Positions 1-52,168 are shown, counted from the first letter of the stretch. The stretch is DNA of 52,168 nucleotides from Acidimicrobiia bacterium (GCA_029863385.1 JAOTVU010000013.1:1-52168); one strand, 5' to 3'. Program-made: numbers and translations. The notes: a model not told the origin generated them from the letters alone.

Positions 1-81
1 TGACCCCAGGGGCATCCTGGTCCGGCCGGCGACGTTTCGCCTAAGGCGGAGCTCGGGCAGATGCACCTCCGGCGCATCGAC

Positions 82-354
82 TCAGGCCTCGGACTCGATC
101 CCCGCGCAGTTCTGACGGATGAGACGGAGCTGGTCGGTGAGACCCAGATCGCTGTCCTCCCGTCGCCGGTTAGGATCGTTTCGACTACGGGTCCGGAGGT
201 AGATATCGGCCACTTCCGGGGTGCAGAACGGGCGCCGCTCGCCGTCGATGTCTTCGATCCACACGTAGCGTGGAATGTTCTTACCGCAGTACTCGCAGTT
301 GTAGACGTCGAACGAGAGGTACATCGGCTCCCTCTCTATCCACTCACCCTTCAT
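82..354 (-). CDS. Small zinc-ribbon-like protein linked to HyuAB
   Basis: A 90-residue protein whose ATG overlaps the stop of the hydantoinase B gene (ATGA at 351-354), so it is the last gene of the HyuA-HyuB operon. Near residue 20 it has a CEYC pair followed by a third Cys in the FCTPEV segment, suggesting a small metal-binding or zinc-ribbon-like fold. The C-terminal half is charged. Small cysteine-containing partners are known beside HyuAB/acetone-carboxylase-type enzymes, so an accessory or subunit role is plausible, but I do not recognise the family with certainty. The coupling and orderly codon use make it a real gene. Confidence 0.7.
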   Translation of the reverse strand: MKGEWIEREPMYLSFDVYNCEYCGKNIPRYVWIEDIDGERRPFCTPEVADIYLRTRSRNDPNRRREDSDLGLTDQLRLIRQNCAGIESEA

Positions 355-2156
355 GGCTTGGCCTTCGTGGTCTCACGGGTGGTTCGATCGGCAGTCTGGT
401 TGACCTGCCATGTGCCGTTCGTCCTGACCACCTCGACGCCGTACTCGGCCCGAGCGGCGGCCGCGGTGATCAGTCCCTCCTTGACGTCGGTCAACACCCG
501 ATCCGGGTCCCGATCAAGCGGGTCCCCCCAGCCGCCGCCACCCGGAGCCACCAGCCGCACCTGGTCGCCTCGATGTAGGACGACGTTCGAGAACTTGGAC
601 GGCGACACGGTGCCGAAGGTATCGGAGAAGGTCCGCCACTCCAGCTCCCCGTGCCGTCGAAGGAAGATCCCGCTGTTCCGGCCCGGCTTGCCGCCATGGA
701 GGCCGAACGGATCGACCGTCATGCGGTTGAACAGGGCACTCACAGTGATCTCGTCGGCCTCGATGGTGAGGATACGCTCCATGCCAAGACCTCCGCGGTT
801 CCGGCCTGGGCCGCCGGAGTCCTCCAGGAGCCGATACGACTCGACCCGGATCGGATACCGGCTCTCGAACACCTCGACCGGCGTATTGCGGCAGTTACCG
901 TTTATCACGATTATCTGGCTGTTGCCGTCCTTGGTCGGGCGGCCGCCCCAGCCGATGCCCTCGAAGTGGAAGTGTGAGTACAGCTCACCGGTTTCGGGGT
1001 GCTCACCGCCGAACAGGAAGCAGCACGAAGTGCCGCCCAACGAAGCCGGGATCCGGTCGGGTAGGGCTTCGGCCAGGGCACCGAAGATGATGTCGGTGAT
1101 GCGGGGGCTGACCTCGGTGTTGCCGCCGACGAGGGCGGCGGGGAACTCGCAGTTGACGATGGTGCCGGGCGGGGCCACGATGTTGATGGGCCGGTAGCAG
1201 CCCTCGTTCCGGGGAATCGTCGGGTCGGTGATGTGAAGGAAAGCGTTGTAGACCGCCGATGCGGTCACTGCGTAGGTGGCGTTCATCGGTCCGGCTGCCT
1301 GCGGTGACGAGCCGGTGAAGTCACAGGTGACGTTGTCGCCGTCGACGACGACGTCGCACCGGATGGTGTAGGATCCCTCGGCCACGCCGTCGTCCTCGAT
1401 GATGTCGGAGAAGGCGTACTCTCCATCGGGGATCTTTCGGATCTCGTCCATCATCCGCCGTTCGGCAATCCGGGTCAGGTCGGCGGTGGCGGCGTAGAAG
1501 GTGTCGAGGCCGTAGGTTTCGATAAGGCTGCTCAACCGCCGCTCAGCCACGTTCAACGAGCCGACCATGGCCATCAGATCGCCGTAGGAGACCTTGGGGG
1601 TCCGGTGGTTGGCGAAGATGATCTTCCATACGTCCTCCTGGTCCTTGCCTCGACGTTGCAGCCACAGCGGGGGGAGGCGGAGACCTTCCTGGAAGATGTC
1701 GGTGGCATCGCCGGCCAGACCGCCGGGCGCCTTCGCCCCCGGTTCCGCCAGGTGGGCGCAGTTGGCCACGAAGGCTACGATTTCGTCCTCGTGGAAGACC
1801 GCCTTCAGCAGGGTGTGCTCGGGGATGTGACCGCTCCCTCGATAGGGATCGTTCATGATGATCACGTCGCCCGGCTCGTACACGTCTGTCCCCAGCTCGT
1901 CGATCATCCACTCGACGGTGAATTTGATCGTGCCGATCTGCGACGGGCAGAACTCGGCCTGGGCGATCATCTTTCCGTTCCTGTCGAACAGGACGCAAGA
2001 GAAGTCGAGCGACTCGTTGAACATGGGGGAGTAGGCCGTGCGCATCATGGCCACCCCCATCTCCCGGCAGGTCGTGGCCAGGTAGTTGTCGATGACGGTC
2101 AACGTCACCTGGTCGACGTCGAGCCCGGTGACCGATCCCTTCGTTTCCTCCGTCAT
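351..2156 (-). CDS. hyuB: Hydantoinase B / oxoprolinase family protein
   Basis: 601 residues, the usual size for the HyuB family, beginning with the typical DQVTLTVIDNYLATTCREMG region and the GSGHIPE and GPMNATYAV landmarks. It ends with a glycine-rich GGGGWGDPLDRDP segment characteristic of the family. HyuB pairs with HyuA for ATP-dependent opening of cyclic amides (N-methylhydantoin, 5-oxoproline and relatives) in the cytosol. Its start overlaps the HyuA stop by four bases, so the two are translationally coupled. The true substrate cannot be read from sequence; acetophenone-carboxylase-like enzymes share these folds. Confidence 0.93.
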   Translation of the reverse strand: MTEETKGSVTGLDVDQVTLTVIDNYLATTCREMGVAMMRTAYSPMFNESLDFSCVLFDRNGKMIAQAEFCPSQIGTIKFTVEWMIDELGTDVYEPGDVIIMNDPYRGSGHIPEHTLLKAVFHEDEIVAFVANCAHLAEPGAKAPGGLAGDATDIFQEGLRLPPLWLQRRGKDQEDVWKIIFANHRTPKVSYGDLMAMVGSLNVAERRLSSLIETYGLDTFYAATADLTRIAERRMMDEIRKIPDGEYAFSDIIEDDGVAEGSYTIRCDVVVDGDNVTCDFTGSSPQAAGPMNATYAVTASAVYNAFLHITDPTIPRNEGCYRPINIVAPPGTIVNCEFPAALVGGNTEVSPRITDIIFGALAEALPDRIPASLGGTSCCFLFGGEHPETGELYSHFHFEGIGWGGRPTKDGNSQIIVINGNCRNTPVEVFESRYPIRVESYRLLEDSGGPGRNRGGLGMERILTIEADEITVSALFNRMTVDPFGLHGGKPGRNSGIFLRRHGELEWRTFSDTFGTVSPSKFSNVVLHRGDQVRLVAPGGGGWGDPLDRDPDRVLTDVKEGLITAAAARAEYGVEVVRTNGTWQVNQTADRTTRETTKAKP

Positions 2157-4204
2157 CGGCCCACCTCCATGATGAGGATGTCCTGCTCGGTTCGCCGGAT
2201 CGTCATGTCCGGTTCCACCACCGTCGTCGATCCCTCCTCCTCAATGATCATTGGACCCTCGATGTCCGCCTCCAGCGGCATGGACGGGCGCCGAATGAGG
2301 CGGGTCGCCACGTGGCCGTGGCCTGCGAAGTAGACGTCCCGCCGTCGGCCACTGTCGATTGGGCCGACCGACACCCGGGCCAGTTCGGGATGGGGGATGG
2401 CGCCCACCGCGGTGACCCGGAAGCTGATCATCTCGATGATGGCGTCCTTGATCACGTAGTCGTAGGCCCGTTCGTGGGCGGCGTTGAATGCTCGGTAAGC
2501 TCGCTCCAGTTGCTCGTCGGCTGAGGTGTCGGCCATCGCCATGCTTAGCGCCGGTACCTCCACCTCGGTCTCATAGTTCTGTCCGAGGTACCGCATGTTG
2601 ATGGCATAGGTGAGCTTCGGTTCGCCGCCGAAACCCTGGGACCGAAGTTCGGCCACCGCCGCGTCGGCGATCGTGTCGAATCGGCCGATGACCTCCTCGG
2701 CGGTGACCCGATCGGAGCGATAGCCCTGCGTCCACAGCTTGTCGACCCGCAGATCGCCGAGCAGCAGGCCCAGGGCAGAAAAGCTGCCCGGGTACGGGGG
2801 CACGATGACCTTGGGTATTCCGAGCTTGCGGGCGATGGCCGCCCCGTGCAGCGGCCCGGCTCCGCCGAAGGCCAGCAGGGCGAAGTGCCTGGGATCGTGC
2901 CCTCGCTCGATGCTGACCATACGTATGGCGTTGGCCATGTTCTCGTTGGCGATCTCGACAATCGAGTGGGCGAGATCCAGGGGGGACATGGCCAGCGATT
3001 CCGCCATGTCGTCGAGCGCGGCCCGCATCTTCCCGTCAACCAGCTGCATCCTGCCCCCGAGGAAGTACTCCGGATCGATGCGGCCCAGCGCCAGGTTGGC
3101 ATCGGTCAGCGTCAAGTCGTCGCCGCCCGTGCCGTAGCACATCGGACCCGGATTGGCCCCGGCGCTCCGGGGTCCGACCTGGAGGAATCCGCCGGCGTTC
3201 ACCCAGGCGATCGATCCGCCACCGGCACCGACGGTGTGGATGTCGATGAGGGGAATGGCGGCCGGGATACCCCACTCGATCTCGTACTCGGTGGTGTAGC
3301 CCATTTTGGTGCCGAGGATCATGCCGACGTCCGCGCTGGTACCGCCGACGTCGAGCGTCACCAGATCTTCGAGATCCAGGAGGGTGGCGACGTGCTGCGA
3401 CGCCACCATTCCGCCGGCTGGGCCCGACATCGCCAGATGTATCGGGTGATCGGCGGCCGCCCGAGCCTCCATCAACCCGCCGTTCGACTTCATCATCGCC
3501 CAGTTGAGGTCGATGCCGGCCTCGTTGAGCCCCCTCTCCAGGCTGTCGACGTAGCCCTGAATCAAGGGTCGGATGTAGGCATCAGCGATCGTGGTGCTCG
3601 ACCGCTCGTACTCACGCCAGATTGGGGCCACCTCGTGCGACACCGAAAGGGGCGTATCGGGGAAGCGGCGACGCAGCTCGTTCGCCAGCTGCTCCTCATG
3701 GCTCGTGTTGAGATACGAGAAAAGCAGGCAGATGGCGATAGCTTCGAATCCGTCCTGCTCGAGGTGATCGCAGAGCCGGGAGATCTCTTCCTCTTCGAGC
3801 GGTACCACCACCTCGCCCTTGGCATCGATCCGCTCCCTGACGCCAAAGCAGTGACGTCGACTGGCTAGCAGCGGCTTCGGCTTGTCCCAATTCAGGTCGT
3901 AGAGAAACTGCCGGTTCACCCGCTGGATGTAAGGGATGTCTTCGTGGCCCGCAGTGCATAGGAAGGCGACCTTGGCCCCCGCCCGTTGGATCAAGGCGTT
4001 GGTTGCCACAGTCGTTCCATGAACGAGGAAGTCGATCTCATCGGTGGCGGCATCCGACTGCCGGATGGCCGAGATGAACGCTTCGAGAGGCCGGTGCGGC
4101 GTCGAGGGAACCTTCAGCGACGAGATAGAGGCCCCGTCGACGTCGAATAGGATCAGATCGGTAAAGGTTCCGCCGGTATCGATACCGATGCGATTCGATG
4201 CCAT
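2153..4204 (-). CDS. hyuA: Hydantoinase A / oxoprolinase family ATPase subunit
   Basis: 683 residues. The N-terminus carries the RIGIDTGGTFTDLILFD nucleotide-binding signature of the Hydant_A_N/ASKHA fold. A second phosphate-binding loop, DVGGTSADVG, lies mid-protein, and FGGAGPLHGAAIARKLG marks the hydantoinase/oxoprolinase core. It is expected to phosphorylate and open a lactam or imide ring together with HyuB, encoded directly downstream with an ATGA overlap. It is divergent from the PLP enzyme at 4259, with 54 bp between starts, so the two are probably co-regulated. Substrate unknown; the neighbouring PLP enzyme and amidases suggest an amino-acid-derived cyclic amide. Confidence 0.93.
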   Translation of the reverse strand: MASNRIGIDTGGTFTDLILFDVDGASISSLKVPSTPHRPLEAFISAIRQSDAATDEIDFLVHGTTVATNALIQRAGAKVAFLCTAGHEDIPYIQRVNRQFLYDLNWDKPKPLLASRRHCFGVRERIDAKGEVVVPLEEEEISRLCDHLEQDGFEAIAICLLFSYLNTSHEEQLANELRRRFPDTPLSVSHEVAPIWREYERSSTTIADAYIRPLIQGYVDSLERGLNEAGIDLNWAMMKSNGGLMEARAAADHPIHLAMSGPAGGMVASQHVATLLDLEDLVTLDVGGTSADVGMILGTKMGYTTEYEIEWGIPAAIPLIDIHTVGAGGGSIAWVNAGGFLQVGPRSAGANPGPMCYGTGGDDLTLTDANLALGRIDPEYFLGGRMQLVDGKMRAALDDMAESLAMSPLDLAHSIVEIANENMANAIRMVSIERGHDPRHFALLAFGGAGPLHGAAIARKLGIPKVIVPPYPGSFSALGLLLGDLRVDKLWTQGYRSDRVTAEEVIGRFDTIADAAVAELRSQGFGGEPKLTYAINMRYLGQNYETEVEVPALSMAMADTSADEQLERAYRAFNAAHERAYDYVIKDAIIEMISFRVTAVGAIPHPELARVSVGPIDSGRRRDVYFAGHGHVATRLIRRPSMPLEADIEGPMIIEEEGSTTVVEPDMTIRRTEQDILIMEVGR

Positions 4205-4244
4205 CTCTGCTCACGATCCTGATGTCGACGCTCGCCATATCCTA

Positions 4245-4258
4245 TAACATTTGCCGAT
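4245..4258 (+). promoter_or_regulatory. Leaderless-type promoter of the PLP enzyme gene
   Basis: TAACAT at 4245-4250 lies exactly 8 nt before the GTG start at 4259, too close for a ribosome-binding site, so the transcript probably starts at or next to the start codon. The same hexamer at the same distance precedes the gene at 5564. On the other strand TAGGAT (rc of 4239-4244) could serve hyuA, so the divergent promoters would overlap. Confidence 0.55.
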
Positions 4259-5524
4259 GTGACAGAAACGGAAGGGCTCGGACGCTTTCACAAGGGTTGG
4301 GCTCGGTCCGCAGACCTGGCCGACCCTCGATCGATCGTCTCCGCTCGACACAACCTCTTCGGTGGAGATTTCCTGTTTCCGGTGGCGACGATCTCTGCTC
4401 CAGCGCTCAACCACAACCTGGAGACGGTGGCCCGATTCTGCATCGACCACGACATCTCGCTGGCCCCCCACGCCAAGGTGACGATGTCGCCCGAGATCAT
4501 CGGACGTCAGATGGAAGCTGGTGCCTGGGCCATGACCGTCGCCACCACGAACCAGGCTCAGATCGTGCGGGCGATCGGCGTGTCGCGGATCCTGATCGCC
4601 CATCAGGTCATTGATCCGGGTGCCGTTCGGTGGGTTGCCGATGAGCTGGCGGCCGACTCGTCGCTGGATATCGTCTGTCTCGTCGACTCCATCGCCGGGA
4701 TCGAGTTGATGGAGCGGGCTCTGGCGGGGAGAGAAGGGGGACCGCCTATCGACGTCCTGGTCGAGCTCGGCATCGACGGCGGTCGCACCGGGTCTCGAAC
4801 CATCGAGGGCGCAGCTGAAGTGGCCCGGCGGGCGATCGACTCCAACTCGCTCCGGCTGATCGGCACCGAAGGCTACGAGGGCGTCATCCATTTCGACGGC
4901 AACGACTTCTCGGAGGTCGACGGATTCCTGCGTCGACTGCGGCAGCTGACCGAACGGCTGGACGCCGGCGGGTCGTTCGACCATCTCGACGAGATCGTGG
5001 TCACGGCCGGCGGTAGCCTGCTCCCCGATCGCGTCGTGGCCGAGTTGAAGGATCGATGGTCGCTGTCGAAGCCGGTCCGGTTGGTCATCCGGCCCGGATG
5101 CTATGTGGCGCACGACTCGGGTTTCTATGAGAGCTTTGGTCCCTTCGGTGTCCGATCGCCGATGGACGATGGGCCTCGACTTCAGGTTGCGATGATGGTG
5201 TGGGCCTATGTCATGTCCCGTCCGGAGCCCGATCTCGCCGTGCTGGGCTTCGGCAAGCGTGATGCGTCGTACGACATCGATCTTCCGCGACCGCTGGTCG
5301 TCCGCCGAGACGGGGAGATGCGGTCCCTCGACGGGCAACTGCAGGTGTTCCTCCTCGACGACCAGCACGCCTTCGTCCGGGTTGGTGCCGGGTTCGACCT
5401 GGCGGTCGGCGACATTGTCGGGTGCGGGATCTCCCACCCCTGCACCACCTTCGAGCGGTGGCGGGCGATTCCCGTTGTCGACGCCGACCTTGATGTTGTT
5501 GACGTGGTTCACACCTTCTTCTGA
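4259..5524 (+). CDS. PLP enzyme, D-threonine aldolase / D-serine dehydratase-like
   Basis: 421 residues. The N-terminal half is an alanine-racemase-type barrel with the PLP lysine in LAPHAKVTMSPEI (K73). The C-terminal half ends with SHPCTTFERW, the His-x-Cys metal site of the D-serine dehydratase-like domain. Family members act on D-amino acids (D-Thr, 3-hydroxy-Asp, D-Ser) with PLP and a divalent metal. The GTG start is chosen because an ATG two bases upstream runs straight into TGA. It is followed after 39 bp by a DapA-family gene with a matching promoter. The substrate is uncertain; an amino acid released by HyuAB is a reasonable guess. Confidence 0.85.
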   Translation: MTETEGLGRFHKGWARSADLADPRSIVSARHNLFGGDFLFPVATISAPALNHNLETVARFCIDHDISLAPHAKVTMSPEIIGRQMEAGAWAMTVATTNQAQIVRAIGVSRILIAHQVIDPGAVRWVADELAADSSLDIVCLVDSIAGIELMERALAGREGGPPIDVLVELGIDGGRTGSRTIEGAAEVARRAIDSNSLRLIGTEGYEGVIHFDGNDFSEVDGFLRRLRQLTERLDAGGSFDHLDEIVVTAGGSLLPDRVVAELKDRWSLSKPVRLVIRPGCYVAHDSGFYESFGPFGVRSPMDDGPRLQVAMMVWAYVMSRPEPDLAVLGFGKRDASYDIDLPRPLVVRRDGEMRSLDGQLQVFLLDDQHAFVRVGAGFDLAVGDIVGCGISHPCTTFERWRAIPVVDADLDVVDVVHTFF

Positions 5525-5549
5525 TCCTCCAGAGGGGGACGTAACGCTG

Positions 5550-5563
5550 TAACATCTGACGTC
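5550..5563 (+). promoter_or_regulatory. Leaderless-type promoter of the DapA-family gene
   Basis: TAACAT at 5550-5555 sits 8 nt before the ATG at 5564, the same hexamer and spacing as at 4245. No ribosome-binding site is present between them. The surrounding GCTGTAACATCTGACGTC might also be an operator shared with 4245. Confidence 0.5.
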
Positions 5564-6466
5564 ATGGCAGCTGCCCTGGCCGGCGTGTTCCCGGTCTTTC
5601 AGACCCCTTTTCGCGACGATGACTCGATCGACGTCGATGCGCTGGAGGCCGAGATCGAATGGATCCACAGCCAAGAGGTCGACGGGGTCGTGATGGCCAT
5701 GGTGTCGGAGGTTTTGCGACTGTCCGATGCCGAGCGCGACCAGTTGGCCCGCCTGAGCTGTGAGCTCGGCCTTCCGCACGGTCCGGTGGTTCTCAGTGTG
5801 GGGGCCGAGAGCACGAGCGTGGCGATATCCCGGGCCCGCCAGGCCGAGGAGTTCGGGGCGACCGCCGTCATGGCGATCCCACCGACGTCGGTTTCGGCCG
5901 GGCCCGACGAGCTGTTCGGCTACTACCGGGCGCTGCTCGATGCCGTCGCCGTGCCGGTGATCATTCAGGATGCCAGCGGCTATGTCGGCCAACCCATGTC
6001 GATCGGCATGCAAGCCGATCTTCTCGATGCCTACCAGGAACGGGTCTTGTTCAAGCCAGAAGCGATTCCCATCGGGCCCCGACTGAGCGCACTTCGGGAC
6101 GCCACTGGCGGTCGAGCTCGGGTATTCGAGGGTTCGGGCGGGATCTCGCTTGTCGACAGCTACCGGCGTGGCATCGTAGGGACCATGCCCGGAGCCGAGG
6201 TGTGTTGGGCCGTCGTAGCCCTGTGGCAGGCCCTGGTAGATGACGACGGGGACCGTATCGATGCCATCAACGGTCCGTTGTCGTCGCTGATCTCTCTCCA
6301 GACCAGCCTCGATGCCTTCGTGGCGGTCGAGAAGCATCTGCTCGTTCGCCAGGGCGTGTTCACCAGTTCCCGCGTCCGGGGCCCGGTCGCTTACAGGCTC
6401 GATCGAGAGACGGCGGCTGAGGTCGACCGCTTGTTCGAGCTGCTCAGGGCAGTCGTCCTCGCTTAA
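5564..6466 (+). CDS. DapA-family Schiff-base lyase/aldolase
   Basis: 300 residues, standard length for the dihydrodipicolinate synthase/N-acetylneuraminate lyase family. The Schiff-base lysine is in VLFKPEA (K164), preceded by the barrel strand PVIIQDASG. The usual YN-x-P active-site tyrosine segment is replaced by QDASGY, as in members that are not true DapA. It therefore probably cleaves or condenses a pyruvate- or glyoxylate-derived keto acid rather than making lysine precursors. It converges on the E1 gene with only four bases between the ends. Class I aldolase chemistry is well supported; the substrate is unknown. Confidence 0.85.
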   Translation: MAAALAGVFPVFQTPFRDDDSIDVDALEAEIEWIHSQEVDGVVMAMVSEVLRLSDAERDQLARLSCELGLPHGPVVLSVGAESTSVAISRARQAEEFGATAVMAIPPTSVSAGPDELFGYYRALLDAVAVPVIIQDASGYVGQPMSIGMQADLLDAYQERVLFKPEAIPIGPRLSALRDATGGRARVFEGSGGISLVDSYRRGIVGTMPGAEVCWAVVALWQALVDDDGDRIDAINGPLSSLISLQTSLDAFVAVEKHLLVRQGVFTSSRVRGPVAYRLDRETAAEVDRLFELLRAVVLA

Positions 6467-6470
6467 GAGG

Positions 6471-8465
6471 TCACAAGCGTTTCACTGCCGCCACGATGTC
6501 CTCGACGGAGGGAAGATAGGCGTCCTCGAGAGTCGGGGAGAACGGTACCGGTGAACGGGGTGCGGTGACCCGGGCGATCGGGGCCTGGAGCTGTTCGAAC
6601 ACCCTCTCGGTCACCACGGCGGCGACCTCTGAGGCCAGGCTGCACTGCGGGGGGCTCTCGTCGACAACGACCGCTCGACCGGTTCGACCAACCGAGGAGG
6701 CCAGGGTATCGACGTCGAGCGGCGACAGTGTCCGCAGGTCGATGACCTCGGCCGACGTGTCATGCTCGGTCCGGAGGATCTCGGCTGCCTTCAGCGCCAG
6801 CGGCACTCCGGCGCTAGCCGCCATGAGCGTCACGTCGTCGCCGGGGGCCACAACCGCGGCCTGGCCGATCGGCAGTTCGTAGTCCTCTTCCGGTAGGGGC
6901 CCGGTGGTGCGGTACAGGCTCATGTGCTCCAGCACGACGACGGGGCTGCTATCGGCGATAGCCCGGGTCAGCAGCCCCTTGGCGTCGGCCGGGGTGGCCG
7001 GAGCCACCACCTTGATGCCCGGTATGTGGGCCAGCACGGAGAACAGGGTGTCGGAGTGCTGGCCGCCTGCTCGCAGTCCGGCGCCGACCGCCATACGCAA
7101 CACCACCGGAACGTCGGTCTGGCCGCCGAACATGTAACGCATTTTGGCCGCCTGGTTGAACACCTGATCGAAGCAGTAGGGCAGGAAGCTGGCCCACATG
7201 AGGTCGACCACCGGCCGTAACCCGGCCAGCGCCGCGCCAATGCTGGCACCGACGAAGCCGGCCTCGGAGATCGGCGTGTCACGTACGCGGGCCGCGCCGA
7301 ACTCAGCGAGTAGGCCCTTGGTGGCGCCAAAGGTTCCGCCCATCGCGCCCTCCAGCGGAGGCTGGAGGCCGGCCCCGCCGGCGATGTCCTCCCCGATGAC
7401 GATCACCGCCGGATCGCGTCGCATGGCTCCCGCCAGTGCCTCGTGCACGGCGACGAGATAACTCTCCTGGCGTGTCGTCGTCGGTGGGCTCGCCGAGGGT
7501 GCTGGACCGTCTGGGGGGTCGGACAGAACATAGCGCTCGACCTCCGCCGGATCGGGGAGAGGAGCGGCGAGGGCGGCCTCGTAGGCCTGGTCGAGCTCGG
7601 CTGCGACCTCCTGTTCGTAGGCACCGATGTCGATGGTTGCCCGCAACGGGGTGAGAGGGTCGGCCTCTCGGGCCGCTCGCCGCTCGGTTCGCGAACGGTA
7701 CTGCTCGGGGTCACCGATGTAGTGGCCCCGCATTCGGGTGATTTTGGCCTCCAGCAGGGTCGGTCCGCCACCGGCGCGGGCTCGCTGGATGGCTTCCCCC
7801 GCTTTGGTGTGAACGTCGAGGTAGTCCGATCCGTCGACCACGACGCCTGGTATGTTGTACGACCGGGCTCGGTCGGCGATGTCCTGCACACTGGTGGCGT
7901 AACCGACGGGGGTCGATTCGGCCCAGCCGTTGTTCTCGCACACGAAAACCACCGGCAGGCGCCAGATGGCGGCCAGGTTCAACGACTCGTGGAAGATACC
8001 TTGGTTGGCCGCACCGTCGCCGAAGAAGGCAACCGCCACTCGCCCGTCGCCGAGGACGTCGGCGGCCAGGGCTCCGCCCGTGGCCAGGGCTATCCCACCG
8101 CCGACGATAGCGTTGGCCCCCAGGATCCCCAGATTGAAGTCGGCAATGTGCATTGAGCCGCCCCGACCCTTGCACAGCCCGGTCTCCCGGCCGTACAGTT
8201 CGGCCACCATGGGGCCGAACTCGCAGCCCTTGGCGATGCAGTGGCCATGACCCCGATGGGTGCTCGTGATGAGGTCGCGATCGGTAAGGTGGGCGCAAAC
8301 CCCGGCCGCCACTGGTTCCGCCCCGTGGTAGGTGTGGACGAAACCGGGCATCTCGCCCTTGGCGAACTCCCGCAGCACCCGGTCCTCAAAAACCCGTATC
8401 CGGGTCATCACCCGCAGTCCGTCCTCCAGGATCTTCTTCTGATCGGCAGTGTTCTCGGTCATCAT
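6471..8465 (-). CDS. Fused E1 alpha-beta 2-oxoacid/acetoin-type dehydrogenase
   Basis: 664 residues, a fusion of two normally separate subunits. Residues about 1-320 are the E1 alpha part with the ThDP motif FFGDGAANQG near residue 148 and the ENNGW end of that motif. Residues about 330-664 are the E1 beta part (IGEDIAGGAG, GLRPVVDLMWASF, VVAPATPADAKGL). It would decarboxylate a 2-oxoacid or acetoin-like compound and pass the acyl group to a lipoyl carrier. A free lipoyl-domain protein is encoded immediately upstream in the operon, but there is no E2 acyltransferase or E3 here. Two adjacent ATG codons (8465, 8462) can start it. Confidence 0.92.
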   Translation of the reverse strand: MMTENTADQKKILEDGLRVMTRIRVFEDRVLREFAKGEMPGFVHTYHGAEPVAAGVCAHLTDRDLITSTHRGHGHCIAKGCEFGPMVAELYGRETGLCKGRGGSMHIADFNLGILGANAIVGGGIALATGGALAADVLGDGRVAVAFFGDGAANQGIFHESLNLAAIWRLPVVFVCENNGWAESTPVGYATSVQDIADRARSYNIPGVVVDGSDYLDVHTKAGEAIQRARAGGGPTLLEAKITRMRGHYIGDPEQYRSRTERRAAREADPLTPLRATIDIGAYEQEVAAELDQAYEAALAAPLPDPAEVERYVLSDPPDGPAPSASPPTTTRQESYLVAVHEALAGAMRRDPAVIVIGEDIAGGAGLQPPLEGAMGGTFGATKGLLAEFGAARVRDTPISEAGFVGASIGAALAGLRPVVDLMWASFLPYCFDQVFNQAAKMRYMFGGQTDVPVVLRMAVGAGLRAGGQHSDTLFSVLAHIPGIKVVAPATPADAKGLLTRAIADSSPVVVLEHMSLYRTTGPLPEEDYELPIGQAAVVAPGDDVTLMAASAGVPLALKAAEILRTEHDTSAEVIDLRTLSPLDVDTLASSVGRTGRAVVVDESPPQCSLASEVAAVVTERVFEQLQAPIARVTAPRSPVPFSPTLEDAYLPSVEDIVAAVKRL

Positions 8466-8479
8466 TGATCAACAATCGC

Positions 8480-8725
8480 TCAGAGCCCGACCTCGGTCGC
8501 GGTGATCACTCCGATTCGAGTGCCTATTGGGGCCTCCAGGCCCGGCTCGGCCTCCCGATAGATCCAACCTTCCTCCTCTGTCTCGATCTCCATCTCGACC
8601 TTCTCGCTCTCCATGATGAAGATCGGGTCGCCGGGCCGAACGTAGGCCCCGTCGGCCACAAGCCACTCGACTAGCGTCGCGTTGCCGTCGTACAGTCCGA
8701 CCTTGGGCAAGATGACCTCGTGCAC
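8480..8725 (-). CDS. Stand-alone lipoyl/biotinyl carrier domain
   Basis: 81 residues forming a single lipoyl-type beta-barrel, with the modified lysine expected in the hairpin MESEKVEME (K42). There is no E3-binding or acyltransferase domain, so this is a free swinging-arm protein rather than a full E2. It lies 14 bp upstream of the fused E1 gene and 10 bp downstream of the GntR gene on the same strand, which ties it to E1. The GTG start at 8725 gives a complete domain. Biotin rather than lipoate is possible but less likely beside an E1. Confidence 0.85.
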   Translation of the reverse strand: MHEVILPKVGLYDGNATLVEWLVADGAYVRPGDPIFIMESEKVEMEIETEEEGWIYREAEPGLEAPIGTRIGVITATEVGL

Positions 8726-8735
8726 GTTCCGGTCC

Positions 8736-9413
8736 TCAGCTCGTTGCTTCTTGCTGGTACAGGATCTTCACTGCGTTCTCGGTCAGGTGCAGGTGCTCGG
8801 CGAGGAGCTCGGCCAGCCTCCGACCATCTCCGACCTCACAAAGCTCGACCATCTCCCGGTGCTGGGCGTCGGCCAACGGTAGTGCGGCCCCTTGGGTCAG
8901 CCGCACGTAGCGCTCCGTGGTCCGCCAAAGCCCCCGGATGGTTCGCTCGATGACCGTTGACGCTCCCGGTGCGAGCAGGGTCCAGTGAAAGTCTCGGTGG
9001 GCGGTGATTACCGCGTCGTTGATGCCGTCCGTCGTAGCCTCTAGCTCCTCCAGGTGACGGAGCGCAGCTCGAGCACCATCGATCTCGGACTTCGACATCC
9101 TGGCGACGGCCCGTTGGGCCACAGTTGGCTCGATCATGCGCCGAAGGTCGTACACCTCCTCGAGCTCTGAGAGCGAGACCCTAGCCGCCACCGCTCCCAC
9201 ATTGGGCCTCGTGTCCACCAACCCTTCGGCCTCGAGCACGCGCAGCGCCTCCCTGATCGGGATGTGGGAGAACTCGAGACGAGCGCCCAGCTTGCGGACG
9301 TTGATGCGTTCCCCCGGCGCGATCGTTCCGTCGAGAATCTCGTCTCGTAGTTTCTCGGCCACAACATCGGGCGTCGACCGGGTAGGGGCCGATCCGCTGT
9401 CGCGAACGGTCAT
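8736..9413 (-). CDS. GntR-family regulator, FCD type
   Basis: 225 residues: N-terminal winged helix (about 12-80, with LREAL-like recognition region IPIREALRVLEAEGLV) and an all-helical FCD ligand domain containing the RRMIEPTVAQRA and HRDFHWTLL segments with candidate metal/ligand His and Asp residues. FCD regulators usually repress catabolic operons and bind an organic acid. It is encoded inside the operon it probably controls, with an ATGA overlap to the SDR gene upstream. The palindrome at 12512-12523 is a candidate operator. Confidence 0.92.
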   Translation of the reverse strand: MTVRDSGSAPTRSTPDVVAEKLRDEILDGTIAPGERINVRKLGARLEFSHIPIREALRVLEAEGLVDTRPNVGAVAARVSLSELEEVYDLRRMIEPTVAQRAVARMSKSEIDGARAALRHLEELEATTDGINDAVITAHRDFHWTLLAPGASTVIERTIRGLWRTTERYVRLTQGAALPLADAQHREMVELCEVGDGRRLAELLAEHLHLTENAVKILYQQEATS

Positions 9414-10291
9414 GGTGCGTCTTCTCCTGCCACAGGGTCAGGTCGGGCCATGTCGCCCGTTGAGATCCCTGCGGGTACGTAGCCTTCCAGCGGCTGTACC
9501 AGGATGCCACCATCCACCGGGAGCAACACACCGGTGATGAACGAGGCCATGTCCGAAGCCAGGAACACAACGGCCCGACCGACCTCATCGGGCTGGCACA
9601 ACCGTCCGAGTGGAGTGCGGTCGACGATCCCGTCCCACTGGGCCTCGATGTCGATGCCATCTGGAGCGCCGTCCATGATGAGTTCGATGGCCCCTTCGGT
9701 CATTGCCGCCCCGGGACATACCGCGTTCACCCGGATCCCGGACGGAGCGAGCTCCATGGCCAGTGACTTCGTCATCCCGGCGATGGCGTGCTTTGACGTC
9801 GTGTAGTGCACCAAGCCCTCGGCCGAAGAAGCCAGAGCGTCGACCGACGCAACGTTGACGATGACGCCGGCGCCCCGGTTCTGCATGCGTCGTGCTGCGG
9901 CCTTGCTGCAGAAGAACGTTCCCGTCACGTTGACGTCCAGGATGCGGGTCCACTCCTGGGCCGGTAGCTCCGAGGCGTAGTAGTTGGAGAAAACGCCGGC
10001 GTTGTTGACGAGCAGGTTAACCGGCCCGAGTTCCGACTCGACGGCCTCAAACAGCCGCGCCACCGATGCCTCGTCGGTCACGTCGACCGGCTGGCCGTGG
10101 CAGCTGCCGCCAGTCTCGGCCGCGATGCGGGCCGCCGTGGCTGTCGCTTCGTCGTGACGCACGTCGGCGACCACGACCGTGGCTCCAGCTTCGCTCACCC
10201 GGTGGGCGATCGCCGCGCCGAAACCGCGGGCGGCGCCGGTCACGATCGCCGTTTGGCCCTGCAGTGACCACAGCTCCTCAAGAGGGGTCAC
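9410..10291 (-). CDS. Short-chain dehydrogenase/reductase
   Basis: 293 residues. Rossmann TGAARGFGAA nucleotide loop, NNAGVF, catalytic YTTSKHA (Tyr-x3-Lys) and the GGILV C-terminal end are all present. The GTG at 10291 is chosen because it overlaps the stop of the amidohydrolase gene (GTGA); longer in-frame extensions would run through that gene. Likely an NAD(P)-dependent alcohol or hydroxy-acid dehydrogenase in the same pathway. The N-terminal PLEELW resembles that of the SDR at 15256, suggesting the two are paralogues. Confidence 0.9.
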   Translation of the reverse strand: MTPLEELWSLQGQTAIVTGAARGFGAAIAHRVSEAGATVVVADVRHDEATATAARIAAETGGSCHGQPVDVTDEASVARLFEAVESELGPVNLLVNNAGVFSNYYASELPAQEWTRILDVNVTGTFFCSKAAARRMQNRGAGVIVNVASVDALASSAEGLVHYTTSKHAIAGMTKSLAMELAPSGIRVNAVCPGAAMTEGAIELIMDGAPDGIDIEAQWDGIVDRTPLGRLCQPDEVGRAVVFLASDMASFITGVLLPVDGGILVQPLEGYVPAGISTGDMARPDPVAGEDAP

Positions 10292-11628
10292 GTCGGTTGT
10301 CGCTCGTACAGCCCTGCCGTGTAGGGCCGACCTCGCTCGAAGGGCTGGCGGATGGCGGGGAGATCGGCGGGGCGCCACGGTACCACCTCGAGGCCGCCCT
10401 TTACCACTGACCGGAACCGGCGCCGATCGGCCAGGATGGTAACATCCTCGTCGGGACGACCGTCGACAACGAGGAAGTCGGCATACTTGCCGGCTTCGAG
10501 GGTGCCGACCATCCTGGTGTGGCGGGGAGCGGCGATTGCCGCATCGCGGGTCATGCAGAGGATGGCCCGAATATCGCTCATGCCGAGGTGGCTGACGAAC
10601 AGCTCCATCTCTCGGGTGTGCCACTGACCGTATGGCGTCATCGCAAACCCGGTCTCGGAGCCAGCGATGAGGGTGGCCCCCAGCTGGTGGGCCTTCGTCA
10701 GAATCGACACTGCGGCGTCGAGCTCTCGCTGCATGGCATCCTTGGTGGCCGGGGCCATCGTGCCGGCCTCAAGCGAGTTGACCAGTAGGGTCATTGCCGG
10801 CAGCAGTGGGGTTCCGGTCTCGATGACTCGTTCGAGGGTGGGGAGATCCATGTAGGACGCATGCATGATCCAGTCGATCCCGGCGTCGACCGCATCGGCC
10901 ACCGACTGGCGTGATCGGGCGTGCATGGCCACGGGTCGGCCCAGTCGGTGTGCTTCGTCCACCGCCAGCTCCAGCTCGTCGAGCCGGAATGCACCGTACT
11001 CGGTCGTTCCCGGGCCGGACCCGGCGATCTTGACGAGGTCGACGCCGTCTTTGACCTCGTTTCTGATCTCCTCCAGCAGCTCGTCCCGACTGGTCACCAA
11101 CGCCCCGTACGACGAGTCACCGATCTCGACCCAACGGGGCAAGGTGTCCCCTATGCCTTGCTGGGTGGTGATCTGGCGTCCGGCCACCGACAGCCGTGGC
11201 CCTTGAACCAGTCCGACGTCCACGGCGTCGCGAACGGCGGCTGCGATCCCGATCGGCCCTCCCGGGTCGCAGGCGGTCGTGACGCCGGCCAGAAGGACCT
11301 TCTCGGCGTTGACCGCAGCCCTGATGGCTCGGTAGGGCGACGGCGTGTAGATGTAGAGCTCTTCTTCCGACTCGGGCTCGCCGAAGCTAATGTGCATGTG
11401 GCCGTCGACTAGGCCGGGCATCACCGTAGCTCCGCCAACGTCCTGGACAGTGAGTCGATCGCCGTCAACATCGCTGCTGGCGAACTTCGGGGGGAGATCG
11501 GCCGTCGGACCGGCCCAAGCGATCAGCTCGCCGTCGACGACGACCGTTCCGTTCTCGATCACGGTCTCGTCGATGCAGGTCAGCAGTCGAGCGTTCTCGA
11601 CGCGTGCCCATCGGGTGTCGTCTGCCAT
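10288..11628 (-). CDS. Amidohydrolase-superfamily metal hydrolase
   Basis: 446 residues. The first metal site is GLVDGHMHIS, the bridging lysine is probably in DLVKIAGSG, and further ligands lie in VAMHARSR and WIMHAS. The end of the barrel has AGSETG, and the C-terminal beta-sandwich closes with KYADFLVVDG. This arrangement matches the imidazolonepropionase/prolidase-like branch that hydrolyses amide or imide bonds. It follows the PhyH gene after 10 bp and overlaps the next SDR. Substrate unknown, but ring opening or amide cleavage suits the operon. Confidence 0.9.
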   Translation of the reverse strand: MADDTRWARVENARLLTCIDETVIENGTVVVDGELIAWAGPTADLPPKFASSDVDGDRLTVQDVGGATVMPGLVDGHMHISFGEPESEEELYIYTPSPYRAIRAAVNAEKVLLAGVTTACDPGGPIGIAAAVRDAVDVGLVQGPRLSVAGRQITTQQGIGDTLPRWVEIGDSSYGALVTSRDELLEEIRNEVKDGVDLVKIAGSGPGTTEYGAFRLDELELAVDEAHRLGRPVAMHARSRQSVADAVDAGIDWIMHASYMDLPTLERVIETGTPLLPAMTLLVNSLEAGTMAPATKDAMQRELDAAVSILTKAHQLGATLIAGSETGFAMTPYGQWHTREMELFVSHLGMSDIRAILCMTRDAAIAAPRHTRMVGTLEAGKYADFLVVDGRPDEDVTILADRRRFRSVVKGGLEVVPWRPADLPAIRQPFERGRPYTAGLYERQPT

Positions 11629-11638
11629 CGTCGCCGCC

Positions 11639-12505
11639 TTAGATCGGAATGAGTGGGAAGTACTCGCCGCCGATGGGATCGCCCATCTTCAGCCCCACTT
11701 CGTCGTCAGTGTAGTTGTACTCGTACCGCGTGGCGCCGAGCCAAATCGTGCCGTCGCCGACATAGCGGATGACCAGCGCACGACGGAGCCGGTCGCTCGT
11801 GTTCGGCGGCGACCCGTGCAGCACAAGAGAGGAGTGGAACGAAACCTCGCCCGCTCGGAGGGCGATGGTCTCGATCTCGAAGCCAGCCATCACCGGATCC
11901 TCGACCGACTTGACCGTTGCTGGGCGCCGATCCTGATGATATGGCGTCCCAGTACCGAAAGCGGCCGGGAGGCGCTCGCCGGTGAGGTGACTGCCCACTG
12001 CGACCGACATGGCGCCGTTGGCGGCATCGGTGTCATCAAGCGCCACCCACGCCGTCACCGCGTTTGGCTGGGCCAGCGGCCAGTACGGGTAGTCCTGGTG
12101 CCACTTCAGCTCACCACCGGAGCGTGGTTCCTTCCAAAGGGCATTGTCCTCGAGTAGCCGAACTGCCGGGGTACCGATCAGCTGAGCGGCCCAACAGGCC
12201 AATCTCGAGTCGAACACATATTTCCGGACTTGCGGCTCGACCCGCCACAGGTTGAACAGAAACTCGACGTGGCCTCGACCATTGGCGGGAGGGGCTGTCG
12301 AAGCCGTCGATTCGTCGATATCGGGCCAGAGGGCAGGATCCAGCAGGTCGTACAACCGCCCTTCCTCTTGTTCCCGAACGGTCACCTCGTCGATCAGACC
12401 GCGCAGCTCGTCGAGTTCGCGGTCATCAAACACGCGCCCGGGACGGATATAGCCCCTTTCGTAGAACTCGAGGATTGCGGCGCCGTCAAGCGGTTCGTGG
12501 CCCAC
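11639..12505 (-). CDS. Phytanoyl-CoA dioxygenase-family (PhyH) Fe(II)/2-oxoglutarate enzyme
   Basis: 288 residues. The iron facial triad is visible as H136-x-D138 in LKWHQDYPYW and the distal H230 in SLVLHGSPPN; R241 in the DRLRRAL segment can hold 2-oxoglutarate. Such enzymes hydroxylate an unactivated carbon in the cytosol. It is the first gene of the minus-strand operon running to the E1 gene. The GTG start is preceded by TATAAT (rc of 12514-12519) at 8 nt, so the message is likely leaderless. Substrate unknown. Confidence 0.9.
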   Translation of the reverse strand: MGHEPLDGAAILEFYERGYIRPGRVFDDRELDELRGLIDEVTVREQEEGRLYDLLDPALWPDIDESTASTAPPANGRGHVEFLFNLWRVEPQVRKYVFDSRLACWAAQLIGTPAVRLLEDNALWKEPRSGGELKWHQDYPYWPLAQPNAVTAWVALDDTDAANGAMSVAVGSHLTGERLPAAFGTGTPYHQDRRPATVKSVEDPVMAGFEIETIALRAGEVSFHSSLVLHGSPPNTSDRLRRALVIRYVGDGTIWLGATRYEYNYTDDEVGLKMGDPIGGEYFPLIPI

Positions 12506-12532
12506 GCTCGAATATTATAATATACTGGGCGA
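12506..12532. promoter_or_regulatory. Bidirectional overlapping promoter with palindrome
   Basis: Only 27 bp separate two divergent start codons. ATATTATAATAT (12512-12523) is a perfect 12-bp palindrome. On the minus strand it contains TATAAT 8 nt before the GTG at 12505; on the plus strand TATACT (12521-12526) lies 6 nt before the ATG at 12533. Both transcripts would be leaderless, and one bound repressor would shut both. Confidence 0.7.
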
Positions 12533-12988
12533 ATGGTCGAGAAGCGGGCCGACGTCCACGCCGATGATCCGGCTGATGTGGTGGTCGACGTGATCGTGCG
12601 AGCCGACACGACGCCTCCTGATGACTGGTCGGGTACGCCGTTCGGGCATCTGGACATCCGCTCGTTGGTCTCCGAGGCTCGCCAGGGGTCCGAGAAGATC
12701 ATGGTGGGCCAGACCGTCTACCCGCCCGGCGGCACCCACGAACATCACCTCCACCCCGACGCTGAAGAGGTGGTGATCGTGATGTCGGGCCGTGGCTGGC
12801 ACCGAGTCGGCTCCGATTACTACGACATCGGCCCCGGCGACATCGTCTTCATTCCGGCGAACGCCGAGCACTCGGCGGGCTGCGACGAGGGCGACGAGCC
12901 CATGGTCATCCTGTGGATACTGGGCGGAGCGCCCTCGCTGGAGAAGGCCGGCTATGCCGCGGTGCCCGAGATACCTCGAGACCGTTGA
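12533..12988 (+). CDS. Cupin-domain protein
   Basis: 151 residues with one cupin barrel. Motif 1 is GGTHEHHLHPDAEEVVIVMSG (histidines and glutamate as metal ligands) and motif 2 is the GDIVFIPANAEHSAG segment with the last histidine. Stand-alone cupins of this type are metal enzymes (isomerases, dioxygenases) or ligand-binding accessory proteins. It starts the plus-strand operon with the amidase; the stop overlaps the amidase TTG start. The specific reaction is not readable. Confidence 0.85.
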   Translation: MVEKRADVHADDPADVVVDVIVRADTTPPDDWSGTPFGHLDIRSLVSEARQGSEKIMVGQTVYPPGGTHEHHLHPDAEEVVIVMSGRGWHRVGSDYYDIGPGDIVFIPANAEHSAGCDEGDEPMVILWILGGAPSLEKAGYAAVPEIPRDR

Positions 12989-14418
12989 CTGAACTCTGGC
13001 AACTGACGGCGGCGGAGCTGGCCCACCGTTTCGGCGCCGGCCTGACCAGCCCGTCCGACGCTGTCGACGCTGCCTTCAAGCGCATTTCCGAGGTCGATTC
13101 GTCGATCGGAGCCTTCCGCTGTGTGATGGAGGAGGTCGCTCGGGCCGAGGCTGCGGAACGGACCGATGAGCTGTCCCGCGGTCACCGCCGAGGGCCACTT
13201 CACGGCATACCGGTGGCGGTCAAGGAGCTGTTCGACGTGACCGGCGCCCCCGCCGACTATGGGTCCGATGCGTTGGCCGGTCGGGTGGCCGACACGGATG
13301 CCCAGCTCGTGACCCGCCTTCGCCGAGCCGGTGCCGTCATCGTCGGCACCACGATCTCTCACGAGTTCGGCTGGGGCATAACCACCCAGCACCGGACTCG
13401 GGGTGGAACCCGCAATCCGTGGGACCTCGATCGGGTGCCGGGCGGATCGAGCGGGGGATCCGCTGCTGCGGTGGCCAGCGGCATGGTGCCGATCGCGGTA
13501 GCCAGCGACACCGGAGGGTCAATCCGGATCCCTGCGGCGTTCTGTGGAGTTGCCGGCCTGAAGCCCACCTACGGTCTCGTCGGTCGAACCGGCGGGGTGC
13601 CTCTGGCCCCATCGTTCGATACGCCGGGTGCGCTTGGCCGATCCATGGACGACGTGGCTTTGCTGGTGTCGGCCATGAGCGGCCTCGACCCGGGCGATCC
13701 GGGCTGTGCTGGACGGTTGTTTACCGCCGAGACCTTTCGGTCGTCTTCCTTGGCCGGTCGACGGATCGGAGTTGCCGATGCCATGACCGATACCGGGCTT
13801 GACGCCGGTGTGCGGCCGGTCTACGACCAAGCCTTGGCCACCATCGAGGACCTGGGAGCCGAGCTGGTCGCCCTCGATCTGCCCAGCGCATCGTCGGCCC
13901 TCGAGGCGTTCGTGCCGTTGCAGATGGCAGAGGCCCACGACGTCCACCACCGTTTGCTCGGGACCTTCCCGGGTCGCCGCGACCACTACGGGGACGACGT
14001 CAGGGCTCGGCTGGACGCGGCGGCGGAGGTCTCCGTCTCGCAATACCTGGCCGCCAACGAGGGGCGGCTCCGACTTGTGGCTGCCTTCCGTCGGGGTCTG
14101 GCCACGGTCGACGCAGTGGTGAGTCCCATCTCAGCGGTTGCCCCGCCTCCCACCGGCAGCAGTGATGAGGCGACGTTCAACGGTGAGCGGCGGCCTCTCC
14201 GTGAGGTGGTCATGCCGTTCACCGTGCCCCAGAATCTGGCCGGTCTCCCTACCGCCATCGTCCGGGCCGGTTTCGATGGCGGCGGGTTGCCCGTCGGGCT
14301 TCAGATCACTGCCGGTCGTTGGTGCGAGGCCACCGCGGTGGCCATTGCATCGACTCTCCAGTTCGCCCTGGGTCCAATCGGCACCGTCCTCGGGCCCGAC
14401 AGCGCACACGGGGGTTGA
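12985..14418 (+). CDS. Amidase-signature hydrolase
   Basis: About 477 residues from the TTG at 12985, which overlaps the cupin stop (TTGA). The full amidase-signature triad is present: Lys in VAVKELFD (K80), cis-Ser in [10 protein letters not shown] (S155) and nucleophile Ser in ASDTGGSI (S179). The family hydrolyses amides, carbamates and aryl acylamides, and includes GatA; with no GatB/C nearby and a catabolic context, a catabolic amidase is far more likely. Starts upstream of 12985 would run inside the cupin gene. Confidence 0.92.
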
Positions 14419-14421
14419 AGG

Positions 14422-15222
14422 ATGCCCTTCACTAAGACCGCAGACCTGAACATCTTCTATGAGCGACACGGCGAAGGAGACGGCCCGCCGGTATTGTTCA
14501 TCCGGGGCACCGGGGCCGACGGGACACGCTGGATGCCCCAGGTCGAGGCCTACCGATCCGAAGTGCCCTGTGTGATCTTCGACAACCGTGGGGCTGGTCG
14601 GACCGATACCACTCCGTCACCCTACTCGGTCGAGCAGATGGCGGCCGACACGATCGCCCTGATGGACAGTCTTGAAATCCCGGCGGCCCACATCTCAGGA
14701 TCGTCACTGGGAGGCGCCATCGGGCTCGAGCTGGCCATCCATGCCCCGGAGCGGGTTCTGACTCTGCAGCTCCATTCGAGCTGGTTGGCCACCGACGGCT
14801 TCTCCGCGTACTCGCTGGGGCTGCTCAAGAAGATCCTGCTGGCCGGGGGGACCGAGTTCTACTATGAGGCGACGCTTCCTTTGCTCTTCAGCCCGTCATT
14901 CATGATGGACAACTTCGACGGGCTGATGCAGATCTTGGCCCACATGCAGGCCAACCCGGCCTCTGAGGAGGGGCTCCTGGGTCAGATCGAGGCCAACCTG
15001 ACTCACGACCTTCGAGCCGAGGCCGCCGCCGTCGCCGTGCCGACTCTCATCACCGTCGGCGATCTCGACTACATACTTCCGGTCTCGTGCTCGAATGATC
15101 TGCACGATGCCATCGCCGGTTCGGAGCTGGTGGTGTTCCCTGGCTGTGGCCACCTTGTGACGATGGAAAGCCCGACCGAATTCAATCGCGTCACCCTCGA
15201 CTGGCTTCGCCCCCGGCTTTGA
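14422..15222 (+). CDS. Alpha/beta-hydrolase
   Basis: 266 residues with the nucleophile elbow GSSLGGAIG, an oxyanion-region HG-like FIRGTGADG segment, a late acid in GDLDYILP and the catalytic His in GCGHLVTME. The pattern resembles 3-oxoadipate enol-lactonase-like esterases/lactonases. It starts three bases after the amidase stop, so it is the third gene of the cupin-amidase operon. It would hydrolyse an ester, lactone or C-C bond in the same pathway. Confidence 0.9.
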   Translation: MPFTKTADLNIFYERHGEGDGPPVLFIRGTGADGTRWMPQVEAYRSEVPCVIFDNRGAGRTDTTPSPYSVEQMAADTIALMDSLEIPAAHISGSSLGGAIGLELAIHAPERVLTLQLHSSWLATDGFSAYSLGLLKKILLAGGTEFYYEATLPLLFSPSFMMDNFDGLMQILAHMQANPASEEGLLGQIEANLTHDLRAEAAAVAVPTLITVGDLDYILPVSCSNDLHDAIAGSELVVFPGCGHLVTMESPTEFNRVTLDWLRPRL

Positions 15223-15255
15223 GCAAGCGTTGGTCACAATGATCCCACCCTCGGC

Positions 15256-16041
15256 TCAGGTGAAGCTAATCAGCTGTCCGCCGTCCACCACGATCGTGGT
15301 CCCGGTCACATAACTGGCCAGGTCGCTGGCCGCGAACACGACGACGCGGGCGATCTCATCGGGTTGGGCCATGCGGCCCAGCGGCGTCGTCCGGCCAACA
15401 TAGTCGTCGAGGTCCCCCCATCCGGCCTGGCGAAGCGAAGCGGCCGCCGCTTCCACGCCCTCCGTCTTGGTCACCCCCGGGGCCACGCCGACGGCGCGGA
15501 TACCGTCGGAGGCCAAGTCGACGGCGAGGCTCTTGGTCAGTCCAACCACTCCGTGCTTCGACGACACGTAGTGGGCGGTTCCAGGTCCGGCGGCCATGCC
15601 GGCGTTCGAGGCGATGTTTACGATCACCCCTCCGCCGAGCCGCCTCATGACCCGGGCCGCGGCCCGGGCCCCCCGGAAGGCTGCAGAGAGGTTGACGTCC
15701 AGCACCCGGTCCCATTCGTCGTCGGTCAGGTCCACCAACGGCGAGCTGGGGTAGATACCGGCGTTGTTGACCCAGACGTCGAGGGAGCCGAAGGTGTCGA
15801 GGGCCAGGTGGGCCAGGGTGTCGCAGGCCTCGGGGCGACGTAGGTCGATGGTTGCGGTCCGGAGTGAGTCGGCCCCGCCGCTAACCAGCGGAGGGTCGAT
15901 GTCGGCGGCCACCACCGCGGCCCCGGCCTCGGTCAGGCGGCTCACGATGGCAGCACCGATGCCGCGCCCGGCACCGGTCACCACTGCGGTTTGGCCATCG
16001 AGCCGCCACAGCTCGGCCAGCGGTGTAATCGGCTCGGTCAC
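15256..16041 (-). CDS. Short-chain dehydrogenase/reductase
   Basis: 261 residues. [12 protein letters not shown] nucleotide loop, NNAGIY, catalytic YVSSKHG and C-terminal VVDGGQL. The GTG at 16041 is chosen because it overlaps the stop of the next upstream SDR (GTGA). It is the last of three consecutive coupled SDR genes and shares the N-terminal PLAELW-like motif with the SDR at 9410. Classical NAD(P)-dependent oxidoreductase; substrate unknown. Confidence 0.9.
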
Positions 16042-16805
16042 TCGAGCTCCGGCACGGCCAGCTTGCTGGTCAGCCCGCCGTCGACGGGGATGACCGCGCC
16101 GGAGACGAACGAGGCGGCTGGCGAGCACAGAAAGGCCACAACCTCCGCCACCTCCTCCGGCGTCCCCACCCGACCGAGCGGATGGGCCCGGGCCAGTGCT
16201 TGCTTGCGGTCGGGTGGGTTTGAGGTTTCGAACATTTCAGTGCGGATGTAGCCCGGGGCCAGGGCATTGACCCGGATGCCGAGCGGTCCGAGCTCGACCG
16301 CCAACGAGCGGGTGAGATGGTGGAGCGCCCCCTTGGCCACGTTATACGACGTCGTGCCCGGCGAAGCCAGCAGGCCCAGCACCGAACCGATGTTGACGAT
16401 CGAGGGAGCACGGGTCGACCGCTGGAGCGCCGGGGTTAAGAGCCGGGTGAGCTCGAAGGCGGCCCACAGGTCGACGTTCATGACGTCGTCCCATGCTTGG
16501 TCAGCCTGCTCGTCGAGGTGGCTGACGTGGACGATCCCGGCGTTGTTGATCAGGGCCTCGACGGTCGGATTCTCGGCTGCCAGCCGAGCTGCGAGCTCCT
16601 TCACGGCCGGGCGGTCGGCCAGGTCGGCCTGGTGGATGCCGGCGGTTCCGCCGGCCGACCGGATCGAATCGGCGACCTCTTCCATGAGGTCGACCCGCCG
16701 TGACACGAGTTCGACGGCGAATCCCCGAGCCCCGAGGGCAACGGCGATTGCTGACCCGATCCCACGGCTGGCCCCGGTGATGACGGCGGTCGGGGCGTTG
16801 TTCAT
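16038..16805 (-). CDS. Short-chain dehydrogenase/reductase
   Basis: 255 residues with [18 protein letters not shown], catalytic YNVAKGA and the end IPVDGGLTS. The ATG at 16805 overlaps the stop of the SDR at 16802 (ATGA), so longer frames are shadows. It has features of the FabG/glucose-dehydrogenase branch. Second of three coupled SDR genes; their co-occurrence implies successive oxidations or parallel stereochemical forms of one substrate. Confidence 0.9.
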
Positions 16806-17560
16806 GCCCGGAGCCCGCCGTCGATCACGACACATTGCCCGGTCACGTACGACGGTGCGTCCAGGGCCAGGAAGGCCACGGTAGCCGCCACCTCGTCGGC
16901 CCTGGCCATCCGGGCCATGGGGATGGCGGCCACCACGTCGGCCCGCCCTCCGGTCAATGCGGTCTCGGCATCGAGAATGCGGTCGACCATCGGCGACTCG
17001 ACGTAGCCGGGACACACCGCGTTGACTGCGATCTGATGGGGGCCGAGTTCCCGGGCCAGGGAGCGGGTGAGCCCGACGACGGCGTGCTTCGAGGCGTGAT
17101 AGGGGCTGGCCAACGCACCGCCGGCCAGGCCGGCACCGGAGGCGACGTTTATGATCCGACCCCGACCTCGCCGCTTCATGCCGCCGACAATGGTCCGGCA
17201 TACCCAGAACATGCTCATGACGTTGACCTCGAAGGCTCGTCGAACGTCGTCAGGCCGGATGTCCTCGACAGCTCCGACCGGGCCTTCCACCCCGGCCCCG
17301 TTCACCAGGACATCGATGGGCCCCAGACGCTCGATCACGTCGGTCACCAGTCGTTCCGCCTGGTCGGGTTGGCTGACGTCGGCGATGAACGGCACCGCGC
17401 CGTCAACCGAATCGACCAGCCTCCGGGCCGCCATGGCATCGACGTCGTTGACGGCAACATTGACGGCGCGACCGACCAGGGTCCGGGTGATGGCCGATCC
17501 GAGATGACCGGCGGCCCCGGTCAGTAGCACCGTGCCAGCCGATGTGATCGGGTCCTTCAT
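16802..17560 (-). CDS. Short-chain dehydrogenase/reductase
   Basis: 252 residues with [18 protein letters not shown] in place of NNAG, catalytic YHASKHA and IDGGLRA end. First intact gene of the three-SDR operon. Its ATG overlaps the stop of a short reading frame upstream (17557-17697), so translation may be coupled to a small leader or to a decayed gene. A good TATACT promoter box lies at 17869-17874. Confidence 0.9.
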
Positions 17561-17839
17561 GGCCTATCGGGAATAGAGTCGGGATCGGCACCGGGTGAGG
17601 CGGCGATGGCGGTGCCGATCATGAAGTCTCGTGACTCCAGCTCGAACAGCTGTTTCTCGCTCATGGTGCCGATGCCGTCGGGTCGCGTCGACACCATCGG
17701 TGGCGAGGTCGAGGGCGAGCAGGACGTCTACAAGCTCGCCGAGCTTGAGAGGGTGGATGTATCCCATGGTTGGCGGGTCGCTCCACGGGGTGCCGACGGC
17801 TTCCCTGGCACAGTGGCAGGAATTCTCGTAGTCCATCAA
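17557..17839 (-). pseudogene. Small frameshifted ORF ahead of the SDR operon
   Basis: An ordinary-looking N-terminal stretch (frame from 17839: MDYENSCHC, then PTMGYIHPLKLGELVDVLL) turns into Arg/His-rich nonsense near 17700. A different frame then becomes protein-like (MSEKQLFELESRDFMIG) and stops at 17557 overlapping the SDR start. A one-base shift near 17700 would join the two into a roughly 90-residue protein. This may be a recent frameshift, a sequencing error or two overlapping small genes. I do not recognise the family. Confidence 0.4.
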
Positions 17840-17868
17840 AAACAGTGGCCCTGGTCATCGTGGAAGAA

Positions 17869-17874
17869 AGTATA
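17869..17874 (-). promoter_or_regulatory. -10 box for the SDR operon
   Basis: TATACT on the minus strand (AGTATA on plus) stands about 30 bp before the small ORF that leads into the three-SDR operon. No convincing -35 hexamer is seen. Confidence 0.4.
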
Positions 17875-17960
17875 AACCCGTCATCCAGACCGGAGCCTGG
17901 AAGGCGGGGAGCAACAAGAGTGCCCAAATTCGCTCGGTGTCGACGACGGGTGAATACTGA

Positions 17961-18300
17961 CCCGGCCCATCGGATCTCTCATTCACCGGGCAACGTGATG
18001 ATGTCGGCACGAATCTCATGTATTTCGGGGCCCGCTACTACGACCCGCTGCTCGGCCAGTTCACGTCGGCTGACATATCGGATGTGGACGGTCTCAACCG
18101 CTACGCGTATGTCAACAACAATAATCCACTCCGCTACACCGACCCAACCGGCAACAACTTGTGGGACGCCGTCCGTAATGTGGGCGGCTCAATCGGGAGA
18201 GGTCTCCGGAGCGTTGGACGAGCCGCATGGGAATACCGTGGAGCGATCGCTACCGTCGGCGCCATCGGCGTTGTGTGGGATTGCGTCCCATCTCTCCTAT
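17961..18300 (+). pseudogene. RHS repeat-associated core fragment
   Basis: In-frame coding begins after a stop at 17958 and reads FTGQRDDVGTNLMYFGARYYDP, then GQFTSADI, GLNRYAYVNNNNP and RYTDPTGNN, the hallmark end of the RHS core just before the variable toxin tip. The large N-terminal part of the RHS protein is absent. The tip (about 45 residues, WDAVRNVGGSIGRGLRSVG...) runs into the IS110 element near 18300, so the gene is broken on both sides. RHS proteins are secreted or surface toxins; this fragment cannot function. Confidence 0.8.
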
Positions 18301-18301
18301 G

Positions 18302-19351
18302 TCAAGCGGCGAGGGCGTGTCGGTCTTTTTGTTTGAGGGTGGCGTCGGTGACCATGGCGCGGTAGATGACGTCGGAGAGGCGTCGTTTGAGTGATCTGAT
18401 GGCTTCTTTGCGGGTGCTGCCTTGGTTGGCTCGGTGCTCCAGAAAGGCTATGGCGTCGGGGTGGGAGCGGGCTTGGGTCAGCGCGGCACGATGGATGGCG
18501 GCGTTGAGTTGTCGGTTGCCGGCCCGGCTGAGCCGGTGGCGGGTGTGGTTGGCGGACCAGACCGGGGTTGGGGCGGTGCCGTTGTGGCGGGCGAAAGCGT
18601 GACGGGAATGGAATCGTTCGATACCGGCGACTTCGCCAATGAGTTTGGCGGCGGCGAGAGCGCTGATGCCGTGGATCTGGCTCAGAGTCGGCGCTGCGGT
18701 CTCGGTCCGTTCCTCCAGCTCGGTTCGCAGCTGGTTGATGTCGACTGTCAGATTTCGGATCCGTTCGACGAGTTCTCGTGCGATACGAGCGACCACGGTG
18801 TCGAGACCGGCTAGCCGTCCGGCGGCGATATCGAGGTGTTTGAAGGTGCTGAACGCTCGGGGGTTGGGGTCCCAGCTGGGGTCGATCTCATGGAGGTGCC
18901 AACGGAGCCGGTTGATGTGTCTGGTCCGCTCCGCTACTAGGTCTTCTCGGTGATCGACCAGAAGTCGCAGCTCACGGGCCTCATCATCGAGATGGGCGGT
19001 GGGAAGATCAGGTTCGCGTAGTGCTGCTCGGGCAACAGCGAGCGCGTCGATCGGGTCTGATTTGCCGTAGGTGCGGGCCGAGTCGCGGGAGTGGGCCATC
19101 AACTTGGCAGGGACACGGACAATCCGTTCACCGGCGGCGAGCATGTCGCGCTCCAATCGACGGGACAAGTTTCGGCAGTCTTCGACGGCCCAGCTTCGGT
19201 CGGGACCGAACCGGTCGGCCCAACGGATAAGGGCTAGGTGATCGGCGGTCGTGGTGGTGTTTGTGGTTTTGGTGCCGAGCTGACGGCCGAGGTCATCGAC
19301 TGCAACGACGGTGTGGGTGCGCTTGTGCGCGTCGATTCCGAGGGTGATCAT
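18302..19351 (-). mobile_element. IS110-family transposase (intact)
   Basis: About 349 residues from the ATG at 19351 (MITLGIDAHKRTH). The RuvC-like DEDD residues are visible: D in GIDAHKR, E in AVEDCRN and the two D in KSDPIDALAVA. The C-terminal Tnp_20 domain has ALAAAKLIGEVAG, the candidate catalytic Ser in PVWSANHTRH, and HRLSRAGNRQLN. Upstream in-frame codons to 19438 lie in the element's non-coding end. No stop or frameshift is present, so it may be active. It interrupts the RHS fragment at about 18300. Confidence 0.92.
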
Positions 19352-19560
19352 GGTCTTGTTGCCTTTCACGGGTTGAACGGTGACAAGAACCGGTCGGTGG
19401 GCACAACTCAGTTGGGGGCGACGCCACGCTCCTATCAAGCCACGCCGGCCGGTTCACATCGTGTCGCCAGCCGCAAGACGGGACCTGGCCACGAAACGGG
19501 CATGGAGTGGTTGAGCGAGCCGGCGACACGATCATCAGCTTCGCGCTGACCCCAAGAGAA
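19352..19560. ncRNA. Candidate IS110 bridge-RNA end
   Basis: About 200 bp of non-coding DNA precede the IS110 transposase start. It contains an 11-bp inverted repeat, ATCGTGTCGCC (19458-19468) and GGCGACACGAT (19522-19532), with 53 nt between, consistent with a structured RNA or subterminal repeats. IS110 elements are known to encode target- and donor-specifying bridge RNAs in such ends. Exact RNA limits and loops are not resolvable by eye. Confidence 0.4.
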
Positions 19561-19609
19561 TGACACTGAGTGGAGTGGTGGGGTTTTGGTGAGCGGCCGA
19601 TGCTCGGTG

Positions 19610-19835
19610 TCAGGCCTCGAGTGAGGCTTGGGTCTCAGTATGGCTGCTGGTGTTGAGTTCGGCGAGGGATGCTTCTGAGACGTAGCGGCGGGCGGTGGCC
19701 CATTCGTCGTGTTGGTCGGCCAGGATGGCTCCGACGAGGCGGATGACGGCGGTGTCGTTGGGGAAGATCCCGACGACGTTGGTCCGCCGTTTGATCTCTT
19801 TGTTCAACCGTTCGAGCGGGCAAGCGGTTCTCGCC
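19610..19835 (-). pseudogene. IS256-family transposase C-terminal fragment
   Basis: The last 75 or so residues of a mutator-type transposase: [41 protein letters not shown] and [13 protein letters not shown]. These are the typical C-terminal landmarks of IS256 enzymes. The catalytic core and N-terminus are missing; upstream sequence switches to an unrelated gene remnant. It is not functional. Confidence 0.85.
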
Positions 19836-19880
19836 ACGGAGGGGTGCCGACGGGTCGGGTGCCGTCGGCCGGCTCTGCGA

Positions 19881-20090
19881 CTACTGGTATTTCTCGCTGC
19901 GTCCCCGGTTGATCTCGTCCATGGTCTTGTTGGCGTTGTCGTAGCGGTCTGTGGTTGCTGGGTCCACCGGGAAGTCGAGGGTGGCCCCGGTGTAGAGGGC
20001 GGCGTCGCGGATGTGGTTTTGCCGTCAAGCAGGGCCCTCGCTATTCGATGCATCCCGTCCATGACCCGGCCGTCGGGACCGAGGTGGGAC
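19881..20090 (-). pseudogene. Remnant resembling a ParB/nuclease-like domain gene
   Basis: Reading on the minus strand, one frame gives [23 protein letters not shown] one-base shift then gives [20 protein letters not shown] and [19 protein letters not shown] before a stop at 19881. The DGMHRIARA motif is typical of ParB-like N-terminal domains. The start is lost and a frameshift splits it, so this is decayed DNA abutting the IS256 fragment. Confidence 0.45.
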
Positions 20091-20614
20091 TGTCAGGAAA
20101 CGGGGGATCTGGTCTGGTCTTGAGTGGTTGAGCCTCGGTGGTCGGGGCCGGCCGGTTAGGACCATTGACGATGACACTACAGAATGGCGCGGTGGCCAGA
20201 ACCATCAACAGCACGGCAGGAACGTTTCAGAGCAACACCCATCCGGCCCCTCGAAGCTACGGCCGACAGCCCCGACGCCGTACCAAAATCTAGACAGGCA
20301 CACGTTTTGAGGCGCCAACGGGTCCTTAACATCAGTCTTTACCCCGGGTGGCCTTGGAGCGGTCGAGCAACGCAGAGCGGAGTGCCACGCACTGCGGCAC
20401 CTATCGCGCACGCTGCAACGCTCCGGATTATGGGCGCCGCCCGCCGAGGGTGACGACCGGGCCACTGTCGGGCCGGTAACGCTGCATCGCACTGTCGGTG
20501 GTCGCGTTCTCGGGCGGTCGGGCCGCCCACCAACGGCTCCTCTCTGTCAAGTGGTTGGTTCGGGGTGGGCAAGATGAGGACGTCTCGTAGGACCCGAGGG
20601 CCGTTCCTGCGTGA
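20091..20614. other. Intergenic, no recognisable gene
   Basis: About 520 bp between transposase remnants. Short frames on both strands are Arg/Pro/Thr-rich and show no family motif. I see no RNA gene or clear repeat; it is probably degraded mobile DNA and the flank of the second IS110 copy. Confidence 0.5.
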
Positions 20615-21841
20615 TCAGCGTTGCGCCTCTGGGGCTGATTCTTTGGTGCGGCCACACCCCGAACCTGTCAACGATTCTAGATCGCCATCGACGCTGCGGT
20701 CGTGGGGGCGACGCATGGGTTTGCCGTTGGCTCGGAGGGTGTCGGGTGACCGGTAGGTCGGGTTGGGGTGTCGAGACGTTGGCCAGCGGGGCCATTCGGT
20801 GTCCTGGTCTTGGTGGTGTTGTCGGTCGATCTGGAGCTGGCGCCATACGGCGTCGGTGATGTGTCGTTTGAGGGCTCGGATTGCTTCCTTCTTCGACTTC
20901 CCCTCGTCGAGCTTGCGGAGATAGAAGTCCCGGCCCGGGCAGTCGAACCGGATCTGCACGATCGCTGCCACATGGATCGCTTTGTTGAGCCTGCGGTTCC
21001 CGGCACGCGACAGCCGGTGCCGGCGGGTGTCGCCGGAGGACACCTCGATCGGGGCGGTGCCGGCGTAGCTGGCGAAGTGGTTCCGGGTGGGGAACCGGCC
21101 GACGTTGCTGACCTCGCCCAGGATCAACGCCGCGTTGAGCGGGCCAACCCCGTAGATCCTCGTCAGCGTGGTCTTGGACTTCTTGACCATCCGGTTGATA
21201 CGGGCCGTGGCCTGGTCAATCTTGAGATCCAAGGCTCGGATGTCGTCGATGTACTCCAACGCCATCTCGACCCGCATCTCCCCGGCCGGATCACCCGGCT
21301 CCAGGCCGTTGACCAGGTCAAACGCCTTCTCAGCAGTGAGCTCACGCCGGGCGCCGCCCGGGATCAACTCACGGATCAGACGATGCAGCCGGGCCACGGC
21401 CTGGACCCTGGTCGCCACCAGCTGTTCCCGGCGGTCGACCACCAGCTTCAACGCCTCGTTCGCCCCGTCGGGCTGGACGAAACGGAGATGCTTCGAGTGC
21501 AGCGCCGCTCTGGCTGTCGCCACGGCGTCGGTCTTGTCGGTCTTGTTGCCGTGCCCGGTCGATTAGACCCGGACCCGGGTCGACAGCTTCGCCGGGACAT
21601 CGACCACGGTCTCCCCGACGGCGACCAGTCGCTGGGCGATGTAGCGGCCCATCCCGTTCGCTCCTTCGACGGCCCACACCCGATCGCTGTGATCGGCCAC
21701 CGCCGTTCGCATCTCGTCAAACCCCTCGTCGGAGTTCACGAACCGCCGCTGCAACAAGATCGTCTCGTCCCGCTCGAGAACCGCGATCGTGTTCGACGAC
21801 TTGTGCGGGTCCAACCCGATGATCACCTCGCCATATTCCAT
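20615..21841 (-). pseudogene. IS110-family transposase broken by one in-frame TAA
   Basis: The N-terminal part (MEYGEVIIGLDPHKSSNT, AVEGANGMGR) and the C-terminal part (NKTDKTDAVATARAALHS, PLNAALILGEVSNVG, SSGDTRRHRLSRAGNRRLN) are in the same frame. They are separated by a single TAA (rc of 21563-21565) just before STGHGNKTDKTDA, where related enzymes read straight through. All DEDD residues and the C-terminal Ser region remain. The C-terminus has an unusual 60-residue Arg/Pro-rich tail. Probably inactive unless the stop is read through. Confidence 0.88.
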
Positions 21842-22215
21842 GCCTGCCTTCCTTTCACTCGCCTGATGGTGATGAGCGACGAGGGCAGGGCAATGCCTCT
21901 TCGGGACCGGATCAAACTTCTCTCAAGCCACAATCCCTCGTCTGAGGTCCTAGGCCGCATGCCGTTACTAGAGCCACCGCCACAAAGGGGCAGGACAGCC
22001 GGTTTATCGAGCGAACCATCGAAGGATCCCCGGACCAGAGCCTGGCCAAGACTCCGGTACCACTTCAAGTTCTAACAAGAGGCCGGTTTGTCAGCGCGCC
22101 CGATTGGGATTCCCGAGTGGTGGTATCCGGCCGTTCAGCGGCCCTGAACGGCCTGCGACCACCGGCTTCGGGCGTGGCATTATCCCCTGGGGCGTTGCGG
22201 ATCGCGTCGGCTAGT
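21842..22215. other. Non-coding flank of the second IS110 copy
   Basis: About 370 bp with no believable gene. It is the 5' non-coding side of the broken IS110 transposase, where a bridge RNA would be expected, and then the upstream side of the toxin-antitoxin promoter. No clear terminal repeats are visible. Confidence 0.4.
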
Positions 22216-22230
22216 TGTACGATTCGTACA
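22216..22230. promoter_or_regulatory. Palindromic operator/promoter of the Phd-RelE pair
   Basis: TGTACGATTCGTACA is a perfect 15-bp palindrome with a central T whose last base is the A of the ATG start at 22230. It contains TACGAT (22218-22223) exactly 6 nt before the ATG, so it is both a leaderless promoter and the expected autoregulation site of a toxin-antitoxin operon. Confidence 0.75.
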
Positions 22231-22481
22231 TGAGCGAAGTGGCAGTCAGCGAAGCCCGCAACCGGCTTGCCGAAGTGATCGAGGAGTCCCGTCGCTCTGG
22301 TGAACCGATCTCGGTGACGCGTCGCGGGCGACGGGTGGCGGTGATCATCGACTCTGATGCGTTCGATCGTCTCGTTGAGATCGCCGATGATGTTGAGGAT
22401 CGTCGAGAACTCGAGGCGGCCAGAGCCGAGGACGACTATGTGCCCTGGGATGATGTGAAGGCGATGCTGGGGCTCGAGTGA
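22230..22481 (+). CDS. Phd/YefM-type antitoxin
   Basis: 83 residues: SEVAVSEARNRLAEVIEESR, PISVTRRGRRVAVIIDSDAFDRL, then an acidic tail that would wrap the toxin. This is the typical Phd/YefM DNA-binding antitoxin plan. The ATG at 22230 is preferred to the TTG at 22215 because it fits the leaderless promoter. Its stop overlaps the toxin GTG by GTGA. It should repress its own operon through the palindrome at 22216-22230. Confidence 0.9.
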   Translation: MSEVAVSEARNRLAEVIEESRRSGEPISVTRRGRRVAVIIDSDAFDRLVEIADDVEDRRELEAARAEDDYVPWDDVKAMLGLE

Positions 22482-22738
22482 GCCGCTACCACGTCGAGGT
22501 CGCCCGTCGTGCGGTGAAGTCGATTGCCAAGCTTCCACGAGCCGAACAGCAGAAAGTGCGGGCTGCGATCGATCTCCTCGCGGATGAACCTCGCCCCCCG
22601 GGCTGCACCAAGCTTGCCGGGGAGGATTCGGTGTATCGAGTGCGTGTTGGCGACTACCGGATCCTCTACGAAGTCATCGATGCGCGCCTGGTGGTTCACG
22701 TCGTGCGAGTCGGCCATCGCCGTGACGTCTACCGGTAG
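22478..22738 (+). CDS. RelE/ParE-family toxin
   Basis: 86 residues with the RelE-fold landmarks VEVARRAVKSIAKLP, CTKLAGEDSVYRVRVGDYRILYEV and VVHVVRVGHRRDVYR. The C-terminal Arg/Tyr cluster fits an mRNA interferase acting on the ribosome. The GTG start overlaps the antitoxin stop. Intact and complete, so the module is probably functional. ParE-type gyrase poisoning is a less likely alternative. Confidence 0.9.
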   Translation: MSRYHVEVARRAVKSIAKLPRAEQQKVRAAIDLLADEPRPPGCTKLAGEDSVYRVRVGDYRILYEVIDARLVVHVVRVGHRRDVYR

Positions 22739-22849
22739 CGCCACCACGCTCACTCGACATGGACTCATTACCGAACGGCTTGGCCGGTCCGGAACGCCGG
22801 TACCCGGGCAAATCGACCCTGTGCCGCCCGGAAAGTCCGTCGTTGCAGG

Positions 22850-23878
22850 TCAGGCGGCAGTTCGGTATTCGTTGATGAGCCCATCGCATCGGGTGGTTCG
22901 GAGGACGGCCACGGTTGCCGCCGGGGTTTCTGGTGGGTCATCGACGGGTGCGGGTGGTTGTTGTTTGAGTGACTGGTGGGGTCGATGCTGGTTGTAATGG
23001 GCGATGTAGTCGACAACGAGCCGTTCGAGTTGTCGGCGGTTCCAGATAATGGTTCTGTCGAGAAGTTCGCGTCGGATCGAGCCAATCCATCGTTCGACGA
23101 ACGTGTTCGCGACCGGAGTACGCGCCGGTGTCCGGAGGATTTGGAATCCTTCGGTTCGGAAGACGTCGTCGAACGCGGCGACGAACTGGCTGCCGCGATC
23201 ACGGACGAGAGCACGAGCGTCTTCGAGGCGTTCGGGGTGGCTGATGAACAGGTTCCGGGCAGCCTGAGTGGTCCACTCGCCGGTCGGATTGGCCGTCACG
23301 CCGCCGAAGAACACCTTCCGGGTTTGGACCTTGATGAAGACCAGGACGTAGTAGCGGCGCAGAAACGCGGTGTCGACGGTGAAGAAGTCGCAGGCGACCG
23401 CGGCTTGAGAGTGCAGGAACTCGGACCAGGTCACCTGGGATCGGTTCGGGGAGGGGTCGATCTCGTTGTCGGTGAGAATCTGCCACACGGTTGTCTTGGC
23501 GATGACATGGCCGAGGCGGGCGAGTTCGCCTTGGATGCGCCGGTGTCCCCATGTCGGGTTCTCTATGGCGAGACGCACGATCCGCTGACGCAGCTCGGCG
23601 CTGGTGGGCGGACGCCCCCTGTGGCGGGTCGGAGGCTGTGTCCAGTGGCGGGCGATGCGCTTACGGTGCTACCGCAGCAGGGTGTCGGGTGTGACGATCC
23701 AGCCCTTGCGAAGCCGGTGGGGGAGTGCTGCGGCGATGGCGCCGAGCAGAGCCCGGTCGCCGTCATTGACCTCTGGTCGGCCGACCTGGCGGCGAAGCAC
23801 GGCGTCGCTCGTCGCTGGCGTCCGTCCATCGAATCGGGACGACTCCGGTAGCGACCGCTGGCAGGGCTGGGTCTGCGA
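22850..23878 (-). pseudogene. DDE integrase-core transposase broken by an in-frame TAG
   Basis: The catalytic core is clear: D in CDFFTVDTAFLRR, D in LVRDRGSQF and E in NTFVERWIGSIRRE, with HYNQHRPHQSL near the C-terminus. Upstream, RPPTSAELRQRIVRLAIENPTWGHRRI continues in frame to a TAG at 23669-23671. Beyond it the same frame reads GAIAAALPHRLRKGWIVTPDTLLR, the normal N-terminal part. One amber codon therefore splits an otherwise complete gene of the IS3/IS481-like group. The 5' limit is approximate. Confidence 0.85.
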
Positions 23879-24022
23879 ACCATCCGGTGGACGATTGACG
23901 ACCTACTTCGACTCCGGGGCGGGGCTTGTGTGTCCTAAGTGCGCCTCGATCCAGCACGGGAGCGAGTCGTCCCGATACGAAGCTCCACTTCCGCTCGGTG
24001 GCGCCGGACCTTCCCGTTGGAT

Positions 24023-24045
24023 TCCTACCGTGGTAGGATTAGGCC
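24023..24045 (+). promoter_or_regulatory. Palindromic operator and leaderless promoter of vapBC
   Basis: TCCTACC and GGTAGGA form a perfect 7-bp inverted repeat around GT (24023-24038). TAGGAT (24034-24039) lies 6 nt before the ATG at 24046. This matches the arrangement at the other toxin-antitoxin operon and suits autorepression by the antitoxin. Confidence 0.7.
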
Positions 24046-24264
24046 ATGGCAGTCACCAAGTGGTCGGTCAGTGTTGACGAAGATCTCGCCGCGCGTGTCG
24101 AGTCCCGGGTCGGCGATCGCGGCCTCAGTGGCTTCGTCGCAAGAGCCGTTGCTCATGAGCTCGAGCGAGACTTGCTCGATGAGTACCTGAGCGAGCTCGA
24201 CGACGAATTCGGGGAGGTCCCGTCGGGTCTTGTCGAACACATCGACAACGCGTGGCCGTCCTAG
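24046..24264 (+). CDS. vapB: VapB-type antitoxin, ribbon-helix-helix-like
   Basis: 72 residues. KWSVSVDEDLAARVESRVGDRGLSGFVARAV is a ribbon-helix-helix DNA-binding pattern. The acidic tail LLDEYLSELDDEFGEVP would bind the toxin. Its stop lies 13 bp inside the PIN-domain gene, the usual antitoxin-first order. Likely represses its own promoter at 24023-24038. Confidence 0.85.
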   Translation: MAVTKWSVSVDEDLAARVESRVGDRGLSGFVARAVAHELERDLLDEYLSELDDEFGEVPSGLVEHIDNAWPS

Positions 24265-24665
24265 TCCTCGACAGCGAGGCGGTCTCAGCACTCGCTCGCC
24301 CGCAACAGAGTGTCGCACGCCACCAACTGGTGCGGGCCGCCATGCGAATTGCGCACACCCGCAACGTTCCGGTCCGGATCCCGGCAGCTGTACTTGTGGA
24401 GCTTTACCGCGGAGGAGGGACCGATGAGGCGATCGATCGACTCCTTGCCCGCGGGTTCACGCAGGTCGTAACCACCGGCGCACGGATGGCCCGTGTCGCT
24501 GGCCACCTGCTCGCCGCAGCAGGGGCGGGGAGTGAGTTGGCGATCGATGCACTCGTCGTCGCTACCGCAGTCCGGTTCGGGGGCGGCGCCGTCGTCACCC
24601 ACGACCCCGGCGACGTCACACTTCTCGCCGTACAACACCCAAACGTCTCGGTGATCTCCATCTAG
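24252..24665 (+). CDS. vapC: VapC-type PIN-domain toxin ribonuclease
   Basis: 137 residues starting at a GTG within the antitoxin gene. PIN acidic residues: D in VLDSEAVSAL, E in VLVELYRGGG, D in ELAIDALVVATAV and D in VVTHDPGDV. These form the Mg-dependent RNase site; VapC enzymes usually cut tRNAs or rRNA. The gene is complete and adjacent to its antitoxin, so the module should be functional. Confidence 0.9.
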   Translation: MAVLVLDSEAVSALARPQQSVARHQLVRAAMRIAHTRNVPVRIPAAVLVELYRGGGTDEAIDRLLARGFTQVVTTGARMARVAGHLLAAAGAGSELAIDALVVATAVRFGGGAVVTHDPGDVTLLAVQHPNVSVISI

Positions 24666-24710
24666 CGACACCACCGCTCATCTCGCTCGTTATGAAGCCG
24701 TGACGCCGAC

Positions 24711-24815
24711 GTCGTGTGGTTCAGGAGTGGCACGAAGACCGCCCGGTTGGCTGTCGCGTTGCGGGATCGGTGATGTCCCTGGGTTGGGTATGAGTTGTTC
24801 GAGGTACTTGTGGAG
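24711..24815 (+). repeat. Dispersed imperfect repeat, copy 1
   Basis: Runs from GTCGTGTGG through ATGTCCCTGGGTTGG to TCGAGGTAC. It aligns end to end with 51926-52022 with scattered mismatches and small gaps in the same orientation. The reading frames differ between copies, so it is probably non-coding. Confidence 0.65.
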
Positions 24816-24877
24816 GCAGTAGTGGGCGTACCGTTTCCGGCGGCTCGGAAATCTCGGCGTGGTCGCAGCGCCCGCGT

Positions 24878-24910
24878 TGAACTCCGCCGTCATGTGGTCC
24901 GGGGTGCCAC
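24878..24910 (+). repeat. 33-bp direct repeat, copy A
   Basis: Identical over 33 bp to 51915-51947 (begins TGAACTCCGCC, ends GGGGTGCCAC), same orientation. It is a second, partial copy of the repeat family at this end. Confidence 0.85.
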
Positions 24911-25058
24911 TGGAGCGGCCAGAACGGACCGCAAGGCGAGCCCGGTCGGCCAGCAGTCGGTAGAAGATGTGGAACACGAGCATCCAGGCTGGCGCCATCG
25001 AGCCTGGTCGGCACCCACGCGTCGGCGCACTCCGGTGGCTCGACCTCGCCTGCGAGAC

Positions 25059-25064
25059 TATAGT
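25059..25064 (+). promoter_or_regulatory. -10 box of the TfoX-like gene
   Basis: TATAGT inside the palindrome GACTATAGTC lies 9 nt before the ATG at 25074, again pointing to a leaderless or nearly leaderless transcript. Confidence 0.45.
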
Positions 25065-25073
25065 CCCGTCGGT

Positions 25074-25382
25074 ATGGACAAGTCCGTACGAGCCGAGTCC
25101 CTACGTCAGGACCTGATCTCACTCGGCGAGGTCACGATCAAGGCAATGTTCGGCGGCTACGGACTCTTCGAGTCGGGCGTGATGTTCGCCATTGTCGACC
25201 GGGACGGTACGGCTTTCCTTCGAGCTGTCCCAGAGACCGAGCCACGATACGTCGCGGCCGGCAGCCACAAGCACGGGATGCCGTACTGGTCGGTCCCCGA
25301 CGATGTCCTGGCCGACGGCGCCTCGCTCCTCGAGTGGGCCGGCGAGGCACTCGAGGCTGCCCGAGCCGCCAAGAAGAAGTAG
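25074..25382 (+). CDS. TfoX N-terminal-domain protein
   Basis: 102 residues. LISLGEVTIKAMFGGYGLFESGVMFAIV and the following YWSVPDDVLAD segment match the TfoX/Sxy N-terminal domain. The protein ends in a Lys-rich tail. Full-length TfoX regulates competence, but single-domain versions are widespread and of unknown role. The ATG at 25074 gives the complete domain; upstream frame runs through the repeat region and is ignored. Confidence 0.85.
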   Translation: MDKSVRAESLRQDLISLGEVTIKAMFGGYGLFESGVMFAIVDRDGTAFLRAVPETEPRYVAAGSHKHGMPYWSVPDDVLADGASLLEWAGEALEAARAAKKK

Positions 25383-25463
25383 CGCTCGTCGCGCTTGCAG
25401 GCCGACCCCGGGGAACGAACGACGAAGTGGGCCTAGGTGGCTTGGTATCGCTGCGCTGAGGTG

Positions 25464-25772
25464 TCAGTTGGCGAAGATGGCGAAGCCCTCGACGACGGTC
25501 TGTTCGATTGCGACCGGGGGGACCTTGCAGCGGTCGGCGATCTCGGCGACGAAGGCCTGGAATGGTGCACTCCCGCCGGCGACTCCCCGTGCGTCGTCGT
25601 CTTCGTAGACGCCGATATGTGTGAAGGAGGTTCCGTCGACCGAGCGCATCACCCCGTAGTGGACGCCGTCGGGGGTCGTGGCGCGTAGGTGGTCGAAGAC
25701 CTGACGGATCAACTCGAGGTGTTCCTCGAGGCGGTCAGGATCGAGTTCGTAGCGGACGATGACGGCGTTCAT
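25464..25772 (-). CDS. Small dimeric alpha/beta-barrel (monooxygenase-like) protein
   Basis: 102 residues from the ATG at 25772, which has AAGGAG six bases upstream; a longer frame to 25823 lacks this. NAVIVRYELDPDRLEEHLELI, then GVHYGVMRSVDGTSFTHIGVYED and a C-terminal strand are typical of the antibiotic-biosynthesis-monooxygenase/dimeric ferredoxin-like fold. Function unknown. It is divergent from the ArsR-SRPBCC gene and may be controlled by the operator at 25831. Confidence 0.75.
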   Translation of the reverse strand: MNAVIVRYELDPDRLEEHLELIRQVFDHLRATTPDGVHYGVMRSVDGTSFTHIGVYEDDDARGVAGGSAPFQAFVAEIADRCKVPPVAIEQTVVEGFAIFAN

Positions 25773-25830
25773 GGTGGGCTCCTTGCTGGCGTCGTGTCGC
25801 CTGGGGCCTGGTTGACACCCCAAGGGGGAT

Positions 25831-25852
25831 CATGTAACTCTATGGTTACATG
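25831..25852. promoter_or_regulatory. Inverted-repeat operator for the ArsR-type regulator
   Basis: CATGTAAC (25831-25838) and GTTACATG (25845-25852) are perfect 8-bp inverted arms with a 6-bp spacer, two bases before the ATG at 25854. The position between two divergent genes suits autoregulation and control of the gene at 25772. Confidence 0.7.
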
Positions 25853-25853
25853 T

Positions 25854-26654
25854 ATGCGTATGTCAACCGGTCATGTCGGCGACGGGCGGGACGACCAGCA
25901 GTGGCGAGCACTTGCCGACCCGACGCGCCGAGAGATCCTCGACGTGTTGCGGCTGTCACCGAGCACGACTGGTGGGATCGCGAGCCGGTTCCCGATCAGC
26001 CGCGTCGCGGTCATGAAGCACCTCGGCATACTCGCCGACGCCGGTCTGGTGACGAGCCGCAAGCGGGGGCGGGAGCGTTGGCACTATGTGAACGTGGCGC
26101 CGCTGTTGCGACTCCACGAGCGTTGGAGCACTCCGATGTCTGCCTCGGTGGCCGGCGGACTCCTCGGGCTGAAACACCGACTGGAGCAATCGATGAGCGC
26201 TGAGGTCTCGGCCATCGACATCGCCGTCGACGTCGACATCGCGTGCGATGTGGGCACCGCGTTCCGCGCCGTGACCCAGACGCCTGGCGCGTGGTGGGGT
26301 CATCCCTACCTACGGTCGAACGCGACGTCGCTGACCCTTGACCCGGTGCTCGGCGGAGCGCTCGTCGAGCACTGGTCGGGTGGCGCCATGGTGATGGCCA
26401 CCGTGACCGGACTGGAAGAGGATCACTGGCTCCAACTCACGGGACCATTCCATCTCGGGCCGGCCTACGCCGTGACCGAGTTCGACTTCGTCGACACCGC
26501 GGACGGCTGCCGGGTGTCGCTCACGTTGCGGGGCTCGGGATTGCTCGATCCCGCGACGGTGGAGGGCTTCAGCGGCGGCTGGCACGAACTGATCGCCGTT
26601 CGCCTGAAGGCATACGCCGAGGACGGTACCCGACTCGGCATCGATCCGGGATGA
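25854..26654 (+). CDS. ArsR-family HTH fused to SRPBCC/AHSA1 domain
   Basis: 266 residues. Residues about 12-95 are an ArsR winged helix (ALADPTRREILDVLRLSP, SRVAVMKHLGILADAGLV). Residues about 120-260 are a START-like SRPBCC fold (FRAVTQTPGAWWGHPYL, GWHELIAVRLKAY). Such one-component proteins sense a hydrophobic ligand in the SRPBCC pocket. The ATG at 25854 is preferred because the next upstream ATG (25842) lies inside the operator. It neighbours a small protein gene at 26705 which it may co-regulate. Confidence 0.88.
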   Translation: MRMSTGHVGDGRDDQQWRALADPTRREILDVLRLSPSTTGGIASRFPISRVAVMKHLGILADAGLVTSRKRGRERWHYVNVAPLLRLHERWSTPMSASVAGGLLGLKHRLEQSMSAEVSAIDIAVDVDIACDVGTAFRAVTQTPGAWWGHPYLRSNATSLTLDPVLGGALVEHWSGGAMVMATVTGLEEDHWLQLTGPFHLGPAYAVTEFDFVDTADGCRVSLTLRGSGLLDPATVEGFSGGWHELIAVRLKAYAEDGTRLGIDPG

Positions 26655-26704
26655 CCGGCACAACCGCTCGAGACCACAGCAACCATGACCTGCGAGGAGA
26701 CACC

Positions 26705-27109
26705 ATGACCGCCACCGTCGTGTACGAAGACGAATGGGGAGCCATGATCGACTACCCAGACGACGACTACGTCGAGATCCGGTGGTACGACGCCACGGCC
26801 AGGATGGACAAGAAGATGTTCCAGCGTTGGCTCGAGGGGTTCGCCGGCGGGGTCGAACAATGTCGACGTTCGGGCATCCTGGTCGACGCGGTCCAGTTCC
26901 GCATGGACATGGCCAACATGGATGGCGACTGGCGCGACGCGAACATCATTCCGCGTTACAACGCGGTCGGTGTCGCCAAGTTCGCGTTCCTCATGCCCCA
27001 GGGCATGCCCGCAATCGGCGCTGATCCGGTGTTCGAAGGCCCGGCGACATACCCGACCGCCTATTTCGGCAGCCGCGCCGACGCACGCGCCTGGCTCGCC
27101 GCCACCTGA
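26705..27109 (+). CDS. Conserved hypothetical protein
   Basis: 134 residues starting at an ATG with GAGGAG six bases upstream. It has WGAMIDYPDDDYVEIRWYDATARM and a DANIIPRYNAVGVAKFAFLMPQG segment, which look like a compact alpha/beta fold related to STAS/SpoIIAA-like proteins. It has no signal peptide or membrane segment. It follows the ArsR-SRPBCC gene by 50 bp on the same strand. Function unknown. Confidence 0.75.
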   Translation: MTATVVYEDEWGAMIDYPDDDYVEIRWYDATARMDKKMFQRWLEGFAGGVEQCRRSGILVDAVQFRMDMANMDGDWRDANIIPRYNAVGVAKFAFLMPQGMPAIGADPVFEGPATYPTAYFGSRADARAWLAAT

Positions 27110-27308
27110 ACCGCCGCCGCCAGCCCGCCACCACGCCGCGGAAGTGGGTGCCGGATGTAGGACGACACGGTCTCCATCACCGCGCGAATCCGGCGGGGGA
27201 GTGCTGCGGCGATCGCGTGGGACTACGACGATCCGAATCAGGTTTGCGTCGTCCACCGGCAGGGGAGTCGCCCTCCCGTGCCGGTGCCATACCGGTGGAC
27301 GCCGCGGC

Positions 27309-27797
27309 TCAAACGGTCCAGGTGGCGATCACCAGGGCTCGGTCCTTCCAGGCCTGGATATTGGCGTCGAGCACGTCCAACGGGTTGAAGGGCGTGACGC
27401 CCTTGATGAGGTCGTCCTCGCGCATCCCGTAGAGCGCACCCATGGCGAATCGGCAGGCGTAGACCTTGGCTCCCTCGTCGATCAGCGTCCGCAGCTGCTT
27501 GTTGTAGCCGAGGTTCCCGGGGAAGCCCTCCTGGCCGACCGCGGGGTAGCCCCGAGCAGCCGAAGCCATGAGCACGCCGGGCCCGTACAGGACGAACGTG
27601 AGCTCGAAGCCCTTCCGTTGCAGCCGCGTTGCGGTGAGCATGTTGACGAGCCCGACGGAGCCTTCGAACGGCACCGTGTGCATGAACACGTACGCCTTGT
27701 CACCTGGCTCCGCCTGATGGTCGGGGAACACCTTCTCTTCGGTGTCGAATAGAACGTCTCCCTCGACGGGGGGATCGATGGTCACAGTCTTGGGCAC
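27309..27797 (-). CDS. MSMEG_0572/Sll0783-like protein (DsrE-type fold), Nit1C marker
   Basis: 162 residues. KAYVFMHTVPFEGSVGLVNML, FVLYGPGVLMASAARGYPAVG and GAKVYACRFAMGALYG follow the DsrE pattern, with a conserved Cys in YACR. I recognise it as the MSMEG_0572/Sll0783 nitrogen-starvation family that travels with the Nit1C cyanide-assimilation cluster. The GTG start has AAGGAGG six bases upstream. It may handle a sulfur or cyano adduct, but the activity is not established. It closes the nitrile hydratase operon, though TAATAA-like boxes near 27820 could give it its own promoter. Confidence 0.85.
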   Translation of the reverse strand: MPKTVTIDPPVEGDVLFDTEEKVFPDHQAEPGDKAYVFMHTVPFEGSVGLVNMLTATRLQRKGFELTFVLYGPGVLMASAARGYPAVGQEGFPGNLGYNKQLRTLIDEGAKVYACRFAMGALYGMREDDLIKGVTPFNPLDVLDANIQAWKDRALVIATWTV

Positions 27798-27865
27798 GGT
27801 GGGCCTCCTTGTCTAGGTTATTATGCTTCCGACGGGTCGACGAACCCCTCGATCTGGTCGGGTCC

Positions 27866-28123
27866 TCACACCGCTGGTCGCCGGGGCGCTTCGGGCTCCG
27901 GCCATCGCTGGCGGTGGGATCCGGGTAGTGACTGGATGATCCTGCTGCGAAAGCCCCATGGCAGGACTCGGTAAATGGGGGCGAAGACCTGTCGCCAAAA
28001 ACGGTCGCGGATGCCGCGCGGTGGGGTCGGCGGATTGAGCTGGTGCTTGGCCGCCATCTGCTTCTGGGCATCGATGAGGAGGTAGTGCTCCGAGTTCTTT
28101 CTGAGCCAGCCGCTGAAACTCAC
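27866..28123 (-). CDS. Small conserved-looking hypothetical protein
   Basis: 85 residues from a GTG with AAGGAG six bases upstream; a TTG at 28147 gives eight more residues but lacks this site. Aromatic and basic segments stand out: SGWLRKNSEHYLLIDAQKQ and FWRQVFAPIYRVLPWGFRSR, then a Pro/Arg-rich tail. It could be an amphipathic membrane-surface or complex-assembly protein. I do not recognise the family. It lies between the flavoprotein and the MSMEG_0572-like gene. Confidence 0.6.
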   Translation of the reverse strand: MSFSGWLRKNSEHYLLIDAQKQMAAKHQLNPPTPPRGIRDRFWRQVFAPIYRVLPWGFRSRIIQSLPGSHRQRWPEPEAPRRPAV

Positions 28124-28147
28124 AATCGACTCCTTGCAATCGGACAA

Positions 28148-29473
28148 CTAGAGGGATGCCAGCAGGTTCTGGGCGGCGACCGAGATCGGCTCGTTCAGCG
28201 CCCCGATCGCCGGCGAGTAGACGTTTTCCATCGTGGCCAGCTGCTCGACGGTGATCCCGGCCCTCGTGGCCATGGCCAGGAAGTCGGCCCTCTCTTTGAT
28301 CCCCTCACCGCCGACCATCTGGGCGCCGATGATGCGAAGCTCGTCGGGATCGGCGAGGAGTTTCACCGTTATCGGCCTGACCCCCGGGTAGTAGCGGGCC
28401 CTGGTGATGCCCTGGGCGGTGGCGGAGTGGAACTCGAGGCCGAGTGCGGTTGCCAGCGTTTCGCCGAACGAGACGCCGCCGATCATCCATTCCCCGGCGA
28501 GCATCCCCCAAGGCACATAAACCGGTCGGTAGTCCCTCGTTCCGCCGGCGGCGTTGATCCCCGCGGTCTTGCCCTGGGCGTAGGCGTGGGAGCCGGATAG
28601 ACCCTGGAGCGGGATCATGGTGACGCCGTGCGGGATCTCTGTGCAGTCGCCGGCGCCGTAGATGTCGGGGTCGGACGTCTGCATCGTCGCGTCGACGACC
28701 AGGCCGCCGGTCGTTCCGAGCTTCAGCCCTGCCGCCATGGCGAGGGGGTTGTTGGGGACCTTGTGGGTTCCAATGATGGCCAGGTCGGCCTCGATGGTTC
28801 CGTCGGTTGTCTCGACGTGGGTCAGGGCTCCGGTGCCGCCACCGAGCTCTGTGACCTTGTGACCCCAGAGCATCTTGACGCCAAGTTTCTCCCAGTCGGC
28901 CCTGACCGGCTCGACGATGTCAGGGTCGATCACGTCGGCCATCGGCCAGGGACCGGGGTCGACGACGGTGACCTCTATGCCGCGGTGGACGAGGGCGGTG
29001 ACCATCTCCATCGCAATTGCGCCGGCCTCGACGACGACCGCCGACTTGGTGCTGTCGAGGACCACGTCCCACTCCATGGCCCGCCGGATGTTCTTCACCT
29101 CGTAGATGCCGGAGAGGTCGGTTCCCGGCACGCCGGGGTCGGCGTAGTTCCAGCCTGCGGCGATCACGAGGCGGTCGTAGGAGACGGCACCCTCCCCGTC
29201 GACCTCGACGGTCTTTGCCGCCCGATCGATCGAACGGACGGTCGTCTCGTAGTGGACGTCGATGCCAGACTGGATGTACTGCTCCTTGGTCGCCAAGAAG
29301 AGACGGTCGAACGAGTCGATCTCCTTGCCGTGGACGAACGGGATCCCGCAGGGGCTGTAGGCGACATCCTCGTACTCGGTGTAGACGACGACCTCGGCGT
29401 CAGGATCGACCCCCTTGGCGGCGCCAGCTGCGCCTAATCCTGCGGCGCCGCCACCAATGATCACGATCTTCAT
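28148..29473 (-). CDS. FAD/NAD(P) disulfide oxidoreductase, CoA-disulfide-reductase-like
   Basis: 441 residues. N-terminal FAD loop VIIGGGAAGLGAAGAAK, a single active-site Cys in AYSPCGIPF (C43), a NAD(P) domain whose usual GxGxxG is altered to VVEAGAIAMEM, and the FAD-binding IYGAGDCTE. The C-terminal dimer domain ends YSPAIGALNEPI. The single Cys fits the CoA-disulfide reductase/NADH oxidase branch that forms a mixed disulfide with a small thiol. Beside an apparent CoM operon, a CoM-disulfide or other small-thiol reductase role is possible. The altered NAD(P) loop is odd. Confidence 0.87.
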   Translation of the reverse strand: MKIVIIGGGAAGLGAAGAAKGVDPDAEVVVYTEYEDVAYSPCGIPFVHGKEIDSFDRLFLATKEQYIQSGIDVHYETTVRSIDRAAKTVEVDGEGAVSYDRLVIAAGWNYADPGVPGTDLSGIYEVKNIRRAMEWDVVLDSTKSAVVVEAGAIAMEMVTALVHRGIEVTVVDPGPWPMADVIDPDIVEPVRADWEKLGVKMLWGHKVTELGGGTGALTHVETTDGTIEADLAIIGTHKVPNNPLAMAAGLKLGTTGGLVVDATMQTSDPDIYGAGDCTEIPHGVTMIPLQGLSGSHAYAQGKTAGINAAGGTRDYRPVYVPWGMLAGEWMIGGVSFGETLATALGLEFHSATAQGITRARYYPGVRPITVKLLADPDELRIIGAQMVGGEGIKERADFLAMATRAGITVEQLATMENVYSPAIGALNEPISVAAQNLLASL

Positions 29474-29516
29474 TGCAGGCTCCCGTCTGCCGGCTGTTCG
29501 TGGCGGCGATCGTCTC

Positions 29517-29969
29517 TTATCCTTTATGCTCGTTTCGTATCGTAGATTTGGGTTGGAGATCAGTCAACCTTGGGTTGATGGTAGAGATCGTGATGGGGGG
29601 CGTCCCCTTGATCGTGTTCGTCACGTAGCAGACCCGTTCGGCGATGGATATCAGCCGCTCGTGCTCCGATGGATCGCAGCCGACGTCGGCGGCGATCTCG
29701 ATCGCCGAGAAACGCGGCCCGTCGTAGATTCCGGTTGCCTCGACCCCGAGGTGGGTCAGCTCGAGCTCGCGCTTCCTGGCCGCGTAGGACAGCGCCAGGG
29801 TGAAACACGAGGCGACCGAGGCGAGCAGAACCTCGGTCGGTTGCGGGCCCTGATTGGTCCCGCCGGCCTCGACCGGCTCGTCGATCGTGAATGTGAACTC
29901 GCCCGCTTGGACCTCGCAACGGTACCCGCCCTGCCAGGTGGCCGAGACCGATCGTTGCTTGGCCGCCAC
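29517..29969 (-). CDS. OsmC/Ohr-family protein
   Basis: 150 residues. EAGGTNQGPQPTEVLLASVASCFTLAL holds the first reactive Cys, and ISIAERVCYVTNTIKG the second. These are the paired cysteines of OsmC peroxidases that reduce organic hydroperoxides with small thiols. The GTG start is six bases after the nitrile hydratase activator stop, so it belongs to that operon. It may protect the cobalt-thiolate centre from oxidation; that is inference. Confidence 0.9.
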   Translation of the reverse strand: MAAKQRSVSATWQGGYRCEVQAGEFTFTIDEPVEAGGTNQGPQPTEVLLASVASCFTLALSYAARKRELELTHLGVEATGIYDGPRFSAIEIAADVGCDPSEHERLISIAERVCYVTNTIKGTPPITISTINPRLTDLQPKSTIRNEHKG

Positions 29970-29975
29970 GCTGGC

Positions 29976-30317
29976 CTAGTGATCGTGCCCGTGGGGTCGT
30001 TGCGCCAGCACGCCGATCCGATCGCGCATCGCACTCTCGGCGATGGTCTGCTTGGCAGCGAGGATCGCCTCGAGCGCTTCCTGCCACTGGCGGTAGTAGT
30101 GGTAGGGCTCGTCGCCATGGTCGGCGTCCTCCCATCGGCCGATGGCCTCGATGAGGTGGTCGCGGAATTCGTCGAGGGTGAACAGGCCCTGCTGGGCGAG
30201 GGCGAGGGCCATGGCGAAGCTCCTGCTCTCCCACGGCGCGGCGAAGGTCAGCTCACCATTGGTCCGGGGTGGGGCGGTGACCCCGTCTGTACCGAGGCTC
30301 AGCACATCGAGGCTCAC
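29976..30317 (-). CDS. Nitrile hydratase activator/accessory protein
   Basis: 113 residues. [23 protein letters not shown], the [15 protein letters not shown] segment and [14 protein letters not shown] match the small NHase activators related to the beta-subunit N-terminus. The C-terminus HGHDH can bind cobalt. Activators exchange into the alpha subunit and load Co while the claw cysteines are oxidised. The GTG at 30317 overlaps the alpha stop (GTGA); longer frames are shadows of alpha. Confidence 0.9.
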
Positions 30318-30913
30318 GGTGCCGTCACCTTGGCGACGCCGACCATCGCATCTCTCGTTACGAGCTCGGCCAGCTCCTCCTCCGACATCGACTCGGTTCC
30401 CTCTGGGCGCTCGGGGAGGACGAAGTATCGGTTCTCGGCGCTCGAGTCCCAGACCCGGACGTCGACGTCGTCGTCGAGGTCGAGACCCATCTCCGAGAGG
30501 AGCGTTCGAGGCTCGCGGACCATCCGCGAGCGGTAGGCCGGATCCTTGTACCAGTCGGGCGGCAGGCCGAGGACCGGCCAGGGATAGCACGAGCAGAGCG
30601 TGCATACGACCACGTTGTGGATCTCGGGCGTGTTCTCGACGACGACGATGTGCTCCCCCTGGGGTCCAGCGAATCCAAGCTCGCCGACGGCGGCGGTCCC
30701 GTCGTCGAGCAGCTGCCGGCGGTAGGCGTCGTCGGTCCACGCCTTGGCGACGACCTTGGCCCCGTTCATCGGTCCGACGTCGGCGACGTAGCGGTTGATC
30801 AGCCCATCGAGGGCTTCCGGCGTCACCAGTCCCGCCTCGACGAGTAGCGACTCGAGCGCCTCGGTTCGCAACTCGATCGACGGCATGTCTGCGGGTTCAG
30901 TCTTCTCGGTCAC
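30314..30913 (-). CDS. nthA: Nitrile hydratase alpha subunit, cobalt type
   Basis: 199 residues. The metal claw is [12 protein letters not shown] (C104, C107, S108, C109); Thr after the first Cys marks the cobalt class rather than the iron class. [23 protein letters not shown] is the conserved segment after the claw, with the Arg that contacts oxidised cysteines. It hydrates nitriles to amides with the beta subunit in the cytosol. The sequence is also close to the thiocyanate hydrolase catalytic subunit. Overlaps beta (ATGA-type) upstream and the activator downstream. CbtAB at 48 kb could supply cobalt. Confidence 0.95.
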
Positions 30914-31572
30914 GATGCGTCCTCCATGTAGCTCTCGAAGTGGTCGATGCGGACCGTCGCCGGCTCGGCGTCCGGGCCCCAGAGCTCGGTGCTCTCGTAC
31001 TCGACCGTGTAGACGTGCTGGGGGTCCTCGCCGGTGAAGTGGGCGGTGGCGTCGGGGAGGACGGCCGGTGGCCGATGGGCGATGACGACGCCCCGCCGGC
31101 CCCTGACGTAGGAGGGCAGCCTCGTGTGGCCCGACTTCCCGATCGACGACGTCGTGACCTGCTGCCCGACGGCGAACGCGGGCTCGCTGTCGAGCTCCCG
31201 GAGCGAGCCGCTCCCGCCGCGCTCGTAGCTCGGCTTCTTCTCGGTGACCGGCTCGGGGGTCGGTACGTCCTCACCCCGGAGCTGGCGGGCCCTGGCCTCG
31301 ACCGCACCGGGCGGGAGGACACCGCTGTCGACGAGCAGCAGCTCGGCGCACTTCATCCACCGCCCGTAGTACCCGTCGTTGAGGTACTCGGTTGGGTGGA
31401 GCCGCTCGAGCCCGTGGCGGAAGGCATCGAGGTTGGTCCCCGACAGGCCCATCGACATCGCACCGAGCGCGAAGGCCCTTCCCTGCCACCTGGTGCGGAA
31501 GACCGGCTCGTCAGGATCGATCGTCACCGACCCCCAACCGTGCTTGCCGCCCATGTCGTGTATGCCGTCCAT
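30910..31572 (-). CDS. nthB: Nitrile hydratase beta subunit
   Basis: 220 residues: [16 protein letters not shown] start, [22 protein letters not shown] mid-segment, and the SH3-like C-terminal domain with [18 protein letters not shown] and [13 protein letters not shown]. All are typical of intact beta subunits; thiocyanate hydrolase has this chain split in two, so a true nitrile hydratase architecture is favoured. First gene of the operon (beta-alpha-activator-OsmC-flavoprotein-small protein-MSMEG_0572-like). Divergent from a HTH-cupin regulator at 31750. Confidence 0.95.
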
Positions 31573-31628
31573 ACCAGCCCTTTCGGTGTCGGCGTCTCAG
31601 GACTGAGTTTGATTCGCGCCCGACCACG

Positions 31629-31643
31629 TTGTCAACTATCCGA
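31629..31643 (+). promoter_or_regulatory. Candidate operator shared with cbtB
   Basis: TTGTCAACTATCCGA in the 177-bp gap between the nitrile hydratase operon and its divergent regulator. It matches 14 of 15 bases with TTGTCAACTATACGA upstream of cbtB. Flanking TGTC and GACA form a short inverted repeat. It is probably bound by a regulator or is part of a promoter. Confidence 0.6.
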
Positions 31644-31749
31644 CATGGCCGATTCTGAAACGACAAACTGGGCGAGACCGGGCAAGGGGTCACGACCGAG
31701 CTTTTCCCCTACAGTCAAAGGCTGAAGTTCGAGATGTCGACGGTGCGAG

Positions 31750-32421
31750 GTGCACGAGCTTATGAGCAGCCAGCCGGCTTCGGAGGGAGACAGGAGAACA
31801 CGGCGATCGGCCGGCGCCAAGGAGCCCAAGACGGGAGTCCCCTTGGGTGAGCAGGAACACACCAAGGTTGTCAGCTCCATCGGTCCCAAGATCCGGGAGC
31901 TTCGGGGTGCCAGGCAGCTCTCGCTCCAGCAGCTGGCCGACCGCTCGGACGTCTCGCCGGCGGCCATCCACAAGGTTGAGCAGGGCAACATGGTGCCGAC
32001 GATCACCACCCTGCTGAAGATCGCCGCCGCGCTCGACCGGCCGGTGTCGTACTTCGTCGAAGAGGAGACCGAAACCCCGAGCTACGTCGTGTACACCCCG
32101 GCCTCGGAGCGGCGGAAGGTGTACACCGCCCATCAGGGGATCGATCTGCAGGGCATCTCCGGTTCGTACGGGCAGTACTTCGTCGCCGCCGCCGTCGCCG
32201 AGGTCGTCGCCGGAGCGTCGAGCGGCGAGTCGCCGTTGCGCCATCCTGGCGAGGAGCTGATCTTCATCCTCTCCGGGACGCTCGAGGTCGACGTCGCCGA
32301 GCAGACTTTCCGACTGACGACCGGCGACTCGGTCCACTTCCGCACCGACCATGACCACCGGTGGCGCAATCCGACCAAGCGTCCGGCCAAGGCGGTGTGG
32401 ATGGCGCTGCGGCCCGCCTAG
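31750..32421 (+). CDS. HTH (XRE)-cupin transcriptional regulator
   Basis: 223 residues from the GTG (an ATG at 31762 is an alternative). Residues about 38-95 are a Cro/C1-type HTH (IRELRGARQLSLQQLADRSD, SPAAIHKVEQGNMVPTITTLLKIA). Residues about 140-220 are a cupin with the ligand residues in LRHPGEELIFILSGTLEVDV and DHDHRWRN. Such regulators sense a small metabolite in the cupin. It is divergent from the nitrile hydratase operon and faces the CoM-like operon, so it is the best candidate cluster regulator. Confidence 0.9.
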   Translation: MHELMSSQPASEGDRRTRRSAGAKEPKTGVPLGEQEHTKVVSSIGPKIRELRGARQLSLQQLADRSDVSPAAIHKVEQGNMVPTITTLLKIAAALDRPVSYFVEEETETPSYVVYTPASERRKVYTAHQGIDLQGISGSYGQYFVAAAVAEVVAGASSGESPLRHPGEELIFILSGTLEVDVAEQTFRLTTGDSVHFRTDHDHRWRNPTKRPAKAVWMALRPA

Positions 32422-32497
32422 GGCCGCATCAGGCACGAGCACCGGTGTTGCGCGACCACGACCTCGCCGGCGGCCAGCGGGCGCGAACGTGCCAGTA

Positions 32498-34018
32498 TCA
32501 GGTTGAATCGCCGGCGGCGACGGCCTTCGCCTGGTCGACCACCTTGCGCTCCTGGTTGCGGTAGCGCTCCAGCTCGTCGGTCGCCGCTCGCTCGAGGCAC
32601 TCGGCTTCGGCGATGAAGTCCCGGGCCATCGCCTCGACTTCCTCGGGAGCTGCGCCACCCTGGGCGGTCCTCGTTGCGACGATCAGGCGGGGGTCGAGAG
32701 CGGTCGCCAGCTCGGCGTCGTCGAGGTCGAGGCCGTGGCCGGCGATCTCCTGGGCCGCCTCGTCGAGTAGCGCCGAGGTGATGTCGCGGCCCCTGAGCCC
32801 GGCAGCGCTTGCCCTTCTGACCGCCTCGCCTGCGATCAGGTAGGCGGTGCGGTAGTCGATGCCGGCGCTGAGCATGACGTACTCCGCGAGGTCTGTCGCC
32901 TGGCTGAACCCGCGATCGAGCTCCGATGACATTCGCTCGGCGTTGACGGTCAGCGTCTCGACGACGGCAGCGGTCAAGGCGCTGATCTTGCGTGCGAAAT
33001 CGAGGGCGCGAGGGATCTCCCCGTAGGCGAAGATCAGGTTGTCGCTGCGGGCTGACGGGCTCTTGACAACCGCCAGGAACCCCGACAGCCTGCCGATCAT
33101 GACGCCGCTCGCGCCACGGATGATCGACAGGGAGTACGGGTTGCGCTTCTGCGGCATCAGCACCGAGGCGCGTGTATAGGGCCCCGCCAGGTCGACGTAG
33201 TTGAACTCCTGGCTCGACCAGATCTCGAGGTCCTCCGAGAGCTTCGCCTGATTGGCGACGGCGCTGACGCAGGTAGCGAGGACATCGATGAACGTGTCCG
33301 TCTGCCACATCGCGTCACGGGTGTGGACGATCACGTCGTCGAAGCCGAGAAGGTCGGCGATGCGGTTTCGGTCGTCGAGCAGCCGACTCCCGTTCACGCA
33401 GCCGGCCCCGCCGGGGCTCCGGTTGACCTCGGGAAGGGCCCGGAGCAGCCGGTCGCTGTCGCGAAGGGCGGGCGGGACGAACCCGAGCAGGTAGTGGCCG
33501 AACGTCGACGGTTGCGCCTGCTGGAGGTAGGTCTGATCGGGCATGAACGTCGACGCGTGTTCGCTTGCCACCGCCGATGTCGTCGCTGCGAAGCGGGCGA
33601 ACGACGCGATCAGCTCAGCGACCTGTTTCCTGAGCAGTAGGCGCAACGCGACCCGGGCCGCCTCCCGTCGCGGCCGGCCGGCGTGGAGCCAGCCGGCCGA
33701 TCGGCCGATACGGTCGACGAACACCCGCTCCCGTGAGTTGTAGACCTCCCCGTACTCGGCGTGATACGGGAAATCAGCCGGATCGGTGGCGTACGCGTCG
33801 AGTAGGACGGTCAGCAGATCGCGGGTCGCGTCGTCGGGGACGAGGCCGCGGGCCCGGAGGTCCAGCACGTGGCCGAGGTCGGCGACGTTGAGGCCGTGAT
33901 GCAGGAGCGGGGCGTCGGCGATTTCCCACGCGAAGCCGGCGTCGATCAGTTCTTGTGCTGGCGCCTCCTGCGATGGTCCGGCGATTCGTTGCATGGTTCC
34001 ATCCGTCCTATCGAACAT
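32498..34018 (-). CDS. Aspartase/fumarase superfamily lyase, argininosuccinate-lyase-like
   Basis: 506 residues. YLQQAQPSTFGHYLLGF and GGAGCVNGSRLLDDR correspond to argininosuccinate lyase landmarks. The flexible signature loop reads SVLMPQKRNPYS instead of GSSxMPxKxNP, so the catalytic serine is shifted to RAS. In bacterial CoM synthesis two superfamily members act: one eliminates phosphate from phosphosulfolactate, the other adds a thiol to ethenesulfonate. With a second lyase and a ComA homologue in this operon, one of those roles is more likely than arginine synthesis. An ATG at 33994 is an alternative start. Overlaps the PLP gene. Confidence 0.85.
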   Translation of the reverse strand: MFDRTDGTMQRIAGPSQEAPAQELIDAGFAWEIADAPLLHHGLNVADLGHVLDLRARGLVPDDATRDLLTVLLDAYATDPADFPYHAEYGEVYNSRERVFVDRIGRSAGWLHAGRPRREAARVALRLLLRKQVAELIASFARFAATTSAVASEHASTFMPDQTYLQQAQPSTFGHYLLGFVPPALRDSDRLLRALPEVNRSPGGAGCVNGSRLLDDRNRIADLLGFDDVIVHTRDAMWQTDTFIDVLATCVSAVANQAKLSEDLEIWSSQEFNYVDLAGPYTRASVLMPQKRNPYSLSIIRGASGVMIGRLSGFLAVVKSPSARSDNLIFAYGEIPRALDFARKISALTAAVVETLTVNAERMSSELDRGFSQATDLAEYVMLSAGIDYRTAYLIAGEAVRRASAAGLRGRDITSALLDEAAQEIAGHGLDLDDAELATALDPRLIVATRTAQGGAAPEEVEAMARDFIAEAECLERAATDELERYRNQERKVVDQAKAVAAGDST

Positions 34019-34970
34019 CAGCTATCAGGCGTTGTGCGACGCCGAGCGAGCCGCCGGTGTGCCAGTAGAGAACCGGTCCTTCGACGTGGGCGTCGGCGAG
34101 CCACCGCAGGGCTTTGGCGTTGTAGACCGGGTCGACGAGGAGCCCGCTTGCTGCCTCGATCGCGATCGCCAGCTCGGTCTCGGCTGGTTCCGGACGGCCG
34201 AAGCCGGCGCCACGCCCGTCGACGATGGTCGGCTCGGGGACATCGCCTTGCGGCAGACCGAGCATCGACGCGCCGCGCTCGGTGAGCTTGCGAACGACGG
34301 CGACGGTCTCGAGGACCGGCCTCGAAACCGCAACGCCGACGACCGGCCAGGTCACACCGAGCAGCGCTTGTCCGACAAGGAGGCCGCTGATGCTGCCGCC
34401 CGAGCCGACCGGGAGCACGACGGTGCCTGGCTCGGCGCTTACATGAAGCAGCTGTTCGTCGAGCTCGGCCGCCGCGGCGGCGAATCCGAGCGCCCCGATC
34501 TCGCTGGCGCCGCCCCGGGGGACCAGGTACGGCGTCGCGCCGGCCAGGTCGAGGCACCGAACCCGCTCTGCGGCGTGGCGATCCATCGATGCCCGGTCGT
34601 CGGAGCCGGTGAAGTGGACGGACGTCCCGAGCCGGCGACAGACGAGCAGCGCCGGCGGGGGCTCGGCCGGCTCGGTGCCGTAGGCGTACTGGTCGACTGC
34701 GAGCCCGTGGCGCCTCGCCGCATTCGCCATCGTCGCCGCGAGGTTCGAGGTCGGACCAGCGGCGAGCACGACGTTCGTCGCCCCGGCGGCGAGCATGTCG
34801 CCGAGGAGGTACTCGACGGCCCGGACCTTGTTGCCGCTCCAGCCGAAGCCGGTCAGATCGTCCCGCTTGATCAGCAGCCGGTCGACGCCGAGCAGGCGCT
34901 CGACCGCATCGTCGCTGTGCAGCGGAGTCGGGAAGCGACCGAGCGCAACCCGGGGTCGGGCTAGGTCCAC
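34008..34970 (-). CDS. PLP enzyme, D-cysteine desulfhydrase/ACC deaminase family
   Basis: 320 residues. The PLP lysine is in GFGWSGNKVRAVEYLL (K48), the phosphate-binding loop in LPVGSGGSISGLLVG, and the end has YWHTGGSLGV. These define the DcyD/ACC deaminase branch of fold type II. In the known bacterial CoM pathway the last step is a DcyD-like enzyme that cleaves a cysteine thioether to CoM, pyruvate and ammonia. Its GTG overlaps the upstream lyase stop, and its stop overlaps the downstream lyase start, so all are one operon. Confidence 0.88.
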   Translation of the reverse strand: MDLARPRVALGRFPTPLHSDDAVERLLGVDRLLIKRDDLTGFGWSGNKVRAVEYLLGDMLAAGATNVVLAAGPTSNLAATMANAARRHGLAVDQYAYGTEPAEPPPALLVCRRLGTSVHFTGSDDRASMDRHAAERVRCLDLAGATPYLVPRGGASEIGALGFAAAAAELDEQLLHVSAEPGTVVLPVGSGGSISGLLVGQALLGVTWPVVGVAVSRPVLETVAVVRKLTERGASMLGLPQGDVPEPTIVDGRGAGFGRPEPAETELAIAIEAASGLLVDPVYNAKALRWLADAHVEGPVLYWHTGGSLGVAQRLIADVR

Positions 34971-36310
34971 GACGGATCCTCATTCGCCCGCCTGGCCCGG
35001 ACGGCTGCGACGACCTCATCGACCATCGTCGGCGCCGATCCGAGTGCCGGCTCGCTGAGGCCGTCGAGCTCGTCCTCGGTCGCAATCGCGGCGAGCAGCT
35101 CGTCGATCGGAGCTCCGGTCTTGGCCGCGGTACGGTAGGCGCGGCCGAGCTCGTCCTGCGCCCGGTGCTTGCCCAACCGGGTACTGAGTCGGCGGAGCAG
35201 CTCCTGGGAGTCTGCGAACCCGTACCGATCGAGGTTGTCCCGCATTCGGCGCTCATTGACGATCAGGCCGTCGACCAGGGCGGCCGACAGTGAGAGCGAG
35301 GCCAGCACGTGGTGGCCGAGCTGGGGGACGACCAGCCACTCTCCCTTCCATGTAGCTCCGTCACGCTCGTGCTCCCCGGCCATGGTGTCGGTTACGGTGG
35401 CGGCGAGGGCCCGGATGATCCTGCCGAGGACGATGATCTGCTCGCTGTTCTCCGGGTTGCGCTTGTGGGGCATCGTGATGCTGCCGATCGTCGACGGGCT
35501 CGTCGCCTCGGCCAGCTCCCCGATCTCACCCCGCTGGAGGTTGTAGACCTCGTTGGCGATGCGTTGCAGCGTCGTCGCGGCGATGGCGAGGGTGGCGGCG
35601 AACTCGGCAAGCCGGTCCCGGGTCGTCGTCCACGAGATCAGCGGCGCGTCGAGGCCGAGCTCGGCGCAGAACCGCTCCCGGAGGGCAGGGCCGTCGGCAC
35701 CGTGGAAGGCCATCGCCCCGACGGCGCCGGCGAGCTGGCCGACGTGCCAGCGTCGTCCGCCGTCGCGCAACCGCTCGAGGCTCCGACCGACCTCGTCGGC
35801 CCAGGTCGCAACCTTGTACCCGAACGAAATCGGCGCCCCCGGCTGCCCGTGGGTCCTCCCGAGCATCGGCGTGGTCCGGTGCCGCTCGGCGAGGTCGACA
35901 AGCGCCCCCTCGATCGCCCAGAGATCTCGCCCGACCGCTGTCGTCAGCTCCCGGACCTCGAGCGACATCGCGGTGTCGGACACGTCCTGCACGGTCGCGC
36001 CGTGATAGACGTGCTCCCGCGCCTCGGCCGGCAACATGTCCTGCAGTACGTGGATCAACCCGAGCGTCGAGTGCGAGGTCTGGCGGGTCCCCGCCGCGAT
36101 CGCGTCGATGTCGAGCTGCTCGGCGTCGATGGCAGCGATCGCGGCTGCCGACGACGCCGGGATGATCCCGAGATCGGCTTGGGCGCCGGCGAGAGCTGTG
36201 ACCACCGCCAGCCACCGTCGAAGCCGCGACCGCTCGGAGAACATCGACTGTGACTCGGGCGTTGCCCAGTTGTGGCCGTAGATCCTGGAGTCGATCAGAG
36301 ATGCGTCCAC
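34961..36310 (-). CDS. Aspartase/fumarase superfamily lyase, adenylosuccinate-lyase-like
   Basis: 449 residues from a GTG at 36310, which overlaps the end of the upstream gene by 16 bp; the longer frame is a shadow. IYGHNWATPESQSMFSERSRL, MLGRTHGQPGAPISFGYK (catalytic His region) and GSITMPHKRNPENSE (signature Ser loop) are all intact. It resembles PurB but lies beside a ComA homologue and a second superfamily lyase, as in bacterial CoM operons. Phosphate elimination from phosphosulfolactate or thiol addition to ethenesulfonate is the best guess. Confidence 0.88.
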   Translation of the reverse strand: MDASLIDSRIYGHNWATPESQSMFSERSRLRRWLAVVTALAGAQADLGIIPASSAAAIAAIDAEQLDIDAIAAGTRQTSHSTLGLIHVLQDMLPAEAREHVYHGATVQDVSDTAMSLEVRELTTAVGRDLWAIEGALVDLAERHRTTPMLGRTHGQPGAPISFGYKVATWADEVGRSLERLRDGGRRWHVGQLAGAVGAMAFHGADGPALRERFCAELGLDAPLISWTTTRDRLAEFAATLAIAATTLQRIANEVYNLQRGEIGELAEATSPSTIGSITMPHKRNPENSEQIIVLGRIIRALAATVTDTMAGEHERDGATWKGEWLVVPQLGHHVLASLSLSAALVDGLIVNERRMRDNLDRYGFADSQELLRRLSTRLGKHRAQDELGRAYRTAAKTGAPIDELLAAIATEDELDGLSEPALGSAPTMVDEVVAAVRARRANEDPSWT

Positions 36311-37206
36311 GTCACGTCCTGGGCGTCGACGATCTGCTCCAGCGCCTGACGGACCTCGCCGAGCGACGAACCCCAGGGAACGAAGGCCACCGACCCGCGG
36401 GTCTCGACGCCCTCCTCCCGGAGGCAGCAGCGACCGAGCAAGGGTGCAGTCGACGGCGCATCGTCGATGAACCGGCGGGGACAGATGTCGACCTGATGCT
36501 CGGCCTCCTCGAGGTAGAACCACTGGTGGATCTGCTGCGATCGCTGGCAGCCGAGCAGGGCCCAAGTCCTCCGGGCGGGCCGCTCATCGAGATAGGACAC
36601 CTCAATATCAGCGACGTCGACCCCACCCCCACGGCACGGGACGAGCACCGACCGGGCCGTCGGCTGCTCCTCGGCGAGCAGCGCCCGGCTGTCGATCAGC
36701 GTCGGCCGGAGGATGATGGGAGGCAAGTCCTCGGCGAGATCGAGGACCCGCCTGGCCTGGTCGACCAGCTTCGACGGCTCCGGGGGGACGATGTCGAGGA
36801 CCTCGATCTCGATCGGGGTCGGGTTCATCAGGAAGCTGATGTGCTCGTAGCGGCCCTCGACGATGACGCAACGGGCTTCGGGGTGTTCGGCTGCAACGGC
36901 CGCCAGATGGGAGCTGTTGCCGCAGTCGACCGCCGGGTCGGTGACCATGACGCACTCGTCGGCCCCGGCGATTGTTCTGGCCCCGACCGTGAGAGAGAAC
37001 AGCGCATCGTCGTCGGATCGGGCCAGCTCGACGAGGGCTTGACGGTCTCCGTTGCGGGCGACGACGAACCGGCTCCGCCGGTAGGCCTCGCGATCGGAGA
37101 AGTGCGTCCGGAGCTCGTCGGGATCGAGGCTCGCGACTGTCGCGGTCGTCACCTGCCGATATCGCGACGGCATGATGTTTGGAGCGTCGACGTCTAGGTC
37201 GAACAC
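36295..37206 (-). CDS. Protein of unknown function in the CoM-like operon
   Basis: 303 residues from a GTG at 37206 (ATG at 37173 also possible), overlapping the ComA-like gene by 13 bp. Conserved-looking cysteine segments: VTDPAVDCGNSSH, LVPCRGGGVDV, LLGCQRSQQIHQW, DICPRR and LGRCCLREEG, plus VPWGSSLGEVRQAL near the end. These could bind a metal or iron-sulfur cluster. I do not recognise the family with confidence. Its place between ComA-like and lyase genes makes it a candidate for the sulfoacrylate decarboxylation step of CoM synthesis, by exclusion only. Confidence 0.8.
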   Translation of the reverse strand: MFDLDVDAPNIMPSRYRQVTTATVASLDPDELRTHFSDREAYRRSRFVVARNGDRQALVELARSDDDALFSLTVGARTIAGADECVMVTDPAVDCGNSSHLAAVAAEHPEARCVIVEGRYEHISFLMNPTPIEIEVLDIVPPEPSKLVDQARRVLDLAEDLPPIILRPTLIDSRALLAEEQPTARSVLVPCRGGGVDVADIEVSYLDERPARRTWALLGCQRSQQIHQWFYLEEAEHQVDICPRRFIDDAPSTAPLLGRCCLREEGVETRGSVAFVPWGSSLGEVRQALEQIVDAQDVTWTHL

Positions 37207-38000
37207 TGGTCTTCCACGCGGTTCGACGACCAAACCATGGTGTCGGCCCGGAGGCCGAGTCGGAGCGCCTCGACGCTCGGCACCTCCCCGGCCGGGACGT
37301 TGCCGAGGCTGACGTTCGGACCGATGTGGCGGATGAGCCAGGCCTGCTGGGCCCGCAGCGGTGCCTCGTAGATCACCTGGGTCTCGGCGCTCAAGGTCTC
37401 CAGTGCGTCGACGAGCGAGGTGCGAACGTCGCCCTCGGAGTTGTACAGACCGACCGTCCCACTGTCGCGCCCTTCGGCGACGATCCAGCTCGCTCCGGCG
37501 TCGAGATCCCGGGCCGCCTCGTCGACCCAGACGTCGGGCTCGACGATCAGGTCGGGGTCCTTGCTGCCGATCTCGGAGAACACCTCGAAGCCCCGTCCTG
37601 CGGCGTCGGCGATGAGGTGACGCTTCGCCTCGGCCGGCATCCCGCTCGCCCCGTTGGAGATTTCGACGCACCCGAAGCCGCAGCGAGCCAACCAGTCGAG
37701 GTACTGCGTCGAGCAGCGTTGTAGCCAGCAGATCTCGGCCAGCGTGCCGCCGGGACAGGCCTTGACCCCCGCACGATCGAGAACCTTCAGCTTCTCCTCG
37801 ACCTGGCGATCGACGTAGGCCAGGCCGTAGCCGAATTTCCATACGTCGATGAGGTGACCGACGCCGTCGAGCGTCGCTTCGAACGCGTCGAGTGGGAGGC
37901 CCTTGTCGAGTACGTGGGTCAGGCCGGCGTTGCGGGGCTTGGTTGGTCGTTCGGGCAGGGACAGGAACGATGGCCGGTCGGGCCAGGGTCCAGCTTGCAT
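37194..38000 (-). CDS. comA: Phosphosulfolactate synthase-like (ComA family)
   Basis: 268 residues with an upstream GGAGGT site. ComA landmarks: TKPRNAGLTHVLDKGLP (K33), IDVWKFGYGLA (K55), CPGGTLAEICW, GCVEISNGASGMP, FSEIGSKDPD and VAEGRDSGTVGLYNSEGDV. The family joins sulfite to phosphoenolpyruvate, the first step of coenzyme M synthesis, using a TIM barrel and Mg. It is the first gene of a five-gene overlapping operon. Plant and bacterial relatives of unknown role exist, but the neighbours favour CoM. Confidence 0.9.
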   Translation of the reverse strand: MQAGPWPDRPSFLSLPERPTKPRNAGLTHVLDKGLPLDAFEATLDGVGHLIDVWKFGYGLAYVDRQVEEKLKVLDRAGVKACPGGTLAEICWLQRCSTQYLDWLARCGFGCVEISNGASGMPAEAKRHLIADAAGRGFEVFSEIGSKDPDLIVEPDVWVDEAARDLDAGASWIVAEGRDSGTVGLYNSEGDVRTSLVDALETLSAETQVIYEAPLRAQQAWLIRHIGPNVSLGNVPAGEVPSVEALRLGLRADTMVWSSNRVEDQCST

Positions 38001-38056
38001 CGCGACCTCCGGTCGACTGAGCGGCGCCCAGGTACAGCACCGACTAGCTTGATGAA

Positions 38057-38089
38057 ATCGGATAGGAGACGCCGCTTATCGTATCCGAT
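38057..38089. promoter_or_regulatory. Inverted repeat upstream of the CoM-like operon
   Basis: ATCGGATA (38057-38064) and TATCCGAT (38082-38089) form perfect 8-bp arms with a 17-bp spacer, 57-89 bp before the comA-like start. Size and position fit a dimeric repressor site or looped operator. The right half (CGTATCCGATAG) resembles other cluster motifs. Confidence 0.55.
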
Positions 38090-38107
38090 AGCCTCTGCCG
38101 GTGCGAG

Positions 38108-38911
38108 TCAAGCAGGGTCGTCCGGCCGGCACCCGCTGCCGGGGTTGGATACCGCAAGCCTGATGCCGGCGAGCATGGCAGCGCCGGTCGAGCCGCCGAT
38201 CGCCCGCACCCGCTCCTGAGCGAGGGCGAGCTCGTGCCATCGCCCGCGGCCGGCGATCCAGAGCAGGTCGTGGAGCTCGGCGACGCTCTCGCCGACGGCC
38301 GCCCACCGAAGGAACGCCCTGCTCAGGATCGTCGTCGGTGCAGTCGCGGCGAGATCGACCAGATCCGGCCGCTGCCGCTCGACCATGGCCCACACGAGGA
38401 AGGCGCCGGCGAGCACGTCGTCGCCCTCCGGGGTCAGTCCCCGCCCCCGGCCGGCGACCAGGTCGCGAACGCGGCGCCGATCACCCCGCCGGGCGGCCGC
38501 CTCGACCACGGGCCACATCGCCCGCAGGTCGGGAGGGGCCGGAGCTTCGATGTGCTCGAGGAGGCCGAGGCCGGCCGACGATACCGGCAACGTCGGGGCA
38601 TAGCGCCTGCTCGTTCCGGTGGCCAGCTCCCACTCGAAGCCGACGATCGCTCGCCCGTCGACGATCCGCACCTTGGTCCCGACGGCGGGAGCGGGGATCG
38701 AGCCCTCGATGCGGATGTACAGCGGCCCGTCCGACACGGCATCGCCGACCACGGCGATGACCCGATTGTCGGTGGCGAGGTAGAACCCGTGCCGGAAGTC
38801 GTCCTGCACGACAGCGGTCTGCGTCGACACCAGGAACTCGAGCGCTCCACGACCGATCGAACCGGCGCGGAGCCGCAGACGGCTTCGATCGTCGGCCGGG
38901 GCGTCGCTCAC
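38108..38911 (-). CDS. allH: DUF2877 protein, oxamate carbamoyltransferase subunit AllH-like
   Basis: 267 residues from a GTG. The key DUF2877 motif RGLTPEGDDVLAGAFLVWA lies near residue 160, and SRAFLRWAAVGESVAELHDLLW follows. AllH (YlbF) is one of three subunits of oxamate carbamoyltransferase with AllF/FdrA and AllG. AllG is encoded upstream on the same strand and FdrA is at 45.1 kb. A strong hairpin group fills the 103 bp upstream and could set subunit ratio. Confidence 0.85.
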   Translation of the reverse strand: MSDAPADDRSRLRLRAGSIGRGALEFLVSTQTAVVQDDFRHGFYLATDNRVIAVVGDAVSDGPLYIRIEGSIPAPAVGTKVRIVDGRAIVGFEWELATGTSRRYAPTLPVSSAGLGLLEHIEAPAPPDLRAMWPVVEAAARRGDRRRVRDLVAGRGRGLTPEGDDVLAGAFLVWAMVERQRPDLVDLAATAPTTILSRAFLRWAAVGESVAELHDLLWIAGRGRWHELALAQERVRAIGGSTGAAMLAGIRLAVSNPGSGCRPDDPA

Positions 38912-38917
38912 CTAGGT

Positions 38918-38996
38918 GCGCCGGGACGGTGCCCGGCGCCTCGAGTTTCGGCTATCGGGGGCCGAAACTCTCGAACTTGACGCAATGTTGAGAGTT
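38918..38996 (-). promoter_or_regulatory. Cluster of hairpins between allG- and allH-like genes
   Basis: GCGCCGGG/CCCGGCGC (38918-38925 and 38932-38939) and GAGTTTCGGC/GCCGAAACTC (38943-38952 and 38961-38970) are perfect stems. AACTCTC/GAGAGTT (38966-38972 and 38990-38996) shares bases with the second stem, so the two cannot form together. This looks like an attenuator or processing site. No U-run follows. Confidence 0.5.
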
Positions 38997-39014
38997 CCGG
39001 CCATTGAGTACCAC

Positions 39015-40463
39015 CTAGCGGAGCCGGGCGGAGAGGTCGAGGACGGCATCGACGAAGCACTCGATCGGCGCCCAGGCGACACCGGCCCCGATCTGCCCGC
39101 TGCCGTCACTCACGTGCACGATGCCGGTGTTGACGGCCGGAGTGATGCCGGACTCCACAACCAGTCGAGCGTCGACGCCGACCGGCGTTCCGACGTTGTC
39201 GAGGATCGGCAGCCGGAACCGCGGGCTCTCGCCGGCACAGATCTTCTGCATGTTCCTGGTGGCCCGGATGGCGTCGCTCATCCGGCCGCCGAGGAACCCG
39301 GCGACGGCTGGCGAGTTGGCAGCGGCAGGACCCCCCAGGCCCACCAGCTCGAGCACGGCACTGTCGCCGATGTCGGGTGCGCTCGTTTCTGGCCCCTGAT
39401 CGGGATAGTAGAGCGCATCCTGCACCTGGGGCGACGGTGCGAGGAACCAACTCGACTCGGAGCCCGACAGCCGGACGCCGTAGGTGGTGCCGTTGCGGGC
39501 CATCGTCGTCACGATGCTGGAATCCTCGACCTCACCCGCCCAGAGGACAAGCGTCTTCGCCGCCGCCATCGCGACGTTGAGGAACATGAGGTGGTTCCCG
39601 CTGAGGTACGACGCGACGTCGGGGGCGTCGGTGCGAGAGGATCGAACGAGGTACGGGAGCAGGTCCCTCAGGAAGAGGTTGGTTGTCGCCTGGACCCGCA
39701 TGTGCACGTCGTCGCCCATCGTGACGCCTTGCGCTGCCAGGGAGAACACGTCGACGGGCCCGAGGCCGGCCAGGGCCTCGGCAACAACCGGCCCGACGGC
39801 GTCGCGGAGGAATGTCAGCCGTTCGACGGCGGAATCGGTCTCGACCCCGAACCAGGCGACCTCACCGGAACCCTGGTTGAGGCTCGAATACGCCTGAACA
39901 CCCCCCTTCTCGTTCTCGACGACGTAGACGGGTGCGCTGGGACCGATGGCGCTTGCCATCGGCACGACCGTCGAGTGCTCGTTGGCCGGCCGGAGTCGCA
40001 CGTCGCCGGCGACGACCATCTCGGTCGCCCGATCCCGGGTCTCGGCCCAGCCTTCGGCGAGCACGGCGGCGCGGACCGACCGCTGGAGGGGATCGCACAT
40101 GTCGTGCCAGGAGATCGCAGGCCCGCAATGGAGGACCGTTCGGTCGTCGATGCCAGGAACGACGTCGGCTGCCGACTCGATGCCGGCGAGCATGGGCACG
40201 CCGTCGTTGAGGCGGCGAACGACCTCGGCGTTGGCCGCTTCGACCTTGGCACTGGCCGGACCGGCGAGGTGGGTGAGGGCGGCGACGACCTCGGGCTCAC
40301 CGCCACCGGGAATCCGCCACTCGACGTCGGTGACCGTCGTGCCCTGATCGCGGAGCGCGGCGCTGAACATCGGGAGGCCGATGTTGATCACGTCGACCTC
40401 GGTCGGCAGCTCGACGAGGGGTGGGGTGTCGGAGTGCGCTTCACGAACAACGTCGGGGGCCAT
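39015..40463 (-). CDS. allG: DUF1116 protein, oxamate carbamoyltransferase subunit AllG-like
   Basis: 482 residues. VDVINIGLPMFSAALRDQG, VVPMASAIGPSAPVYVVENE, VTMGDDVHMRVQATTNLFLRDL and AGVAWAPIECFVDAVLDL are DUF1116 (YlbE/AllG) landmarks. The ATG at 40463 is chosen because GGAGGAG lies five bases upstream; the frame to 40478 lacks such a site. With AllH and FdrA it should form a carbamoyltransferase that interconverts carbamoyl phosphate and a carbamoylated amide. Divergent from the AIR-synthase-like gene. Confidence 0.88.
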   Translation of the reverse strand: MAPDVVREAHSDTPPLVELPTEVDVINIGLPMFSAALRDQGTTVTDVEWRIPGGGEPEVVAALTHLAGPASAKVEAANAEVVRRLNDGVPMLAGIESAADVVPGIDDRTVLHCGPAISWHDMCDPLQRSVRAAVLAEGWAETRDRATEMVVAGDVRLRPANEHSTVVPMASAIGPSAPVYVVENEKGGVQAYSSLNQGSGEVAWFGVETDSAVERLTFLRDAVGPVVAEALAGLGPVDVFSLAAQGVTMGDDVHMRVQATTNLFLRDLLPYLVRSSRTDAPDVASYLSGNHLMFLNVAMAAAKTLVLWAGEVEDSSIVTTMARNGTTYGVRLSGSESSWFLAPSPQVQDALYYPDQGPETSAPDIGDSAVLELVGLGGPAAANSPAVAGFLGGRMSDAIRATRNMQKICAGESPRFRLPILDNVGTPVGVDARLVVESGITPAVNTGIVHVSDGSGQIGAGVAWAPIECFVDAVLDLSARLR

Positions 40464-40508
40464 GATCTCCTCCGTCAATGATTCTGTTTCTCGACCGACA
40501 GAACATAT

Positions 40509-40526
40509 CCACTATACGATATGGCC
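40509..40526 (+). promoter_or_regulatory. Leaderless promoter overlapping cluster motif
   Basis: CCACTATACGATATGGCC. TACGAT (40515-40520) is 6 nt before the ATG at 40527, the same spacing as in the toxin-antitoxin promoters. The core ACTATACGA repeats the motif seen at 31636 and upstream of cbtB. Confidence 0.6.
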
Positions 40527-41519
40527 ATGGTAGGAGCACCCCAGGAGACGGCGCTCGATCTCGCATCCTTGCGTGCGTCGTTACGAGCCCATACCGGGCT
40601 GACCGGCAAGGCGCCGATCGGCCTGATCGCCGACTTTCTCGATACGAGCGACCCCATCACGGGGCCGGGTGATGACGGTGCCATCGTAGCCGTGGGCGCC
40701 GGGCAACAGGGCAGCCGGCAGGTCGTCGTTTGCGGCGAGGCCCTTTTTCCGCCGTTCGTGGCGGCCGACCCGTATGGAGCCGGCGTTGCGGCGGTGCTCG
40801 CCAATGTCAACGACGTCGCCGCGATGGGCGGCGTGCCGCTGGCCATCGTCAACACCGTCGTCGGGCCGCCCGATCTGGCGGAGGAGATCATGCGGGGAAT
40901 GCGCGACGCCTCGGAGATCTACGAGGTCCCGATCGTCGGCGGGCACCTGACCCCTTCCGATGGCGATGTCGCTCTGTCCGCATTCGCCATTGGCGAGGTG
41001 ACGGACGTGCTCTCGATGGCCAACGTCACACCGGGACAGGCTCTCGTCTTCGTGTGCAGCCTCGATGGCCAGATGCGAACGGACTTTCCCTTCTTCACGT
41101 CCCTGGACAACCAGGCGCCTCGCCTCGCCCGGGACATCCGGCTGCTCGATCAGGCCGCGCGGAGTGGCCTTGCCGTCGCCGCGAAGGATGTGAGCATGGC
41201 AGGACCGATCGGCTCGCTCGCCATGTTGCTCGAGTACACGAAGCGCGGTGCCCGGATCGATCTCGACCGCCTGCCGGCCCCCGGCGACACCAACCTCGGC
41301 CGGTGGCTCGTCTGCTTCCCGACCTACGCCTTCTGGCTGGCCGTCCCTGCTGACGCCGTCGATGCGTGCTGTGCGCTGTTTCGGGAGCACGATCTCGAAG
41401 CGGAGGCGGTCGGCGTCGTCGACGACGGCACGACGCTGTCGCTCACAGCCGGTGGCGACGTCGTTGACTTCATGGATCTGGCGTCCGAGGCGATCACCGG
41501 CCTCTGGCTCCATCGCTAG
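40527..41519 (+). CDS. AIR synthase-like protein, Sll0787 family (Nit1C marker)
   Basis: About 330 residues. GPGDDGAIVAVGAG is the PurM-type ATP/Mg loop; NVNDVAAMGGVPLAIVNTVVG, VGGHLTPSDGDVALSAFAIG and KDVSMAGPIGSLAMLLE are typical of the Sll0787 AIR-synthase-like family found in Nit1C clusters. It probably phosphorylates a substrate to activate an amide or acid, but its reaction is unknown. The second ATG (40527) is preferred over 40521, since TACGAT abuts the first. The stop overlaps the converging GNAT stop. Confidence 0.88.
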   Translation: MVGAPQETALDLASLRASLRAHTGLTGKAPIGLIADFLDTSDPITGPGDDGAIVAVGAGQQGSRQVVVCGEALFPPFVAADPYGAGVAAVLANVNDVAAMGGVPLAIVNTVVGPPDLAEEIMRGMRDASEIYEVPIVGGHLTPSDGDVALSAFAIGEVTDVLSMANVTPGQALVFVCSLDGQMRTDFPFFTSLDNQAPRLARDIRLLDQAARSGLAVAAKDVSMAGPIGSLAMLLEYTKRGARIDLDRLPAPGDTNLGRWLVCFPTYAFWLAVPADAVDACCALFREHDLEAEAVGVVDDGTTLSLTAGGDVVDFMDLASEAITGLWLHR

Positions 41520-42091
41520 TGCCTGATACCCATCCCCTCAGCGGCTAGCTCGGTCGCCGCCAGGAGCGGACTCGGGTCGTAGCGGTTTGCAGGGAGCTCG
41601 AGGTAGGCGTCTGGGGGCACCTGCCGAACGTCGAGCGCCGCTGCAGTCGACAGGTCGAAGACCATCGGCTGGTGGGGCAGGCCGAAGTAGGCGAGCTCCT
41701 GACCGCACCGCTTCCAGCCGATTCGTTCGAAGAACCGGACGTTCTGCACCTGGACCAACGCGCCCATCGATCGCCCGCCGAGCGACGCCGCCGTCGAGAC
41801 GGCGTGGTGGACGAGGCGAGCACCGACCGTCGTCGCCCGGTGCTGGGGGAGTACGGCCAGCCGGTCGCCCTTCCACCCGCCGTCGTCGTCGGTGCGGTAG
41901 AGGCGCACGGTGCCGGCGACACCGGAGTCTCGGCAGGCGACCACGTGTACCGTCCCCTGCTCCCGGTCCCACTCGTCGATGTCGGTCAGTGGGATGATCT
42001 GCTGCTCCTCCACGAACACCCGGTGCCGTATCGAGAAGTGCCAGCTCTTGTCATGAGCCGACCGCGCATTCCAGCAGACGATCCGACTCAT
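41516..42091 (-). CDS. GNAT acetyltransferase, MSMEG_0567/Sll0786 family (Nit1C marker)
   Basis: 191 residues. RHRVFVEEQQIIPLTDIDEWD, AGTVRLYRTDDDG and QHRATTVGARLVHHAV (acetyl-CoA loop) form the GNAT fold; VQNVRFFERIGWKRCGQELAYFG and LPHQPMVFDL match the nitrogen-starvation GNAT family that accompanies Nit1. In mycobacteria it is fused to the AIR-like domain, here encoded separately next door. Seven bases after the radical SAM gene, so one operon. Substrate unknown. Confidence 0.88.
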   Translation of the reverse strand: MSRIVCWNARSAHDKSWHFSIRHRVFVEEQQIIPLTDIDEWDREQGTVHVVACRDSGVAGTVRLYRTDDDGGWKGDRLAVLPQHRATTVGARLVHHAVSTAASLGGRSMGALVQVQNVRFFERIGWKRCGQELAYFGLPHQPMVFDLSTAAALDVRQVPPDAYLELPANRYDPSPLLAATELAAEGMGIRH

Positions 42092-42098
42092 CGCTACC

Positions 42099-43262
42099 CT
42101 ACACCGGGCGCACGGGGATGAGCCGGCGAGACTCGCCGAGCTTCAGCGCCTGCTCCAGCGCGCCGACGGGCGAGCAGGCCTGACAGCGGGCGCAGCCGGC
42201 GCTGACCTTGTCGGCGGTGAGGCCACGCGCGACGAGGTAGGGGGCGACGCTCCTCGCCACCCGGTCGACGTAGTCGGCCGGCGGGGGGCTGGCGTCGCCG
42301 AGCAGCGACCCGGGCACCGGTCGGAGCGGGACCACGAAGGGATAGACACCGATGTCGGCCGCCCGCTGGCAGCCCTCAATGATGAGGTCGGGGTCCTCAC
42401 CCATGCCGAGGATGACGTAGGTTGACACCTGTCCTTCGCCGAACCGCTCGACGGCGTACTCCCACGTCTCGAAGTAGCGGTCGATGCCCGTCCGGTACTT
42501 GGGCGGCGCGATCCGAGCGAGCACCTTTGGATCGAAGGTCTCGATGTGGATGCCGACCGAGTCGATTCCCCGGTCGGCGACCTGGTCGATGACGGCGAGG
42601 TCGTCCGGTGGTTCGAACTGCACCTCGACGGGCAGCCCGGAGGCCTCCTTCACCGCCTGCCCACATTTGGAGATGTAGAGCGCTCCCTTGTCGGCGCCGT
42701 AGGTCGACCCGGTTGTGAGTGTTACGTCGACGGCGCCGTCGAGCTCCTTGGCCGCCACCGCCACCTCCGCCAGGTGGTTGGGGCGCTTCACCGCCACCGT
42801 GTGGCCGGAGTCGAGGGAGAGGCCGATGCCACAGAAGTGGCACTGGTCCTCGTTGCCCCAGTAGGCGCAAGTCTGCAGGACGGTGCTGGCGAGCGAGTCG
42901 AGATGGAGCAGTGCGAGCTGCCAGTACGGGATGCCGTCGTCGGTCGTGAGGTCGTAGTAGCGAGGACGGTCGGCCGGGGCGGCGTCGGCCAGACGTCGAC
43001 CGTCGGCGTAGATCCCGAAGCCGCCGTCGTCATCGGCCCGGAGCGTGTAGGGCGTTCCGGTGACGAAGTCGGCGTCGACCGGGACGGTCACGGCCGTTCC
43101 CTCGACCCAGATCATGCCGGCGTCGGACGGGCCGGCACCGCCGGGACGCTTCTCGAGGGCGGTCTCGACCTTCAAACCCCGGCTCTGGAGATCGATGATC
43201 AGGCTCGCGAGTCGTTCCTGGTCAGCAGCGTCGTCGATACCTGTCGTTGGCGTTCCGACCAT
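42099..43262 (-). CDS. Radical SAM protein, MSMEG_0568 family (Nit1C marker)
   Basis: 387 residues. The cluster cysteines are C132-x8-C141-x2-C144 (TCAYWGNEDQCHFCGIG), an expanded spacing compared with CX3CX2C. LTTGSTYGADKG, VEVQFEPPDD, VGIHIETFDP and STYVILGMGEDPD follow the barrel. A C-terminal CARCQACSP may hold an auxiliary cluster. This matches the Nit1C radical SAM family, whose product is not known to me. Operon with the GNAT gene. Confidence 0.9.
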   Translation of the reverse strand: MVGTPTTGIDDAADQERLASLIIDLQSRGLKVETALEKRPGGAGPSDAGMIWVEGTAVTVPVDADFVTGTPYTLRADDDGGFGIYADGRRLADAAPADRPRYYDLTTDDGIPYWQLALLHLDSLASTVLQTCAYWGNEDQCHFCGIGLSLDSGHTVAVKRPNHLAEVAVAAKELDGAVDVTLTTGSTYGADKGALYISKCGQAVKEASGLPVEVQFEPPDDLAVIDQVADRGIDSVGIHIETFDPKVLARIAPPKYRTGIDRYFETWEYAVERFGEGQVSTYVILGMGEDPDLIIEGCQRAADIGVYPFVVPLRPVPGSLLGDASPPPADYVDRVARSVAPYLVARGLTADKVSAGCARCQACSPVGALEQALKLGESRRLIPVRPV

Positions 43263-43355
43263 GTTTCTCCCCTCGGTCTGGGCGTATCCATTCTTATCAT
43301 GACGGGCGCCAAGTCGTCTACTAAAGGAAACGCGGGGATCGGCGGTGCGATCGGC

Positions 43356-44033
43356 TCAACCTTCGGATCCGCCGGCGGCCCGGTCGAGGATCAAGGCCCG
43401 CATGGCGGCGGCGTTCTCCTCGAACGTACCGACGTCTGTCGTTTCCCGATCGTCCATTCCGGGAACGTCGATGTTGACGACGTCGACACCGTCGGCGTCC
43501 ATCTCGATCACCGACACGACGTAGTTCGGCCTGGCCGTCGACGGATCCTGCTCGACGGTCGACACCAGTGCGAGGCATGTCGCCAGGTGGAACTCGATCG
43601 ACTGGTAGGGATCGGCGAGCCCTCGCTCGATGTCGCCTCGTCGATGGAGGACGGCCCACTCGCTGCTCTCATCCCTCGCGGCCTCGACACGCTGCCGTCG
43701 GTCGGCCCGCTCCAGCTGGGCCGCCAACTCACGATCGCGGAGGGCGAATGCGGCGCCGAGCACATCGTCGGCCGCGAGCCTGGACGGCATCGCAAACCCG
43801 CTCTGCGCCTCGGCGGCGGCCAGCGCGTCGGCTCGGTTCGTCCATCGCCGGCTGAGATCGTCATGGCTCGCAACATCGGCGAGCACGTCGGCCAGGCTGC
43901 GAACGAGGGGCACGGCGGCCTGGTAGAGGTCGGTGGCCGTCGTCGCCAGCGGATACAGCCGCTGCTCCGAGATCGACCAGACAGCCCTCAGCTCAGCGAT
44001 GGAGCGATCGGTTTCGCCACCGGGTTCGGCCAC
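43356..44033 (-). CDS. Conserved-looking hypothetical protein
   Basis: 225 residues from a GTG with GAGGAGGT upstream. The N-terminal two thirds are predicted helical and rich in Ala, Arg and Glu (ISEQRLYPLATTATDLYQAA, ADDVLGAAFALRDRELAAQ). The C-terminal third is beta-like (YVVSVIEMDADGVDVVNIDVPG). No signal peptide, cofactor motif or membrane segment. I do not recognise it. It is divergent from the carbamate kinase operon and may belong to the pathway or regulate it. Confidence 0.75.
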   Translation of the reverse strand: MAEPGGETDRSIAELRAVWSISEQRLYPLATTATDLYQAAVPLVRSLADVLADVASHDDLSRRWTNRADALAAAEAQSGFAMPSRLAADDVLGAAFALRDRELAAQLERADRRQRVEAARDESSEWAVLHRRGDIERGLADPYQSIEFHLATCLALVSTVEQDPSTARPNYVVSVIEMDADGVDVVNIDVPGMDDRETTDVGTFEENAAAMRALILDRAAGGSEG

Positions 44034-44097
44034 TGCACACCTCCTCGTCCGCCCCGAACCAGCACGCTCGGGCTTGTCATGCTGTCACGCCATCTTT

Positions 44098-44127
44098 ACT
44101 ATAGGAAAAGCTCATATGCTATGCGAT
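44098..44127. promoter_or_regulatory. Candidate operator/promoter of the carbamate kinase operon
   Basis: ACTATAGGAAAAG (44098-44110) and CTATGCGAT (44119-44127) surround the palindrome CATATG. Both resemble the ACTATACGA motif seen elsewhere in the cluster. It lies between divergent genes at 44033 and 44152. Confidence 0.4.
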
Positions 44128-44151
44128 GATGCTCGGCCGAAGAGAGTCTGC

Positions 44152-45138
44152 ATGTCAGAGATAGCCGTACTCGCCCTCGGTGGCAATGCACTGAGCAGAG
44201 TGGACCAGCTGGGCACGCTCGACGAGCAGTACGACAACGCGAAGGTGATGGCGAAGTCAGTCCGGTCGCTGGTGAGGAAGGGGTGGCGCATCGTCATCGT
44301 GCACGGCAACGGCCCCCAGGTCGGCAACCTCGCCATCCAGCAAGAGGAATCGGCCGGGCTCGTGCCGGCGCTACCCCTGTTCGCGCTCGGTGCCATGACC
44401 CAGGGGGCGCTCGGAAGCCTGATATGCCTCGCCCTCAGCGAGATCTGCGGCGACGAGATCCCGGGGGCGGTCTCGGTGATCACCCATATGGAGGTTGATC
44501 CCGACGACCCCGCGTTCTCCTGCCCGACGAAGCCGATCGGGCCCTTCTTCTCCCGAGCGGAGGCGGCCACGCTCGCCACCGAGCGGTCTTGGACGATGGT
44601 CGAGGACGCGGGCCGCGGCTACCGCCGGGTCGTCGCGTCACCGCTGCCGAAGGCGCCGATCGAAGCGGCGGCGATCGCCACCCTCGTCGCTGCCGGCTAC
44701 ATCGTCGTTGCCGCGGGCGGTGGCGGGATCCCGGTGGTGCCCGGTGAACAGGGTGCCTACCGGGGGATCGACGCCGTGATCGACAAGGACCTCGCCGCCG
44801 AGCGCATCGCCGACGCCGCCGACGCGGAGGCCCTGGTCATGGTCACGGGCGTCCCGGCGGTGAAGCTCGACTTCGGGACCGCGACCGAGAGGACGATCGA
44901 GGAGATGACGATCGACGAGGCGAAGCGACACATGAAAGACGGCCAGTTCCCGCCTGGCAGCATGGGCCCGAAGGTCCAGGCGGCGATCAACTTCGCGACG
45001 GCTCCGGGCCGGGTCTCGGCGATCACGACGCCGGAGCTCGTCGACACGACGCTCGACCGGCCGGCGGGTGTGATCGAGGGGGCTAGGGGCACCCGGATCG
45101 TCGCAGGGGCCGGGGGTGCCGGGGCGGCGGCATCATGA
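44152..45138 (+). CDS. arcC: Carbamate kinase
   Basis: 328 residues from an ATG with a weak GAGAG upstream. AVLALGGNALSR, VIVHGNGPQVGNLAI, VVAAGGGGIPVV and AVIDKDLAAERIA are classical carbamate kinase sites for carbamate and ATP. The reaction carbamoyl phosphate + ADP gives ATP + carbamate, then NH3 and CO2. The gene overlaps fdrA by ATGA, coupling it to the carbamoyltransferase as in allantoin/oxamate clusters (AllK). Confidence 0.95.
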   Translation: MSEIAVLALGGNALSRVDQLGTLDEQYDNAKVMAKSVRSLVRKGWRIVIVHGNGPQVGNLAIQQEESAGLVPALPLFALGAMTQGALGSLICLALSEICGDEIPGAVSVITHMEVDPDDPAFSCPTKPIGPFFSRAEAATLATERSWTMVEDAGRGYRRVVASPLPKAPIEAAAIATLVAAGYIVVAAGGGGIPVVPGEQGAYRGIDAVIDKDLAAERIADAADAEALVMVTGVPAVKLDFGTATERTIEEMTIDEAKRHMKDGQFPPGSMGPKVQAAINFATAPGRVSAITTPELVDTTLDRPAGVIEGARGTRIVAGAGGAGAAAS

Positions 45139-46718
45139 CGGTGGACGGCGCCGATACCGACGCTGTAACGCTGGATCGCCTCGTCCTCGCCGACTCCTAC
45201 AAGGACAGCGTCCGGCTCCTCGAAGCGACACGGGCCATGCTCGATGTCGACGGCGTCTCCTGGGCCACGGCGGTGATGGCGACGCCGGCCAATGTCGCGG
45301 TCCTCGGCGACGAGGGCTTCGAGCCCATCGAGGCTAAGGCCAACGATCTCGTGCTCGCAGCGCGTGGTGAGGGCCCGGCGGTCGCCGCGGCTCTCGAGCG
45401 TGGCAAGGACTCGCTGTTCACGGCCGTCGCCGACACCGGCTCGGGCCCCGACAGCGCCGAACCTGTGACCGATCTCCGCCAAGCCGTGGCGGCGGCACCG
45501 GGGGCCAACCTGGCGATCGTCTCGGTTCCCGGCCCCTACGCCGCGCTCGAGGCCCACAAGGCGATGACCGCCGGCCTTGACGTCCTCCTGTTCTCCGACA
45601 ACGTGTCGCTCGACGCCGAGATCGAGTTGAAGCGACGGGCTCGCTCCCTCGGGCGCCTGGTGATGGGTCCGGGAGCGGGCACGGCCATGCTCGGCGGGGC
45701 CGGGCTCGCATTCGCCAACCGCGTCAGTCGAGGGCCGGTCGGCATCGTCGCCGCGGCCGGGACCGGCGCCCAGGAGGCGATGAGCCTGCTCGACCGCTGG
45801 GGAATCGGCGTCTCGCATGTGATCGGGCTCGGCGGGCGGGATCTCTCCGAGGCGGTCGGGGGCCTGATGGCGACCTCGGCGATCGAGGCGCTCGACGCCG
45901 ACGACGGGACCGAGGCGATCCTCGTCGTCTCGAAGCCTCCGACCCCGGCTGTTGCCGAAGCGCTCCTCGGGCCGCCGCGGTCCAAGCCGATCGTTGCATC
46001 GATGATCGGTCTCCGTGAGCCGGTCGTCGTCGACCGTGGGGTCGTCGTCTGCAATACCCTCGAACAGGGCGTGGTCGAGACGATGGGCCGTCTCGGGTCG
46101 GAACCGCCCGATACCATCGGCGACCTTGATGGCCGACTCGCAACGGTCGTCGCGTCGCTGTTCCCGACCCGACGGCGTCTGGTCGGGCTCTTCAGCGGGG
46201 GGACCCTGTGCTACGAAGCGATGACGATCGCCAGCCGCCACGTCGGCCCGATCCACTCGAACACCCCGCTCGAGGCCGGCTGGGCACTCCCGGAACCCGA
46301 CGGTGCCCACGTCTGCCTCGACCTCGGTGAGGAGGAGTACACCGAGGGCCGACCCCACCCGATGATCGACCCCGAGGCCCGGATCTCCTTCCTGCGAGCC
46401 CAGGTGACCGACCCGACCGTCGCCGTCGTGATCATCGACGTGGTGATCGGCGACGGCGCGCACCCTGATCCGGCCGGTCTGCTGGCCCCGGTCGCCGCCG
46501 ATATTGTCAAGTCGGGGGCCGCCGTCGTCGCCTACGTGCTCGGGACCGAGCGTGACCCGCAGGGCTTCGAGCGTCAGCGACGCGTCCTGACCGAAGCCGG
46601 TTGCCTGGTCACCGAGACCGCGGCCAGGGCCGCTTTGGCCGCCGCAGCGGTCGTCACCCGTGACCCGGCACTTGTCCTCGAGGATCTCGCCGTTGAGCTG
46701 GTGGCGTCGACGCGATGA
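45135..46718 (+). CDS. fdrA: FdrA/AllF-like subunit of oxamate carbamoyltransferase
   Basis: 527 residues with two CoA-ligase-like Rossmann halves. VMATPANVAVLGDEGF, LAIVSVPGPYAALEAHKAM, VGIVAAAGTGAQEAMSLLDRWG (phosphate loop) and RLVGLFSGGTLCYEA are FdrA landmarks. AllF provides part of the carbamoyltransferase site with AllG and AllH. Linked to carbamate kinase upstream and a glycosyltransferase downstream, both by ATGA overlaps. No allantoin genes are nearby, so the carbamoylated substrate may differ. Confidence 0.9.
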   Translation: MTVDGADTDAVTLDRLVLADSYKDSVRLLEATRAMLDVDGVSWATAVMATPANVAVLGDEGFEPIEAKANDLVLAARGEGPAVAAALERGKDSLFTAVADTGSGPDSAEPVTDLRQAVAAAPGANLAIVSVPGPYAALEAHKAMTAGLDVLLFSDNVSLDAEIELKRRARSLGRLVMGPGAGTAMLGGAGLAFANRVSRGPVGIVAAAGTGAQEAMSLLDRWGIGVSHVIGLGGRDLSEAVGGLMATSAIEALDADDGTEAILVVSKPPTPAVAEALLGPPRSKPIVASMIGLREPVVVDRGVVVCNTLEQGVVETMGRLGSEPPDTIGDLDGRLATVVASLFPTRRRLVGLFSGGTLCYEAMTIASRHVGPIHSNTPLEAGWALPEPDGAHVCLDLGEEEYTEGRPHPMIDPEARISFLRAQVTDPTVAVVIIDVVIGDGAHPDPAGLLAPVAADIVKSGAAVVAYVLGTERDPQGFERQRRVLTEAGCLVTETAARAALAAAAVVTRDPALVLEDLAVELVASTR

Positions 46719-47932
46719 GCGATCGGGTCGCGATCACGACCTACTCGACGAAGCCTCGGGGCGGGGTCGTCCACACGTTGGAGCTGGCCGAGTCGCTCAG
46801 CGCTCTCGGCGTCGACACCACGGTCGTCGCGATGGGCGATCCCGACCAAGGCTTTTTCCGTCGGGTCGACGTGCCGGTCGTCGTGATCCCGGCACCGCCG
46901 AGGCAGGACACGCTCGAGGAACGGGTGTTCGCCTGGATCGGTGCGATGCAGCAGGGACTCGCCGACCTCATGCCGGGGTTCACCGTTGTCCACGCCCAGG
47001 ACTGCATCTCAGCCCGAGCCGCCAATGCCGTACGCAAAGCTGGCTCGCCGGGGGCCGACGTCACGCTCGTCCGCACCGTCCACCACGTCGACGACTTCAC
47101 GACCCAGGCCCTGATCGACTGCCAGGCCGCGGCGATCACCGAGCCGGATCACGTCGTCGTCGTGAGCGAGATGTGGCGCCGCCAGTTGTGGGCCGACTAC
47201 GGTGTCGAGGCGACGATGATCACCAACGGCGTCCGCCACGAACGGTTCGCCGCCGCCAACGTCGACCCGACGGCGGCCGCTGCATGCCGCGACCGGCTCG
47301 GCGTCGCTGATCGTCACCTGTTCCTCACGGTCGGCGGGATCGAGCCCCGCAAGGGATCGAAGCATCTCATCGAGGCCCTGGCGGCGGTCAAGGCCGGCAA
47401 GGGCCCGTCGGCGTCACCTGTGCTCGCTGTCGTCGGTGGTCATTCCTTCCAGGACTACACCCCCTATCGGGAGGCCGTGCTCGCCTCGTTCGGGTCGCTT
47501 GGTCTTGAGCTGGGGACGGACGTCGTCATGCTCGGGACCGTTCCCGACGACGAGCTGCCGACATGGTTCCACGCCGCCGACAGCTTCGTCTTTCCGTCGC
47601 TCAACGAAGGGTGGGGCCTCGTCATCCTGGAAGCGCAGGCCGCCGGGCTCCCGGTGCTCGTCTCCGACATCGAGGTGTTCGGTGAGTTCCTTGAGGACGG
47701 GACGAACGCCCTCATGACCGCAGCTGGTGATGCCGGCTCGATCGCAGCGGCGATGCGGCGGCTGATCGACGACGCAGGTCTCCGGCGTCGTTTGGGGTCC
47801 GCAGGGCCGGCATCGGCCGCTCGCTTCTCGTGGGAGGCCACCGCCAGAAGCCACATCGAGCTGTACTCCGCCATCACCGACGGGTCGATCCATGCGCCGA
47901 GCTCGGCTCCCTACCGCCAACCAGCGAGCTGA
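46715..47932 (+). CDS. GT4 glycosyltransferase, MSMEG_0565 family (Nit1C marker)
   Basis: 405 residues, GT-B fold. The acceptor side has TYSTKPRGGVVHTLELAESL; the donor side has LTVGGIEPRKGSKHLIEAL and the E-x7-E site in NEGWGLVILEAQAAGLPV. TVHHVDDFTT matches the MSMEG_0565 family that accompanies Nit1C genes. It may glycosylate a small cofactor or intermediate; no acceptor is established. Third gene of the carbamate kinase-fdrA operon. Confidence 0.9.
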   Translation: MSDRVAITTYSTKPRGGVVHTLELAESLSALGVDTTVVAMGDPDQGFFRRVDVPVVVIPAPPRQDTLEERVFAWIGAMQQGLADLMPGFTVVHAQDCISARAANAVRKAGSPGADVTLVRTVHHVDDFTTQALIDCQAAAITEPDHVVVVSEMWRRQLWADYGVEATMITNGVRHERFAAANVDPTAAAACRDRLGVADRHLFLTVGGIEPRKGSKHLIEALAAVKAGKGPSASPVLAVVGGHSFQDYTPYREAVLASFGSLGLELGTDVVMLGTVPDDELPTWFHAADSFVFPSLNEGWGLVILEAQAAGLPVLVSDIEVFGEFLEDGTNALMTAAGDAGSIAAAMRRLIDDAGLRRRLGSAGPASAARFSWEATARSHIELYSAITDGSIHAPSSAPYRQPAS

Positions 47933-47959
47933 CCTGGTCTGAGCGCCGACCGGCGGGCG

Positions 47960-48757
47960 TCAGCGCGCGGCAGGCGCGGCGGCGCCGGCGATCTGGCCGG
48001 CGTCTATCCTGGCCTGTCGCTCCATGAGCGTGCCCATTGCGAGCGTGACGGCCGCCCAGAGCGAGGCGAGCGCGCCGAGCGACGAGAGCCGGAAACGCCA
48101 GATGAGGTCGGCGGGAGCCGTGACGGCGTCGGGGTTGTCGGGGAAAACGGCGAAGATGGCGACAAGGCCAACGGTGTAGACGATGGCCGCGATCCAGCCG
48201 GTCGCCACCGCGCTCCTGGTCGAGCGGTGGATCAGTTGAGCGACGAAGACGGTCAAGGCGATCGACGCAGCGAGGACGGCGAAGTAGAGGATCGTTCGCT
48301 GGTTGATCGTGTCGGGGTCGCCGACGGCCGGCGGGTTCGCCGGGAGCTTGAGGAAGGGGATGACGACCACCGACCAGAACCCCAGCGCCCCGAGGCGGAG
48401 GCTCGCCCCGAACGGGTGTCTTGTACCAAGCAGCGGGGCTGTCGCCCCGAGAACGACGGCGAAGATGAGGCCGATGCCGATGCCAAAGACCAGCAGGCCG
48501 ATCGCACCGCCGATCTCCTGAACGCCGCGGGTGAACAGGTCCTCGTGGACGTGGCCGGCCTCGACCTTTGTTGCAGCACTGTTCTCGAGGGCGATGGCGT
48601 CGTTGATCGGACCTCGCCCGAACGTGACCATGAACAGCGCCGCGGCGAGGCCGCCGCTCAGCCCTGCGATCAGTCCGTTCTTCAAGTAGCCAAGCACGGC
48701 GATCCGTCCACCGATCGGTTCCGGCCCTGTTCCCCGGTCAGTGGCAGGGGACGGCAA
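47960..48757 (-). CDS. cbtA: CbtA cobalt transporter subunit
   Basis: 265 residues with about five or six membrane segments (LIAGLSGGLAAALFMVTFG, IGLLVFGIGIGLIFAVVLGA, LGFWSVVVIPFL, AVLAASIALTVFVAQL, AIVYTVGLVAIFAVF). HVHEDLF and RHPFG supply histidines. CbtA with CbtB forms a predicted cobalt uptake system, usually B12-controlled. Here it lies beside a cobalt nitrile hydratase cluster and no B12 genes. Overlaps cbtB by 20 bp. Confidence 0.9.
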   Translation of the reverse strand: MPSPATDRGTGPEPIGGRIAVLGYLKNGLIAGLSGGLAAALFMVTFGRGPINDAIALENSAATKVEAGHVHEDLFTRGVQEIGGAIGLLVFGIGIGLIFAVVLGATAPLLGTRHPFGASLRLGALGFWSVVVIPFLKLPANPPAVGDPDTINQRTILYFAVLAASIALTVFVAQLIHRSTRSAVATGWIAAIVYTVGLVAIFAVFPDNPDAVTAPADLIWRFRLSSLGALASLWAAVTLAMGTLMERQARIDAGQIAGAAAPAAR

Positions 48758-48941
48758 CGATGTGGCGGCCGTCGTGGAAGAACTCGTGCAGCGTCTCGGC
48801 CATCGACCCGAGCAGCGCGCCGTTTTCCATCGTCACGACGTAGATCATCATCACGCTGAAGGCGACGACGGCCCACGCCCAAAATGGGACGTCGAGTTCG
48901 GGGAGCGTCGCCTTCGGTATTGGTGCAGACTCGATTGGCAT
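48738..48941 (-). CDS. cbtB: CbtB cobalt transporter small subunit
   Basis: 67 residues with one membrane helix (FWAWAVVAFSVMMIYVVT) and a His-rich C-terminus (LHEFFHDGRHIVAVPCH) that can capture cobalt. This is the standard CbtB plan. The ATG at 48941 is chosen because AAAGGA lies about six bases upstream; an ATG two codons earlier touches that site. No B12 riboswitch is visible in the short upstream region; instead there is the motif at 48969. Confidence 0.88.
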   Translation of the reverse strand: MPIESAPIPKATLPELDVPFWAWAVVAFSVMMIYVVTMENGALLGSMAETLHEFFHDGRHIVAVPCH

Positions 48942-48968
48942 CACCATTCCTTTAGTGTTGCACATGTT

Positions 48969-48983
48969 TCGTATAGTTGACAA
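48969..48983 (-). promoter_or_regulatory. Candidate operator of cbtBA
   Basis: TTGTCAACTATACGA on the minus strand, 28-42 bp before the cbtB start. It matches 14 of 15 bases with the motif upstream of the nitrile hydratase operon at 31629, suggesting one regulator controls enzyme and cobalt supply. Confidence 0.6.
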
Positions 48984-49022
48984 CCGACGCCGACACTTGC
49001 GTGGGGTGAGGATCCACCAGTA

Positions 49023-49619
49023 GATCGGGGCTCTGTCGACGCTGCCATCGAGCTCGCAGACAGCCACGGCCTTGATGAGCTCTCCATGCCGAAGCTCGCT
49101 CGACACCTCGGCGTCGGAACCATGACCGTCTACAGCTACGTCGACAACAAACAAGATCTGCTCGACAAGATGGCGGCCCGGATCTTCGCCGGCCTCGTTA
49201 TCGCCGATGGCGAGGACTGGCAAAGCCAGCTCGAAGCGTTCTTCTCGGACTTCCGAACAGCAGCGCTCGCCCACCCGACGCTCGCCGGCCTCCTGGCCAG
49301 CGGACACGTCACGATCCCCGCCGTGTTCGACATCCTCGAGACACTCCTCACGAGAATGACCGACGACGGGATTCCCATCGAAAATGCGGCCAGGACCTTC
49401 TACGCCGCACTGACCTACACCATCGGCTACGTCCTGTAGGAGATCCCTCGAGCACACCTTCAAGACGAGGCCGCGTATGGGGACCAATGGGACGACCTGA
49501 TCTCACAACTTGACCCGGCGACCTACCCCACCCTCACGGGCCCAGCCGCAGCCATCGCCCCGACCGTCGCATCAACCAGACAATTCGCCTGGGGCCTCAA
49601 GAAGATTCTCGGCACCTGA
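49023..49619 (+). pseudogene. TetR-family regulator, decayed
   Basis: The frame reads VDAAIELADSHGLDELSMPKLARHLGVGTMTVYSYVDNKQDL, a normal TetR HTH, but has no start codon before the internal ATG at 49086, which would lose the first helix. At 49437 a TAG replaces the expected Trp codon; beyond it the same frame continues EIPRAHLQDEAAYGDQWDDL to ISQLDPATYPTL and ends FAWGLKKILGT at 49619. It is therefore doubly broken. It sits divergently from cbtB, so it may once have controlled it. Confidence 0.8.
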
Positions 49620-50027
49620 ACACTGGACCGTCCGTAGCCTTGCGACGCAGCCTTTGGGTGGGGGCGCTCCATAACGTGCGCTCAGGCCCGGCGCCGGACG
49701 GGCCCGTACGGCACGACTTGCTCGCCGCATAATCTCGCGCCGACCAGGGCGAGTCCGACGGACCGGTGTACCCGAGCGCCCGGACCATCGCACATCGCCG
49801 GTTATCGCGGCGCCCGGTGCGGGACTGTGTGGCGATACCGAGTGGTCCTGGGTATCCGGGCGGCGCGTCGCGTTTGGTGACGTCCCGCCTCGCACCGATG
49901 GAACCTTCGGCTCTGTCAGAAACTGACCAGCCCGACCAACATCGTCAGGATGTCCCCCGCCACAATCAGGACGCCTGTGGTCAGACACCACAACCGGCAG
50001 CCCAGAGGCCGAGCTGCTCAGACCAAG
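49620..50027. other. Intergenic, no recognisable gene
   Basis: About 400 bp between the TetR remnant and a VOC fragment. Only short Arg/Pro-rich frames occur. No RNA gene or repeat is clear; probably decayed DNA. Confidence 0.5.
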
Positions 50028-50141
50028 GAGCACGGAGGTAAAGTTCTCGTGCCACCTTTGGACATCCCAGGGACAGGCCGAGCAGCGGTTCTGCGAGACC
50101 CCGACGGCGCAACGTTCGGCGTGTTCGCACCCGCGACGTGA
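50028..50141 (+). pseudogene. VOC/glyoxalase-superfamily C-terminal fragment
   Basis: The last 37 residues read EHGGKVLVPPLDIPGTGRAA and VLRDPDGATFGVFAPAT, the typical closing strand of a VOC domain. The upstream part is absent, and the frame before it is unrelated. Not functional. Confidence 0.7.
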
Positions 50142-50413
50142 GTCCAGGTGAGTTCTTGCCTGACGCTGGGAGGAGCGGGCATAACAGGCACCTATGCGGT
50201 GCTCGGGATCACCGCCCGCCCGGCACACAGTTGCGACAGAGGTCTGGACGTGAACAGGCAGGCTTTGTTTGATCGCTTTGGCCAGTGTCCAGATCGAGTG
50301 CCGGCGGCCTGGATCGGACCGTCGAGGGCCCCCTCGATTGGTGACCGGGGGACGTAGGCCTCTATCGGGGCATCCCATCGAGTTCATAGCGTCGTGGTGG
50401 AAGGAGGCGAACC

Positions 50414-51010
50414 GTGATCATCGATGGCTATCGGGTAGAGCCGCTTACTCTGGACCGATTCGACGACTTCGTAGCGGTGATCGGCAGGGGCGGGATCGGT
50501 GGGTGCTGGTGTATGTACTGGACCTGCCCCACGAGTGCGGCGTGGGGCGACGGGTGTAAGGGCGGGAGCAAAGCACCGAACCGTCAAGCCTTCCACGACT
50601 CAGTGGAGGCCGGGCCTCCCCCAGGGTTGCTGGCCTACGATGACGGTGATCCAGTCGCATGGTGCAGGGTCATGCCGCGACGGGCTCTGCCAGGCCTGGC
50701 AAACTCTCGCTTCTTCAAGACAGATCTCGATATCGAGGGTGTGTGGTCGCTTGCGTGTTTCGTGGTGCGAAAGCCGCACCGGGGCAAGGGGCTTACGGCC
50801 GTCCTGACCAAAGCTGCACTCGAGTTCGTTAGGGGGCAAGGGGGAAGGATCGTCGAGAGCTACCCGTGGGACACCGACGAGGCGAAGGCTGATTCCGTTG
50901 TCTACACCGGACTAGCCTCGACGTTCCCTCGTTTGGGGTTCAACGTGGTGCAACGACGGGCAGACCACAAGCCGATGATGAGAATCGCCGTCCCAGCAGA
51001 CGCCGAGTGA
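50414..51010 (+). CDS. GNAT-family N-acetyltransferase
   Basis: 198 residues from a GTG with AAGGAGG upstream. GLLAYDDGDPVAWCRVMPR, VWSLACFVVRKPHRGKGLTA (acetyl-CoA R/Q-x-x-G-x-G/A loop as HRGKGL) and LVKAALEFVR-like helix are GNAT features. An N-terminal GGCWCMYWTC segment gives three cysteines, as in a GNAT subgroup of unknown substrate. Intact and isolated among remnants; accessory role unknown. Confidence 0.88.
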   Translation: MIIDGYRVEPLTLDRFDDFVAVIGRGGIGGCWCMYWTCPTSAAWGDGCKGGSKAPNRQAFHDSVEAGPPPGLLAYDDGDPVAWCRVMPRRALPGLANSRFFKTDLDIEGVWSLACFVVRKPHRGKGLTAVLTKAALEFVRGQGGRIVESYPWDTDEAKADSVVYTGLASTFPRLGFNVVQRRADHKPMMRIAVPADAE

Positions 51011-51177
51011 TCGCTGAGCTCCCGACGCACGGGCGGGGCGACAGATGACGTTCGTCCGGGCGATCAGCCGGCCCGCCAAGCACGGCACTACCTCCGCACG
51101 TCGAAACGCGCCGCGTTATACAACGAGAGATTCATGATCTTCCCCTGCAACAGGGCGCTGCTGAGGGTGGTTTGGCG

Positions 51178-51300
51178 TTAGTCGGCGAGCGGCAGGCTGG
51201 GACAAGTGCGGCGGTAGGGTTCGTCCCCGAAATGGATGACCCACTCCTCCTGAGTGATGTTGCGCGGCACCCGCTCACAAGCTGCGGCGATCAGATCGTC
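51178..51300 (-). pseudogene. C-terminal tail of a WD40/BTAD-type large protein
   Basis: LDDLIAAACERVPRNITQEEW followed by FGDEPYRRTCPSLPLAD matches the conserved C-terminal tail of large actinobacterial NACHT/BTAD-WD40 proteins. The rest of that protein is missing; the frame upstream runs into a 15-bp tandem array. It is a fragment unless an unusual short protein is made from the ATG at 51516. Confidence 0.55.
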
Positions 51301-51306
51301 CAGCGG

Positions 51307-51481
51307 AGCGACCTGGTCCGGCGGAACCTGGTCCGGAACCACCTGGTCCGGAACCACCTGGTCCGGAGCGACCTGGTCCGGAGCGACCTGGTCCGGGGCC
51401 ACCTGGTCCGGAGCGACGTGGTCTGGCGGGACCTGGTCCGGGGCGACGTGGTCCGGCGGGACGTGGTCGGGTATCACCTGG
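51307..51481. repeat. 15-bp tandem repeat array, about 11.7 units
   Basis: Units of the type AGCGACCTGGTCCGG with variation in the first five bases. Being a multiple of three, it is open in several frames: plus strand gives TWSGA pentapeptides ending WSASDWS; minus strand gives VAPDQ. The TWSG type is known at C-termini of some secreted actinobacterial proteases, so the plus frame may be a gene fragment. Confidence 0.85.
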
Positions 51482-51487
51482 AGTGCT

Positions 51488-51914
51488 TCGGATTGGAGCT
51501 GACCATGACCAACCATCGGCCCAACCGAAGCCCAAGAACCGCACCCGGAAGAGCAGGCATTGTCTGGACCTCCCCAACGCGACCACCGAACACCAATTAC
51601 CGAGGAGGCTCCTGGAACTAGACCACCCCACCCGAAGCAACAACCCGATCGCAGCGCCCAGCAACCATCTGGGCGCTGCTGCGCGTCCCATTACCGAAGA
51701 CGACCACATGACTCCGCCCCCACCCGGCAACGTCCAACGCTGCGGCAGTGACGGCCTGCTCGGCAGACAGCAGCCGAACCGGCGATCCCATTGAGGGTGC
51801 CGACACAGGCAGTCACCGAGCGAGGAACGCTCATCGAGCCCTGCGCGGTCTTGTCCCGGGAGGTCGGTGGCGACCAAGTGGCCTTGTTGGCGTGGCGTCG
51901 GTGGGCTCCCGTGC
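51488..51914. other. Intergenic, no recognisable gene
   Basis: About 430 bp of Pro/Arg/Thr-rich short frames on both strands after the tandem array. No family motif or RNA is evident. Confidence 0.4.
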
Positions 51915-52022
51915 TGAACTCCGCCGTCATGTGGTCCGGGGTGCCACGAAGAATACCCCGGCGGCTTGTCGCGCTGGGGGCTCGGAGATGTCCCTGGGTT
52001 GGATATGAGCTGGTCGAGATAC
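51915..52022 (+). repeat. Dispersed repeat, copy 2, including the 33-bp identical block
   Basis: The first 33 bp (51915-51947) are identical to 24878-24910; from 51926 on it aligns with 24711-24815 (shared ATGTCCCTGGGTTGG). Same orientation as the copies 27 kb to the left. Non-coding by frame comparison. Confidence 0.75.
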
Positions 52023-52144
52023 GCACGAGAACACCGGCGGGTCTAGGACGACGAGTTAGGCACCCACTTTGGCGCCCGGGGACCCCCGCCGGGCATGGCG
52101 AAGGCCGCCGGCAGGGTGTTGTCCCTGGTCAGCGGCCTGCGGTG

Positions 52145-52168
52145 TGGTACGCCCCCTGGGACTTGAAC
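52145..52168 (-). tRNA. 3' end of a tRNA gene, cut by the window edge
   Basis: Read on the minus strand: G, T-loop TTCAAGT, T-stem CCCAG, acceptor strand GGGGCGT, discriminator A and encoded CCA. The lengths (7-base loop, 5-base stem, 7-base acceptor) fit exactly. The anticodon lies outside the window, so the identity is unknown. Confidence 0.65.

What the first reader, a model, noticed from the sequence alone, without database searches (positions are those of the whole stretch)
27309..48983. Possible thiol-templated cyanide/nitrile nitrogen pathway joining nitrile hydratase, CoM synthesis, carbamoyltransferase and Nit1C genes
Seen: Co-type nitrile hydratase with activator, CbtAB, a ComA-type five-gene operon, FdrA/AllG/AllH with carbamate kinase, a one-Cys disulfide reductase, OsmC and five Nit1C marker families, but no nitrilase. 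Known: cyanide attacks disulfides to give organic thiocyanates; nitrile hydratases and thiocyanate hydrolase share a catalytic subunit fold; AllFGH makes carbamoyl phosphate by phosphorolysis; Nit1C is linked to cyanide assimilation. Inference: R-S-S-R + CN gives R-SCN; hydratase gives R-S-CO-NH2; AllFGH-like enzyme gives R-SH + carbamoyl phosphate; carbamate kinase gives ATP + NH3 + CO2; the flavoprotein and thiol close the cycle, with R-SH possibly CoM.
Basis: partly seen in the sequence, partly recalled or inferred. Interest (0 to 1): 0.93.

Follow-up and report, generated by a model that had tools for sequence, protein, structure and literature searches.

The report
Coenzyme M cluster for cyanide nitrogen
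This stretch of bacterial DNA holds a gene cluster, found again in dozens of other bacteria, in which genes predicted to make coenzyme M, a small thiol known from methane and alkene metabolism, sit with genes of the nitrile hydratase and oxamic-transcarbamylase families; the cluster likely uses the thiol to carry nitrogen from cyanide or nitriles until it would be released as ammonia with a gain of ATP.

Summary
In detail: the named genes are at 27309-48983. A genome scan with the CoM-operon protein DUF7714 kept 80 loci (of 85). I class five as alkene/epoxide-type; of the other 75, 67 carry Nit1C-type and 57 AllFGH genes in the stretch held. In 49 whole genomes AllG is in 43 of 44 of the second class and 0 of 5 alkene-type; epoxyalkane:CoM transferase is in 1 of 44 and was not found in the window's genome. 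The 55 AllG rows from CoM genomes form one clade that excludes 27 other AllG. Cluster-linked nitrile hydratases group together too. Of 13 second-class genomes without nitrile hydratase, 3 have a Nit6803-type nitrilase, 9 an AllG-linked amidohydrolase, 1 neither. So CoM synthesis has a second bacterial context, tied to nitrile hydration and carbamoyl chemistry. The proposed cycle (CoM-SCN, CoM-S-CO-NH2, carbamoyl phosphate) is the best fit I found but is inferred throughout: no substrate was tested, two related clusters lack the CoM operon, nitrilase-type loci show no carbamate kinase, and the radical SAM, GNAT and AIR-synthase-like genes are unexplained. Module real: about 0.9. Mechanism: about 0.4.

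The parts
27309..27797 (-). MSMEG_0572/Sll0783-family DsrE-like protein (Nit1C marker), invariant Cys115
   Evidence: TIGR04044 207 bits, cut-off 110; Cys115 in 34 of 34 aligned relatives
27866..28147 (-). orf93, small conserved protein of unknown function
   Evidence: no family; recurs in 30 of 45 second-class loci of 20 kb or more
28148..29473 (-). CoA-disulfide-reductase-like flavoprotein with a single active-site-type Cys42; candidate CoM disulfide/thiol redox enzyme (inferred)
   Evidence: Pyr_redox_2 158 bits, TIGR03385 243 bits below cut-off; PDB relatives NADH oxidase, CoA disulfide and CoA-persulfide reductase; Cys42 in 38 of 41
29517..29969 (-). OsmC-family protein with two conserved Cys
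   Evidence: PF02566 64 bits; Cys55 and Cys114 in 54 of 54
29976..30317 (-). nitrile hydratase activator
   Evidence: TIGR03889 68 bits, cut-off 46
30314..30913 (-). Co-type nitrile hydratase alpha (CTLCSC)
   Evidence: TIGR01323 303 bits, cut-off 250; thiocyanate hydrolase gamma model 196, cut-off 291; tree
30910..31572 (-). nitrile hydratase beta
   Evidence: TIGR03888 196 bits, cut-off 152
31750..32421 (+). HTH-cupin regulator
   Evidence: HTH_3 and Cupin_2; 28 of 45 loci
32498..34018 (-). XcbC-like lyase (predicted phosphosulfolactate to sulfoacrylate step of CoM synthesis)
   Evidence: NF052535 429 bits, below cut-off 575, ahead of argH 264; 53-57% identical to XcbC beside epoxyalkane:CoM transferase in L066, L075, L079
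34008..34970 (-). XcbE-like PLP enzyme
   Evidence: NF052537 231 bits, below cut-off 450, best of 8 models
34961..36310 (-). XcbD-like lyase
   Evidence: NF052536 513 bits, below cut-off 600, best of 18 models
36295..37206 (-). DUF7714 (called xcbF1 in vinyl-chloride degraders)
   Evidence: PF24830 290 bits; 44% identical to the JS614 operon protein; PMC8727900 passages
37194..38000 (-). ComA/XcbB-like phosphosulfolactate synthase
   Evidence: PF02679 245 bits
38108..38911 (-). AllH-like subunit
   Evidence: PF11392 57 bits; no NCBIfam match
39015..40478 (-). AllG-like subunit of the CoM-linked clade
   Evidence: PF06545 226 bits; trees
40521..41519 (+). AIR-synthase-like (sll0787-type) protein
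   Evidence: TIGR04049 248 bits, below cut-off 321
41516..42091 (-). MSMEG_0567-type GNAT
   Evidence: TIGR04045 101 bits, cut-off 68
42099..43262 (-). MSMEG_0568-family radical SAM protein
   Evidence: TIGR04043 371 bits, cut-off 304
43356..44033 (-). orf225, conserved protein without a family
   Evidence: no Pfam/NCBIfam match; 24 of 45 loci; model pLDDT 93.5 without a convincing PDB match
44161..45138 (+). carbamate kinase (start codon not fixed)
   Evidence: NF009007 299 bits, cut-off 266
45135..46718 (+). FdrA/AllF-like subunit
   Evidence: NF004760 395 bits, below cut-off 433; PDB 3dmy FdrA, then succinyl-CoA synthetase alpha chains
46715..47932 (+). MSMEG_0565-family glycosyltransferase
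   Evidence: TIGR04047 369 bits, cut-off 260
47960..48757 (-). CbtA, proposed cobalt transporter
   Evidence: PF09490 171 bits
48738..48983 (-). CbtB, proposed cobalt transporter (weak)
   Evidence: PF09489 27.4 bits, cut-off 27; TIGR02459 17 bits, cut-off 64

Best explanation
The 22-kb cluster joins homologues of all five genes of the actinobacterial CoM operon, a nitrile hydratase of a cluster-specific clade and AllFGH with carbamate kinase, and it likely encodes a cycle in which CoM would carry a cyano group as S-cyano-CoM, the hydratase is predicted to turn that into S-carbamoyl-CoM, AllFGH would release CoM and carbamoyl phosphate, and carbamate kinase would make ATP, ammonia and CO2. Entry would be cyanide opening a CoM disulfide (known chemistry for cystine and glutathione mixed disulfides), with the one-Cys flavoprotein and OsmC predicted to manage the CoM thiol/disulfide pool. 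A possible reason for CoM: the cyanide adduct of cystine cyclises because its amine attacks the nitrile, and CoM has no amine (inferred). FdrA resembles succinyl-CoA synthetase, which cleaves a thioester with phosphate (recalled), so phosphorolysis of an S-carbamoyl thiol is a natural reaction for the fold (inferred). Shown here: gene content, recurrence, linkage, subfamily clades, near-absence of the alkene CoM enzyme. Inferred: every reaction and the substrate. Unexplained: radical SAM, GNAT, AIR-synthase-like protein, glycosyltransferase, MSMEG_0572, orf93, orf225.
For: (1) Recurrence: 67 of 75 non-alkene DUF7714 loci hold a Nit1C-type gene and 57 of 75 an AllFGH gene in the stretch held; 0 of 5 alkene-type loci do. 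(2) Whole genomes: AllG in 43 of 44 vs 0 of 5. (3) Evenly drawn phylum sample of 296 genomes: DUF7714 in 9; AllG in 7 of 9 vs 29 of 287 (p 7e-6), about 3-7 kb from DUF7714 in all 7; MSMEG_0568 radical SAM over cut-off in 8 of 9 vs 10 of 287 (p 3e-10); nitrile hydratase in 5 of 9 vs 32 of 287 (p 0.002). (4) Nitrile hydratase in 31 of 44 second-class genomes, within 14 kb of AllG in 26. (5) AllG: all 55 rows from CoM genomes are one clade against 27 others, SH-aLRT 99; 100/99 on a thinned set, 40 vs 26 rows. (6) Nitrile hydratase: all 34 rows labelled linked lie in one clade of 37 (SH-aLRT 90); 50 of 53 labelled unlinked lie outside, among them the window genome's second copy and both further Ruegeria copies. 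(7) Replacement: of 13 second-class genomes without nitrile hydratase, 3 have the nitrilase and 9 a linked amidohydrolase; linked amidohydrolase 9 of 10 vs 4 of 31 (p 1.8e-5). (8) Epoxyalkane:CoM transferase (E 1e-60) in 1 of 44, not in G000, in 4 of 5 alkene-type. (9) CoM function: window XcbC is 53-57% identical to XcbC beside that enzyme, and JS614 has the same five-gene order. (10) Chemical precedent: AllFGH makes carbamoyl phosphate by phosphorolysis (passages PMC11326118); HypF/HypE pass a Cys thiol through S-carbamoyl and S-cyano (passages PMC12134894); cyanide cleaves disulfides to R-SCN (passages PMC9291117).
Against: No substrate, product or reaction is tested, and nothing in the cluster is specific for cyanide. 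The hydratase is closer to ordinary Co-nitrile hydratase than to thiocyanate hydrolase. Two genomes (G127, G192) hold a related cluster (carbamate kinase, MSMEG_0572, amidohydrolase, radical SAM, GNAT, AIRS, AllG; in G192 also FdrA, GT, OsmC, flavoprotein and orf93) without DUF7714 or Xcb genes; they do have an unlinked ComA among other neighbours, and their AllG lie outside the CoM clade. The 3 nitrilase-type loci keep FdrA or AllG in the genome but show no carbamate kinase in the stretches held. One nitrile hydratase of the clade (L131) sits by a second Nit1C-like set without CoM genes in the 20 kb seen, and one (L153) about 12 kb from an alkene-type CoM operon. AIR-synthase-like proteins could catalyse the opposite, ATP-driven dehydration, as HypE does, although HypE was not among the nine PDB sequences matched. 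Xcb/ComA matches are below NCBIfam cut-offs. LarE/LarC genes in part of the loci are unexplained.
Confidence: 0.4

Rival explanations
1. A biosynthetic cluster: carbamate kinase and AllFGH run towards carbamoyl transfer, the AIR-synthase-like protein dehydrates or activates an amide with ATP (as HypE does), and radical SAM, GNAT and glycosyltransferase tailor a CoM-containing small molecule; the hydratase or nitrilase trims an intermediate.
For: Radical SAM, GNAT, AIRS and a MshA-like glycosyltransferase recur with the CoM operon; nitrilase-type loci also carry a LnmK-like acyltransferase/decarboxylase; HypE precedent for S-carbamoyl to S-cyano.
Against: Nitrile hydratase would undo such a dehydration; regulator and Co transporters suit catabolism as well; no transporter or scaffold typical of a natural product was noted in the window.
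Confidence: 0.2
2. Ordinary nitrile catabolism plus a neighbouring low-molecular-weight thiol system: CoM with the CoA-disulfide-reductase-like enzyme and OsmC buffers cyanide or electrophile stress, while AllFGH handles an unrelated ureido compound.
For: OsmC (38 of 45) and the flavoprotein (32 of 45) follow the CoM operon; AllFGH serves several carbamoyl donors elsewhere, e.g. beside biuret hydrolase (passages PMC12625717).
Against: AllG of these clusters is a clade of its own and is retained in 43 of 44 CoM genomes; nitrile hydratase sits within 14 kb of AllG in 26 of 31; an amidase for ordinary amides is not part of the cluster in the window.
Confidence: 0.2
3. Same carrier, other entry: cyanate or a carbamoyl/ureido compound rather than cyanide gives S-carbamoyl-CoM or another carbamoyl donor, AllFGH and carbamate kinase finish, and the hydratase widens the substrate range.
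For: Thiols react with cyanate to give S-carbamoyl thiols (recalled); amidohydrolase replaces the hydratase in 9 of 10 genomes; an AmiS/UreI-type channel gene lies in 10 of 45 loci.
Against: A nitrile-level enzyme (hydratase or nitrilase) is present in 34 of 44 second-class genomes counting any copy.
Confidence: 0.12
4. CoM serves alkene or epoxide oxidation here as in known CoM bacteria, and the nitrile and carbamoyl genes are passengers.
For: The CoM operon is of the alkene-degrader kind.
Against: Epoxyalkane:CoM transferase not found in the window genome and in 43 of 44 second-class genomes at E 1e-60; the association persists across several gene orders and five phyla.
Confidence: 0.04

Closest known systems
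Nit1C cyanide/nitrile assimilation cluster (Pseudomonas nitBCDEFGH; sll0783-type in cyanobacteria)
   Same: MSMEG_0572, radical SAM, GNAT, AIR-synthase-like protein and MSMEG_0565 glycosyltransferase families are shared
   Different: No nitrilase in the window; nitrile hydratase, AllFGH, carbamate kinase and a CoM operon are added; the redox enzyme is CoA-disulfide-reductase-like. Three CoM loci do keep the nitrilase. Nit1C function from passages of PMC11049912.
Bacterial CoM biosynthesis for alkene/epoxide metabolism (Xanthobacter Py2, Nocardioides JS614, Mycolicibacterium NBB4)
   Same: ComA, XcbC, XcbD and XcbE homologues; DUF7714 in the JS614 order, and an unannotated, interrupted DUF7714-like stretch before ComA in Py2
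   Different: No epoxyalkane:CoM transferase found in the genome; neighbours are nitrile and carbamoyl genes. A 2024 paper states that CoM genes had been found only in methanogens and alkene-utilising bacteria (passage, PMC11507031).
Oxamic transcarbamylase AllFGH with carbamate kinase AllK (E. coli allantoin pathway)
   Same: All three subunit families plus carbamate kinase; FdrA best PDB match is E. coli FdrA 3dmy
   Different: AllG is of a separate clade; no allantoin genes were seen beside it; linked to nitrile hydratase.
HypF/HypE cyanide-ligand synthesis
   Same: Works like it in part: carbamoyl phosphate, S-carbamoyl thiol and S-cyano thiol would be the same intermediates; an AIR-synthase-fold protein is present
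   Different: Opposite direction, small-molecule thiol instead of a protein Cys (inferred); HypE was not among the PDB sequences matched.
Thiocyanate hydrolase
   Same: Catalytic subunit homologous to nitrile hydratase alpha
   Different: Window alpha scores 303 on the nitrile hydratase model and 196 on the SCNase gamma model, under its cut-off 291.

Membership tests
Nit1C cluster | nitrilase of the Nit6803/NitC type in the cluster | tested here: not met
   none among 50 window ORFs scanned with Pfam; the rest of G000 was not searched for it
Nit1C cluster | MSMEG_0572, radical SAM, GNAT and AIR-synthase-like companions | tested here: met
   three over NCBIfam cut-offs, AIRS below its cut-off
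Alkene/epoxide CoM pathway | epoxyalkane:CoM transferase | tested here: not met
   no match at E 1e-60 in G000 (92% complete)
Bacterial CoM biosynthesis (Xcb) | ComA, XcbC, XcbD, XcbE homologues together | tested here: met
   best models for each gene, all under NCBIfam cut-offs; order as in JS614
Bacterial CoM biosynthesis (Xcb) | CoM actually made | not testable with these tools
   needs metabolite analysis
AllFGH carbamoyltransferase | FdrA, AllG and AllH subunits | tested here: met
   PF06545, PF11392 over cut-off; FdrA 395 bits on NF004760 but under 433, and 3dmy E 7e-72
AllFGH carbamoyltransferase | phosphorolysis of a carbamoyl donor to carbamoyl phosphate | not testable with these tools
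   inferred from E. coli enzyme (passages)
Nitrile hydratase, Co type | alpha CTLCSC, beta, activator | tested here: met
Thiocyanate hydrolase | gamma-subunit model over cut-off | tested here: not met
   196 vs 291 bits

The most novel reading that the evidence does not exclude
Bacteria assimilate cyanide, and gain ATP from it, on a dedicated small-molecule carrier: CoM disulfide traps cyanide as S-cyano-CoM, a special nitrile hydratase (or a nitrilase or amidohydrolase in other lineages) makes S-carbamoyl-CoM, and a CoM-specific AllFGH phosphorolyses it to carbamoyl phosphate; this would be the first use of CoM outside hydrocarbon and methane metabolism.
Probability: 0.33. Interest if true: 0.95.

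Novelty: categorically new. Interest (0 to 1): 0.85.

Why it matters
A passage of a 2024 paper says CoM biosynthesis genes had been found only in methanogenic archaea and alkene-utilising bacteria (PMC11507031). Here the operon recurs in bacteria of five phyla that, in 43 of 44 genomes searched, lack a detectable epoxyalkane:CoM transferase and instead carry a matching subfamily of AllG. Whatever the chemistry, that gives CoM a second bacterial role and makes it directly testable. If the cycle holds, it is a thiol-templated, ATP-yielding route for cyanide or nitrile nitrogen, and it would give a function to part of the long-unexplained Nit1C genes and to a non-allantoin branch of AllFGH.

Tried and rejected
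Selenocysteine: seven amidohydrolase hits were flagged with one in-frame TGA; in all seven it is the last or next-to-last codon of the matched stretch, i.e. the ordinary stop. Rejected.

CoM for alkenes: tested with the Xanthobacter enzyme; rejected for the window genome and 43 of 44 others at E 1e-60. One of my five 'alkene-type' loci, L072, had no such enzyme either and was so classed only by a JS614-like flavoprotein neighbour.

Strict exclusivity of nitrilase and nitrile hydratase: no single locus of the 80 holds both, but G005 and G035 have both in the genome.

CoM-less clusters as proof that CoM is dispensable: weakened because their AllG lie outside the CoM clade, but not dismissed. That they have ComA elsewhere is not counted as support: the neighbours differ and ComA occurs in 32 of 296 genomes of the phylum.

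No tRNA and no Rfam match at gathering threshold in the window. Literature: nine searches listed no paper joining CoM synthesis to nitrile hydratase or AllFGH; the library lacks most subscription journals. The 2022 PNAS paper on the bacterial CoM pathway is not held; its content is known to me only by recall and by citation.

Rows dropped or limits: one search kept 80 of 85 relatives, found with an alignment built around the window's DUF7714, so window-like loci are favoured; 50 of the 80 were chosen for whole-genome searches and 49 were held (L080 not). Tree rows under 140 or 200 residues (300 for XcbC) were left out; 16 AllG rows were dropped. In one search two pairs of 'linked' rows are the same locus fetched twice (L107 = L035, L113 = L171), so 32 loci are distinct; L160 was labelled linked though its contig is too short to show it; L142, labelled unlinked, sits in a neighbourhood like the linked P. 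dioxanivorans copy.

Full report
What is there. The window is contig C153 (52,168 bases given) of an unnamed 5.04-Mb, 293-contig assembly, 92% complete and 5.6% contaminated. Three tightly packed runs stand out from the sequence: nitrile hydratase beta, alpha, activator, OsmC, CoA-disulfide-reductase-like flavoprotein, orf93 and MSMEG_0572 (minus strand); ComA, DUF7714, XcbD, XcbE and XcbC (minus strand, neighbours overlapping by 10-16 bases); carbamate kinase, FdrA and MSMEG_0565 glycosyltransferase (plus strand, overlapping by 4 bases). AllG, AllH, AIRS, GNAT, radical SAM and orf225 lie between. To the left, IS110- and rve-type transposase genes (18302-23578) separate it from unrelated genes.

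Is the CoM operon genuine? In Nocardioides JS614 and Mycolicibacterium NBB4, alkene/vinyl-chloride degraders, the same order ComA, hypothetical, XcbD, XcbE, XcbC is annotated, and the JS614 'hypothetical' is DUF7714 (44% identical, E 2e-73). It has been named xcbF1 in such strains (passages of PMC8727900). Xanthobacter Py2 shows an unannotated DUF7714-like stretch, in two pieces, just before ComA. The window XcbC is 53-57% identical to XcbC that sits beside a 71-78% Xanthobacter-like epoxyalkane:CoM transferase (L066, L075, L079). Against it: none of the four homologues with an NCBIfam model reaches that model's cut-off. CoM itself was not measured. PF24830 also rings in Methanosarcina acetivorans (control).

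Recurrence. A scan of 84,980 species genomes with a DUF7714 alignment kept 80 loci of 85. tblastn with the window's proteins splits them into five with alkene-type neighbours and 75 others. Of the 75, 67 hold at least one of MSMEG_0572, radical SAM, GNAT, AIRS or glycosyltransferase and 57 at least one of FdrA, AllG, AllH; of the five, none holds either. The misses include short contigs and stretches cut at 10 kb. In the 45 second-class loci of 20 kb or more: OsmC 38, AllG 37, AIRS 37, flavoprotein 32, GNAT 32, orf93 30, AllH 30, MSMEG_0572 29, radical SAM 27, nitrile hydratase alpha 26, FdrA 23, carbamate kinase 21, glycosyltransferase 20. The order of the modules differs between lineages. 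The records are 67 Actinomycetota, 5 Pseudomonadota and one each of Acidobacteriota, Bacillota and Chloroflexota, by record title; some are metagenome bins, so single-record phyla are unsure.

Whole genomes. Fifty loci were taken to whole-genome searches; 49 genomes were held. AllG: 43 of 49; the six without are G005 (Paraburkholderia) and all five alkene-type. Nitrile hydratase: 35 of 49, 31 of the 44 second-class genomes; in 26 of these 31 it lies within 14 kb of AllG. In P. dioxanivorans the nitrile hydratase is about 12 kb from the CoM operon while AllG, FdrA and carbamate kinase lie megabases away. Thirteen second-class genomes have no nitrile hydratase: three (Methylocystis, Nitrobacter, Sphingobium) have a Nit6803-type nitrilase beside the CoM operon; of the other ten, nine have an amidohydrolase (Amidohydro_2) within 17 kb of AllG, against 4 of 31 genomes with nitrile hydratase (Fisher p 1.8e-5). 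Genomes are related, so such p values overstate independence.

Unbiased background. In 296 genomes drawn evenly from the window's phylum, DUF7714 is in 9. AllG: 7 of 9 vs 29 of 287; in all seven it is about 3-7 kb from DUF7714. Radical SAM TIGR04043 over cut-off: 8 of 9 vs 10 of 287. Nitrile hydratase: 5 of 9 vs 32 of 287. One of the nine, G119, is a 3.4-kb contig.

Dedicated subfamilies. AllG from CoM genomes (55 rows: the window, 50 loci, four further stretches of such genomes) is one clade against 27 other AllG, among them 14 second copies from the same set of genomes and the AllG of two CoM-less clusters (SH-aLRT 99; 100/99 on a thinned set of 40 vs 26). The clade holds nitrilase-, nitrile-hydratase- and amidohydrolase-type clusters alike. 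Nitrile hydratase alpha: all 34 rows labelled linked fall in a clade of 37 (SH-aLRT 90, quick tree), 50 of 53 labelled unlinked fall outside; the Ruegeria cluster copy is inside while its two other copies are outside, so the gene seems to move with the cluster. Of the three unlinked rows inside, L142 looks like an unrecognised cluster copy, L131 sits by another Nit1C-like set, and L153 about 12 kb from an alkene-type CoM operon.

What uses CoM here? Epoxyalkane:CoM transferase (Xanthobacter query, E 1e-60) is not found in the window genome and is in 1 of 44 second-class genomes, on another contig than its CoM operon (G002), against 4 of 5 alkene-type. A 2024 paper states that CoM genes were known only from methanogens and alkene users (passage, PMC11507031). 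So another use must be sought.

Mechanism. What joins a nitrile-hydrating enzyme, a carbamoyl-phosphorolysing enzyme, carbamate kinase and a thiol? An amide that AllFGH can phosphorolyse should carry its CO-NH2 on N, O or S. The natural S case is R-SCN to R-S-CO-NH2 to R-SH plus carbamoyl phosphate. Each type of step has precedent: cyanide cleaves disulfides to R-SCN (passages of PMC9291117); HypF/HypE use S-carbamoyl and S-cyano Cys (passages of PMC12134894); AllFGH gives carbamoyl phosphate in E. coli (passages of PMC11326118); FdrA's next relatives in PDB are succinyl-CoA synthetase alpha chains, enzymes that split a thioester with phosphate (recalled). The same review passage says the cystine adduct cyclises through its amine; CoM has none, which may be why CoM is chosen (my inference). 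The flavoprotein keeps Cys42 (38 of 41) and OsmC both Cys (54 of 54), as thiol redox partners should. CbtAB would supply cobalt for the hydratase.

What does not fit. Two genomes (G127, G192) hold a related amidohydrolase-type cluster without DUF7714 or Xcb genes; in G192 it even has OsmC, the flavoprotein and orf93, so those three do not strictly follow CoM. Nitrilase-type loci show no carbamate kinase in the stretches held, though they keep AllG in the genome. The AIR-synthase-like protein is of the fold superfamily of HypE and could run the opposite step. Radical SAM, GNAT, glycosyltransferase, MSMEG_0572, orf93 and orf225 have no role in the cycle. No result here ties the cluster to cyanide rather than to another nitrile, cyanate or carbamoyl source.

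Verdict. A conserved module linking CoM synthesis to nitrile hydration and AllFGH carbamoyl chemistry: about 0.9. CoM as the carrier of the CN/CONH2 group: about 0.4. It is not filed as Nit1C (nitrilase not met) nor as an alkene CoM pathway (transferase not met), although it shares parts with both.

Noticed in passing
window 18302-23578: Two IS110-type transposase genes and an rve integrase gene lie left of the cluster, between it and unrelated hydantoinase/amidase genes; the cluster may have been brought in as an island.
   Followed up: no
L053:5996-8010 and similar loci: LarE (12 of 45) and LarC/nickel-insertion (11 of 45) genes stand beside the CoM operon in Pseudonocardiaceae loci, suggesting a nickel-pincer enzyme in that version of the cluster.
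   Followed up: partly
PF24830 control: DUF7714 rings in Methanosarcina acetivorans among 14 control genomes, so the bacterial CoM-operon protein has an archaeal relative.
   Followed up: no
L114:13653-16414: In P. eucalypti genes that look like sulfate adenylyltransferase subunits (CysD/CysN, by eye from the protein starts) lie near the CoM genes; they could feed sulfite to ComA.
   Followed up: no
L015:15511-16065 and 9 other loci of 20 kb or more: An AmiS/UreI-type channel gene is present in 10 of 45 second-class loci, a hint at import of a small amide, urea or nitrile.
   Followed up: partly
L108:7142-9986 and L109:8156-8977: What looks by eye like a FecCD/BtuC-type ABC transporter follows ComA in genus g102 genomes; a metal-chelate or corrinoid importer is possible.
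   Followed up: no
L013 and L034 record titles: Two of the 80 loci come from genomes titled SCNpilot, which I recall as thiocyanate bioreactors; no enrichment was tested.
   Followed up: no
G007:C9:23324-23861: The nitrile hydratase alpha gene of the Ilumatobacter genome is interrupted by an in-frame TAA.
   Followed up: no
window 43356-44033 (orf225): Conserved protein without a family; confident model (pLDDT 93.5) but no convincing PDB match.
   Followed up: partly
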